From Odontesthes bonariensis (lineage: Eukaryota; Chordata; Actinopteri; Atheriniformes; Atherinopsidae), in NCBI RefSeq assembly GCF_027942865.1, contig NC_134526.1, positions 21,309,784-21,373,783 on the forward strand: a stretch of DNA of 64,000 nt, in the 5' to 3' direction. The translations under genes and the position numbers were made by a program. Positions 1 to 64,000 of the stretch are shown piece after piece. Below the pieces are notes generated by a model. That model was not told the origin of the DNA. It ran no database searches and saw only the letters and a list, made by a program, of their open reading frames with translations. Numbering within the stretch: position 1 is the first letter of the stretch; each line of letters begins with the position of its first letter.

Positions 1-2146
1 CGCTTCTGGAAAAATGGTCAAAAATTCTAAAAAATTCAATCCTAAACCTTGTGGAAAGCTTGCCCAGAAGAATTGAAGCTGTTATAGCTGCAAAGGGTGG
101 GCCGACGTCATATTAAACCCTACGGATTAAGAATGGGATGTCATGCCTGTAAAGGCAGGTGAGCATAATACTTTTGGCAATGTAGTGTAAGTGACCAAAT
201 TAATGATTTTGTCTGATTTGTTCGAGTGAGTTTTAGTTATCTACTTCTAGGGCTTACAACCTTTCAAACATCGCTCTACGACAGGGTGTGCAGTGTGTCT
301 GTAAGGGGATGAGGCACCTTGAGGCACCTTAATGAACGATGATGGGGTGTGTCGTTTAACCCACGAAGATCCAGTTTGACCCCTAAAATACCATTTGACA
401 TGGTTTTGTTGACTGGAGCAATGCAGAATCCCCTAATCATGGATGGTTCTTTCTCATTGCTTTGCGTCAATGACATGGGTAGATTCTCCCCTCTTATCAT
501 AAAGTCAGCTACTCTTTGAGTCTTCCTGCCCACAACCTAACTGCCTCAGATCAGCGCCCAGTTTAGGTTTTTATTTGTTTACAAGATAATGACCCATCAA
601 GACAAGCATCTCAGTAGCTACCCTGTGCAAGAATGTTGTCTGCTCTACGTTCCAAGTTTCTGTGCACTTTGACTGTGACCATATAAAAGGCAGGGATGTG
701 TTTTGGCGAAGCAAGGGTTCACCTGAAAACCACCATGAGTGGCAAAGCTTAAGATATGCCTGAGGTCGGGCGAAAAGCATAGAAAACCAGTGCATGGGTT
801 ACCTTTTAGTTTTTTCTCTTAAACTTTCACACCAGTAACCTTGAGAAGCATTACTATACTTGCATTTGATGTTGGACAGTCAGATGGCTCCCTTTTAAGA
901 CAATTCTACACCCAGATTGAAGGACAGCCCAGGACTTAAAAAAGCTCTTCTTTGCATGTCCATGTAAATGTGAATTTGGATAGCAAATGTAGATCATACT
1001 AAGCCTGTCTGTATGAGTCATTGGTTAAAGATTAAGAATCAAACATCCATCAAACACAAATTTGGAGATGAAATTGAAAAGTTCCCTACAGGAAGTGCAA
1101 CAATTTTGGCACAGGATTTATCTTTTCACACATGCCTCAGGGTTTCAACAATGAGATCTCTTTTCCTCCTCACATACTTTCTGCATCCTCCACCTATCCA
1201 TTTCCCAACCTATTTTTCTCGGAGGTTTCCAATTGCTGCTTTCCCTTAAATTCTTCTTAGCACTTCATTCATCATCTAAAACAGCCTCCATTAGTACAAG
1301 TTAGGTGGATAATCTCAAAAGTTTTACGGTAAAGCGCAGAGTTCTTTTTATTTTTTATGGGGTTTGTTTGCACTAGTGGTCTGTGCTAGAAAGTTGCTTG
1401 ACAGGAAATGTGTACGTGTATGTGTGTTAGTTTGTGTGTGGGGGGTGCATGCAGCAAATAACCCAAGGACTCGAACCTGGGGATTCCCACACTGAGGAGC
1501 TTCAGTCAATGTGTATGGGACATCTACTCAACAAGCTAAACTAACCGACACCCTGTAAAGCACAGAATTGTCCCGATATAAAGCATAACAGAGCAATAAA
1601 CAGGTCTTTACTGAGGGGGGAACATTTTATAAAGTGAGCCTAGGATAGGAACATAGAGATCAGATAAATCTGAATTGTTAGCAGGTATGTGATACATATA
1701 GATATATTCTAGTAAATACAAGCCCTTCTGTGCAGTATGTCAGCTAGAAAGAAAGCCAAAAAGATAGACTCGTACGGTGCAGTGTTTGTTAGCAGAACTA
1801 ATTTGCTGTGGTGGTCTGTGTCATTCAGTGAAAGGAAGCCTCACATTTAAAGGTTCCCCTCTTTATTGTTGATAACACAGACTTTACAAATGTGGACTAC
1901 GTTTGACCCCTTTTCATCCTTCAAGTTTAAGAGAGCAAAAACAACAGCATATAGGAATGACTTCATATAGGAGTTATTCAACGTGAGGACATGAGCAAAG
2001 CCTGATCACAAAGAATACCACCACGGGAATGACAGTGTCACATCATCCTCTAAGCTGATGATATCCGTACATTCCTTGATGCCGCCACTCTTTTATTAAT
2101 CAGTACTCACCTTTCTTGTTCTCTTTTTCTATTTTTATGTTATTAG
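1..2146. other. Non-coding region upstream of the first recognised CIITA exon
   Basis: I see no convincing coding exon here; open frames are short and unrelated to known proteins. It would hold the CIITA promoter and any 5' untranslated exons, but I cannot point to a promoter element with confidence. The only structured item is a tRNA-derived SINE-like stretch, listed separately. Confidence 0.5.
1437..1556 (-). mobile_element. tRNA-derived SINE-like element
   Basis: Read on the minus strand, the stretch has the layout of a tRNA-related SINE head: an A-box-like segment (TAGCTTGTTGAG) followed about 60 bases later by a good B box (GGTTCGAGTCC). It does not fold as a clean tRNA with a recognisable anticodon arm, so a SINE relic is more likely than a functional tRNA gene. 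No clear target-site duplication was found. Family assignment is not possible by eye. Confidence 0.5.
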
Positions 2147-2154
2147 ATGCCAAA

Positions 2155-5100
2155 ATGCAAGAAGCAAACCAAGACCCCTTAATCCTTTTTGACTTTAATC
2201 TGCCAGGTAAGCACTGCTACATCTTTTCAAAGCTTCCCGAACGTTTCTCTATATAGTAAAGAAAAAACTAATCAGCTGTTGAGTTTGGATAAAAGAGCTC
2301 CACTTAGCATTTTGTCCTACATTAAATAAATAAATAAACAAATGAATAGATAAGAAGAAGAAAAAAAATTAAAAAGACTCATCACATTGAAGTATACAAT
2401 TTCAACCTAAAACGGGTTCTTTTTGCGGAGTCATAACTTTTATCGGATAGGTTGAGCCCATGGGAAGAGATTGTCCTGCAGAAAAACAACACCTTGGGAA
2501 ATGTGTTCAAGCAGAACTCAAATGTGGATTTGCGTTTAAAAAAAAAAAAAAAGTATGAACAAATGTGGTATCTGGTGTTGAAGCAACCAACAAAATGGCA
2601 TCCCAGTTGAACGTTGACATTCTGGAAAACGATGTATTTTAGCCCGAACCAAGTTTTCTTTACTGCCTAAACCTAGCTTATCTTAACCAAGCAGTTGTGA
2701 AGCTTCAACAATGTGAGACTGAAATAAGAGAAGGAACTGTTAGATCATAGTATCATTGATTATATATACAATACGCTTTTGTTATGTAGATCTAATCGTT
2801 TGTTAAAGTAAAAACTTCAAAATTATGTTTTCTGGAAACTCATAAAAGTCAGATTTCAGTGTACAAACTAAAAGGTTTCTATAATAATCTATTCTATATT
2901 CAAGTATTATTATTATATATCATTATTAGACTGACAACTTGTTGGATACGAGCTAGACTCCTGTGAGAAGGTGGAGTAAGAGGACCTCCTCCTTCTGCTT
3001 TGCTCTCTCAGGCCAGATGCTGTTAATACAAATAGCTAGAAGAATAAAAAAAACAAAAAACAAAGATAACAACTCATAATATACTACAATCTAGAAAATG
3101 CAAGACACTTTAATATAGCAGTAAGATATAAAAAAGAATACAAAATATATCAAAGCAATGATCAATCTAACATGTTCAAGACATAAATAACGTATCCTGG
3201 AGCACTCCAGTCAGGGGCTGTGTCAGTTGAGCACATTTCATTTTCGCTTGTGTTGTTTTTGCTGTTTGGTCTTCTCTTGATCTTTCAGACCCAGTTGTGT
3301 GGTTGGAGGTTATGCCATAATTCGCTTAGAATATATTTTGCGTCGGTTTAGATTTTATCACTCCTGTATGACTACATATATGCAGTTGTGGTCCGAAGTT
3401 TACGCACACTCATCGTGGGAGCAGAATTTGTTGCACAAGTTTGAAATTATTTAGAAGCATCTCTAGTCCACACAGGGTCAAAATGATACACACAGTCATA
3501 AATATATATATGCATCCCATCAAATATTTGGTTCGATGTCCTTTAGCAAGTTTTACCTGCACACTTACACGTTAATGTTTTAACACATGGTGCTTATTCT
3601 TTGCTTTACAGCCCTCTTTAAAAGGGAAATAAAACATTGTGATAGAAATTAAGAGTATCCCATGTTTCTGGGCACCGCTACACTGTGGAATGGAACACAG
3701 CCACAGAAAAATATATTCAGGCCCAATGAATTCACATTACTTGCAAGAAAATAGGAAAACGGACTGTTGGAAATGTCTTGTCTGATGAATATTATCGCAT
3801 CTGTTTCAGAGGATCTATCTGAATACTTGGATGATGATTTCATTGGTAAGTTGCAACTAAATGTCTGGAAAATGTTGACTGTGTACATAAAAACATGATA
3901 AATAACACACATGATGAACATATGTGAGTTGACTTACAGTTGCAAACTCACACAAAATCTAAAGTCAGTGTTTTTTTAACTTACCTTTTTTTTGCATTCG
4001 CTCACCTAGATCCAACTGTGTTCCTTGATCCTCGCGGATTTAATTGCATGGATGAACCCAAGCGCCACAGTGAGAGTCTCTCCTTGTTATTTTGCTGCCC
4101 ACGTAACAAATGAAGGATAAAAAGTTTCCTTAATTACATTTACATTTAGATTTCTAGATAATGTAATCATTTCATGATAATGTTACTGATCTATTAATCT
4201 GGTCTTTAACACTTCAACAAGGAAGTAAGCCTGTACTCATGAAAGACAAGTCTTTTTTGTTTTGTTTTGTTTTATTTCTTTCTGTTTCAGGTGACATTTT
4301 TTCACTGTGTATCACTTCCTTTCTTTTTGTCTTAAGGATGTCTAGAAAAAGCTCACTTAATGGCCATGCTTCTCAGATCACTACTGAAATGCATAACAAT
4401 TTCTAGTTACTGTATCTGCCAGCTGCTTTTTTAAAAAATTTTTTACTTCCTCTATCCATTCCCCTCAGGTGGCATTTCCATGGCAATAGAGGTCCCCTGT
4501 GCACCCAGCCACCGTAAGCAGAGGCGGAAGAGCAAACCAACAGGCCCAACAAAAAACAGGAAGAAAAGTGGTAAATAACCAGTCGCGTAAAACTTAATTT
4601 TAGGTTTGCAGCCCAAAAATACTGCATGCTTGATCGTATAGTACCCGCTTGCTTAAAAAGTCAATTTGTCCTGTTCAGTTCCTCGGTCTCAACGGTGCAC
4701 TGACGAGAACGCCAGAGCAGCGAAAAGGCCGAGAAGAGCAGGTTAGAAATCCAAACTGTTTCCCCATGATTTTCTATCTCACTGTTCAAATGTTTGATTC
4801 CCCTGTTGACTATCAAGTTATAATGTTTCATAGCCATTTTTATCTCTTTATCGTCATTTATGACATTCCAGAGTCCAGATTCATGTACTAACAGAGTCTG
4901 TGCAACATAGGGAGTGTTTAATCGGAGCAAATAAATGGCACGATTATCAAGATATTGCAAGTGTGGATTTGTCTTGACCTTATTGTATAATTATAGTATA
5001 ATATAATTATATTATTATTATTAAATTATAATTTAAAGCAGCCATTGGGTTCTACTTTTGCCAATATGTGCCAGTATGACCCTTTGACAGACTTTGGCCT

Positions 5101-8100
5101 CAGTTGTCACAATGATGCTCAGGCCAATTATAGAGCCTCCATCAGTGTTGACTTTATTGTTTGAATGTTGGAATCTGTTGGAATCAATTATCGTGAATGG
5201 AAACAAATGGCTGCTCGATTCACCCGAATCCTAGTTGAGGAGCTGAAACTCTTAAATCCAGCTGTATGATCCCTGAGACAACAATTTTCAGTCAGCCATA
5301 GGAAAATCCTTTTTGATGTGAAGTATGAGGTTTAAACAATGAGTTTATGGACACGTTTGTGACTTTCCATATGAGTCTGGCTAAGAAGTATGTTTGAATG
5401 TTGGCTCTTTGATTCTTGCAGTTCGTTCAAAAACCCAAGAGGCCGACGTTGAGCCAGCCCAAGGTAAGTTTCTGTGACTGATCATTTAAAACTGATTCCA
5501 CTCTCTAGAGAACATGGATTTCAGCAAACAGAAATGCGACACCAGAATATCAACGAAATAGCTACAACACTGCACAATTAAAAAATATATATTATGACAA
5601 AAAACAACGTTATTTCATATTCAATCTTAATGTTATGAATTAAACCAACTATAACAACCAAGCTCTATGCACACTAGAGTTTACATTATTACTTTATTAT
5701 TTTACAGAGCAGGCATTTCACACGATGTTACAATATGTTGGAGTTGAGGGTGAAAGGCACTCTGGTCGTTCGTGTTTACTGTGTTCCTTCAATGGTTTAA
5801 ATGCCAAGAGGCCAAGAAACAGGAAGTAACATTTCTAAAGATGTCATCTGTCACATTGATAAATTAAAAGAAGAACTCCACCTTCACTTAACTTCCTCTA
5901 TGTTTGTTTAAAAAAAATAGGTGTTTGTATGATGAAAACTTGTTGACATTTGCTTTCATAGCTGTATGTCTAACTTTATATCTGCCCGCAGTTGATAACT
6001 CAACAGAATGATCAGAGAAGCTGAAAGTTAGATGCTTTGCTTAGGACAGTCGCACGTAGGCTGAAATGTCGTCATGTGTTTTTATATCACTGCATCTGCA
6101 ACTGGAACATTGTTGATTTCAGTTCCTTGTTTCCTTAAAGAAATGTTCAGATCTGTACTGTGTGCTTATTTACCCCCATTCTTTTCTCTGATTTCTTTCA
6201 AGTTAACAAAACCTGATTGCAGGAAATGATAGGGATGATTCATCTGGTTGTCTTGCAGGGACTGAAGCGGGATCGGCGCCAATGCCAAAAGAGATTATGA
6301 CGGGCCTCTCCACCACTCCACCAAGAATCCTTCATGTTTTTCCCTCCCAGTCGATGTCTCCCATTCCCATTCAGTTCATCACGATCCCAGACACATCACG
6401 GTATCAGGTGGTGCAGCTGTCTTCTTCTCCTCCTCTACTCAGGCTTCCACTACCCAACACGGCTACCACACCGACATACATAATAGGTGAGTTCATACAC
6501 AAAGCTAATCCTGGAAGGCCAAAGTAAAAAGTTATTTTTGTACAATATTTGCTTAAATGGAGCTGTAGTTGGATCCACTTAATAGAATTTTACCTATGAG
6601 ATTATAAGATAAGTTAGGGTGAGCACCATCCCTGCTCATGGAACTTTTTGTTTGACTGCTCCTTTAAGGGAAAATGTCGACATTTAAATAAAGTTGCTCA
6701 GGGCAACACGAGACATCGAAACCAAATTTTCTTAGGCCTCAATCCTTTGATTGATTTTCTATGCAGGTCTGATTTCAGGAAATGAACATTAATTAATGTT
6801 AATTTAATTTAAGACTACATCTTAGGCTTCATTCACATTATACCTGTTCTCACCTTTTGGATTAATTTCACATGTTTCGGTCCATTTGTTTTATATTTGG
6901 CTGGAGGTTATTTTGTTCTATTGTATAGTGTAATTATTTACTGTCTATATACAGTACCTTCAATATATACTTTAACCCTTTTTCTATTATAGTTCCTTCT
7001 GCCTCACCACCCTGCAAACAACAAGTTCCCCCTCTCTCCCCTGGTGAGTACAGAGCCCCTGTGAATGTGTGTATGAGCCAGTGTCTACTTTATGTGCATG
7101 TATGCACAGATGTCCCTCTGGTTGTGTGACGCCATTTTTTTTCTCTTGCGTTTGTAGTGGATGGTGCAGTAGCGCCAGTTCTGATGAGTTCATCCCCGCC
7201 AGGTTCTCTATCAGACACGGCCAGCAAAGCCATGTCTCCCCCTTGTGCCTCACCTCTTTCCCCCAGCAATGGTGAGCATCACTATCTTTGCCATTCCTTT
7301 CGTCTTTGTGGGGACTTTTGGGCTTACTGGCATATGAAAAATACAATTTGTCATGTTTCAGAGACGTCCCCGTGGAAGGATCCACCCCAGTCGCCCATTG
7401 TTCTCGATATTCCACGTAAGTCACCTGCTTTCAAGGCTCTCTTCTGTTGTTACATCCACAATTTCCTCAAAATACAGCTCCCGTTTTGTGGAGGAGTAGA
7501 TTTACATTCAATCGTGTTTGTCTTGTAGAGGGCGTAAGGGACCACATTCAGGAGGCCAAAGCACACATGTGTCGAACCTGTCAGGATATGGAGGCAGGAC
7601 TGAGCCTGAACTCTCATTACGTAGATGTTCGAGTGAGCCAGAGAGAGCTTGCTCGCTCAGGGAAAAACACAAACAAATGTCTGGACAAGGAATTGGTCAT
7701 CACTGGAGATACAGATCGGCAGAAAAGCTCACTGGGACTTGGTCAAGTAAGAGTCTTACTTTCTAAGAGTCATCATTTCGAGTTATACGACTTCAGGAAA
7801 GCCGAGTTTCAAACAATATACAAATGTGAAACTGCAGCGGATATACTGATTTGTTCACGTCAGTGAAAACATTATTTAATGTAATTGTATGTTAATCCTT
7901 TTCCCCTCAGATCTTTGAAAGGACAAATGGAGATAAGTCTAAAAACTACATTTTGCTGCTTGGCAACGCTGGCATGGGAAAAACCACTCTCATCAAGAAG
8001 CTGTGTCTCGACTGGTCCAAAGACTGCATTCCGCAGTTTGACTTTGTCTTCCTATTAGATGGGAAAGGACTCCCTTTAACAGAGCCCGTCTATAGCCTTC

Positions 8101-11100
8101 AGACGCTCCTCCTCAGGCTCTCCTCCTTTGCCCCCTCCTGTATGGACCCTGAAGCAGTATACAATCAAATCCTAGCTGCTCCTAAACGTGTGCTTATCAT
8201 TTTCGATGGGTTTGACGAGTTGCGGCACTACGAAACTCTACTCCAGACTCAGGAAAAAGAATTGGCAACGTCCTTGCAGAAAGACAGTAAGGCGCAGAGC
8301 TTCACAGTAAGGCAGTTGTACTCTGCCATCCTCCAGAGGGTCCTACTTCCAGGCTGCACTCTTCTACTCTCCGGCCGGCCGAGGGGCGCTGCCAGCCAGT
8401 TACTCCGGCGTGTAGACAGCCTTTTAGAGGTGTGTGGCTTCACCCCATCAAATGTAGAGACATACTTGTCTCAGTACTTCACTGATCCTGCGCTCAGAGC
8501 ATCTGCTCAGGACTGTTTAAAAAGCAGCAGCTTCTTCCATCTCCTCTGCTGGATCCCTGGACTGTGCCGATTGGTGTGTATGGTTTTAGAGCAATCCAAA
8601 AATTCTGAGGTTCTACCAAGAACTTTAACTGGGCTCTGTCACCGAGTGCTTTGTCTGAAAATGGAAAAAGACAGAATGTCGCACGGCGAAGGTCAGACGC
8701 AAGTATCTCAGCAGTCTGTACAAGAAACGGAAAGCTCAGACTGTTCTCAAGCTAGGCGTCCTCAGAAAAATCATCTGACAAAGTCCAGATCACTGGTGTG
8801 CACTCCATCTCGCACCCGAACAACAAGGAGGGCAAAGGAGAAACAGGTAGACAAAGAGGACGAGGAGAATGTTGGCCAGGAAGCAGGAACAGCCGAGACC
8901 AGAGAGCTGCTGTCACAGCTGGGCTCTCTGGCCTGGGAGGGAGTCAAAAGCAACTCCTCCACCCTTCCTGCCGGACGAGGCATATCTGCCAAACTCGAGG
9001 CGTTCGGTGTCAGGACGGGGCTCCTCCTCTCTCATAACCTGAGGACGAGACCTGCGGTCTCAAGAGGAGAGAGGGAGGGGGGAGACCAAAATAAGATGGA
9101 AGAAGGAGAGATAAAGGAAAATGGCAGAGACACTGACTGTGGTGACCACGTCCTGTTGTGGGCCAACCCTTTCCTTCAGAGTTACGTGGCTGCTGTCCAT
9201 TTGTCTTTGTCAAGGTAAACATAAACTGTTTCTGCATTCATGAGAAAATAGTTAGGATACAGTCCCTAACTGAAAGGTTAAGTAAAATGTGGCTGACAAA
9301 CCTTGATTCAGAGCTCTCCTTTTCAGGTGGCATGATATTTGGTCTTTCTGGTGTGTTAGAGTGAAAAAGAATCCATCCTTTCACTTCCAGTTTTACTTCT
9401 GCTTTTTCCTCACCCACCCTCACTTTTCCATTTCCCCAGGACTGTGTCAGATCGCTCCTTTCTCCAGCACCTCCCTTTCCAGACCAGTGCAAAAGTCCGT
9501 CGGCGACCTCAAGGGGAGGAGCTTGTGCTCACTCAGCGATTTGCAGTCAGCCTCCTTTTCCACAAGAGGACAGAACTGCAGAGGCTCCATTCATACACAG
9601 AGACAGTTTTCAGAGATATGGTGGCCAACAAGCAGGCTTTAGTAACAAAACACTTGGAAAGTTTGTCCTTTGGCGACTTGAGCCCCGCACAGATCCTGGA
9701 GGCATGCCACTGCGTCCACGAGGCAAGTTTTACACATGAAGAGAGAGGCAGAGACTCTGGCAGCACACAACTGTTGACCCATCTGGCAGTAAATCTTCCA
9801 GAATCCCTGACGTTTCACGGAGTTCCACTCAGCCCTCCAGATGTGTTCACTGTGCAGAACGCTCTCAAGCGGGCTGGAGCTGAAGGCAGAACTTTCTGTT
9901 TGGATCTGGAAGACACCGGGGTACGGATCTGTGGACTCAGAGCTCTGGTGGGCCTCGACAACATCAAAACATACAGGTAATAAGCTGTTTTAATATCAAC
10001 TGAGTTTGCTTAGCCACTTCCTCAAAGTGTCCAATAAAAGTCAATCCTCTAAGGACAGGCCTGAAGACCTAACCAGCACAAAGACCTAACCAGTTCAAAG
10101 ACCTAACCAGTACAAAGACCTAACCAGCACAAAAACCTAACCAGCACAAAAACCTAACCAGCACAAAGACCTAACCAGTTCAAAGACCTAACCAGCACAA
10201 AGACCCAACCAGCACAAAGATCTAACCAGTACAAAGACCTAACCAGTACAAAAACCTAACCAGTACAAAAACCTAACCAGCACGAAGACCTAACCAGTAC
10301 AAAGACCTAACCAGTACAAAGACCTAACCAGCACGAAGACCTAACCAGTACAAAGACTAACCAGTACAAAAACCTAACCAGTACAAAGACCTAACCAGCA
10401 CAAAGACTAACCAGTACAAAAACCTAACCAGTACAAAGACCTAACCAGTACAAAAACCTAACCAGTACAAAGACCTAACCAGCACGAAGACCTAACCAGT
10501 ACAAAGACCTAACCAGTACAAAGACCTAACCAGTACAAAAACCTAACCAGTACAAAGACCTAACCAGCACAAAGACTAACCATTACAAAGACCTAACCAG
10601 TACAAAAACCTAACCAGCACGAAGACCTAACCAGCACAAAGACCTAACCAGTACAAAGACCTAACCAGCACAAAGACTAACCATTACAAAAACCTAACCA
10701 GTACAAAAACCTAACCAGCACAAAGACCTAACCAGCACAAAGACTAACCATTACAAAAACCTAACCAGTACAAAAACCTAACCAGCACAAAGACCTAACC
10801 AGTACAAAGACCTAACCAGCACAAAGAAATTCTGTTGAATTTACCATTGCGAGTATTAGTACAGCATTTAAAGGGTAGTGGGGTAAACTGTGTGCTTATT
10901 TCTACTTACATAATGTTAGTTGCCATTATTAGCTCGTCCAACTAAGTAGCTCACTGACTTGCTCACTTACTTACAAATTAGCTCACCTAATTTGCTTATA
11001 TTTGAAAAGACAAGAGAAAATTGACACCGCTGTACAAGAGGAATGCGCTCTATGTCTTTGTTGTGGATCAAGAGTTTGGGAAGGATACTTGTGTTGTGCC

Positions 11101-12790
11101 TAGAGCGCAAAACAGACTTATACGAAAAGCCTTCTTGGTATTTTCGTCTACATCGCTGCACAAACCATTGATGCCAATGTCGGACCCTCTGAGACCGAGC
11201 CTTTGTGTATGCTTTAGGGCCTGCATTGCTGATGTCATCACCTTGTGGGGGCAGCTGGAGCAAAGCGGTGAAGAGGAGCTCCTTCAAGAAGCGGTGTCCA
11301 AGTTCAAGATCCACCCTCTGAAAGCCACACAGGTGTGTCACATCGAGCACCTGGAAAAGCTGGTCAACACCCATTTGCACAAGAGGCTATTGGACAGGTA
11401 AGACAACACACACAGGGGCACACAGATACTGTATATTTAGCTACACTTTGCAGCACACAACGGTTCTCCGTTTGGTCACTGAAATGTGAGTTATGCTCAA
11501 CTGCAGCTCCGGCAAATTTGATTCCATCCTGGCCGAGGGAGTACCAGCAGTCAAAGAGCTACACAAGCTGGAATTTGAGTGAGTAGCTCTGCCATTTGCT
11601 ATTAGAATGTAATGGGAGGAGGATGACTGTAATGATGACATTGCCTTTCCCAATAGGCTTGGTCCAGAAAATGGTCCCCTGGCTCTTCCTAAGCTATGGG
11701 ACCTCCTCCCAGGGCTGCAAAATCTACAGCACTTAGAGTAAGTGTACACAGCTTCATTTCCTGTTTTCTCTTTGTGTTTATGAGATGCGCGTCTAAGTAT
11801 CTAACAGTGTCTTTCCTGCTCTTTCTTCAGTCTAGAGAAGAGTAAGATAGGGGACAAAGGTGCAGAGAAACTGGCGACTGCATTGGTCTCGCTCCACTCT
11901 CTTGAGATACTAAAGTGAGTCCATGTTGACTCGCCCTGTTTTTGTCTGTCTGGGGAGACAAAAAGGCTGACCATTTTGGTTTGATTTTTTTCTATGTGAT
12001 AAACTAAAGAAGTGTTTTAACTCCCCCCCCCCCCCCTCCTCAGTCTGTCACAGAATTGCATCGGAGACCAGGGAGTAAAGAAACTGGCACTTACGCTAAA
12101 GGATCTGCCCAAACTTCACTGTTTAAGGTAAATTATGTCTTCTAATGCAAACATATGCCAACACAACACCTATAAATTGCACCCCTCTTGAGAGCCACAG
12201 TTTCACTTCCCTTTCTGTCCTCTCCAGTCTTTACAGCAATGTGATTTCTGATGAAGGGGCAGAGAGTTTAGCAGCTGTTCTCCCACACATGGCTTCTCTC
12301 GCAGACCTTGAGTAAGTTGTTCTGACAGCCAACGTCCTCGTATAGAATTCTGTTTGTATTCCAACCGCATGTACACTGTGAAAGTACAGGAACCACACGG
12401 ATGTGATGATAGTAGCTATTGAAGTCAAATGTTTACAGTTGATTTATTGGTCTGTTGTTCCAGATATGCAGGATTTGGGCACCATCTTTGGGCACTAAAA
12501 TCCCATCTGATAGAGTTGTTTTTTTTCTTCCTTGTGCTCGACAGTGTGAAGTATAACAAGCTGTCAGACGTTGGTGCGCAGAGCTTGGGAGCCAGTTTGA
12601 GAAACTGTAAAAAAATGAAGACTTTGAGGTGAGCGCCCTGATCTCGTAACGTTATCAGAAGTTTTTATCCTAATCTTCTCTTTCTTAACCTGCTTTTGTC
12701 TCCTCTCATCACAGGATGTGGAATCAGTGTATTCCATACGGAGTTTTCGAGCGACTTCAGCAGCAGGACAGCCGCATCCTTTGGCATTAG
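2155..12790 (+). CDS. ciita: MHC class II transactivator (CIITA), NLR-family co-activator
   Basis: Exons read by GT-AG junctions and phase: 2147-2206 (ATG at 2155), 3810-3845, 4010-4069, 4469-4570, 5422-5463, 6259-6486, 6993-7043, 7158-7271, 7362-7415, 7529-7746, 7911-9214, 9440-9976, 11218-11397, 11507-11578, 11657-11737, 11831-11914, 12044-12127, 12228-12311, 12545-12628, 12715-12790 (TAG). They sum to 3543 nt, exactly 1180 codons plus stop, close to mammalian CIITA (about 1130). The N-terminus is acidic (EYLDDDF near residue 22), then a basic stretch and Pro/Ser/Thr-rich exons. The NACHT domain has Walker A GNAGMGKTT (337-345) and Walker B LIIFDGFDEL (414-423). A run of 84-nt exons encodes 28-residue leucine-rich repeats. 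Family knowledge: CIITA is a nuclear, non-DNA-binding co-activator recruited to MHC II promoters. Neighbouring DEXI and CLEC16A support CIITA over NLRC3/NLRC5. The start is inferred; further 5' exons may exist. A highly charged insert lies near residues 570-650. Confidence 0.85.
10072..10826. repeat. 17-bp minisatellite in a CIITA intron
   Basis: A tandem array of a 17-bp unit (AAAGACCTAACCAGTAC and close variants) fills about 755 bp of the intron between the exons ending at 9976 and starting at 11218, giving about 44 copies. Most variation is at two positions (GTAC/GCAC/GTTC and AAAGAC/AAAAAC), and a few units lack one C. Unit variants recur in blocks, suggesting higher-order duplication. 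No coding content. Confidence 0.95.
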
Positions 12791-14245
12791 AATGACAAGG
12801 CGGCGAACATGCCGTCGCATGTATCATGCATGGGGAACACTACGCAATAGCTTTCCTGCAAAGTGTGTGCTTACGAGAAAGTGACATGAACAAAGAGAGA
12901 GAGATAGATTGCTCTACAAGAATGAAATTGCTGCTCTATTCCTCAGGTGATCTTGTCAGATTCTGTCTAAGATCCCGCCATACTTCCACACAGCACTGCC
13001 TGTGTGCATGGCTGTATAATGCTATGTTACAAACTAAACCAGCAACTTTGCACTATTTTTTTGTTTTTTGTATATATTACATGAAAGGTGTTGTGTGCTG
13101 TCTTTTTTTGTTTTGTCCATCTCATTTTTCTTTTTACATAAAGTATTTTTGTTTGTATATCGTGTGGCTTTGAATCGTGGACTGCTTATTGTCTGGCACT
13201 TTCATATAAAATGGTGTCTGCTGTCGCCACCAAATGTTTGTCATCCAATAGGTTTTTCTACACTAATTTCGCTGGTTTATTTTAAACTCACCCCTTTCAC
13301 TTCCTTCCCTGCATGTTTCGTTTCCCCATTTTGATGGTAAGTGGCTTTCCAGAGTATTTGTCTGTCTGTAGGGCTGCGAGCTTTAATTTCCTATCTTTGA
13401 CACAAATGATCTTTTTTGTCGGCACTATTTTTGTATATGTGAATTTGTTTCTTGCCAAGCTCCATACACTTTACTCTTCCTGCACCAGCAGACAGTTAAA
13501 GTGCAACACATATAACCATTAGGTAGTGTTATTTGTCAGTCACAGACATCTTACAAAGTACATGTCCAGCATACTTTGAAGTATCTGACAAATGGGCTCT
13601 AACGTGCACCGATGCGTTGTGTTCCACCATGGCTGCTCCTGTGTAGTCCTCTAGTCCCCTCTTGTGGGTAAAATGGTACACGACCCCAACACGGCACTGG
13701 TAAACATTTCGAGATGACTCCGCGAAAGGTGGCATTCACCCAGGATTTATTAAATAAATGTCGAAAAATGCAAGTTTTTCACAATCCATGGTGAATTGGA
13801 GCATGTGCATTTGTGGAGGAATAGGGTATTACAGGCTGTACATTGATGATGAGTATTAAGAGTTGATCAGACCCCGATGAGCACTGTGTGATGTCATGCC
13901 TGGGAAATGGTACAGTCCTGTACCTGCAACTAATCTGGGATTTTAAACCCCATTTCCAAAATGGTTTGTTTTTGCTGAAAACCATTGTTAGTGAACAGTT
14001 TGTCACTGTGTCAACAGCTGCAGGTCTACCGTACAGTCCTACGCATTTTCTATTTCAAAACTCCATACTTTACCAGACTCTAATTTCCAGAAATTTTGTT
14101 TACTTCTAAATGCAGACGTTTACCAGAGATCTTTATAATAATAAAAAAAAAAGAGGAATGGGCTAATGGGCTGGTGTCTGTCTATGCAGCAGGTCAATAA
14201 CGGTGAAAGAGTGCTCCACTAAGTACTAAAAAGGCTTGACAAGAA

Positions 14246-14323
14246 GGGGTTGAATACTTTTGAGACTGCAGTGGTTAAAAGTAGCATTTTGTGTTGGATT
14301 TGGAGAAACCACTTGTAATATTA
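14246..14323 (+). repeat. Tc1-like terminal repeat, copy 1
   Basis: About 78 bases beginning GGGGTTGAATACTTTTGA and ending with CCACTTGTAATATTA are repeated in the same orientation at 14538-14616 with only a few changes. The reverse complement (CAAAAGTATTCAACCCC) resembles the inner part of fish Tc1/mariner inverted repeats. The two copies are direct, not inverted, so this is a decayed or rearranged element rather than an intact one. Confidence 0.55.
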
Positions 14324-14537
14324 CAAGATTCAAAAGAGGACAAATTTGTGTACAATCCAAGCGAGGAGACGATAAACATTGTAATTGGATGCAGTGGAGG
14401 AAAAACGAACACTGCGAAGACCCTAAAAAGCATGAACATATAAAGGTTCCCTAAGTGATGTATCGCATATATTTCAAGTATATTTCCTGGTGTTGCTTTG
14501 GACACACTTCTTATGACTTTTTATTCAGCTTTAATTA

Positions 14538-14616
14538 GGGGTTGAATACTTTTGAGATTGCAGTAGTTAAAAAGTAGCATTTTGTGTTGGATTTGAAGAA
14601 ACCACTTGTAATATTA
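14538..14616 (+). repeat. Tc1-like terminal repeat, copy 2
   Basis: Second copy of the 78-base repeat at 14246-14323, same orientation, about 290 bases downstream. The intervening sequence has no recognisable transposase. Confidence 0.55.
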
Positions 14617-15825
14617 GTTGCTAATTTGAAGGTTGAATAATTGTGATTGCAACTGTAGGTGACATGGAGGCTGTGTCCATTTCTATACAATCCATGTGAA
14701 AAGCGTTCTGATAGACTCACATTTCGACTGTCTTTTTTAAAAAATTTAAAAAAAAGTTAAACTAGTCTGGAAAACCTAAAGTTCTCTTCTCAAACTAATT
14801 TCAGAACGAATTTCATACTTTCCTTTTCTTCCTAAGACTGCGTAGGAACCCTGTTATGAGCATAGAGTTCAAAGGCTAACATCCATGATGGTATGCATCA
14901 GTGCACGTGGCATGAATAACTTTAATTTATGTAGGGACCATAAATGCTGAGCGATTTACAGGAAGTAGGTTTTGCAGCAGCATGCATTGCCATACTGTCT
15001 TCTTCAGGGAAGGCCTTACTTATTTTCATTAGGATGATACTGACCTGTGGGGTCCGTATAAATGGAGCACCGCGATAGTTCTGGCAGGCCACGTAGTCAA
15101 CGCGCCCTTTGCCTATTGGCTGACGCCGACCCAACCCTTATGGCTGACCACAAACCAACTGCGCGTATGGGTAATCAGCTGCTGCTCGCAATTGGATGCT
15201 GGCATTTGGGGCGCTTCATTTAAACTTGGTTTGCTGTCACTGCTCTTTTTGCTTTCTGCTTGCACCCACCACCTCCCCTGCTCCACCGACTTCTCTTTGC
15301 CAAACAATGTCATACTGTTGTCATTGTTGCTTGCTCTGTTCTAGGGGGTTTGTTGCCTTTACAGCAAATGGAAGGCACTCCACCTGAGGATCCTGTCTTG
15401 GCTTCCATGGAGCTCATGGAAAAGTCGGGAACTCCCTCCGAACAGAGCCATACCGCCAAACACAAATTGTATGCATTCAGAATAAGCTTCTGAAATTTAT
15501 ATCTGTTTCTCGTCTCATTTTGACGAGAGTGGTTCTGACAGAACTAAACTAGTTGCTAAGAGGCTCTAGTTGCTAAGAGGCTCTAGTTCCTCGTCGCGGC
15601 CAGCCTGGGTTCCCGGCCTGATATGGCGTGCCCCACGTGCTAACTTAAGTTTGTAAAACCTCAATAAGTAGCTGTTGTGAAATGTACATTGTGGCCAGGT
15701 GATATGCCATCATAGACTATACGGTTAAAAAATGCGTTCCTGTGAACATGGATATAAGACTTTTTAGGTAACGGCAAGTGACAGAAGTGTTGTGTTCAAA
15801 AGGGTCAGAAATCAGGATCAGTCAG

Positions 15826-16073
15826 GATCAAATAAGGGTCAGAAAGATTTTGCACTTGTACAATGATGTTCACATGTGTAACAAAGTTTTGAAGTTGTAA
15901 AAACATTGTGTGCATGTGTAAAACATATTTGTATCTATGGGAATATTTTGTGCATGTGTAAAACTAAATCTGACGGACACACAAATTTCCCACCTTCAAG
16001 TGTGACCCTGAAGTTACAAGTTTCCAAAACTCAAGTTACATGCACGAATTTTGACCCTGTTTTGATGCCTGAG
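15826..16073 (+). repeat. Dispersed repeat, copy A
   Basis: From GATCAAATAAGGGTCAGAAA to TGATGCCTGAG this stretch matches, base for base with scattered changes, the reverse complement of 56787-57072. It contains one and a half degenerate units of a roughly 40-bp tandem motif that is expanded to three units in the other copy. No coding potential or terminal inverted repeat was seen; the family is unknown to me. Confidence 0.75.
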
Positions 16074-16762
16074 CAGTGGCGATTCTGGTGATTTTTACAT
16101 GGGGTGGCAGAGGGGTGGCAGGCATATATTGTAGGGTGGCAATTATTTTAGGAAGCCCATCTTACTTTGTACTTTATATGAACCCATATACAACAGTGTT
16201 TTTTCAACACCCAAGTGTGATAAATTCAATATTTGGTCTACATACATGAGCATTCCACTTTTTAGTACATTAAAACAGTGTTTCCCTTGGGATTATTGTA
16301 GCAGCAGAAATGTTGCTCATCCCAAGCCTAACCTAACCGTGACATGAGGTAAAACGTAGGTAGCGGTTATCCAGAGGTTTTTTTGTGCAAATCCGTTCGT
16401 AACTTTAAAGACATGCTATGCAACTTTTTCATGGTCATAAAATTGCTTGGCAATCATCAGTTTGCTTGGCTGACCCGTTCAGATGAAAACGGTGACATTT
16501 CAATCTCCATCTGGTGGCCCTAGCCCGAAACAGCGCTTGCAACTTTGCCTGTGGCGCCGCGTGCTTTGTTTAGCTCTGAAAGTCTCGCGACACACGAGAG
16601 CCGAGAACTACTGCTTCACGGCAGGTCGTAAAGGTCTCTGAGCCGAGCCAGGTAGCCTGAGAGACACACCCCCTCTCCATTAGCTGTCGACGGCTAAATT
16701 GAATGCGGTTAGCTTCTAGAGTTGTAATATAGTTTGTACTAGATATCGTGATGGCAGAACCA

Positions 16763-16833
16763 CCGCTACTTGCCCGTCTGACTGCTGAGTCACCCAGAGC
16801 CAGCGATTCAGCGGTCAGACGGGCAAGTAGCGG
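16763..16833. repeat. Near-perfect 29-bp inverted repeat (hairpin)
   Basis: The left arm at 16763-16791 (starting CCGCTACTTGCCCGTCTGAC) and the right arm at 16805-16833 are reverse complements with two mismatches in 29 positions, separated by a 13-base loop. It lies in a GC-richer island within AT-rich intergenic DNA and is followed by a short tandem repeat of about 11 bp (near 16903-16935). It may be the centre of a foldback-type MITE. Confidence 0.8.
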
Positions 16834-17944
16834 ATCCATGCCAACTCGGAGCTTTTTAAGTTTCGATTCTGTCTCGTGACTTGACGAGCGAGCGCCCAGT
16901 CAGCAGCTACAGGCAGCTACAGGCAGCTACAGGCTCGGTTAGCGTGGCTTCATGCATCTTGTACAGTCGTTGAAAAATAATCATTTAGTGATATAGGGAG
17001 GGCAAGATCATTCCATGTTGTTTACTTGTAGGTCTAAACTCAGCATTGCCTCACCTAATGCTACCACATTTGTCGGTGTGTAAATGCACACACTAGCTGT
17101 TGTGTCTGGCTTTCAGATAAAATGGCATTGAATTATTACTTGACAAAAATAAATGAATGAACTTGTAGCCGTAGGCTACTCTTTGATTTATCAAAATGAA
17201 TTGATAAATGGGACAAAAAAAAAGGCGAGGCGCATAGCCACTAAACGGCGGAAAGGTTTTTTTTTTTTGTTTTTTTTAATAAGTGACTCAAGTGATTCAA
17301 GTGGTCAGTATAACTCGAATCCCCTCCTCGAAATGATCCAATCAGCCCGGATTGCCCAAAAGATTCGAGTTAAGCATCTCTACTTCTCCAACTCTCTGCC
17401 AGTGTCTTGAAAAATAAACCATAAATTGCCTCTGGTGGGTTTACGACAATCTGGCTAGACTGTCGCCTATTTTCTACGGAGCTCCCCCTACAGCTTTGGG
17501 GTGTGAATTGCATGGTAAACAAACCCCATATTCCTGAGCCCTGCTTTAAGAACGTTTCATGAATGAGACCCGAACTGGCTTGAAAATAATAATAATAATA
17601 CTTTTATTTTGTACAGCGCCTTCCATCTATGAGGAATTATAAACGTTTCGAAACCATATTACACTTTGATGCATGTTACCCACCTGTGAACAGGCTCCAT
17701 CTGACAGCTTGTGTCAAGGCAAAGAGATTCTGTGATTATTTTATTGTATCTTATATTATAGGCTATCTAATTACAGTATTGGTAATTGCCAGTAACAGTC
17801 AACCTTACCACCTGGGAAAGTTAGCGGATACAGTAGGAGTACTTTCTTTTCAGTGAGAGCAAGGGCAACCAATCAAGCAACGGCAACCGAATAGCGCCAA
17901 CACCTACCTGCATTTCATAATGAGGTTGCCAGATAAAGTTGTCG

Positions 17945-18682
17945 GGTGTATCAGAGATGGACAAGAAGCTGAGTACAGAGAGCTGGTGGACCGCTTTGTG
18001 GCATGGTGTGGGAACAATCATCTCATCTTGAATGTTAACAAAACAAAGGAGATGATTGTAGATTTCAGGAGAAACAGGGTCAGATCAAACCCTGTTTCCA
18101 TCATGGGAGAAGAAGTGGAGGTGGTTGAGGAATATAAATACCTTGGTGTTCATGTGGACAACAGACTGGACTGGAGACACAACAGTGAAGCCATCTACAA
18201 GAAAGGACAGAGCAGACTGTACTTCTTGAGGAAGCTAAGATCCTTCAAGGTTTGCAGCAAGATGTTGCAGATATTCTACAAGTCTGTTGTTGAGAGCGTC
18301 ATTTCCTCTGGCGTCATCTGTTGGGGCAGCAGCATCAGAACCAGGGACCAAAAAAGACTCAACAACCTGATGAGGAAGGGTGGTTCTGTTCTGGGGACGA
18401 CTGTGGAACCTCTGGAGACAATAATGCAAAGAAGGATTTTGCATAAAATCAAAAGAATTATGGACAACCCTGAACATCCTCTCCATGAGACTGTTATCGG
18501 AAAACAGAGTCTCTTCGGTCAAAGGCTTCTTCAGTTTGGATGCAAAATGGACCACTACAGGAAATCTTTCCTGCCCACAGCCATCAGCATCTATAATAAC
18601 TCCTTGATTTAATTGAGTTACATCAACATTTAATTTCTGGGACAATAAAGTATTTTGGAATTTGAATTTGAATTAAATTGAA
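17945..18682 (+). mobile_element. 5'-truncated LINE (Rex1/CR1/L2-like) 3' end with reverse-transcriptase C-terminus
   Basis: An open frame ending at a TAA at 18610-18612 encodes the C-terminal part of a fish LINE reverse transcriptase (motifs LNVNKTKEMIVDFRR, YKYLGVHVDNRLDW, SRLYFLRKLRSF, FLPTAISIYNN). The upstream catalytic part (YADD) is missing, so the copy is 5' truncated near 17945. After the stop comes ACAATAAAGTATTTTGG and a short (GAATTT)n-like tail, as in many fish LINEs. Clade assignment is by eye. The element abuts the last exon of the inverted CLEC16A copy. Confidence 0.75.
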
Positions 18683-18769
18683 TAAGCTCTGAAACGACGC
18701 CAGTAAGGGCAAACGACGCATTCACATTTGAATATCCATGTGCTGTGCATGGTTAGCCTGTACGTGTAC

Positions 18770-21700
18770 CTGCTCCTCTGTGTGTGCGTGCGAGTGGCAG
18801 CCGCCGTCTTCTCCTCATCGGTGATGTTCTGCTCCGTCAGCTCGGACACCTTACACTTCTCCATCACAACCATCTCTATTTCTGCGCACACAGTGTGCAC
18901 TCACTTACATAAGCGTCCACAAATGTGGACCGCTCCTGGGCCAATATCGACTATTTACATCGACATCCTGGACCTCCTGAACACACACACAGCTCTGAAT
19001 AAACTAAGGGCTCTCGTTACCAACGACTATGAATACCTGACGTATGAGTCTGACGCAATTCCTTCTCTCCCTTTGTGGTTCGGAAAAAGATTAAATGCAT
19101 TGAAGCAGCAAAGGAGAGTTAGAGGTGTCCTTTTTATTAAGCACAGAGCAGGTTAAATTCACTGCATGGCATGGAAGAAACATTTAATTTAGTGCAAACG
19201 TCACTAAACTTACTATCTAATCATTTTAAATGTTTTTAACTTTAGAACTTATTTGATAAATCTGTTCAAAGTGACAGGTGTTGTTTTCCCAAGCCATTAG
19301 CTGCACATCTCATTTTGAAACCAGCTTCTAGGTCTGCAGCCCACAATGTGTGTGCTCAAATCAGCACTGTTGCAAACATGTTCATTTGGGCCAAAAGAGT
19401 CCTTAAGGTTGTGTATTCAAGCAGAGACTCCAACACAAGCAGTCAAAGTCCAGAAGGAATAATTTCAGATGAGTGAAATGGTCCCGTTAAAAACAACCAA
19501 AGAAAAAAACCAACAAAAAAAACAGATGCTGTGCTAACAAACAAACAAACACGCACACACACACACACACACACTCAGAGCAGGAGTGAGGGACAGGCGG
19601 AAAGGTGAGGAGCACAGGATGGGTGGTGTGTCACTGTGGGAATGGACAGTTTGCTGTCATGGAGACTGTGTTGAATATGATCAGTTGTAAACATGGGAAA
19701 AGTACCTAACAGGGGAAAGAGGGAGGCCTCATCATGCTTCTTCATTTTTTTTTCCTTTTCTTTCTCCTGAACTGTTTATAGTGGACCAAAAGGCCGATTA
19801 AAGCTTTTTTTGGGTTTTTTTGCAGCAGAAGCATGGAGATGATGAAAAAGCAACAAAGCTGAGCACATGTATTATTAGGAATGTTGTCGATTAAAATAAG
19901 GCTGCATCGTCTTTTTTTAATGTTTGGAGACAAGGGGTGGCTGCTGTGGTGACTGTTGGAAGACCAGACTGTATGGGAGATGACACATCTGAATGGTGGG
20001 AGAAAAGAAACACAAACACAGTCCTGTACTGCTGTGTGCAGTGAGACACACTCACCTTCCGCCATCTCCCCACTCGCTCTGCTTCCCTTAGAACTCCCAC
20101 CTCCTCCTCCCTCTGTACCTTTTCCCTTCTCCCTCTCTCCTCCTCTGCCATTGTCATCATCCCAGCCCTCTTCTAGTCCTCCTCCACCACTGCTGCCACC
20201 TCCCCCTGCTCTTTCGTCGTCCTCCTCCTCGCCCAGGTTCTTATAGTTTGGCCTTTTCTGTGTTCTCTTGCGGCCTCGATGGCGGGACAACTCCAGGGAG
20301 CGCTCCAGGGACTCGGACGGTTTGATGAACCGGCGCACTGCTCCCGCACTGGCCTGCTGGGTGAGACGGGGGCAGAGTGAATAAAAAAAAAGAGAAAGGT
20401 GAGAGGAGCAAGACCAAATGTCTGGAAGTGAGGATCACAAAGAGATGATTTCATCAGCTCAACAATATTTCAGACCAACGTCATGAATTCAGCTGATCTT
20501 GGTTGCTGGTGTTTCAACCATGTTGTGGTGTCACTGTTATATATATATATAAAATATAGCACAATACCGCTCAGTAAGTGCTGAATAGGTGGTGCGGCTG
20601 ATGGTTCAAAATGGGTGAGAAAACTCGGTTCAGCTTATCTACTGAGATGATTCAGTTCTGGAGAAAAATGTGCACATGCACACTACTTGGAAGAGATCTC
20701 CCGTTTAGTAAGAGCAACATCATTATAACCCCATCTCTGGTAAACGTACAAGCAAAAAAAACAACACTTGATCGGACACGTGATTTAAAAGTGTTTTCAT
20801 GCTAAGAATGCAAAAAACGTTTCCAACTGAAACTTATCCGCAAAAAGCAGACTGTTACCGTAAAAGCCTCTGCACTATCATGGTTATCGAAGTCCTTTAA
20901 AGACACAAACCACTTCCTGCCTGATGCACGTTTTCACAGTCCAAGAATGATCAACAGACACACAACTACACACACACACAGAGATTTGATCACTGGTTTG
21001 GAGGCCATTTCTGTGAAAAGACACCCCTTCTTCTCATACAGCCTATAAACTTGCACCATTACCACACATGCACAGCCCAACAGGTAGCAGCTGGTAAACG
21101 ATAAGATGTTAAGCAGCGATGGCAACGCTTATTTACAGTAAAACTGAAGAACTGCGACAACATCAACACCAGAAATTCTAATAATAAACTGCTTATTCTG
21201 AACTTCAGGTTATAATAGCCACAATAAAGAGAACACGTAAAATCAGCGTGGGAGCTGAAGCAGTTGACTAAGAAATAAAGCCAGAAATAAACCTGTTCAA
21301 TTTCAAATAGATTTTTCTAACTGGGTGCTTTTGCTGCGCTGAGAGGTGCATCGTCCCCTCATATTGCACCACTTTCGGCAAATTCGGCACACTGCCACAT
21401 GTCTAATCAGCTAAAACTAAAGTTGGCAGGCCGGCTACAGTTTTACTGTTACTGCACCTTTACTTCTGTAGCATGTAGGACTGAGGGCAGAGTAATTCTG
21501 TCATTTGTTTTCCCTTTCTATTATTTTTTTGTTGGTTATCTTCCAACCTATTCCGGTGTATGCGTTGTCCGTAACACGAACGTGATTGGTCCGCAATTAA
21601 GTGCTGGCATCTAGATGGGCACCTGGGGTCCTTGGGCAGGTAGCATTCCTCCTGTGTTAGCTGGGTGGCTGGCGGCGTTGGCGTGGCGTGTTTCACGATA

Positions 21701-24700
21701 AGGTATGCTGCAGTTTATCTTCCTTTTTACCGGGGATAGCCTTTGATGGGTACATTGCTGAGCATTAAATGATATTGTTTGGTTGGTCTAGGGAGAAGTA
21801 GCGGGAGCCTCTTTCCCTACGCTCGCGGCATTATCCACTGCCTTGGTACTGAAAAATTGCTTGCGTTTGCCTGAGTGTGTGGCGTCGACGAAGGCACGTC
21901 TGCTTAGGCATCTGTATGGTGTGCGTCAAGTGTCGGCCTGAGTAGTGGGGTTGCCTATGGAGCCTTCCCAACACTTGTGTGTTCAATGAAATATAGCCAC
22001 AGATTCTTATGCTGCGCAGTTCAGCTGCTGTTCTCTTAAGTTAGTTTTGTGGAGTGTATGAGGTGTGTGTGTGCAGGCTGCTAGCTGCTGCATTTTGGGT
22101 TTCATCCCCCCATGTTTGTCTGTTTAATTTTGTTCTCCTGTGCAACACTTCCTGTAGGCGCCAGATGCCTATTTTATACCTAGTTTTGAATTTGCCCCAT
22201 ATTATGTGTATTTGAAAACCGTATTTCTTATTATAATTTCATATTGATAAGATATTTGATGTTTATTTGATTTCGTGATTGATACAATTAATAATTTAGG
22301 TTAAAAACATATGTACAAGGTTAAAATGTGGATTTAGAATAATTACAGGAAGTTACATAGTAGATATTTAATCACTTTAGAACGCAGCGCGAGGTGCCTG
22401 GGACAGTGGGCATTATTAGATTGACACGGCAGGTGGGAGGTTGGTGCCTCACGGTCTTCTGACCGTGCCGTTACCGTGCGTGGTCTGTGGAGCCATATTT
22501 AGGAGGCATATTTTCGTTTGTATTCATTTATGTTGTTTTATTTGTTTTAAAATAAAAAATACAAAACGTGACTTCGGTGGAAGATAAGTTATCTTTCTTT
22601 GGATCCTGGAACACGCTTCAGCCACAAAGCTCCAACCTATTAAGAACTTGGTTTAGCTTTTTCGAAAATACCCTACACTTCCTATGGGAAAAAGTATTTT
22701 TGATGTGTAATTTAATAAAAATGTGTATTTTTATACTTTTCTAAACATCCTTGTCGTGTGGGTTTCTGACAGAGTTCCCCTTGCTCTAAGAGTGTTAATC
22801 AAGGGGTGGCGTAGTCTACTGCGGGGGGCGCTGCCGCTACATAGTCTACAGTAGGGGGCGCTACATTGTGGCGTTGTCGGTAGGACCCCTTTCCTGTGAA
22901 GTGTTGCATTAGGGTTCCCTTTTTGTTTTGTTTTTGGCGCAGCAGAGTGTGTGTGTTTGTGTGTGTGGGTGTAGAGAACAGCAGCTGACGGGAAGATGAC
23001 GGAGCTCCAGGAGCTACGCGATCGCCTGGAGCGGCTTCAAGTGGAAAATCAAAGACTGTCAAGTGCTAGAGGTGATGCTGCTCAATCTGGGCAGCGTGAC
23101 CAGATATTGTACATTCCCAGAGAGAGACGTTGTCCGAAATTCTCTGGTACTCCTGCAGGTGCCTCTTTATCGGTGGAAGAATGGGTCGAGGAGGCAGAGG
23201 GCTGCATTCGGGCAAGACACATGTCCAATTATGAAAAAGCCATGTTTTTGTATGATCACCTTGAGGGTGAAGCCCAAAATGAAATCAAATATCGATCCAC
23301 GGCAACTAGAGAAGACCCTGTAGAAATTGTTAAAGTCTTAAAAGAGGTTTTTGGATGTGCTAAATCTTATGTGTTATGGCAACAGCGTTTTTTCGATAGG
23401 AAGCAAAAAGAAACCGAGTCCTTGTTTGAATTTTCACATGCACTAATGGAATTGATGGAGAAAGTTAAAATGTCAAAGGGTGACTGTATCACTGACCCTG
23501 ATTTAGTTTTGCGGGACTAATTCTGTGAAAATGTCCATGACCCTACTCTGCGAAGAGAGCTTAAGAAGCTGGTGCGGGATAACGCACGTTGGACTATTTT
23601 GGATGTGCGGCGGGAACCCATTAGGTGGGTGGAGGAGGGTCAGACCGGGCGTGATCGTGGCCATCGCACGGTGGTGCCCATCTCAGTGTGAGGCCACCCT
23701 TGCGCAGACCTCTGAGCTAGCTGAGTTGAAAGGTTTGGTGCTAAAACAACAAGCCCAGCTAGATTTGCTAGTGAAACATTTGGGGCAACCACATATGCAA
23801 ACTTCTGCTTCCCAGCCATACAGGGGGGGTCGTTTTAGGCGGGCATCTGATGGGCGACCAATTTGTATTAAATGTGAACAGGCTGGCCATATAGCTCGTT
23901 ATTGTCCGACCTCTCGCCCGCTAGCTGGTAGGCCCACCTATCAGCCGTCTGTTGATGCTGCTGCCGCCGCACAGCCCCCTCATCCGTCTGTTAGCACCAC
24001 CGGCTTGCCGGGAAACTTGTGACGCCCAGTGTACAGAGCCATACACTGGGGGGAAATGCATCTGGCTCTGTTTGTCTGCCCTCTCGTAGCCAGTTAGTGG
24101 GGAAATGTCCTGTTTTAAATGTCAGCATGGGGGGGGGGGGGGGTAGTTGTCCCTTGCCTTGTGGATACTGGCTCCATGGTCACCACCATTACGGAGAGAT
24201 ATTTTAATGAACATTTTGCACATTTACAGAGGAAAGAGTGTAATTGGCTCGGCCTGAAGGCAGCGAATGGGCTGGACATACCGTATAGTGGCTATGTGGA
24301 GATGGAGATAGTGGTGTTGGGGCAATGTATTTCGGGGAGGGGGGTGCTGGTAGTCAAGGACCCTGAGGATGCCGCATCTATGTACCGTAAGGCAGCCATA
24401 CCAGGTATTTTAGGTATGAATGTACTTGGGGAATGTTACCAGGCCCTTTTTGAAAAGTTAGGCTCTCAGCTCTTTTATTCCCCTCTGATTGAATCGGCAG
24501 GCCCGGCGGCTCGACAAGCTTTGAAGCAATGTGAAAGGATCAAGGCCGTCGTCAACGCCATCAAGCCCTTTTGGGTCAGAGTTCAAGGGAAGGCATCGGT
24601 CTGCCTCAAGGCGGGTGCCCTTACCATGGTCCCAGTGTCATGCCCCCACCTGGAGACAGCAGATTTCCTGCTGGAGCCTCCCAGTTTCGAGGAGGAGCAG

Positions 24701-27700
24701 TTGCCGGAGGGTCTCCTGATGTCACCCACCCTCGTCTGTGCCCGTAAGGGACTCCTGTATGCACCAGTGGTGAATGTCAACCAGGCTGAAGTGTGGCTCC
24801 CCCCACGTCGTGTCATTGGCACAGTGCAGGCTGTGGCAGCAACTCCTGTCCAAAGTACACCCATCACGGTAGACCCCTCCTGGGAAGAATGTTGTGCGTA
24901 TGTGTCTGCTCAAGAGGTGTCTTCGCCAGTTGCCCCTCTTGACTATGTCCAAGACTTTGTTGGACTCACTCAGCAGCAGGCCACCCAAGCCCAGTCCCTT
25001 GTCCACAAGTATAGCAGTATATTCTCCCAGGGCGAGGCAGATCTAGGCTGTACCACGCTGATCACTCATGAAATCCCCTTGTTAGAGGATGCCCCTGTTC
25101 GCCAACCATACCGACGCATTCCGCCCTCCCAGTATGAGATGGTGAAGGCGCATATTCAACAGCTCCTGGACAGCCAGGTAATTAGGGAGAGCGCCAGCCC
25201 TTATTCTTCCCCCATTGTCCTTGTAACCAAGAAGGACGGCAGTCTTAGGCTTTGCGTTGATTATCGCCAGTTAAACTCCAAGACTTGGCGTGATGCCTAC
25301 CCCCTCCCAAGGATAGAGGAGTCGCTGGATGCATTGTCAGGGGCCAAGTGGTTTTCCACATTAGACCTTGCAAGCGGTTACCATCAAGTCCCAGTGGCAG
25401 AGAAGGACAAGTATAAAACCGCCTTCTGCACACCATTTGGCCTTTTTGAGTTCAATAGGATGGCATTCGGCCTCTGCAATGCACCCGGTACCTTCCAGCG
25501 CCTCATGGAGCGTATATTTGGGGATTGTCACTACCAATCTGTTCTCCTGTATTTGGATGATGTCATCATATTCTCCTCCTCGGTCGAACAACACCTCGAA
25601 CGGCTGGAAGAGGTTTTCCGGAGGCTGGAGGAGCAAGGACTGAAGGCTAAGCTATCCAAATCCAAATTCTTCCAACGTGAGGTGAGCTACCTGGGGCACG
25701 TCGTTTCTGCTGAGGGGGTATCCACCGATCCGTCAAAAATTGAAGTGGTGAAGGAGTGGAGGCGTCCAGGCCACCTCGCAGAGCTCCGGTCTTTCCTGGG
25801 CTTTGCGAGTTATTATCGCCGGTTCGTGGAGGGCTTCGCCAAACTTGCAGCCCCCCTACACCAGCTGGTGGGCAAGCTCAGTGGGCCCCGGCGGAAAGGG
25901 AAGACTCCACCTACCCCTCTGGGCAAGGCGTGGGATGACGCTTGTGAGTATGCCTTTCAGTCCCTGAAGAAGAAACTGACCTCTGCCCCTGTGTTGGGCT
26001 ATGCTGACTTCCAGAAGCCCTTCATTCTGGAAGTGGACGCTAGCCATGGTGGGCTTGGGGCTATCTTGTCGCAGGAGCATGGTGGAAAGGTCCGGCCAGT
26101 GGCGTTCGCCAGCCGTGGGCTCAAGCCGACAGAGAGGAACATGGAAAACTACAGCTCCATGAAGTTGGAACTCCTGGCAGTAAAGTGGGCAGTTACAGAG
26201 AAGTTCCGAGAATACCTGCTTGGGAACCAGTTCACCATCTTAACTGACAACAACCCCCTAGTCATCTCCAGACGGCGAAACTGGGTGCACTCGAGCAACG
26301 ATGGGCCTCACAACTTGCCTCTTTCAACTTTGTCCTCAAGTACCGCCCAGGCCGGTGCAATCAGAATGCCGACGCCCTGTCCAGGCAGTACTTGGAGCGG
26401 TTCGCCTTTGGTACTGCGGTACCAGGACTGGGTACCAGGACTGGGTTCCTTGACGGAGAGATGCCAGCTTTCGGCTCTGGAGGGCCACTGTGAAGAGGTT
26501 ACTGCCTTGCCAGGGCGCATGCCTCAAGATCTTCAGAGACTGCAGGAGACTGACCCAGTCATTGGTCCTGTCCGGTTGCACCATCAAATGGGGCAGTGGC
26601 CGTGTACTGAAGAACGTGAGTCACTGCCACAAGCCAGTCGAAGTCTTCTCCGTCAGTGGGACCGGCTGGTGGAGCGAGAAGGAGTGATGTACCGCCTTTT
26701 TCAGGCCTCGAGTGGTGGTCCGCAGGTGCTCCAACTGCTGCTGCCCCAATGCCTGAAGGAGGAGGTGCTGCGAAGTGTGCATGACGACCAGGGCCACCAA
26801 GGAGCAGAAAGGACCCTTCAACTCCTGCGAGCCCGCTGCTTTTGGCCGAACATGGCTCAAGATGTGGAGCAATGGTGCCAGAGATGCGTGCTGGGGAAGG
26901 CAGTACTACCGAAGGTACGGGCTTACTGGGGCACACTACAAGCGAGTAGGCCAAATGAAATCCTTGCCATGGACTTCACTTCCCTAGACCCGGCAAGCGA
27001 TGGCAGAGAGAGTGTGCTTGTCTTTACTGACGTCTTCACAAAGTATGCGCAGGCCATCCCGACCCACGACCAGAAAGCGACCACCGTTGCCCGTATCCTG
27101 GTGCAGCAGTGGTTCCATAGATTCGGCCCGCCAGCGCGGATACACTCTGACCAAGGGCGGAATTTTGAGAGCCTTGTGATCAAGCAGCTCTGCCAAATGT
27201 ACAGTATTCAGAAAAGCAGGACGACTCCGTACCACCCACAAGGAAATGGTCAGTGCGAAAGGTTCAACAGGACATTACATGACCTGTTACGCACATTACC
27301 AGTGGCAGAGAAGCGCCGGTGGCCCCAGCACCTGCCCCAGCTCACTTACGCCTACAACACCACCCCGCACCAGACCACTGGACACTCGCCATACTTCCTA
27401 ATGTTTGGCCAGCACCCCAGACTGCCCGTGGACTTTCTTCTCGGGAACAACCGTGCATCTCATGAGCATGACAGCCTGGAGGAGTGGATCCAAAAGCACC
27501 AGCAGAGCGTACATATGACCCAAGAACATGTCAGGCAACGGGCTGCCGACCAGGTGCGGAGGCGGAATCAAGGCCACAACGACCAAGTGAACGATGCCGG
27601 GTTTCGAGAGGGCCAGCTGGTACTTCTGCGTAATCATGCCCAGGGTCGGAACAAGATCCAGGACCACTGGCATGCCAACACTTTCCAGGTGCTACGGAGT

Positions 27701-30264
27701 GCAGGTACTGTGTACACCGTGGCTCCATTGGGCGGGGGATCCTGCCGGCAGGTCCATCGGACTGAGTTAAGGGCCGTACCGGATGGGTGGCAGTCGGAAA
27801 CAGATGGGCACATCCGCCCCATGGCGCAGACCAAAGGCCAGCGCATGGGAAGGAACCCTTCTCCCACAGACGCAGACCCAACTGATGGTATGGTGGTTCT
27901 GTACAGTGAGGGGGGAGGCCAAGAGCACCCAGTTCCGATCAGACCCCCGGCCCTCGGAGAAGGGGAAGCCCTGGGAGTCCACGAGCCCATGTCTTGTACT
28001 GGAGCGGACCAAGCACAAGCCCTGCCCCCAGATGAGGTGCCTGGGCCGCTGGAAGATGCGCCCTTGCCCTTGCGGCGTACATCCCGAGTCACAGCAGGCT
28101 GCCATTCAAATCCCCACCATCTCCCGCGGAGCTGTGTCGTAGCCGGTGGAGAGGGTGGCCCACAAGAGGAGGGCAACCTGGAGGAAGAGTAAGCTGTGAT
28201 CGTCGGGCCGCCGATTCAATTGGAGGGGTGAATGTAGCATGTAGGACTGAGGGCAGAGTAATTCTGTCATTTGTTTTCCCTTTCTATTATTTTTTTGTTG
28301 GTTATCTTCCAACCTATTCCGGTGTATGCGTTGTCCGTAACACGAACGTGATTGGTCCGCAATTAAGTGCTGGCATCTAGATGGACACCTGGGGTCCTTG
28401 GGCAGGTAGCATTCCTCCTGTGTTAGCTGGGTGGCTGGCGGCGTTGGCGTGGCGTGTTTCACGATAAGGTATGCTGCAGTTTATCTTCCTTTTTACCGGG
28501 GATAGCCTTTGATGGGTACATTGCTGAGCATTAAATGATATTGTTTGGTTGGTCTAGGGAGAAGTAGCGGGAGCCTCTTTCCCTACGCTCGCGGCATTAT
28601 CCACTGCCTTGGTACTGAAAAATTGCTTGCGTTTGCCTGAGTGTGTGGCGTCGACGAAGGCACGTCTGCTTAGGCATCTGTATGGTGTGCGTCAAGTGTC
28701 GGCCTGAGTAGTGGGGTTGCCTATGGAGCCTTCCCAACACTTGTGTGTTCAATGAAATATAGCCACAGATTCTTATGCTGCGCAGTTCAGCTGCTGTTCT
28801 CTTAAGTTAGTTTTGTGGAGTGTATGAGGTGTGTGTGTGCAGGCTGCTAGCTGCTGCATTTTGGGTTTCATCCCCCCATGTTTGTCTGTTTAATTTTGTT
28901 CTCCTGTGCAACACTTCCTATGGGAAAAAGTATTTTTGATGTGTAATTTAATAAAAATGTGTATTTTTATACTTTTCTAAACATCCTTGTCGTGTGGGTT
29001 TCTGACAGAGTTCCCCTTGCTCTAAGAGTGTTAATCAAGGGGTGGCGTAGTCTACTGCGTGGGGCGCTGCCGCTACATAGTCTACAGTAGGGGGCGCTAC
29101 ACTTCCATTACCTAATAAATTCAGTATATATTGATAGGGAGGTAATTGGTGTGTGCAATACTATGGAATGTCGTCTATATAAGACTATTTTTGTCAATAG
29201 CCATTTGTTCACTGTACATTCCAGAGGAGAATATCTTGGGATAGTTTGATGGATAATTCAATGGTTTAATGGTAAATAGACTGGACTTAAAGCAGAACTC
29301 CAGTCGATTGGATTAAGCGGGTATAGAATATGGATGGATGGATAGATAATCTGGTCGACCCCTCAAAGCACTTTTACACTACAAGACACGCTCACCCATT
29401 CAGATACATACTCATACAGCGTATCCAAGTCCACAAGTCAGTGGCTAAACTGCACGTTTTTTTCCTCTATCACACACATTCAGACACCAATGGATGCATC
29501 GGAGGCGAGTAGGGGCTCAGTGTCGGTTGGACAAAACAAAACATTCAAATCTAGATAGGATGGCATCGGCCACCGACCATTTAATCAAGAAAAAAAACTA
29601 ACCAATTCATAGATTGAAAGAATAATGTTGGTGATTTAGCCAGATGGGTCTGGGTGTATTCGTCTGGTTTGGAGAAACTCGATTTCGCACGGTTTCAGTT
29701 GAACACTTTCACATGCATTTTAAAAAGGCGCAGTTTAAGTCCGACTAACACAATCGTTTGTTTGATTCTCGTGCCATTCGGGTGTTCTCATTGGACTCCA
29801 GGAAGATCCCATCTGAGCGGTTTCGTTTCTTGAAAAGCTGCGACAAAAGACTAAGAGGAACATTGAAACTAGGTGGCCCCATTTAATTCAACCCCTTGCG
29901 CTCGCACAAACCACCAAACGCACACGCACGTGACCGGGCTGGAACACACTGTATGCGGACGCATTATCCTCCTATGGAGTTTCAAATCAAAGGCCAATCA
30001 CTCATACTTAAATCCTTGCACAGACTCAGCAGCAGTTTCTCAGCATCACTCCAACTGAATCACCAACAAACATCGTATTCTGATAACCTCCTTCCTTATT
30101 CTCCTCCCTCCACCTAATCTTGCGTTCTTCTTTGACTTTGCTCTGTGTTCTCGTGAGAGGAAAAGTGGTCTCATCACAATTAAGCACAACAGAACACCTT
30201 TATTTTAATTCGGCCAGCGCAGAAGCATTCACTGAGGTATTCTTTTTTCCTTTAGCGGTTTCTG

Positions 30265-30309
<45 letters not shown>

Positions 30310-32416
30310 AGCAGCCCTTCAAAATAGGGCACCTTTTGCAGATCAAAGATAAACTCATACATATAAATGTAAAGTAAACCAGCTGCATGCGCTTTGACAA
30401 AAAAAAACCAACAACAAGAAAAAAAAGTCAGTGTGGTCAAAAAAAAAAAAAAGTAAAAAACTATGCAAATACTGACATTATGTATCCAGCTGGTGCAATT
30501 GCAAGAAAAAAACATCTACAAAAGCAAAAGAGAAAGAAAAAAAAAAAAAAAAAAAAAACACTTCTTCCAGGAAAGAGATCTGGGTTAGGTGAGCCAGCTC
30601 TGTCAGTGTTCCATCATGTGACCAAATTTCCTGCCACATCACAGACAAACAGGAAGTGCCATTTTACCACCTGCAAAGAAACGGAGCCTGTGCCTCGTCT
30701 GCCTGCTTTTCATCTACAATAAATCAAACAATAACACAAATCTAACGTGGCAGACACAATCAATGTCCACCTTCCAACAGGCATGTTAAATAATAACAAA
30801 AAGAAAAGAATAAAATACTTTCCAGACAATTTCTGATCATCTATTAAGCGATCTTTGGAAACCATCATAGCATTGGTGTTCAAGTACTTGAAAAAAACAA
30901 AACATGATCAATAACAGAATGGAACTGACATCAGTGCAGGTTCAATCCAAGTAACTAAGTAAAATCAACATGGTAACCAGTCTATAAGCTTATCTGACTC
31001 CTTAATGCAGACACATTAGATTTCAAGCTCGATACGACCCTGTGTGAAAAGAAAAGGTGGGATTAACTGTCCTAAAGGTCTATCACAGTGGATTCACCTC
31101 AATTCTACCAAATAGATTTTAGGACCAATAGTTTCTGTCGTTTGGAAACACTTGTTTATTCCTCCACAAAATGCAGGTAAAAGTTTGGGTATGCCTCTCC
31201 TTCTGTGGTACACCATGACTGTAAAGATATCACGCCTCGTGTCACATTCACTTAAAGGGACACTATGTAATTTCTTCCCCCATCTAGTGGTGCAATTTTA
31301 TTTTGCAAAGTTGAATGAATTTGCTCTCTAGCGCCTCACGTTTTCAAATGTGTGTTGCAACTTCTTGAACTACGTCAAGATTCAAGAAGCTATAGCTTCA
31401 GACTCAAGGTCCATACAAACAAAAAGAAATCAAGACACACAGTACAAAGGATTACATAACACACATACAACAACACTATGAATACAGATGACAGATAACA
31501 TGTCAGATAACATAACATCTCCTTTGGTGTGCAAGCAATGCAATTAGTCATATTCCGGGAGTTACCGGAAGTGACGTCAACGCAGCGTTAGCATTAGCCT
31601 GCGTTAGCAATAGGAGCATTAGCAGCGGTAAATAAACTCCCGGTAAACTTACAAACTTTCTAATGCCTCGTTTTGTGAGTTAAGAGCCTATGTGTACTAC
31701 GGCAGAAGTTTGGTAACAATCAATGCATTATTAGTGGGATAATTTACGAGATAAAATCTATTTAGCATTTTTTTTTTAAACTTTATTAGTAAATCAACAA
31801 AATAACAGTTTACAAATGTGAGCATAACGCCAAAAAGAAGATATCCAGGGGGAGCATAGGAATAATGATAAAAAGAAGAAGATGATGCACTTACAAAAAG
31901 AAAGCTAATGAACACAAAGACATATGTGCCAAGGAATAAAATCTATTTAGCATTAGCGGCTGTAATAAGCCATTTGGCGGAAATGACGTCACAGTGACGT
32001 CATTTCTGCTTGTAGGCCTGGTGGGGAAATCGCGATTCGAAGTGCTTTATGTCCCTCTCGGCACTTCGTCATTTTTCATAGACCGGAAGGACATGGCAGC
32101 CTCCATAGAGCTTACCTGCTCTATGTAGATACAGACAAGTTATTCTTCACTCAGGAGGATAAGTGAGATTTTTGACAGAGATCATTTTACACCAATGAGG
32201 ACTAACTTATGAATGAATATGTTGATTTGAGCTAATAAATGACTTAATTTATTACATAGTGTCCCTTTAAAAGGTAGGCTGCTTCTTACAACAGCCACAG
32301 ACTGAGCATACACAGACACACACACAGCACAGAGAATAACCACAAGGGTTCTCAGAAACGCTCACTATTTCAGCACACCCACCTGCCAGTACATACAGAT
32401 GGTCAAAACCTTTAGA

Positions 32417-32467
<51 letters not shown>

Positions 32468-33149
32468 TGGGGGGAGGGCTGAATCAAGGGAGGAGAAGTA
32501 GAAGCAAGAAAGAGACAGAAAATGAGAGCTGAGGGGAAACGGATGGGGAAGAAAGGGGGACACGGGGGGTATACTGAAGACTGGGAAATGACACGACCGT
32601 ACAGACTGAAACAAAAGCAACGGTCAGAGGAAAATATTACAGAAGCAAAGTGAGAAAGAATGTTTCAATTCAAAGGCAGGAGAGAGATGGGCAAAGAAAA
32701 AAAAGAAAGCGTGTTTGAAAAACGAAAAGAGGAGGAAAAAAAAAAAAAGGTTAAGGAATTTGCATTTTGTTGTTTTAATGTGGGTGAAGCACGGAGAAAA
32801 CCAATGACCCCGGCCATCTCATAACCGCCCCCACGCGCTTCTGGAACTCTGATGTGCGGTTGCACATGTAGGTGTGCACTTCTCATTCAAGAACTGTACT
32901 CCCAGTGCGTGATTTGTTTTTTTTTTAAAGTCCAGGTCACAGTCTACACTACCGAGTGCGTCAAAATGTTGTTATGGTTATGTTCAAAATTGTCGTGTGG
33001 TTGAATTGCATACTGCTCAGTCCTGTATGCTCATGTGAACATAGCACGAGACTGTGGCGTGGAGAGTGTATGCGTGTATATATTCAATCATTTACGTTTT
33101 GTTTCGTTTTTAGAGTGCCTGTAGTTCACAAATCTGTGCACGTATATAT

Positions 33150-33188
<39 letters not shown>

Positions 33189-36100
33189 ACCGTGGCTTTC
33201 TGCGTGCTGTGTATATCCGTCTGAGGGGTGAAGACGGACAGGTCTCCATTAAGAATAACTTCTGCGAGGGCGTGGACCAGTGGCTGATAGTGGATGATCA
33301 GAAACACCTGGAAAACAAACGGAGGAAACGCTGAAACTTGTGGCCTTGCACACATTTACCACAGCAGGATTGAAATGTTACTTCTCTTTAGAATGAACTA
33401 TATAAGCCATTGACTAAACTTCCCAGAGAAAAGTCACTAAAACATTTTAAGGAGTCAACGTTTTACCGTTTTTCAGTTTAGGTGGGAGGTATTTGATCTT
33501 CTTTGGAGTGTAAAATGCTGACAGTCTATTCTACTCTTTGAACAATAATAATTGACCACATATTAGGATTTAACTTGTACAAGAAATAGGAAGAATGACC
33601 AATACACCAGTATTTTGGTGATGGCTGGTGGCCGCATCTAGTGTGTGTGTGTTGCTTACTTGAGATAGCAGGTAGAGGGACACTTGAGGATTAATCTTTC
33701 GCTCTTCAGACTAAGAAAATAAAAGGCAGAATATATAAGATCAAACATGAGGAGAAACAAACCTGTTTGAAAGTCATTCCGTGATTTTAGGAGCTTTTGC
33801 AGTTTTAAATACAATAACTACTTTTATCTTGTACAATTACCCTAACTAGTCTCCCCCCCCTTTTAAAAAAAAATAAAAATAGGACAGAACTGGAAAAATA
33901 AAAAATAAAACGCTCAGATGACACCAACATAATACATTTAAAGCTCATAGTTATCATAATTATGTTGCGTTTCCAAATATAATGTGTGACAGAGATGAAA
34001 AGAGAAGCTCTATGGTCAGACCTTCACTTCTGCATCCGAGCACACTTACAGGAACACGTCACTCTAGATTTGAATGCTTTTAAAAATCTAAAAACGGCCT
34101 TTAAAACAACAAGCTTTCCGCGCCGGACCCGTGAAGACCAGCGTGACAGAGTGCATTTCAAAACGTGCTCGAGGCTGACGCACCGTCTCGGGACTAACCA
34201 ATGAGTACACGTAGAGGGGCAGGAAGAGACGGTTGAGGAGGTGGTCGGTTAACACGTCGTTGAGGAACTCGCAGTTGATGATGAGGATGTCGTTCAGGTA
34301 GTGGAGATGGTCAAGGTGCTCTGCCACCAGGTCACTTAGCTTCCCTCTGTTCTTATGCCTGCCACAAAGCAATAATATATATATTTTTTTTTTTAAAAGA
34401 CACACACTGAGAAACACTGACACAAAAACAGCCCAAATACAAAAAAAATCTGTCTTAAAGTGCAGAATGTACAATCTAATAAACTGCAGGACAAAGTTTA
34501 GACAGCCGAGAGAAGCCTGACCCCTAGAGGCTAAAGCGAGGAGGAGACCGAGTGGGGACTTACTCTTCGTCAGTCTGCACACACTTGTCCAGTTCAATGA
34601 CATGGCTGCCGATAAACCACACCAAATTACTGAAATATGGGACCGCTGTCTTATCTCGAATGTAGTGGAGCATGTGCTGGTTGTCCACTAGAGAGAGAGT
34701 GGGGTCAGGAAAGGGAGTCGTTACCAGGGTTGTCCACAGATGTCACACAACGTACACACAGAGTTACTTATCTGTAAACACACCGAGATCCCAGGGAAAA
34801 ATACCAGAATGTGACGGTTACATGTGATCAGAAAACAAAACACGGACAAAAATCAGTAAATTAACCAATACAGAGTTAATATTACAAAAACAAATCGATT
34901 TGTTGGTAGTATAAATCAAAGAAATACTACTGGGAGCACCAGCTTGTGATTTTCCAGTTTTTCTGTCCACTTGTTATCAGAGCGGAGAGGGGACTGCCTT
35001 TAAACAAAAACAAGCCTGAAACCAGATTTCACCCAACACCACCTCGTAAGAGTGCTTACTGCTTTTTGCAAGCTGCGTGAAAGCTGACCAACTGCTTTAA
35101 GCGAGGAGTTACTTGAGTCAAATTTCTGAGTCTGAAAAGTTAATAAACTCTTTAACTTTTAACTACTGAGATAGAAAAACAAAAAAAATAAACAAGGGTG
35201 TGAAGTTAGAAATAAGTGAGATTGGCAGTCCTCTGGGATGTAGCTCAAGGCTACTTTAGCCTCCAGTGACAAAACTAAAAAGAAAAATCCTAACCCTAAC
35301 TCATCATCCCCTAAAAATATGGAAAAAAAACATGTGGAGCTCAGCTAAAATGAAGTGATCTGAACAATTCGGCCATAAAAAAACAAAAACAAACAATAAA
35401 GCATGCAGGTTTTTCTGCATGTATGCAGATGGGTGACACGTGATAAATGATTTACAATTATTACACATACCCATACAATTAAAACAAATACACCATTAGG
35501 AACAAACAGGGCTGGGTAACAACAAACAAGGGATGAATGTGTTTTTTGTTTTAATTGAAATTTGAATCTTCCAAAGGTAAAAAAAATGGGGTGATCGGAT
35601 CACTTGCTGTAGAAATGCTCGGCCTTGGCATCAGTACACAGCACGAGCAGCTGTAACAGCGTTTTAAAGTCCATTCAACATGTTGCTTGGATACCCAGCC
35701 CCAAGAAAAAGACTGAATGAATGGAACCAACCCCCCCGAGGAGCCCAGAGAGACGCACAGAGAAGAACACAGCCGCTGGAGAGCGTTAGTAAAGCATCAC
35801 TGCGGTACGGCTACGTGACATTTTGAAAACCCCTGCGGTGCACGAAAGATCAGCAACGACGTTACATGCTGGGCGGAGTAGATTTGATGAGGATTTAGAT
35901 TTGTCGTGGTGAGCAAATATGAGCATGTGAGATCAGTGAAGCGGTGATGCTGAACTCTGAGATTCCACAGCCTCGGGGGTTGCACAGTCAACATAAACCC
36001 CGTCGGCTACAGTCGCAGGCGTTTTAGTGGGCAAAGGCAAGATTTTATTTAAACTTGAGAAAATCTCTAACATTAGACATCATTCTGAAATCCACACATA

Positions 36101-39100
36101 TTGCTGAGCTTAGAGCTTATCATCAAAATCACATCAATGATAGATGGGTGTCAGTGGGTAAACATTTATATTATGATCGGTATTTATCTGCACCCAAATG
36201 AAATCTGATTCTAAGGAAACTCATTGAGACCTCAGACACTCTATACTAAGTGTGTTAACAGGTACGCTCACATGTTGCGTCAGGTCTTAATGGTTTAACA
36301 GATCGTGCATTAACTGTCAAACAGGCATGTCGCTTGTTGAAACTGCAGTCGCCTCCTGGTTGACTGCAGTGTAAAAGACTAAATAAACATCAAATATCAA
36401 TCTGTATTTCTACTGTGGGCCACAACAAACAAGGACCTGACGTCTTGACGCTGACCTGCATGACATCTGTTAGCTTGAACGACAATAACCCGCAAATGGA
36501 AGGCAAAATGGAAAAGAAAAACATCAGACTGTGTATTTGTTTCAGCGTTACCTGTTAGTCATGCTCATGCGCCAGAAGTAGAAGAAGAAGAAGAAGCAGC
36601 AGCAGCAGGTAGGAGGTTGGAAGCAGAAACAAAGGCGGTAGGCAGTCCCAGCATCCCCTGAGTCTGTGTGTGTGTATGTATGCGCACGTGTGCGGTTTTG
36701 CGTGTGCACGTGCATGTTCTTGGCACTCACCTTTGTAGACGTTGAGTGTGATGGTGCGGACTGCGATGCGGACCATGCTTTCAGGGTGGTTGAAAAACTT
36801 AATTGCTTCGGTGTACAGGGCAAAGTCATTAGTGTGCTGTGTGTGGGAGACAGAGAGGGGGCGCCGGTGAGCAAGGCATTGCACCGCCGCACTCAGGCCG
36901 TGAATGACCACAGAGAGAGAAAGAAATCAGCTGGATAGGAATGCTGGGCATTACTGTGATTTGATGAGGCTGAATGAGAATAACATCAACATACTATCAT
37001 ATATCTTCGACTGAAAAAAATGCAGGAATTTGCACGGGAAGCAAAAGTCAGAAAGAAAAGCAAAGGTTGTGTTGAGGTGTACAAGGATTACACCAGGTGA
37101 GCTCTCGAAAGAGACTAAAGCTGGACTTCTCTACCCTCAGTGCAAAACTAGCCGACAAGGAGACCGTGTGACACGAAACTAAACTAAAACCTGAGAAATG
37201 AATCTTAGTTTAAAGGTTTAGCATTTAATCACGCCGTACAAGGCTGCTGCAAATCTGCATGTGCCCAACAGATAAATTAAATCTCTCTCTGTGCCCGTGC
37301 CTGATCCTCCACCCTAACCTTCTTCAGTCACTGCGACCTCTCAGTTATCACAGCTGAGACTCGGAGGGGTGTTTGAACATTCAGAAGTCACAGCAAATGA
37401 AGAAAGTGGCCCTGAAACCAAACCAAACCAAACCAAACCCAACAGCTTGTTCTCAGGATTTTAAAATCTGACTTGTGTAGACCTGACAGGAAGAGCGGAC
37501 GGCAATCAAATGGCGCCATCTGGAGGAAAATAAACTTTAAATCCAGAGTGTTCTTATAACAAATGAAGAGAGAAAAGAATTAGAAATGTGCTGATTATAA
37601 GATGTTTTAAAATGTTGGGGGGGGGGGGGTTAACTGAGACAAACGTAAAGTCAAACTAAATAAAAGAAACAAAATAAAAACTCGCTCTCAGATCTACACA
37701 ATAAGGTTTGGTTTATGGCTTCAGGGGTGCAGCTTCCAACGACAGTACACCATTAACTTTCCCCGGCGCACGCGGGCCCAGTGGAAATATTACAGATACC
37801 CACTGAGAAAATGAAAGGCGACAACATCAATAACGGCTGAGGTGGACGGACAATTTCGGATTAACATTCGTCACCCTGCACACACCCAAACTGCAGCGAA
37901 TATCTGCTCTTTGTCAAACGTTTGGCTCATATTCTAAAGATGAAAGATTCTTTGTTGCACGGTCTGCTAAATCGACCAACCTTCACAGGAAGCTGCCGTT
38001 TTCACAGGAAGCGTGCTACACATTAGAGAAGAGATGCAGCCTGATAAGGGCACACTGACACAAATAAGCTGCCTTAAAAAACATTTGTAGAACACGACAA
38101 TAACTCGGTTCACATGCTTCTTCTTTTGTACAACTGGAAGTTTTATACATGGTAATCAATTTGGGCAAAATCCACATTTTCAGTTGGTATTAGCAAAACT
38201 CCGTTCTCATTCTCATCTTTAAACTCATCCTTCCTTCTTCATAGACTGCCATGCAGAGTGTGCAACAGTGAGAACTGATACTCTTTATGTTCCCTCATCC
38301 ACCCATCCCTCTGTGGCCTCACCTCGTTGTAGAAGAAGTGCACTGTGTGGTTGTTTAGTTTGAGTGACAGAGTCTTGAGGAATGAGATATAGTAAGCCAT
38401 GATCTCCTCGTCTGAGAAGTCAAACTTGTGGACGATGATGGAGTTGACGTGGTTGTTGGACAAAAGATAATCTGTAAGCGGAGAAGGGGAGATTCAAATC
38501 AACCGCAAGAGTGGCTTGAACAGACTTGTTTCACAGCAGAGTATATAGTATAGCAGAGGAAGCTTTTTCTGATCCGGCGACATTCTTGGTAAGAATCGCA
38601 GATCTTTTCAAAGACACACACACCCTTACTGGACTGTTCCATCACATGTTCAGGAAGGAGTCTTAAATGCATCCTTGAGTTTTAGAAATAGATAGTGTGT
38701 CATCTGATGAGTTGTTGGTTGCCAAGTAACAAAAAAAAAACAACTAATCTGCACCAGCTGCTATACACTGAATATTCAAATAAAGGCTGGCGACATGACT
38801 TGCATTAGTTACATACAAAGCGCAAGAGAAAAGTGTGTGAAAATCTGCAAACAGTACGTTTTAGTGCAATCCAGCATTTCCCTCATACTTACTACACTAA
38901 GACATCTCTCACAGCTTTTTGTTTTCAAATGATTCATGAATTGTAAAAGCACTCGTGTAGTCTAATAAAACAACAGACCATAAACAAAGCCGGTACATTC
39001 GGAATCATCTTGTAGAATATTACATCAACGATATCGGCTTCTTAAACTGTGGAGTTACTGTAAAGTTTAGCGCACTCCAGTACAATGTTACTACAAAGTT

Positions 39101-39938
39101 CCCCCTCAGGATGGATCGTCTGCCCCAACACAAACACTCTCCACTCTCTGCTCAGCACAAACCATCTGTGGCCGAGTACAGACGGCACTTTAACCAAAGG
39201 ACAAGCCCAACAACCGATCAACATTAGTTAGTTACAGCTGACACAATCTGCTGCTGGCCACGTCTGTCGTTTTAGTTAGTGACAACAACAGAAAAAAAAA
39301 AAAAACAGAGACAAAAGGAGCTGCCTCTTCCTACCAAAACGGTACCAGCTACCAAAACCCACGACTGCACCATACAACTATTGTCTTTACAGTCAGTGCA
39401 GGTAAATACTTACAGAGGGAAGTCTCATGGCTGATGTTTTCAAAAAGTATGTTGAGTGTCTGGAGGAGCTGGACACAGACGTAACGACCAGACTTCTGAC
39501 GCAGGATGTTCAAGAAGAAGGCGAACATGTTCTTCTCCAAGAAAAAGCTGAACACAAACGATAAAGAACTCTTTTCACGTGTAAAATGTAAAAGAACATT
39601 CACCTTTGTTTCAGTGTTTAATTGAGTCTTGACTTATGTATTCTGTTTAGCAGAGATATGAAATTTTCCCACGCACAAGCATAAACGTTGAACGGCAATT
39701 CTCAACATAAACAAGTCCCAGCGTTGGACAAGAAAAGCTCCCAAGTTAATGCAAATACGCCCCTTTAACTCCCACGCTGGGCCACACAAAGAAACTGAGT
39801 GGGACTTACTCAAACACAGAGCTGTCATTCTGGTCCCCCCAGATGAGGATCTCCGTGATGGAGCGGATGGTCTCGACGAGGAGATTTCGATTGTGGTCCG
39901 TTACGGTGGTGTTTTTTGTCAGAACGTGGTACATGTAT
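18770..39938 (-). CDS. clec16a: Partial inverted copy of CLEC16A (exons 2-11)
   Basis: Ten exons on the minus strand, in order: 39810-39938, 39414-39547, 38323-38471, 36731-36836, 34564-34687, 34199-34358, 33660-33710, 33191-33307, 20056-20356, 18770-18881. All have GT-AG junctions, compatible phases and no internal stops, totalling 1383 nt (461 codons). Recognisable CLEC16A segments include [40 protein letters not shown] (start of the FPL domain), [17 protein letters not shown]-type and [20 protein letters not shown] blocks, and [14 protein letters not shown]. The 301-nt exon encodes a Gly/Asp/Glu-rich linker longer than I recall for mammals. CLEC16A acts at endosomes in Nrdp1-dependent mitophagy and autophagy (family knowledge). 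Exon 1 is absent on this strand, and nothing after exon 11 appears before CIITA, so less than half of the roughly 1050-residue protein is here. The authentic exon 1 lies on the opposite strand at 61867. This may be a duplicated fragment, a gene broken by inversion, or an assembly artefact. Confidence 0.85.
19553..19574. repeat. (CA)n microsatellite
   Basis: About 11 CA units in the last intron of the inverted CLEC16A copy. Confidence 0.9.
21467..22865 (+). repeat. 5' LTR of the gypsy element, split by a nested solo LTR
   Basis: It spans 1399 bp from TGTAGC to GCTACA. Removing the 530 bp accounted for by a nested solo LTR plus one duplicated target site leaves 869 bp, the same length as the 3' LTR. 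A tandem motif near its end (GTAGTCTACTGCG / TAGTCTACAGTAG) is shared by both LTRs. Confidence 0.9.
22153..22677 (+). mobile_element. Solo LTR of a second retroelement nested in the 5' LTR
   Basis: Absent from the otherwise equal 3' LTR. It begins TGTAGG, ends CCTACA, and is flanked by the 5-base duplication CTTCC (22148-22152 and 22678-22682). It is 525 bp long, has no coding content, and carries AATAAA in its 3' third (near 22551), as expected of an LTR. The end structure and target duplication together make a solo LTR a better reading than a deletion from the 3' LTR. Confidence 0.8.
22869..22886 (+). promoter_or_regulatory. Candidate tRNA primer-binding site of the gypsy element
   Basis: TGGCGTTGTCGGTAGGAC starts 3 bases after the end of the 5' LTR, the usual place for a primer-binding site, and begins with the TGG that pairs with a tRNA CCA end. 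I cannot name the tRNA. Confidence 0.45.
22996..24022 (+). pseudogene. Gypsy gag (interrupted)
   Basis: The first part, from ATG 22996, starts with a short leucine-heptad coiled coil ([12 protein letters not shown]) and continues through a gag/capsid-like helical region ([20 protein letters not shown] and following). It stops at TAA 23518-23520. The same frame stays gag-like past that stop to about 23690, where homology moves to the next frame. That frame carries a basic region and the zinc knuckle [14 protein letters not shown] (about 23870-23911) and ends at TGA 24020-24022. Gag therefore carries one nonsense change and one frameshift. Its role would be to build the cytoplasmic particle that packages the element RNA. 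Confidence 0.8.
24010..24050 (+). promoter_or_regulatory. -1 programmed frameshift signal at the gag-pro junction
   Basis: The heptamer GGGAAAC at 24010-24016 sits in the gag frame as G GGA AAC, the X XXY YYZ arrangement. The gag stop TGA (24020-24022) is one codon later. After an 8-base spacer (24017-24024) comes a perfect 9-bp stem, CCCAGTGTA (24025-24033) with TACACTGGG (24042-24050), and an 8-base loop. A -1 slip moves ribosomes into the frame that stays open past the gag stop toward the protease. All three expected parts are present with the right spacing. Confidence 0.85.
24016..28192 (+). CDS. Gypsy pro-pol: protease, reverse transcriptase, RNase H, integrase
   Basis: Downstream of the frameshift signal the -1 frame is open to a run of 15 G (24129-24143). 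The protease and most of pol then continue in the next frame from 24119 to a stop at 28190-28192 (1357 codons). Residue positions from 24119: protease DTGS at 16-19, reverse transcriptase YLDD near 478-481, RNase H start [12 protein letters not shown] near 637, HHCC zinc region ending with CQRC, and an integrase D,D35E core with Asp near 952, Asp in HSDQG near 1010 and Glu in GQCERF near 1046. Between about 26270 and 26470 the RNase H end reads sensibly only in another frame, so a pair of compensating shifts has scrambled it. I see no clear chromodomain. The product would replicate and integrate the element. Confidence 0.88.
28233..29101 (+). repeat. 3' LTR of the gypsy element
   Basis: An 869-bp copy of the 5' LTR starting right after the purine tract GGAGGGGTGAA and ending GCTACA. 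It lacks the nested solo LTR. Confidence 0.93.
29106..31251. other. Intronic DNA of the CLEC16A copy with simple repeats
   Basis: No exon seen. Around 29290-29540 is a sequence of the common fish type ending in GGATGGATGGATAG followed by CA-rich text, probably a dispersed repeat tail. A (CA)n microsatellite lies at 30269-30305, and long A runs near 30437-30451 and 30537-30558. Confidence 0.5.
30269..30305. repeat. (AC)n microsatellite
   Basis: About 18 uninterrupted AC units within the large intron of the CLEC16A copy. Confidence 0.95.
31256..32266. mobile_element. Non-autonomous TTAA-flanked DNA transposon (piggyBac-like) with perfect ends
   Basis: The ends AGGGACACTATGTAAT (31256-31271) and its exact reverse complement (32251-32266) form a perfect 16-bp inverted repeat flanked by TTAA (31252-31255 and 32267-32270), the target of piggyBac-type elements. 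The 1011 bp between contain no transposase, so movement would need a transposase in trans. A 166-bp retroposed fragment is nested inside. Confidence 0.88.
31770..31935 (-). mobile_element. Retroposed LINE/SINE-like fragment nested in the TTAA element
   Basis: The 19-base sequence ATAAAATCTATTTAGCATT occurs at 31751-31769 and again at 31936-31954 as a perfect direct repeat. The 166 bp between them begin with a T run on this strand, that is a poly(A) tail on the minus strand. Long target duplication plus tail is the mark of target-primed reverse transcription. The source family is not recognised. Confidence 0.8.
32419..32464. repeat. (TG)n microsatellite
   Basis: About 23 TG units just beyond the end of the TTAA element. 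Confidence 0.95.
33142..33186. repeat. (TA)n/(CA)n microsatellite touching a splice donor
   Basis: A run of TA and CA dinucleotides ends 4 bases from the donor of the exon at 33191-33307. On the minus strand the donor reads ACG|gtaacatatata. Length change here could affect splicing of that exon. Confidence 0.9.
34688..36730. other. Intron of the CLEC16A copy, no other feature
   Basis: AT-rich intronic sequence between exons 34564-34687 and 36731-36836. Apart from a short GAA/CAG-type run near 36583-36608 I see no gene, transposon ends or structured repeat. Confidence 0.5.
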
Positions 39939-40009
39939 CTGAAAGGTCGGGGGGATAGAAGACAGAGGTTGAAGCACAGCTCTGGAATCATTTTCTAATA
40001 TACAGCACT

Positions 40010-40410
40010 GTGCATAAGTCCTGAGCCATTTCTGTACAGGTATCCAGGAAAATGGGTACAGCAACTTTTTGCAGTATGTGCAAACATAAATGGAAATACA
40101 GTTTAGAAAGCAAAATGGAGTTTGTGCAACGTTTGAAAAATGATATTCGGTGTAAGCACATTATTTCTTCAACACAAACGAGGTAGACGAGCTTTCTTGT
40201 CATTTCTTTAAGTATTCTTCAGGAATAACACTCCAGGCTTCTTGAAGCCTTTTCTCCCTGTTTCCCTTCCTTCAGAAAGGCTTTCTTGACAGCCACCCTT
40301 CCAATAAGACCATTTCTGATGAAGTTTGGTTGAACAGCAGATGGGTCAGGTGAAGTGTCAAATGCATCTCTCAGGTCCTGTGTCAGGTCTTTGCCAATTT
40401 TGTTTTTCAT
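40010..40410 (-). mobile_element. Tc1/mariner transposase relic, left arm
   Basis: A minus-strand frame (40219-40410) includes PSAVQPNFIRNGLIGRVAVK, matching the linker region of fish Tc1-like transposases. It is followed by a sequence typical of a Tc1 3' end (CAGCACTGTGCATAAGTCC in + orientation near 40004). The catalytic part is lost. A near-identical relic lies in the right arm. Confidence 0.65.
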
Positions 40411-40810
40411 ATCTCTTTAGGACGCCACTTTTAAGATAATCCGTTTCCTCAGCTATAGATAGTTTTAAAGGCCTCCGCTTGTTTGCCCATCTTTTAAACT
40501 AAACAGTAACGACACATTCTGCAGTGATCCAGGCACATATGAGGAAGCTGTTCCACCCGTCTGATCGATTAAATCAGTTTTACAATGAAAGCCTCAGTTC
40601 CATTGAGGTTTCCGGCCGATGAGGAATTTGTCTTCATGAAAACTTTAAACTAAACCTCATCTGGATGTCGACATTATTTCTTGTCAACATGGTGTCCAAA
40701 AAGGGGACCGTGATAGCCACCACACCTGGGTGCACCCACACATGAATTTCCACTTATTCTTAACGGGGCACCTATTGGGGTGGGACGACCTGAAGTTTAG
40801 CCCCTCTTAA

Positions 40811-41226
40811 AGCTGCAGTCGGCAAGTTTTCAAAATTACGAGTCTAAAGTCGGAAAATTCGAACTGACACAACTTTCAGGTCCCTCCCCCAACCTCTAAC
40901 AAGCTCCGAATCGCCCCCCAAACCCCTCCCCCTCTGTGGACGAGGTTGTGCACGTGAGTTCACACCAGTGTGAGCGCACACAAGCTGGGGCAGACTCACG
41001 CTCAGCAGCGTGTGCACAAGCTGTGATTGACAGGTAGGATTCCTCCACCCTAACTTGATTGGTTAAAAACAGCCGGGAGCGCTCGGTTTTTGCAAGCATG
41101 ATTACAGGCTTCAGAGGGAGCTACAGATTTCGTTATTTTTCCTAAACAGCCTATTTAATATTCTACTTCCTGAATCCCATGACAGTTCAAGCTAATATGA
41201 CTAAAAAAAAGTTGCCGACCGCCGCT
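40811..41226. mobile_element. 416-bp TTAA-flanked MITE, left arm
   Basis: The ends AGCTGCAGTCGGCAAGTTTT and, on the other strand, AGCGGCGGTCGGCAACTTTT form 20-bp inverted repeats with three mismatches, flanked by TTAA (40807-40810 and 41227-41230). Non-coding. The right arm carries a 416-bp copy of the same element at a different TTAA, and this arm is empty at that site (TTAA at 40760-40763). Confidence 0.88.
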
Positions 41227-43489
41227 TTAAGTACGTGAAATCCAGCAACCCAGATCCTTTGCAGCATAGCCCAGTTCAACCTGCTCCATGGTCTAATTAA
41301 ACCCAGCATAGTAACATAGCTGTTTCAGAGAGCCTTTTAGGGAGGTTCTGAGTCATTACAGACCAAACCAATTTTTTTGGGGCTACATATCACATCACAG
41401 AACAAGGATTAATGCCCCATTCAACCTTTCTCTATCACCTTTAAATAAATCGAAGCCGTCATCTGGAGATCAAAGATGAAATGGACTATCCAGACGCTTA
41501 TCAGCAAGTCCAAGAGCCAGGCTCTGTGATGGTATAAGGTTGTCAGTGTGCTCGGCAAAGCTTATTTACACTACTGTGATGGCACCATTAATTAAGAAAA
41601 GTACGTTGAAATTTTGGCACAACATATGCTGTCTTAAAGATTACATCTTTTTTTCAGGGATATCCATTCATTTTTTAACAAAACAATGTGAAACCACTGC
41701 ATACATTACAAAGCCATGGCATAATGTTATCAACATGTCGAGAGCACATGCTATATATCTTAAAGATCGCGTTCTGTTTTTTTTATATCACGCGTGGTAT
41801 AAGGACACCCGTAAAAAATAAAAAATTAATTTACAAGATCAACAGGAGAAGGGGGCAGCAGCACGGCCTGATCCGATGGAAGTAGTGGCCGTTAAGGCCA
41901 AAGTCTGTTTTTGTTCGAACGACACTCACGGTGCTGTAGGGATGTTCGTAGGAATATCAGAGTGCGATAGCTATAAGATGCAAGTCAGAAGAGAAGCAAA
42001 CAACAAGATTGAAGGTTAGACAAGGGTAACTTTCCATGCCCCAGATAAACGAGAGAGTAGGACCCTGTGGGTTAAACATGAACTCCTCCCTGTAAATGTG
42101 ACCATTGGAACCTTTAAAGACATCTGGTGGGTGTGTGGTAATAAGGTGTATCTATTTTTACCATATGGATGGACAGGTTGTTGTTTTATGGCTAGTCTAA
42201 AACTGCCATACGGGGTCGTTACAATCCAACAAGAACCACCAGTGTGCTCATTGCGGAGTTGCCAGTTGAGTGAGGAAAGGTTGTAACCAGACTAGAAAAG
42301 AGGTTCTGTTTCTAGCACCATGCTCTCCACTCCTGGGATGGAAGGCTTAGCGGTTATTATCACAAACATATTTTATAGTTTTATACTGAGTGTGACGTTT
42401 TTACATGGTTTATCACTTATTTCTGACAGTGTGCAGTCTTATTAACCTTGTCTACGTTTTGGATACAGTGTTTTACTTAACAATCTGCTATTGCAGTGGT
42501 GTGGCCAGACGCCGAGGTGTTCCAACTCTGTACGGGAGTTTGGACAGGTGTAAGGGGGGAATGACTATGCTGAGGCTAACAGGATAAGATGGGTGGACAC
42601 AAGTAGATACACATGTCACATACACACCGATATAGAAATAAGGGGAAGTAGTAAACAACATATACAGGTATAGTAAGTAGGACTCTGGAAGCGGAGTTTG
42701 GACACATCGTGCGACAATTATGTAATCATGCAATATACTGTGGCATAAGTTAATTTTCCGGCAAGATACTGGTGGGTGTTTTCTTTTCTTTCTTCTCAGG
42801 ATGACATTCAGGGAAATGGGAAACGAACTGAGAGACACTGGCTGTCCAGGGACCCCCACGGAATGGACTCAGAGACTTGAGACGGGTTGATGCAAATGGA
42901 CTGTGGGACCCTGGACAGGAGAATACGATAAAGGAAAATGGACGTTGGATAACAAAAGATGGAAACTAAGCTGCACGGCTACTCCACTGCAAATGCATTG
43001 ATATTTTTCAGTAGTACTAGTTTGCTAAAACTCTAGAATTGTGTGGATTGAGTTATAATCATGAAAAATGTAATCGTTTTGATGTTATAATCTTGGTTGC
43101 TGTTATGAACCATTTCAATCTGCATTGTATGCCATAATGGAATGTGAGCTTATATGTTACTTGTGATATTGTTGTCATTATGCTTTTGATATAGCCTATT
43201 CTCTGTATTACAGTAGGAGCCACGCTTTGTGGACATAATAGGACCAAATTGGACCAAATTGACCATAAAGGTCCTGAAATTAGACGTTAATGGTAATGGT
43301 AATTGTTTTGTTTTTTTTCATTGTTTTTATTGCAATTTTCATTTCCATACAACAAATGGTGTCTACTAAACTAGACACCAAACAAAACAAAACAAAACAA
43401 AAAAACAAACATGACAGCTCTTACATAGAGATTAACATACTGCACGATACAGAAGGTGGTGAATCAGTCTTACAGTACACGGATAACGT

Positions 43490-46400
43490 TCAAATCCACA
43501 ACAGTCCTTTTAATAGGGTGGAGGAAAGGTCTGGACCGATATAATCCAAAAACGGGCGCCATACTCTGTAGAACTGATCTACACTGTGATGTATGACATT
43601 AGTGAGAAATTCCAGAGGTATCAGATCAAAAATTATTTTGCGCCAGCCACAGACAGAAGGAACCTTATTACTGACACACTGTAGAAGAATATTTTTCCTA
43701 GCCGCAAACGTTAGAATGTTATACAATCTTTTGTTAATTGCCGTTTTCAAATGATCGCTTGGAAGACCCAAAATCAGGGACATGGGGTCCACGTCCACAC
43801 TAATATGAAAAATTCTCTCCATTTCACTAACAATTTCAACCCAATATCTTTGAACTTTATGACAAGACCAGAAACTATGCGTTAACGTTCCCACATCAGT
43901 TTTACACTTGAGACACAGAGGGGAGAGGGAGCGGTTGAAGAAATGCCTGCGGTGGGGGGAAATGTGTAATCTGTGCAGAATCTTAAATTGTATAGCTCGT
44001 GTCCGAGCGCAAATTGAGATTTTTTTTGCAAGAAACCAAATGGTATCCCACTTTTCTTCATCTATTGTTACAGACAACTCCTTCTCCCACACATCTCTGA
44101 CCCCCTGCGCACCAGTAGTGGAAAAATCATTAAGGACATGGTAAAATGAGCTCAGAGACACTTTCAATTGTTGATGAAACAGAATTTTCTCGATAGCAGA
44201 TATTTCAGGGTGATCAATAAGGGTTGTACTATGGGTGATATAATGCCTTATTTGCAAAAATCGAAAAAAATCTTGTTTGGACAATTTGTAATTGTTAGTA
44301 AGCTGTTCAAATGACATAAGCTTATTGTCTGAAAACAGGTCTCTGAGGGATTTAATACAGTGGAAACCGCTTATAGTGGTCACGGATATAGTAATCAACC
44401 GCTTATATGGATCAAAAGGCTTGGGACGGAATCATTTCTATACAAATGCTGTTTAAATAATTCGTTTATAGTGATCAAGAAATCCGCTTATAATGTTCAT
44501 TTTTGGCCATTTTATGAAAGTAAACATGTGCAAAAATAATTTTAAAACTACGTGTAGCTATTTTATTTTTTACTCCCTTGATTCCTTTCTGGACGTCTGC
44601 TTCTGCCTCGCTAGCTAACGTAACGAGTTGACGCCGGGCAGCAAGCGCGCGAATCATGGCTGGAAAAAGGAAGTCATGGAGGAGCATGTGTCCGAGGATG
44701 GGTGCTGGAGAGCGGATTGAATGCGCGTGTGACCGCTGGAAGCTCCAGGCTGGTTCTTGTAAAATGGGAGGCCGGTGCTCATTCGATTTCTCCTACTTGT
44801 CGAGAATTGCTACTTTGTGGTTTTGCGCATGCGCCAAGCCGATTTTCTAAGTTTCGTTTTCACACCAAGTAGCACAAATCGACAGAACACCGGCACGGAG
44901 GAGCATAGATCCGAGCAGGGGTGCTGAAAGGCGGATTGAATTCAAACTTTATTTTCTGACTTGTAAGAAAAAAAATGCACCGGCGGCACAGCAGAGAATA
45001 AGTAACGTACTGTATTTGAGTTAGCCTACAGTATGTCTGCGCACTGCGCAGTACTGTAATTAAACTTGCATGATAATAAAATTCAGTAAATGCTGAAGCT
45101 ATCCGTTTTATTTAGTTTTTCTCATTGAAAAACGATACAAATGGCATTTAGATGATATTCTCCATAAAAAATAAGTGAAATACCTGTACTGTAATACAAC
45201 TTCGGTTTTAGTAATCAACCGCTTATAGTGTTCAAATTGGCTCTGGACCAACGTGATCTCTATAAGCGGTTTCCACTGTATTCTTATCAGACCATTTATG
45301 AAAACCAGGGTCCAAAGAACCAGGGGGAAAAGCAGTATTATTTTTTATTGGGGTGAAAGTGGATGTTATATTTGATCTTCCCTCAAGACGGCGGACAAGC
45401 CGCCAGGCTCTTATAGTGTTGATTGTTACAGGGTTTGCACAAAAAGTTTTAATATCCTTAAAATTATTAAAAAATAATAGGTCACTTAATCTGCATTGTG
45501 ATAATGCTGTCTCGATATCCATCCAGATTGAAGCTTTACCCTTAATCCAGTCGTTTACAAATCTTAAATGGGCACAGAGTTGATAGATTTTAATATTAGG
45601 TAAGTCCAGGCCCCCCATCGAGCTTGGTAGATTTAATACTGCCATCTTAAGCCTGGGTCTACGTTTGTTCCAAATAAAAGAGCTGAGCCATCCATTTATA
45701 TCCTTCAACACCCTTTTAGAAAACAAAACAGGAATCATTTGTATAGGATACAATAACCTTGGCAACACATTCATTTTGACCAGAGCAATGCGCCCCAACC
45801 AGGAAACAGGAAGTGACATCCATCGCTCTAGGTCCTGCTTAATTTTACAATATAAGGGTGCAAAGTTAGCCTTATATAATTGATCAAAGGAAGGGGTGAT
45901 AAATATTCCTAAATACACAAACCCATTGGGAGACCATTTGAAAGGAAAGGAAGGTACAGTTGTTGGTATTGCTGAAAGAGAACCAAGGGGCATTGCCTCC
46001 GATTTAGCCAGGTTGATCTTATAACCAGAGAAACAACTAAATCTATCCATCACCTCAATAAGACCTGGTACAGATATTTCAGGGTCGGTCAGAAGGATTA
46101 AAACATCATCCGCATACAAGGTAATTTTATGACACAGCTGTCCAATCTCTAAATTACGTATCGTGGGTGTCACCCTTATGGCCTCAGCAAGTGGCTCTAT
46201 GGCCAAAGCAAATAGGAGGGGCGATAAAGGGCAGCCCTGCATCACCCCTCTGTGAGTATTGAAGTAATCAGATCTGAGTCCATTAGTCAAGACTGCTGCC
46301 TGAGGTTCAGTATATATAATTTTGACCCATTTTATAAAGTTCTCCCCCAAACCAAATTTACCCAGTGTATACAGTAAGAAAGACCATTCAATTCGATCGA

Positions 46401-48213
46401 ATGCTTTCTCTGCATCGAGAGAAAGCACCAGACCATCAATAGACCTCTGTTTAAAAGCTATGACAGCATTCAGCAAACGTCTAACATTGGTAGCTGAATT
46501 ACGACCCCTTACAAAACCCGTCTGATCCTCCTTTACCAGTATTGGCAGGAATTTTTCTAAACGAGAGGCCAATATTTTAGAAAGCAGTTTCCTATCTACA
46601 TTTAGGAGAGCAATGGGCCTGTAGGATCCACAAGAGTCAGAGCACTTCCCCTTCTTTAAAATTAATGATATATTGGCCTCCTTCAATGTCTGTGGGAATT
46701 CTCCTGTAATGAAGGAGTGATTAAGCATATCAAGAAGAGGATCTAGAAGAATATTTTGGAACTGTTTATAAAATTCACAACAGAAGCCGTCAGGTCCTGG
46801 TGACTTTCCACTTTGCAATGTTTTGATAGCCTTGACCACTTCGATTTTACTTATGGGACTATTAAGGGTAGCCTTCTGCTCTTCTGACAAATTTGGCAAA
46901 TCCAATTGAGCAAAGAAATTGTCCATTAGTTGCTCTCCCTCTGGAACTTGTTCGGAAGAGTACAGGGCTTTGTAAAAATTCTTAAAACAATTATTTATCA
47001 GTTTATTTTCATATACCTTGTGGCCATCCTTATCAGAAACAGCTGCAATAGTTCGAGACTCTGCACGCTTTTTAACATAATAGGCCAAACATTTACCTGC
47101 TTTATCTCCGTGCTCATAAAACCTCTGTCTTGTGTATTTTATTTTCTTCTCTGCATCCCTGGTAAGAAGGCAATTTAGAGTTGTTCGGATTGCTGTGATT
47201 TCTTGCCACAATGGTGGTGACGGAGAGGCAATATATGCTTTTTCTTTATCCATCAATTCACTTTCTAAAGATTTTTGTTTCTCTCGTCTTTGGCGCTTCT
47301 TTGTTGCAGAGTACGAAATAATTAAACCTCTGGCATAAACTTTGCATGTTTCCCATAAGATGGAGGCATTGCTGGCCGATGGAGTGTTAATTTCCAGAAA
47401 TGCTTTAAGTTCACTAGAGAAGTTGGAGATAAATTCCTCATCTTTAAGAATAATGGTATTAAGTCTCCAGTGACGAGACTGATGTAACGCTGTTTTGGGG
47501 TTAAAATCCATAATTACTCTTGCGTGGTCGGAGATAATTATACTGGTTATGTCACATGATAAAACTAAATACAAGTCAGATCTTGGCAGAAAAAAATAAT
47601 CAATCCTGGTCTGACATTTGTGCGGGGCTGAGAAAAATGTATATTGTTTATCAGAGGGGTGGGTGCCCCTCCAAGCATCAACAAGTCCGAACTCCTCACA
47701 TAGAGCGTGGAGTGTGTAGACCTGAGGAGAGGGGGACACTTTACTGTGTGGAAATTTGTCAATAAGTGGATTTAATATTAAGTTAAAATCACCGCCAACA
47801 ATAACAGTGGAGTTGGAAAGGAATGGAGCTAAGTCCAGAAACATTTTGGTGAGGAAGGTGACTGGGTGGGCAGGTGGAAAGTACACACTCATCATTACAA
47901 TATTTTGACCTTGCAAAGTTCCTTTGATTATCACATAGCGACCGTTCGAATCCTTAACACAGTCAGATATTATAAGAGGTAGGTTCTTTCTAATCAACAC
48001 TGCTACTCCCCTACTTCTCGTTGTAAAGGATGAGAAAAATACTTGTCCGAATGGCCCTTGTTGCAACTTTAAATGCTCTGTGTCATCAAGATGTGTCTCT
48101 TGTAACATAGCAACATCTATATCATCCTTCTTTAGACATGTCATTATTTTTCTCCGCTTAATTGGACTGTGGACACCCCGTACATTCCAGGTGCATACAC
48201 GCAGCTTATTCAT
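43490..48213 (-). pseudogene. L1-type ORF2: endonuclease and reverse transcriptase, split by a DNA transposon
   Basis: From ATG 48211-48213 the frame begins with an AP-type endonuclease (CTWNVRG, LQETHL, GGDFN, SDHARV). It continues through reverse transcriptase blocks (SGKSPGPDGF, LSLDAEKAFDRIEW, GVMQGCPLSPLLF, YADDVLIL near residue 700). At 45279 it runs into the inserted pogo-like element and stops at 45232. The remaining C-terminal part continues at 44357 down to a stop at 43490, with the CLKCKTDVGTLTHSFWSC cysteine region typical of L1 ORF2. Apart from the insertion I see no stop or shift. Reverse transcription at a nicked target would be its role. Confidence 0.9.
44358..45278. mobile_element. 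pogo/Tigger-like non-autonomous DNA transposon inside L1 ORF2
   Basis: The ends CAGTGGAAACCGCTTATAG (44358-44376) and its reverse complement at 45260-45278 are inverted repeats, flanked by TA (44356-44357 and 45279-45280). The motif CCGCTTATA recurs several times near both ends. A plus-strand ATG near 44656 opens MAGKRKSW, which resembles the start of CENP-B/Tigger-type transposases, but the frame ends soon, so this looks like a deletion derivative. Superfamily is inferred from the TA target, end motif and this short similarity. Confidence 0.8.
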
Positions 48214-48654
48214 CTTTAGTATTATTTATGTATCATAGAAAGCATATTGAGCCAAGAGATCCACCACACACTGGATAAGAGTTAGATAAGTAAATAAAGA
48301 AATAAAAACAAAGAGCTGTGCAACAAAACATTTAAAAAAAGAAAAAAACAGTAGTTTGGCAACTATCCTACTAAACATGTAGGAAAAAATCGTCCTTCTC
48401 CTCCTACCTGCGGCTGCAGGCCGACAGGAGCAACAAGTGCTTAACGCGCACCTACCCATAGACACAAACACACATAGTCCGTCAAGAACACGGCAAAGAA
48501 GAACATTTCACCTGGTAGAATACAAGCAGTAAGAAAAAAAAAAAAAAGTAGCATGGTCACACATGCCTGAATTTGGCACATACTCACATTGCTTCATAAG
48601 GCACAGTCCATGCGCAATGTTAAAGAATAATGACAATCCGCTGGTTACCGAGAT

Positions 48655-49578
48655 TTAGGGCAGAGAATCCACGTAAGCTGCAGCTGCCTCCGGTGTGTCA
48701 AACCTCTTCACCACACCGTTGACAGACAACCTCAGCGTAGCGGGGTATAAAAGGGCATAATCTACACTCTTCTTCCTCAGACAGCCCTTCACCTTGTCAA
48801 AAGCCTTACGTTTCTTGGCCACCGCCGCCGAGTAATCGTTGAAGAAGGAACCTCTGATCCGGTCCGCTGGCTGGTTCGGCTCCGCAGCAAGGCGCCGGGC
48901 TGCGGCCATCACTCGTTGTTTATCAGCGAAGTTGTGAAGTTTCATGATAATAGGTCTGGCGCGTTGATTAGTGCCCGGCCTCGGTGCTAAGGAACGGTGA
49001 GCGCGGTCCAACTTGATCTTCCCGGCTTTAGTTGTGAGATTGAGATAGCAGGGGAGCCATGTCTCCATGAAAGTGACTGCGTCCTTTCCCTCCGTGCCCT
49101 CGGGAAGCCCGACCAGACGAAGGTTGCATCTGCGGCTGCGGTTCTCCAAATCATCTATGTGATCTGCCATGTCGGTTATTTGTTTCTCAAGTTTTGTCAC
49201 TTTAGCCTGAATCATATCAGTTGTATCTTCCATGCCTGAGATCCGTGTCTCAGCTTCACCAACCCGCGATGCCAAAGCCTGCATCTGAGATGTTTGTTCG
49301 CGTATAGCAGCAAGCACATTGTCAACTTTAGCATCCAATGACTTTGTAATGTTATCGGTTATCTGCCGCAAAGCCATAAGAATACTTGGGTTAACATCGG
49401 TCCCGGATTCCTCGACCTCGGCAGCTGCTTCCACCTCATTAGCTTCTTCGGGTTCAGCGGTAGCATGCTCCACAGCGTCGCTAGCATGATCCTCCCGAGT
49501 AGAATTTTTCTTTGACTTGGTGCGAGGCATTTTCGAAAAATAGTCATTCAGGCTCATTATAGAACTATTCCTACGCAC
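48655..49578 (-). CDS. L1-type ORF1 protein (coiled coil plus RNA-binding domain)
   Basis: A 307-codon frame; a start at the internal MPRTKSKKNS is also possible. After a basic N-terminus and an acidic stretch comes a long heptad coiled coil (about residues 75-150: IREQTSQMQALASRVGEAET and following). An RRM-like part then contains NLRLVGLPEG, KIKLDRAHR and RARPIIMKLHNFADKQRVM, the pattern of L1 ORF1p (transposase_22). The protein would trimerise and coat the element RNA. The frame is uninterrupted. Confidence 0.9.
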   Translation of the reverse strand: MRRNSSIMSLNDYFSKMPRTKSKKNSTREDHASDAVEHATAEPEEANEVEAAAEVEESGTDVNPSILMALRQITDNITKSLDAKVDNVLAAIREQTSQMQALASRVGEAETRISGMEDTTDMIQAKVTKLEKQITDMADHIDDLENRSRRCNLRLVGLPEGTEGKDAVTFMETWLPCYLNLTTKAGKIKLDRAHRSLAPRPGTNQRARPIIMKLHNFADKQRVMAAARRLAAEPNQPADRIRGSFFNDYSAAVAKKRKAFDKVKGCLRKKSVDYALLYPATLRLSVNGVVKRFDTPEAAAAYVDSLP

Positions 49579-50193
49579 GCTTATGACATTTCACCAGGTG
49601 AACACGTATTTTAGACGGATATTTTAGTAAACCTCACCGGAGCTCAGCAGACGATGTGTTCACACTACGACGCCATCTTGCCCGGTAATGGTAATTGTTA
49701 ATATGAAACAGGGATTGCTTGCTTAGATTGGCACCAGAGTGAGATTCCCTTAGGTCATCCAATCTTTTTCCCCACCTTTTAGGAAGGGTGGTTTTTTATC
49801 GACTGGATGACAACTGACCTGCAGGTTCCCCACAGGGACACACAGATTGCATGGGAGAGCAGGACATGAATGTTTAGTCATGTCAGGAGACTGATGAGCT
49901 GTATGACTGGAGGGAGACCGGTAGGCTGGTTTACTGTATACCGAATTTGGACTAATTATATGATAGATTTAGCTTACCTAGTTTAAAATACTTCAAATAA
50001 TGTGCGCATAGACACGTAAATAGGAGTTTAACTAATCAGTTGACTCAGAAATTGAGAGCTTATGATATATTAAGAGATTTGGCAATCAATGATGTCAAAC
50101 AAGTGAAGTCTTTGTTGCTGCAGGTTCATGGAGTGGACCGTCTATCATGACCATTTTGTGTTTCGGGACTCTAAGTAGTCCCGAAGGGGGGAA

Positions 50194-50593
50194 TGAAGTG
50201 TATGGACTCATACAAAATGGAGGAACAGGCCTTACTATTTCATTTGAGTACACAGCTACGTAAGTTCATCAAGTGCATAATTGTTGCGCGCACCTCCGTG
50301 CAAGGCACAGTGATACACTGAAAAATAAAACACTTAACATGACCAAATAAGGTAGATTTGATAGGAGACATCCTTAAAGTTAGAGCATATCTCTTGGCTT
50401 TACGCCTGGACAAGTGGCCTTGAACAGCCTTTAAAAGTAAGGGACTTTCTCTCCAAGGGGAGAGAGTTTTCCATCTGGCGAATTGACACATTCTTTCCGG
50501 AAAGATGCATCTTTTCTGTAAATTTGAAATGGACCTGATGACAGAAATAAAGATTTCTTTGTTCGACTAAGTCCGTGTCAGCAGACTTCTTCA
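50194..50593 (+). repeat. Probable 3' LTR of the retrovirus remnant
   Basis: It starts TGAAG right after the purine tract AAGGGGGGAA (50184-50193) and is proposed to end CTTCA at 50593. AATAAAG near 50547 is a plausible polyadenylation signal. No second LTR is available for comparison, so the right end is a guess from the inverted TGAAG/CTTCA termini. Confidence 0.5.
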
Positions 50594-53463
50594 GCACTCA
50601 TTTCTACATCGGCTCGGCAACCTCCTCTCATATACTTGTAGCAGTCACAGTGCCGTGTGGATTAAGAGTTTTTCAAACTTTGACAAAACCAACATTCCTG
50701 TGGGGGATGTTTACGTATGTGGATAAAAACCAGGTCTTCATTTTCTTTCCACAAAGGAAAAGAGACAGAAACTGCCTAATTTACGACAACCTTCTACCCT
50801 TTTGAAAGTTTTTCAACAGACGCTTGCAATAAAAATTGGGATAAACTCGAATGAACAAAGAACCTTTCTGTTGGAGATGTGGGAGACTTACTATCTTATC
50901 TTCACCATGAATCGAAGTTGACACTTTAACACCCTTTTTCCACCAGAGACCGACCAGATGGCTACACACGAACTGAGAAGACTTCACTAAGACTCACTTT
51001 TAGTCGAATCTTAAAACTATATTAAATGTGTTTGATAACCGTATACAATTTCTTTCAGGTTTCCAGCTTGATCACAAGACGCATATAGAGACAATTTGTA
51101 CGATTCTGGCTTAAATATTGACAAAGAACTGATTTTGGTGGAAAATGCCCAACCTGCCTGATGGAACCACATTGCCCCCTAGTGGTCTGCAGTGTTGATT
51201 AGTTGAACATTTAAATCCCAGAGGACTCAGTAAAATGGACAAGATATATGCAACTAGTAACTTCTAACGATGTCCCTTCGGTATCTATTTGGTATTTGTT
51301 TGGTATCCCCATTGTTAACACAGGAAATTAACATTGTGTGGTTCACTATTCATATGTCACGATTTCATAGATATTCATCTGAATTTTGAAAGTCATAATC
51401 ATCAATTACGTTGTGTGTTATTTTGATGTCTTTATATTGCAAGTCTATGTTATATCTTTAATCTGCATATCTTAACAAGATGTGGTGTTTTCAGAATCAC
51501 CGAGACAAATGTTCTATGAGACAGAGTAATGGAGAAATAAGAGTTTCTTTGTCTCATCCAGAAATCCCCACATAAAACAGATCACCTTACACAGACACCC
51601 AGGCAGACATTCACCACAGTTCATGCATATCATTGGCTGAAAGAGTAGTGTAAGCTTACGTCACGCCCCGCCTCCGAGAATCAAAACCCGGAGCCCGCGA
51701 AAAACACACAGGCTCTTGTTCCAGAAGAGTTTCAACCCAGAGTTTCAGATCAGAACAGAGATAACAGTTGCTCAGAGAGAGTTGGAGATGATTTGAGAAG
51801 AAGAGAAGAGCTCACCAGAGTTTGGGAGTTTTCCCATAATCTCAGGAGAGAGCGGAAGGACGTGAGGATGAGCGATGCAGAGGACGACCGGAAGGAAGCC
51901 CTCCAGAACCCAGTGAGACCCCGGAGACGAGAAAGAAAGACCCGAACAAAGACAAGAACAGAATGAAGTTTTCCTACCAAGAAGCCAACTCCAAACAACC
52001 TTTTATTAATCTTCTGTGAACTTAAGTTTACTTCATCAGAGAAGCAACGGACCAACTCTGGCACTCGAGGATTTGATAATCTAACCACAGCCCTCGGCAC
52101 CATCGTTCCCGTTTCCCAGTGAAAGAAGCAACTGAGAAGTCCGCTAAAGTCAGCCACCACAACCAGGAAGGCCCAGAGAGCGGAAGAGAAATCCCCTCGG
52201 ACCCCGCGTGGCCGCTGCCGTGTTCCGAGCTGACTAAGCAGAACTTCAGCACAGTAAGACCGACCTGTTTTCACCTTAAAGTGGGTTTGATGGATGTCTC
52301 GAGGCTTTCACAGAATGATACATTAATCCGAAATGTCAGTATTTAGCGTCAAATAGTCAGCCAACCCAAACTATTTGAATACATCCAGTATCTCCCCATT
52401 CCCCATATTTTATTTTCCTTTCACTAAGTGTTTTATATAATTACCCATATTCAATGCATCTCCTGTTTGTTTTAAAGGTTCATGTTTTGGTCATATCATT
52501 TTAATAAATAGTTCATATATCTATATATATGTTATAATCACAGATTGTGTCGTATGCTTTCTTTACGTAATGTTTGTCCAACCAAACGAGAACTTTCACG
52601 AAAGTAGCGAGATATGAGACTGATTATTAATTGATTATTAAATTGATTATTAATTTAACATACCAGAATCGTAAGATTTTAACAGTTTTCCTCCCTGACT
52701 GTAACTTAAAGCAAGTAAAATATAGGTAGGTGGTGCCCTTAATTCGAGGTTTAAGGTTTATTTGAGACAGTGAGAACGTCTTATAAATCCTTATATTTGA
52801 TGATATAAATGCCCAATAACGCTACATACTACAGCATACTACAACATAGATTATAACTTATTTATATTTACTTAGTTATAACTATAACTCTTTTCAATTT
52901 GTCCCTATTTATCTCCGCTCCCCCCTTCTGTCGTTTAATACCTCCTCCTGGTCCTCGATTCATTTTTTTAAAATTGTTGTAAGTAATCCATCCACGACAT
53001 CTACCGTCCCCGTTTATCTCTTACTTTGACCAACAAGCTACAGAATGTTGAATCTTCTACGTTCTATTTTTGTTTGGCGGGAGCCGGGTAAATGAAATTC
53101 CCACAAGGCAGTGCTTTACTCCAGTTGTCTCAAACACATACAAAATATAGATACATTACTTTTAATGTATATGTACGAAGATATATTAAGATAAAATAAA
53201 ATAATGTAATGTAAATTAACCATAATAAAACGAAAAGGTGCCATTGAAAGGTCAGAAAGAAGGAACTTTTAGTATGACGAGGGAGCGTGATGACCGACCG
53301 TGACTGCGGGGCCGTGATGAGCATTGTCAGGGCCTCGGCCCTTCGGGCATGTGCCCGAATGCCAGACCGCTCAGTCCGTGCCTGAACACCTTGATTATTT
53401 TCTTTTTCAGACATTCTGTTGTAGATTCCATTGTCCTGTTGCATAACATTTTTTGAGAACATT
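50594..53463. other. Unassigned, repeat-like region
   Basis: No recognisable protein. A GC-richer block at about 51650-52270 begins with ACGTCACGCCCCGCC, is rich in GAGA runs, and keeps a 174-codon frame open on the minus strand (51750-52274) whose product has no motif I know. It is followed by AT-rich DNA. The block could be an LTR or untranslated leader of another element, but I found no matching copy or ends in this window. Confidence 0.35.
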
Positions 53464-53737
53464 GGGCCTCATGCAAGAACATTTTCATATTTTTATTCTA
53501 AATTTCTCTTACTTTTTTCGTAAGAAGGTCTCATACGAACACGCCACGTCAGATTCAACAAGCCCTCTTAACTTCGGAAAAAGTGTGTAAACGACCTGCG
53601 TAAATAATGAATCCCACTCCTGCGTATCTAAGTGCACATGCACGTGGATAGTAGATTTGCATACTCCACGCCCTAAATTATACCATATAAGGCTACGCTC
53701 CCTCGCCCCTGTGCCAGGAAGTGTTGAGTGTTGAGTC

Positions 53738-53923
53738 ATGAGAATGACATCAAGGTGCAAAAATAACAACTTTACGGGCTCTGAGATTGAAGTTTTGCTT
53801 TCAGAGATCCAGAAAGGAAAATCTGTCATTTTTAGCAGTGTCAGCAGTGGAATTACGGGACCTGCTAAAGCGAAGAAATGGGAAGCAATTACGAGTGCTG
53901 TTAATACCAGGTCACCGAAATAA
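53738..53923 (+). pseudogene. Harbinger Myb/SANT-like DNA-binding protein fragment
   Basis: The frame encodes FTGSEIEVLLSEIQKGKSVI and GITGPAKAKKWEAITSAVN, the N-terminal trihelix/Myb-like domain of Harbinger-encoded DNA-binding proteins (related to NAIF1). It hits a stop at TAA 53921-53923 just where the third helix should follow. The bases after it still resemble that helix in other frames, so a small indel ended it. Confidence 0.75.
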
Positions 53924-54102
53924 AAGAAATAAATGGTTTGATATGAAAATGGCTTAAAAAAAACGTCTCGCCCTGGGCAGGCGCTCGATGACTGCAACTA
54001 AAGCCGTGCAATCAGTTGTTGCCTCATCATGATGACACTTTGTTGGGGTGGTCCATGAGGGGGGTCTTCAGGCACCAAACTTTCTGGTCTGCCTGGGCTG
54101 GT

Positions 54103-54637
54103 TCAGGTTGTAGGAGACCATCGTTCATGGCGCAATATTGCCATGAACGAGGTATCGAGACACACCCACCTGGCCTTCAGCTCAGTGCGCTCCACAACAG
54201 CACGGGGGCTTTGATGCGTATATGTGTCTCGTGCTCCAATTATGATTGGCAGTCCAGCCACGGGATGAAAGTCCCTCTTAATTTGTACTTGTTTAACAGC
54301 GATGTATGGGAATTTGATGTACCATGGGTGATAAACTGATGAGAGCTTTGATGACCAAGGGGAGCGCACGACTCACAGAGGACTGGGACACCCCCGATCT
54401 GTCTCCAATCTCCCTCTGAAAGGTTCCAGTGGCCAAAAACCCAAGGGTGGTGAGGACCTGGACATGTGGTGGAATCGGGTTTGATCGGCGTGTTTCTCTC
54501 TGGAGTTGTGGCTCTAACAAGCTGCATATTTGCAGCAGCACAGTCCTTGGGAATCTTAATCGCGATGTCAGCCATTCGTCTGTCTCCACACGGTCTCTTC
54601 CAAGAGCCTGACGCACTAAGGCATCCAAAAGTAGCAA
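54103..54637 (-). pseudogene. HARBI1-type transposase fragment
   Basis: On the minus strand, FLATGTFQREIGDRSGVSQS and SSVSRALPLVIKALI form the helix-turn-helix-like N-terminal part of HARBI1. The following segment (IKFPYIAVKQVQIK, DFHPVAGLPIIIGA) is in a different frame, so a frameshift lies near 54320. The region where the first catalytic Asp belongs is altered, and the rest of the nuclease is deleted. It cannot be active. Confidence 0.8.
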
Positions 54638-55051
54638 GACAGCCGCTGGTTACGCTTCCCGTTATATACAGATTCAAATGAACCTTCAATTAGTGCACAA
54701 TTTAAGTCAAACAGAATAATGTCAGCATAATTATGGGGTATAATGTATATTTATTTAGGTTTGCTTCAAAGTAATTAAATATACATCCATTAGTCAAGCA
54801 AACTTGATTTGAATAACAGCGGACTATTTTACAAAACTCCTACGACAGGTCTCGATCACTCGTAAATTCTGTGCGTACCTGAAAGAAAACGTAAAATACG
54901 AAAAGATTGGTGAATGCGCAAATTCTCTTAAATTACTCGTACGGACGATTTAAGAACAAATCTGTGCGTACGAACGGTTCTTGCATGAGGCTCATTGTTA
55001 AATCTTTGAATCTAATTTAGATATTTTTTTCTGGGTTTTTGTTGTCCTTAG

Positions 55052-56028
55052 TGCAGATGATGATGCCTCAGTGACGCAAGATGCAACAGGAAGAGAAGAG
55101 CCTCCTGGCTGCATGAAAAGACTGCGATCTAATTGGAAACTTCTTTTGGTCATAATTTTGAGTGTATTTTTTTCTACCATGACCAGCGTCACTTTGTATA
55201 ATATCACCTTGTTGTCAGGTGAAAATATCCAGCTGAGAAGACTCTTAAAAAGCACATTGCAAGAAAAAACGCAGTTGCAGAAGGAGATCAAAGTGCTGAA
55301 CATGCTCATAAATTCAACGCTGGAAGACTCCAACCTCATCGAAGAGCAGAACCAACAACTGAATCGGGCTTTGAATAAATCAATGCTTCTCATCATCACG
55401 ATGGCTACTGCAGAAAAAAAAAGATTGCACTCGCTGTTAAATTACGAACGGCAAACAACGGCAGAGTTGAGGACAAAAAAATCAACAGCAGCATTCAATC
55501 TTGTCCTCAGACAAACTGTCCTTCCTGTGGAATCTCTGCGACAAAGACACGCTGCAGTGCTCGTTCTGTATGTCTGGTTGGGCTGAGCACGCTTTCTGTC
55601 CCAAGACACAGAAAATTGGCAAAATGCTCGCAAGTTTTGTTTAGATAATATGGGGGACTTGGCTGTTGCTATGAATGCTCAAGACCAAGCATTCTTGACC
55701 AACATGACTTTTCAGTATGTAATAAAACATCCTCACGAAGACTTCCATTCAGCCTGGATTGGGATGCAAGACCTGGTGAAGGAGGGCATCTACCACTGGG
55801 TCAGCGGGGACAGGGTTACATGGAATGATGGTTTCAACTTCTGGAAGGAAGGGGGGCCAAATAACACCATCGCTACCTGGGACAAGCATGAGGCAGGGCA
55901 GGACTGTGTTGCCATCGTGCCCCCAAAAGAGGTTGGAACAGATGGCTGGCTTAACTCCTGGGATGACATTGTTTGTGGTGGCCTTCAACCACTACCTGTG
56001 TGAGACACCAGCCTTAATTTTGCCGTGA
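55052..56028 (+). pseudogene. Decayed C-type lectin-like type II membrane protein gene
   Basis: A splice acceptor (TTGTTGTCCTTAG, ending 55051) leads into an exon coding for a short acidic cytosolic tail, a membrane span (LLLVIILSVFFSTMTSVTLY) and a coiled stalk with N-glycosylation sites. A C-type lectin domain follows (DTENWQNARKFC, MGDLAV, WIGMQD, GQDCVAI, WDDIVC). Frames do not agree along its length: shifts are needed near the A7 run at about 55474, near 55590 (stop TGA 55584-55586) and near 55985, where the final YLCE block is in another frame. The usual EPN sugar-binding motif is GPN here. No upstream exon was found; a Harbinger element occupies that intron 58 bp away. Stalk and lectin domain in one exon is unusual for this family, so a processed or fused origin is possible. 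Confidence 0.75.
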
Positions 56029-56059
56029 CTGAAAGACCTGTTTTTTTTTTTTCTTGCAT

Positions 56060-56335
56060 ATCTTCTTTTGTTCCCACAGCCATAAGGCTTTATAACAGTG
56101 ACTGCTGAGTTCTTCTCAAATTGATTGATTGATTTTTATTAATTTGTTTATTTTGCCATTTAGTCATTTATTATTATTTAGTTAGCAGTAGTATTATTAT
56201 TGTTGTTTTATTGTTGTTAATTCAATCATTGTAAATATTTAAATAAATGTTGAGCTACTTGACGAATTTGAATTTCCCCCATTGGGGGATAAATAAAGTA
56301 TTTTTCTATTTCTATTCTATTTCTATTCTTCAGTC
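56060..56335 (+). mobile_element. LINE 3' end fragment with TTCTA-type tail
   Basis: The sequence reads through a LINE-type C-terminus (VPTAIRLYNSDC, stop 56107-56109), a 3' UTR ending GAATTTCCCCCATTGGGGGA, then ATAAATAAAG and a (TTCTA)n tail. This is the usual 3' structure of fish CR1/Rex-like LINEs. Severely 5' truncated; it directly follows the lectin pseudogene. Confidence 0.7.
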
Positions 56336-56786
56336 AAGATATCCTAATGAACTCTGGCCCTTTTCCTGTGTATTGTGCCATAAAACTGAAGGGGAACGCT
56401 GTTAGTCAGAGGCAAGGCTGACCTACCAGCTACCATGTAAGAGTTGGCATCAAACACAGCATCAACAGCCTACTTGACCTCTTGACTTTGAAATAATTTT
56501 TTGACTTTTTAATAAAGTATTTTGAATTTAATTGAAGCTCGCTCCTGTTTTCACATGTCTTAACATGGATTTTTTTCGGCAAAGTTCTGCCGAAGTATGC
56601 ATTGCCGAAAAATGCATCCCCTGCTGGTCCCGCGAATGGGGATGCACTTTTCGGCAAAACGGCGTCCGCTGAGTGTCGTTGGCGCTCAGATCCTGGCCTG
56701 CAGAAACTGCTGCTCCTTGGTTGGTTGGCGCGTGGGTAGGCACCGGGTTGATTGGCAAGTCAGTAAGCAACGTGCTGATTGGCTAT

Positions 56787-57072
56787 GTACTCAGGCGTCA
56801 AAACAGGGTTCTACTTGTAATTTGAGTTTTGTAAACTTGTAACTTCAGAGTCGCACTTGAAGGTGAGAAATGTGTGTGTCTGTCGGATTTAGTTTTATAC
56901 ATACACAAACTATTTTTAGAACTCCAAAACTTTGTTACATATGCTCAAACTATTTTTACAACTTCAAAACTTTGTTACATATGCTCAAACTATTTTTACA
57001 ACTTCAAAACTTTATTACACATGGGAACATCATTGTACAAGTGCAAAATCTTTCTGACCCTTATTTGATCCC
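56787..57072 (-). repeat. Dispersed repeat, copy B (inverted relative to copy A)
   Basis: The reverse complement matches 15826-16073 with scattered changes. A roughly 40-bp tandem unit (CAAACTATTTTTACAACTTC...) is present in three near-identical copies here and about one and a half in copy A. No coding potential. Confidence 0.75.
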
Positions 57073-57580
57073 ATATTTCCTCAGCACCAACAGAGGAGTA
57101 GATGTCGCTGGCTGCTGCCGGACTTCTACCTGCTGCCGGACTTCTACCTGCACAACGCTGCCCCCTTGTGGAAATTCGGAGCACTAACGTCCCTCTACGC
57201 TTATTGTGGGAAGATGTCTTTCCTTTCAATACCTTTCCTACCTTGAATGGCCTAATCCAGTGCTTTTTTTCCTTTGTTTTTTTTCCCGCTTTGTCACACG
57301 TTACACAAGAAATTCAAAACAATTTGCAGCTTGATTTCTAAAAAAAACTTCAAATGTAATGCGTGTTCACAGGGATTTTTTATTTTGATTTAATTTTGCC
57401 CAAATGACAGCCACACGAAAAGCTATAGCTTTGTCAAATAGACACACCTAGTTAAAGACCTTTTAAAATCAGCTGCTCCAGTGTGAGTTACTTAAAATGT
57501 ATTTTAAGTGTTTTTCAATTGTCTTGAACAAATAAGTTAGTAATCCATGGAATGGATTGTCCTTTTTGATTGTCCTCTTG

Positions 57581-57630
<50 letters not shown>
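57581..57630. repeat. (TCTA)n microsatellite
   Basis: About 12 uninterrupted TCTA units. Confidence 0.95.
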
Positions 57631-58099
57631 CGTATAACAGCTACAAATAAAATAAAATTCTGAAGCAATTAGAACTTATCCAATAGAGAGATGGCAACAG
57701 AATGGTTTGTGGTCATCACATTAACAGAACAGAACCGAGCCAAACCTGTTTTTGTTTTTTTTGGCCAAAGCGAAATACATCTTAAACAAGTAGTTGATGG
57801 TGACGTACGCAGGTGAGCTACAGACGCACCCCACACCCAGCAGTTTGGAAACCTGTTGACGGCATCGGTTCATAGTCATCAGATATTTCTCCCTTTTGAT
57901 TCAAAGTTTCAACATCCTATGAGTATTGTTGTCTCTGAGTTACTGTCACACAAACATTAGTTGAATTTTGCACATGCCCCAACGGGGCTGCGGTAAACAT
58001 CTTTGTTTACATCTCTGCCACTAATTTTAGAAAATGAGGAGTGAGTATAAATAGCCTGCTGACTAGTTTTACTGACATTGACCCCTAGCTAGCAGCTTT

Positions 58100-58788
58100 T
58101 TACCATCTAAAAAACATTGCCAGAATCAAAGGAAGTGTCTAAACCAGCCTTAGAAAGACTCATCCATGCGTTTGTCTCCAGCAGGTTAGACTACTGTAAC
58201 GGCCTGCTCACTGGGCTCTCTAAATGGGCTGTAAGACAGCTGCAGTACATCCAGAACGCTGCTGCGTTCTGACTAGAACCAGGAAATACGACCATATTAG
58301 TCCAGTGCTCAGGTCTCTGCACTGGCTTCCTGTCGCTCAGAGAATAGACTTTAAAAACAGCTCTGCTTGTGTACAAGTTTCTTCATGGTCTTGCACCAAA
58401 GTACATCTCTGACATGTTAGAGCCATATGAACCAACTCGGGCTCTGAGAACCTCAGGGAGGGGTCTCCTGCTGGTGCTCAGAGTCAGGACTAAACAAGGT
58501 GAGGCTGCGTTTCAGTTTTATGCTCCTAACATCTGGAACAGCCTTCCAGAAGATGAGACAGGCCTCAACTCTGACGATGTTTAAATCCAGGCTGAAAACA
58601 GTTCTATATAGCTGTGCATATGACACCTGAAAGTATTTTATCTGCACTCTTCCCTTTTAATTTAATTAGTTCATGATTATTTTCATGTTTTACGGAATGA
58701 TTTTGCCTTCATGTGATTTTATGTAGCTGTAAAGCACTTTGAACTGCCTTGTGTACGAATTGTGCTCTACAAATAAACTTGCTTTGCC
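58100..58788 (+). mobile_element. 5'-truncated L2-clade LINE
   Basis: Decayed frames encode the L2 reverse-transcriptase C-terminus (RLIHAFVSSRLDYCNGLL, RTRKYDHISPVLRSLHWLPV, YKFLHGLAPKYISDMLEPYE). The 3' UTR ends with GAACTGCCTTGTGTACGAA and CTACAAATAAACTTGC, the standard L2 tail in fish. Several stops and shifts; inactive. Confidence 0.85.
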
Positions 58789-58971
58789 GAGCTGGAAAAT
58801 CAAACTTAACCATTCGCTGGGTAGCTGGGGATTGAATGAATGGCGATTAGGCTACTGTTAAGAGCAAATTTTGCTCAGTCAAAAATCTACCTATAGGCTC
58901 ACTTTGGTTTATGCAAACAATGTAATTCTTCCTCCAAAATGCTGCTTTGAGGCAGCTTATATCTATCCATC

Positions 58972-59031
<60 letters not shown>
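58972..59031. repeat. Compound (TG)n(TA)n(CA)n microsatellite
   Basis: TG units, then TA units, then CA units in direct succession. The whole tract is close to self-complementary and could form a hairpin or cruciform. Confidence 0.95.
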
Positions 59032-60663
59032 ATTATTTATTTTTTGTCCCTACTGGTGTAGTTGTTTGGTTTGCAACAAAATGTGCTCAATTATTAGCTG
59101 GGCCTTAACTCCTCGCCTTTCTTTTGTTTTTTTTTAAAGTAATCCTTTGGTCATCATCACTCATACACGGCCGCCATCTTTCACAGAATTCACAATCCAA
59201 CAAGCAGAAAGGTTAAAAACAACCCGATTACACGAACAATCTCATTAACTATGTAATTGGCCCCTCACTTGACATGTTTTATTATTGCTGTTGAAAACAT
59301 ACATTTCATAAAACGAATCCTGAATTCATAACAATTTAAACAGAAACAAACAAAACAAAAATATATATATATTTTTTCTCAGCTAAACCAAATCTTTTAA
59401 AACACACAACATCATGCACCGACTCTGCTGGAGCTTGCGGTCATCACGAAAACAAGTGTTGAACAAACAAAGGGTGACGACTTTTAACAAATCTCTTGCG
59501 CCGCTTTTGAAGTTAGAAATTTGGCACGTTCAGCCAATCCTATTCTACCGTGTAAACGGACATTTTACTGATCCCAGTTGCTCGAGATACAGGTGAAACA
59601 CAGACGCACTGCATCTACCTCTGCCTGGTGACTTGAATACATTCTGCATAACGGTGAAGAGTGTAACAAGGACAATGTAAAAAAAACAAACAAAAAAAAG
59701 GATTGAATTCTTCTCCATCCTGCAGCTTCACACTCCATCTCCGGTGCCAGTGTAATGTCTGCCAGGACACCCGAACCTCTTAACCATGCTCCTGAGAGAG
59801 TGCACATCCCTGACGCTAAAATACAGTATGGTTAAGGTCAAAAAGACACTTTTTGATTAAAGCCTTGAGAATGAGGTGAGCCTGCAAAGCAGCAATGAAT
59901 TCTGTGTTCTTAATTAAAGTCCAGCTAGTGGGAAAAGTTGATGTCAGAGTGATGGATGCAACATGCCGACAGGGGATGTCGTCTCCCTGCTCTTTGCCAG
60001 TTCCTCTGAAACGTCTCGCCGTGCAGGACATAACACTGTGAGACAGACGAGTTCTGATAGGATTGCATGCCGAGCACACTACTGGATCCCGCACAGCCCG
60101 GCTCAATGCTTGCTTTAGATGTTGGATGCTGGATTTGAACAAATGGGGCGACAAGAAACATGCTCCAGCTTCCTGATAAAGGGAACAGCTGTCCCTCTCC
60201 GCTTGCAGCACGTTGTGTGTCCTTTTTTCAGTGTGTCCAAAGTGAGGGTCACAGGTGGCAGTGCTGACCCTCTGGTGTCCAACCAGAGTCAACACAGCTG
60301 ATCTGGCAGAGAGGGCTCTTCCCATGGGACAGTCGCTCATCTTATGGCCAGTGGTGTTTCAGGAGAAAAGAAAAAATAATAAAATCTCTTCCCTTAGGCT
60401 GGCTACCTTCCTTTGAGCCGAGACAACCTAAGAATACAGACACACAAATAAAGCATTTTTTTTGGTAGAATTCATGTAAAACAAAAAAAAAAAAAAAAAA
60501 AAAAACATAAAAAGGATCCAACTTGAGTTTAAAATCAGTCTCTTACTTTTTGACTAAAATATCTCTGTGAGAGGGAGGCTGCAACAGCTTCCACTTTGTA
60601 GCATTTTCCCCCACCATGTCGCAGACGGGGTAGTGTTCACACTGCTTCAACAGACGCGTCTAG
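59032..60663 (-). other. Probable 3' untranslated region of DEXI
   Basis: No other gene recognised. A 174-codon minus-strand frame at 59816-60340 has no known domain and ordinary non-coding composition, and I leave it uncalled. A poly(A) tract lies at about 60482-60505, and TTTATT on the plus strand near 59278 could be a DEXI polyadenylation signal. DEXI transcripts in vertebrates have long 3' UTRs. Confidence 0.4.
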
Positions 60664-61158
<495 letters not shown>

Positions 61159-61399
61159 TCATTGCGAATAATAACCCGTCGGAAAGTGTTAATATGTCAA
61201 CTTGGCTCGCTCGAAGACTTCTTGACATTGGTTCCTTGGTTTTGTAGAATTCACGCCATGCCAGCTGGCTTGGGCTAAAAACAGTAGCATGCAAGGTTAG
61301 CCGAGACAAACGCGAACATTCTACACACAAATTCCTGGGAGTTTTCTTAAACGCATCCCCGGTCGAAGCGCGATATTCAGACACACGTGCTTCTAACAA

Positions 61400-61866
61400 A
61401 TTTTAACGGATAATTGTCGCTTCTAACATGTTTGCTAACCGCATCAAAACAGAGCCGACCACAAAACGACGCTTGAAGCCTCAGAATATGATTGGCTCAC
61501 TGATTAGCAAACCCTACTCTGATTGGTTTTTGAGATGTCAATCGGTGTCGTGATTGTGACGAAATTCTAGTCGCGGGTTTTAATCGTCATCGTCACTAGT
61601 AACACTAAACGTTGTAGTTTCCCCCGTCGCTTTCTCTTTGAGGCCTCGATGGACAAGATGCGCGGAGAGAACAACAACTCCCATACACCATTCATAAGCT
61701 GAAGGCGTTACGCAATGACCCCCACAGTGCTGCTATCTCCGCCTGTCACCCTCTGTTTGCTAAGAAGATATCCGCACGGGAGAGTGGGTGCTATGGATAG
61801 GTGCAGCCACTAACCTTTACAAAATTACGTGCCCGGCGAAGCAACAGCCCCCTTTAGATCGCAAAC
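61400..61866. promoter_or_regulatory. Probable bidirectional promoter between DEXI and CLEC16A
   Basis: The region between DEXI (-) and CLEC16A exon 1 (+) is richer in CG dinucleotides than its surroundings and holds two ATTGG (inverted CCAAT) boxes at 61491-61495 and 61522-61526. I see no TATA box in a convincing place. Shared CCAAT-type, TATA-less promoters are common between head-to-head housekeeping genes. Transcription start sites are not visible. Confidence 0.55.
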
Positions 61867-63794
61867 ATGTTTGGCCGGTCACGGAGTTGGGTCGGAGGAC
61901 AGGGAAAAACGAAAAACATCCACTCCTTGGACCATTTGAAGTGAGTAGTTAGCATCACTTAAGCTAATGTTAGCCACTATTATCACCAGTTGAAAACGAC
62001 TGCCGGCGTTAACATTAGCTCAATTGCTAACGATTTAAATAACAATAGACACGTCAACTAATTACTTTCCCATTTAGATGATAATAAAGTTTTCTGTGGT
62101 TCTGTTTTTGTCACCTCTGGTTAGACTAAATATAAGCTAGCACGTAAACGTTGCTGGCAGTCTTTGCTAATAGTTTTGAACAAAGTCAGTGCATTATGTT
62201 GTTAGATATGTTGTTAGACATTATATCCACGACCATCTGAAAACCTGGGCATCTACACCTCAAGAGTCTGCACGGGTCTTCTTCATTCCGGCTAATTAGA
62301 CCATGGAGCAGGTTGAACTGGGCTATGCTGCAAATGATCTGGGTTGCTGGATTTCACGTACTTAAGAGGGGCTAAACTTCAGGTCGTCCCACCCCAATAG
62401 GTGCACCGTCAAAGCTGCGGTCGGCAACTTTTTTTTAGTCATATTAGCTTGAACTGTCATGGGATTCTGGAAGTAGAATATTAAATAGGCTGTTTAGGAA
62501 AAATAACGAATTCTGTAGCTCCCTCTGAAGCCTGTAATCATGCTTGCTAAAACCGAGCGCTCCCGGCTGTTTTTAACCAATCAAGTTAGGGTGGAGGAAT
62601 CCTACTTGTCAATCACAGCTTGTGCACACGCTGGTGAGCGTGAGTCTGCCCCAGCTTGTGTGCGCTCACACTGGTGTGAACTCACGTGCACAACCTCGTC
62701 CACAGAGGGGGAGGGGTTTGGGGGGCGATTCGGAGCTTGTTAGAGGTTGGGGGAGGGACCTGAAAGTTGTATCAGTTCGAATTTTCCGACTTTAGACTCG
62801 CTATTCTGAAAACCTGCCGACTGCAGCTTTAAGAATAAGTGGAAATTCATGTGTGGGTGCACCCAGGTGTGGTGGCTATCACGGTCCCCTTTTTGGACAC
62901 CATGTTGACAAGAAATAATGTAGACATCCAGATGAGGTTTAGTTTAACTCACTGTATAAAGTTTTCATGAAGACAAATTCCTCATAGGCCGGAAACCTCA
63001 ATGGAACTGAGGCTTTCATTGTAAAACTGATTTAATCGATCAGACGGGTGGAACAGCTTCCTCATATGTGCCTGGATCACTGCAGAATGTGTCGTTACTG
63101 TTTAGTTTAAAAGATGGGCAGACAAGCGGAGGCCTTTAAAACTATCTATAGCTGAGGAAACGGATTATCTTAAAAGTGGCGTCCTAAAGAGATATGAAAA
63201 ACAAAATTGGCAAAGACCTGACGCAGGACCTGAGAGATGCATTTGACACTTCACCTGACCCATCTGCTGTTCAACCAAACTTCATCAGAAATGGTCTTAT
63301 TGGAAGGGTGGCTGTCAAGAAAGCCTTTCTGAAGGAAGGGAAACAGGGAGAAAAGGCTTCAAGAAGCCTGGAGTGTTATTCCTGAAGAATACTTAAAGAA
63401 ATGACAAGAAAGCTCGTCTACCTCGTTTGTGTTGAAGAAATAATGTGGTCACACCGAATATCATTTTTCAAACGTTGCACAAACTCCATTTTGCTTTCTA
63501 AACTGTATTTCCATTTATGTTTGCACATACTGCAAAAAGTTGCTGTACCCATTTTCCTGGATACCTGCACAGAAATGGCTCAGGACTTATGCACAGTGCT
63601 GTATATTGGAAAATGATTCCAGAGCTGTGCTTCAACCTCTGTCTTCTATCCCCCCGACCTTTCAGATACATGTACCACGTTCTGACAAAAAACACCACCG
63701 TAACGGACCACAATCGAAATCTCCTCGTCGAGACCATCCGCTCCATCACGGAGATCCTCATCTGGGGGGACCAGAATGACAGCTCTGTGTTTGA
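61867..63794 (+). CDS. clec16a: CLEC16A, 5' end (exons 1 and 2; continues beyond the window)
   Basis: Exon 1 is 61867-61940, starting ATG with MFGRSRSWVGGQGKTKNIHS, the conserved CLEC16A N-terminus. It splices at GTGAGT to exon 2, 63666-63794 ([20 protein letters not shown] and on), which ends at GTAAGT in matching phase. Later exons would lie past 64000. Exon 1 occurs only here, next to the DEXI promoter, so this looks like the authentic locus and the minus-strand exons at 18770-39938 a second copy. If no further exons follow, the gene is broken by an inversion. The protein supports autophagy and mitophagy at endosomal membranes (family knowledge). Confidence 0.9.
62413..62828. mobile_element. 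416-bp TTAA-flanked MITE, right arm
   Basis: Same element and same length as 40811-41226, with ends AGCTGCGGTCGGCAACTTTT and, on the other strand, AGCTGCAGTCGGCAGGTTTT. Flanks are TCAA (62409-62412, one change from TTAA) and TTAA (62829-62832). Relative to the gene it has the same orientation as the left-arm copy but sits 43 bp further along. Confidence 0.88.
63194..63600 (+). mobile_element. Tc1/mariner transposase relic, right arm
   Basis: Counterpart of the left-arm relic at 40010-40410, with the same frame (63194-63385) and a Tc1-end-like sequence (GGACTTATGCACAGTGCTG) near 63583. Catalytic part absent. Confidence 0.65.
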
Positions 63795-64000
63795 GTAAGT
63801 CCCACTCAGTTTCTTTGTGTGGCCCAGCGTGGGAGTTAAAGGGGCGTATTTGCATTAACTTGGGAGCTTTTCTTGTCCAACGCTGGGACTTGTTTATGTT
63901 GAGAATTGCCGTTCAACGTTTATGCTTGTGCGTGGGAAAATTTCATATCTCTGCTAAACAGAATAAATAAGTCAAGACTCAATTAAACACTGAAACAATG

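Follow-up and report, generated by a model that had tools for sequence, protein, structure and literature searches.

Between CIITA and DEXI in the silverside Odontesthes bonariensis lies a second, partial piece of CLEC16A in inverted orientation, which is very probably a recent inverted segmental duplication by which a truncated, chimeric gene arose. The original prediction had noticed CLEC16A twice, in opposite orientations around DEXI, and offered three models without ranking them; we find an inverted segmental duplication best supported, two haplotypes placed in one scaffold disfavoured and an inversion by staggered breaks rejected. The copy comprises exons 2–11 with intronic boundaries on both sides, and it probably originated in the germline rather than in the assembler. 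If real, the occurrence of a truncated CLEC16A next to an intact one would let nature itself test, on a small scale, what the C-terminal part does. The locus also holds a warning, as a partial inverted copy with allele-like divergence is already annotated as a gene and has to be checked against reads before a gene gain is claimed.

All coordinates follow the numbering of the window, that is, the whole stretch of 64 kb analysed, and the material covered this window with 20 kb upstream and 80 kb downstream (164 kb).

The locus and the intact gene

The locus is an otherwise ordinary CIITA–DEXI–CLEC16A–SOCS block, with the extra minus-strand piece of CLEC16A between CIITA and DEXI (Table 1). CIITA was identified by tblastn with four fish proteins, two of which are named class II MHC transactivator, and contains a NACHT domain (PF05729, 5e-31). 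As had been predicted, about 21 kb containing DEXI and CLEC16A exon 1 lie between the two arms, DEXI being recognized by Pfam (PF15198, 4.6e-51) in the open frame 60667–61158. To our knowledge, there is no CLEC16A copy between human CIITA and DEXI, unlike in the silverside, and the orientations of the three human genes presumably agree with those of the silverside block. In the available part of PMC3634488, DEXI lies between CLEC16A and CIITA as here, and the three genes make up a block that has been examined for its role in the risk of autoimmunity in humans. With CIITA, DEXI and the SOCS gene at their expected places, the minus arm is thus the intruder.

The plus strand carries a complete CLEC16A, from exon 1 at 61867 to a coding end at about 100,773, beyond the window. 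Its exons 1 and 2 are where they had been predicted (61867–61940 and 63666–63794), and exons 3 onward, which were to be looked for past 64000, are present. The full-length fish CLEC16A protein P0090 is encoded by this strand, with the 7-residue words missing from the plus frames forming 22 short runs that we read as probable exon joins. Intron 11 of the intact gene is short (exon 11 ends near 77,370 and exon 12 starts at 77,457), and the plus arm runs unbroken into exon 1 at one end and into exon 12 at the other. Across the 945-Mb assembly, the stretch of exons 3–4 has two matches and that of exon 1 and intron 1 has one.

Table 1 Features of the CLEC16A locus, in window numbering
Feature	Position	Strand	Remarks
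CIITA (MHC class II transactivator), before NACHT exon to C-terminal repeats	7175..12787	+	left neighbour of inverted copy
LINE-like repeat fragment	17857..18677	+	just left of J1; open frame 17857–18609
Last coding exon of CLEC16A-like, ~45 residues	18279..18416	-	P0105 residues 459–504 match 100%; AG before exon
Junction J1, left end of inverted copy	18720..18721	.	pairs with 77419 of plus arm, in intron 11
Inverted partial CLEC16A copy (minus arm), exons 2–11 only	18721..41299	-	copy of 62293–77419, intron 1 to intron 11
CLEC16A-like exon 11	18770..18881	-	
CLEC16A-like exon 10	20056..20353	-	
LTR retrotransposon, Ty3/Gypsy-like domain order	21467..29101	.	intron 9, minus arm only
TTAA-flanked element, ~1 kb, inverted ends AGGGACACTATG/CATAGTGTCCCT	31256..32266	.	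minus arm only; plus arm has empty site; first four bases read from printed flank
CLEC16A-like exons 9–6	33307-33191, 33710-33660, 34358-34199, 34687-34564	-	
CLEC16A-like exons 5–2	36836-36731, 38471-38323, 39547-39414, 39938-39810	-	
416-bp TTAA MITE, minus arm	40811..41226	-	
Junction J2, right end of inverted copy	41299..41300	.	pairs with 62293 of plus arm, in intron 1
DEXI coding region	60664..60933	-	start codon inferred; same strand as CLEC16A-like
CLEC16A exon 1	61867..61940	+	single match found in assembly
Source segment (plus arm)	62293..77419 (62293..64000 inside window)	+	intron 1 to intron 11
416-bp TTAA MITE, plus arm	62413..62828	+	different TTAA, 47 bp from minus-arm site
CLEC16A exon 2, intact gene	63666..63794	+	

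Extent and junctions of the inverted copy

The minus-strand exons 2–11, predicted at 18770–39938, withstood closer inspection: all ten have an AG acceptor and a GT donor, and joining exon 1 to them gives 484 codons with no stop. The copy carries no inactivating change. Missing from it are exon 1, the region upstream of that exon and everything from exon 12 onward. Minus-strand exons 12 onward, which the original prediction had suggested seeking elsewhere, were not found in the window and the 80 kb that follow, where a search of the minus strand with P0090 returned nothing past residue 490 (exon 11). A large minus-side intron 11 was rejected, as homology stops at 18721 within what is a short intron in the intact gene.

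The two arms can be aligned over their whole length, the match breaking off sharply in intron 1 and in intron 11, and beyond J1 and J2 there is no homology to the flanks of the source within the 164 kb. Neither the window nor either junction contains an N; the only N run in the window and 80 kb downstream is at 136,521–136,605, and there is none in the 20 kb upstream. Inspected by eye, the junction flanks show no microhomology at J1, and at J2 it amounts to no more than one base. Inverted ends of 16 nt (41297–41312 and 42564–42579, 81%) had suggested a transposon insertion as the cause of J2, a reading we rejected because the sequence past the element does not return to homology with intron 1 or exon 1 (best non-self matches of 22 and 24 bases, E 0.3).

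Long copies of high identity in opposite orientation, an intact source and a copy bounded on both sides by other sequence are among the marks of an inverted duplication, and these are found here. In such an event, 15.1 kb of CLEC16A, reaching from intron 1 to intron 11 and including exons 2–11, would have been duplicated and the duplicate placed, inverted, between CIITA and DEXI. The original would have stayed intact, and each copy would afterwards have gained mobile elements and point changes of its own, seen now as differences between the arms.

Divergence and mobile elements of the two arms

Excluding gaps and one-arm insertions, the alignment of the arms (62293–77419 versus 18721–41299) covers 13,751 bases, of which 13,655 are equal and 96 (0.70%) differ. 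The part of the repeat that falls within the window (39605–41299 versus 62293–64000) alone gives an alignment of 1,753 columns at E = 0, far beyond chance. Exon 2 is identical in both arms, as had been claimed (0 of 130 columns differ), and the flanking intron is nearly so; the near-identity thus stands, whereas the claimed extent of about 1.7 kb of intron is only a lower bound because the window end cuts off a repeat that runs to 77419. Coding differences between the arms comprise five synonymous and one non-synonymous change, and the probability of at most one non-synonymous among six is 0.005. On the branch of the minus copy, none is non-synonymous against 3.4–3.8 expected if neutral (P 0.02–0.03, from small numbers). 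There is hence no sign of relaxed selection on this copy, and two alleles would look alike in this respect.

The arms also differ in their mobile elements. The LTR element of the minus arm (7.6 kb) is flanked by a CTTC target duplication, its LTRs differ at 2 of 878 compared bases, and the plus arm retains the empty site. Each arm holds one MITE together with the empty site of the other arm's MITE. The two MITEs are 98.6% and 99.0% identical to the nearest of 29 unrelated copies and 97.4% identical to each other; a local hop of one MITE giving both positions was rejected, as each is nearer to unrelated copies than to that of the other arm. Independent insertions with reciprocal empty sites argue that both arms are real, separately evolved DNA.

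Alternative origins

It is unlikely, though worth weighing, that the minus arm is a second allele of CLEC16A exons 2–11, misplaced and inverted in the contig as a false heterotype duplication. The divergence of 0.70% could be that of two alleles, as it equals the heterozygosity of 0.714% in Leuresthes tenuis (PMC13326419), a related species of the same subfamily and not O. bonariensis itself, for which we found no value; the exonic changes fit purifying selection, as they would for two functional alleles. Such errors are common: in the available part of PMC9516828, false duplications amount to 4–16% of previous and 0.3–2.3% of newer assemblies of three species, and in the newer ones they are mostly on the same scaffold. 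False heterotype duplications share a partial gene, a common scaffold and possibly an allele-sized divergence with our locus, which differs from them in the absence of a gap at the joins, in the bounded insert and in a gene model across a join. Gaps between copies are given there as a mark of false duplication and the minus arm shows none; however, some have incorrectly filled gaps, which are invisible in this way, and N-free joins are therefore not decisive. Against a misplaced allele, two sharp joins without N would be needed, the minus arm is bounded inside introns with both flanks made of sequence not found in the surroundings of the other arm, the search of the assembly gave only one exon 1, and the annotated CLEC16A-like model crosses J1. 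At 945 Mb, the assembly is also close to the 917 Mb of L. tenuis haplotype one, so nothing suggests that both haplotypes were kept wholesale.

A staggered-break inversion, with CLEC16A split and the segment at the breakpoint duplicated, is very improbable. In the general model, such inversions leave inverted repeats flanking a unique segment, and inverted repeats around a 21-kb unique segment, their usual mark, are what we see. Each copy would then also border on foreign sequence at one of its ends, and re-inverting would restore a normal order, but the plus arm in this assembly is normal on both sides, joining exon 1 and exon 12 in an intact gene, and the CIITA–DEXI–CLEC16A order is that described for human in the available part of PMC3634488. 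Re-inverting the segment would instead give an ancestor with a broken CLEC16A.

Fold-back or duplicate sequencing artefacts, in which one molecule is read twice, also produce inverted repeats. Here, however, the arms enclose 21 kb of unrelated sequence and are told apart by 96 substitutions, an LTR element of 7.6 kb, a TTAA element of 1 kb and two MITEs that were inserted independently. They must come from different DNA molecules, which refutes this origin.

The annotated CLEC16A-like gene

Returning to the inverted segmental duplication, its copy appears in the public annotation of O. bonariensis, which lists a full CLEC16A and a separate ‘CLEC16A-like’ of 504–508 amino acids with isoforms 2-T2 and 3-T3. 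Each is annotated on a contig of 34,033,288 bases, which we read as one and the same; this contig and the one analysed here (34,026,672 bases) may be one assembly in two versions, and their independence is not proven. The model takes the first ATG in exon 2 as its start, continues through exons 2–11 and closes with an end exon just beyond J1, antisense to the LINE-like repeat. The open reading frame thus runs on into recruited sequence, with proteins P0105 and P0108 ending at 18416–18279, past J1, and among 23 candidates in the protein collection only these two match the tail. This end exon may be no more than an extension made by computation, which RNA does not support.

The predicted protein has the whole FPL domain but only 232 of the 767 profile positions of CLEC16A_C. 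If translated, it would be without the C-terminal region on which assembly of the mitophagy complex depends, and could therefore be inert or serve as a decoy for partners of CLEC16A. The copy is on the strand of DEXI and downstream of it, so read-through from the DEXI promoter would be the likeliest route to its transcription. More speculatively, and with low confidence, the locus may hold a very young chimeric gene of the CIITA–DEXI–CLEC16A immune block that is transcribed from the DEXI promoter, encodes a truncated CLEC16A with a repeat-derived tail and is kept by selection as a natural dominant-negative or decoy of CLEC16A; for selection, we cite that no amino-acid change is seen on the minus-copy branch.

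As in known partial inverted segmental duplications with a chimeric gene, a bounded gene piece lies nearby, inverted and truncated in introns, with a new end exon from neighbouring sequence. Nothing differs in principle; particular to this case are an insertion site flanked by CIITA and DEXI, an end exon drawn from a repeat and a strand in common with DEXI. In the literature searched, we found no paper on both CLEC16A and Odontesthes, although one may be in print elsewhere, and recognized no pejerrey genome paper.

The only Pfam match of the repeat fragment left of J1 is ALKBH8_N (PF09004). Among 29 other loci, one (L044) contains a copy of 96.8% identity that aligns to 17937–18677, and from this copy and its general look we label the fragment LINE-like. 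That the fragment forms the junction itself is unlikely, as the alignment with this copy, the only other one compared, stops at 18677 and so leaves 43 bp to J1.

Two oppositely oriented stretches of CLEC16A around DEXI

Comparing the window with itself, we found an inverted repeat between 39606-41299 and 62293-63998, where it reaches the window's end; a scan of the whole 64 kb found no N bases. Human CLEC16A peptides put exon 1 at 61867-61941 (plus) and exon 2 on both strands; within the window they located exons 3-11 solely on the minus strand. Each of the 10 minus-strand exons is bordered by AG and GT, and their frame is open. The in-window parts of the arms show 22 mismatches over 1,648 ungapped columns, comprising 11/418 in a mobile element (MITE), 11/1,100 in other intron (one being the window's last base) and 0/130 in exon 2. 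The repeat, the exon positions, the splice borders and frame, and these counts, including the identity of exon 2, thus bear out the original prediction that CLEC16A is present twice, inverted, around DEXI.

Plus-strand exons 3 onward, which that prediction proposed to seek past 64000, are present: the gene runs on through exon 12 (77457) to 100,773 (window numbering continued downstream) and encodes the full-length protein P0090. An alignment drawing on 80 kb of downstream sequence pairs the minus arm (18721-41299), which ends within intron 11, with plus 62293-77419 along its entire length. Excluding short gaps and stretches unique to one arm, divergence is 0.70% (96 mismatches in 13,751 aligned columns over six blocks, 0.26-1.71% per block; 47 transitions and 49 transversions). 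Six differences fall in 1,380 exonic bases, five synonymous and one proline/serine (P/S) in exon 5.

Features that distinguish the arms, and DEXI between them
Feature	Position	Arm or strand	Reading
LTR element	21467-29101	minus arm only	plus arm has an empty mobile-element site
TTAA element	31256-32266	minus arm only	plus arm has an empty mobile-element site
92-base stretch	35906-35997	minus arm only	could be insertion or deletion
One-arm stretch	67756-68756	plus arm only	could be insertion or deletion
One-arm stretch	73201-73491	plus arm only	could be insertion or deletion
DEXI	~60664-60933	minus strand	

The LTR element is a recent retrotransposon in intron 9 of the minus arm; its LTRs differ at 2 of 878 compared bases, and the left one holds ~520 bases absent from the right. 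Left of the arm's left junction (J1, 18720/18721), AAACGACGC occurs twice at 18690-18720, possibly as templated filler from junction formation.

Duplication or misplaced allele

Three models had been offered, among which an inverted segmental duplication is best supported, and we consider it very probable that the copy is a real duplication. The minus arm could possibly be a misplaced second allele instead: heterozygosity in Leuresthes tenuis (0.714%; PMC13326419) is as high as the arm divergence, and the exonic differences, six in all, resemble allelic variation under selection. However, the arm ends are sharp and lie inside introns with other sequence beyond, and an annotated CLEC16A-like gene spans J1. 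No second exon 1 was found in the assembly (945 Mb, 187 contigs), where an exon 1/intron 1 stretch has one match and an exon 3-4 stretch two. According to an excerpt on false duplications (PMC9516828), these are recognisable by haploid depth and by gaps separating the copies, though gaps can also be filled wrongly; in contrast, no gaps occur at the CLEC16A arms, although absent N bases are not decisive. With the plus arm normal on either side, the staggered-break inversion is ruled out.

Both arms also carry a 416-bp MITE (plus 62413-62828, minus 40811-41226), at TTAA sites 47 bp apart, and each arm's counterpart of the other's site is empty. The family is very abundant and little diverged: a first look across the genome gave 2,221 candidates, and all 40 of those scored show at least 98% identity. 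Among 29 copies fetched from outside the window, chosen by likeness to the plus-arm MITE, TTAA flanks 58 of 58 ends; the plus-arm element shares 98.6% and the minus-arm element 99.0% identity with its own nearest copy among these, but they share only 97.4% with each other. The pair has diverged more than the remaining arm sequence (11/418 vs 85/13,333, P = 0.0002). The two MITEs are independent insertions, and both arms are therefore real DNA that evolved separately, ruling out a doubled read of one molecule; taken alone, this evidence fits paralogues and alleles alike.

The annotated copy and its predicted product

The best proteins among the 120 matches listed of 2,037 come from Odontesthes bonariensis (pejerrey, Atherinopsidae): P0090 (CLEC16A; 99% identity, entire query covered), and P0105 and P0108 (CLEC16A-like; 100% and 99%, 95% coverage). 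The real duplication we favour is a further case of a known type, already in public annotation as CLEC16A-like; since the annotation's contig and the present one are not equal in length, they could represent two versions of the sequence or the two haplotypes.

At the P/S site, the copy has proline (36785) and intact CLEC16A serine (66797). Proline occupies it in 118 of the 120 homologues among the matches listed, serine only in P0090 and another homologue, P0124. Serine in the intact gene is thus derived, so that the minus copy shows no amino-acid change of its own, against 3.4-3.8 expected without selection (P 0.02-0.03; few sites), which hints at constraint, or at the copy being an allele.

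P0105 retains the full FPL domain (148/148 profile positions) and 232/767 positions of CLEC16A_C, followed by a tail of ~45 residues encoded antisense to a LINE-like repeat (our label); the sole Pfam match in the repeat's frame is ALKBH8_N. According to an excerpted review (PMC10179542), the C-terminal disordered region of CLEC16A is critical for mitophagy machinery assembly, so the copy's product is predicted to be either inert or a decoy. Since DEXI and the copy share a strand, DEXI read-through is our preferred putative source of its transcription.

Neighbouring genes and spacer

The NACHT gene at the left (exons 7175-12787) is CIITA; 5 of its 89 protein matches carry class II transactivator names, most others being unnamed. 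Downstream, a minus-strand frame (L007:5483-6271, in fetched sequence) is read by position as SOCS1; it contains an SH2 domain (1.6e-09), and its SOCS-box match falls under the curated cut-off. Human 16p13, as excerpted (PMC3634488), carries the same CIITA-DEXI-CLEC16A-SOCS1 complex; what the fish locus has beyond it is the inverted piece of CLEC16A.

The 21-kb spacer between the arms also contains repeats and, between the copy and DEXI, a C-type-lectin-like frame (55002-56000; Lectin_C 3e-11; one in-frame stop at 55584), a candidate gene, pseudogene or intron. A LINE occupies 43493-49590 (minus), with endonuclease and reverse transcriptase domains in frame 45235-48225; frames 43493-44431 and 48658-49590, without Pfam support, are read as its parts. 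A tandem array (10064-10827; 17-bp unit, ~45 copies) lies in a CIITA intron between exons ending at 9977 and starting at 11213.
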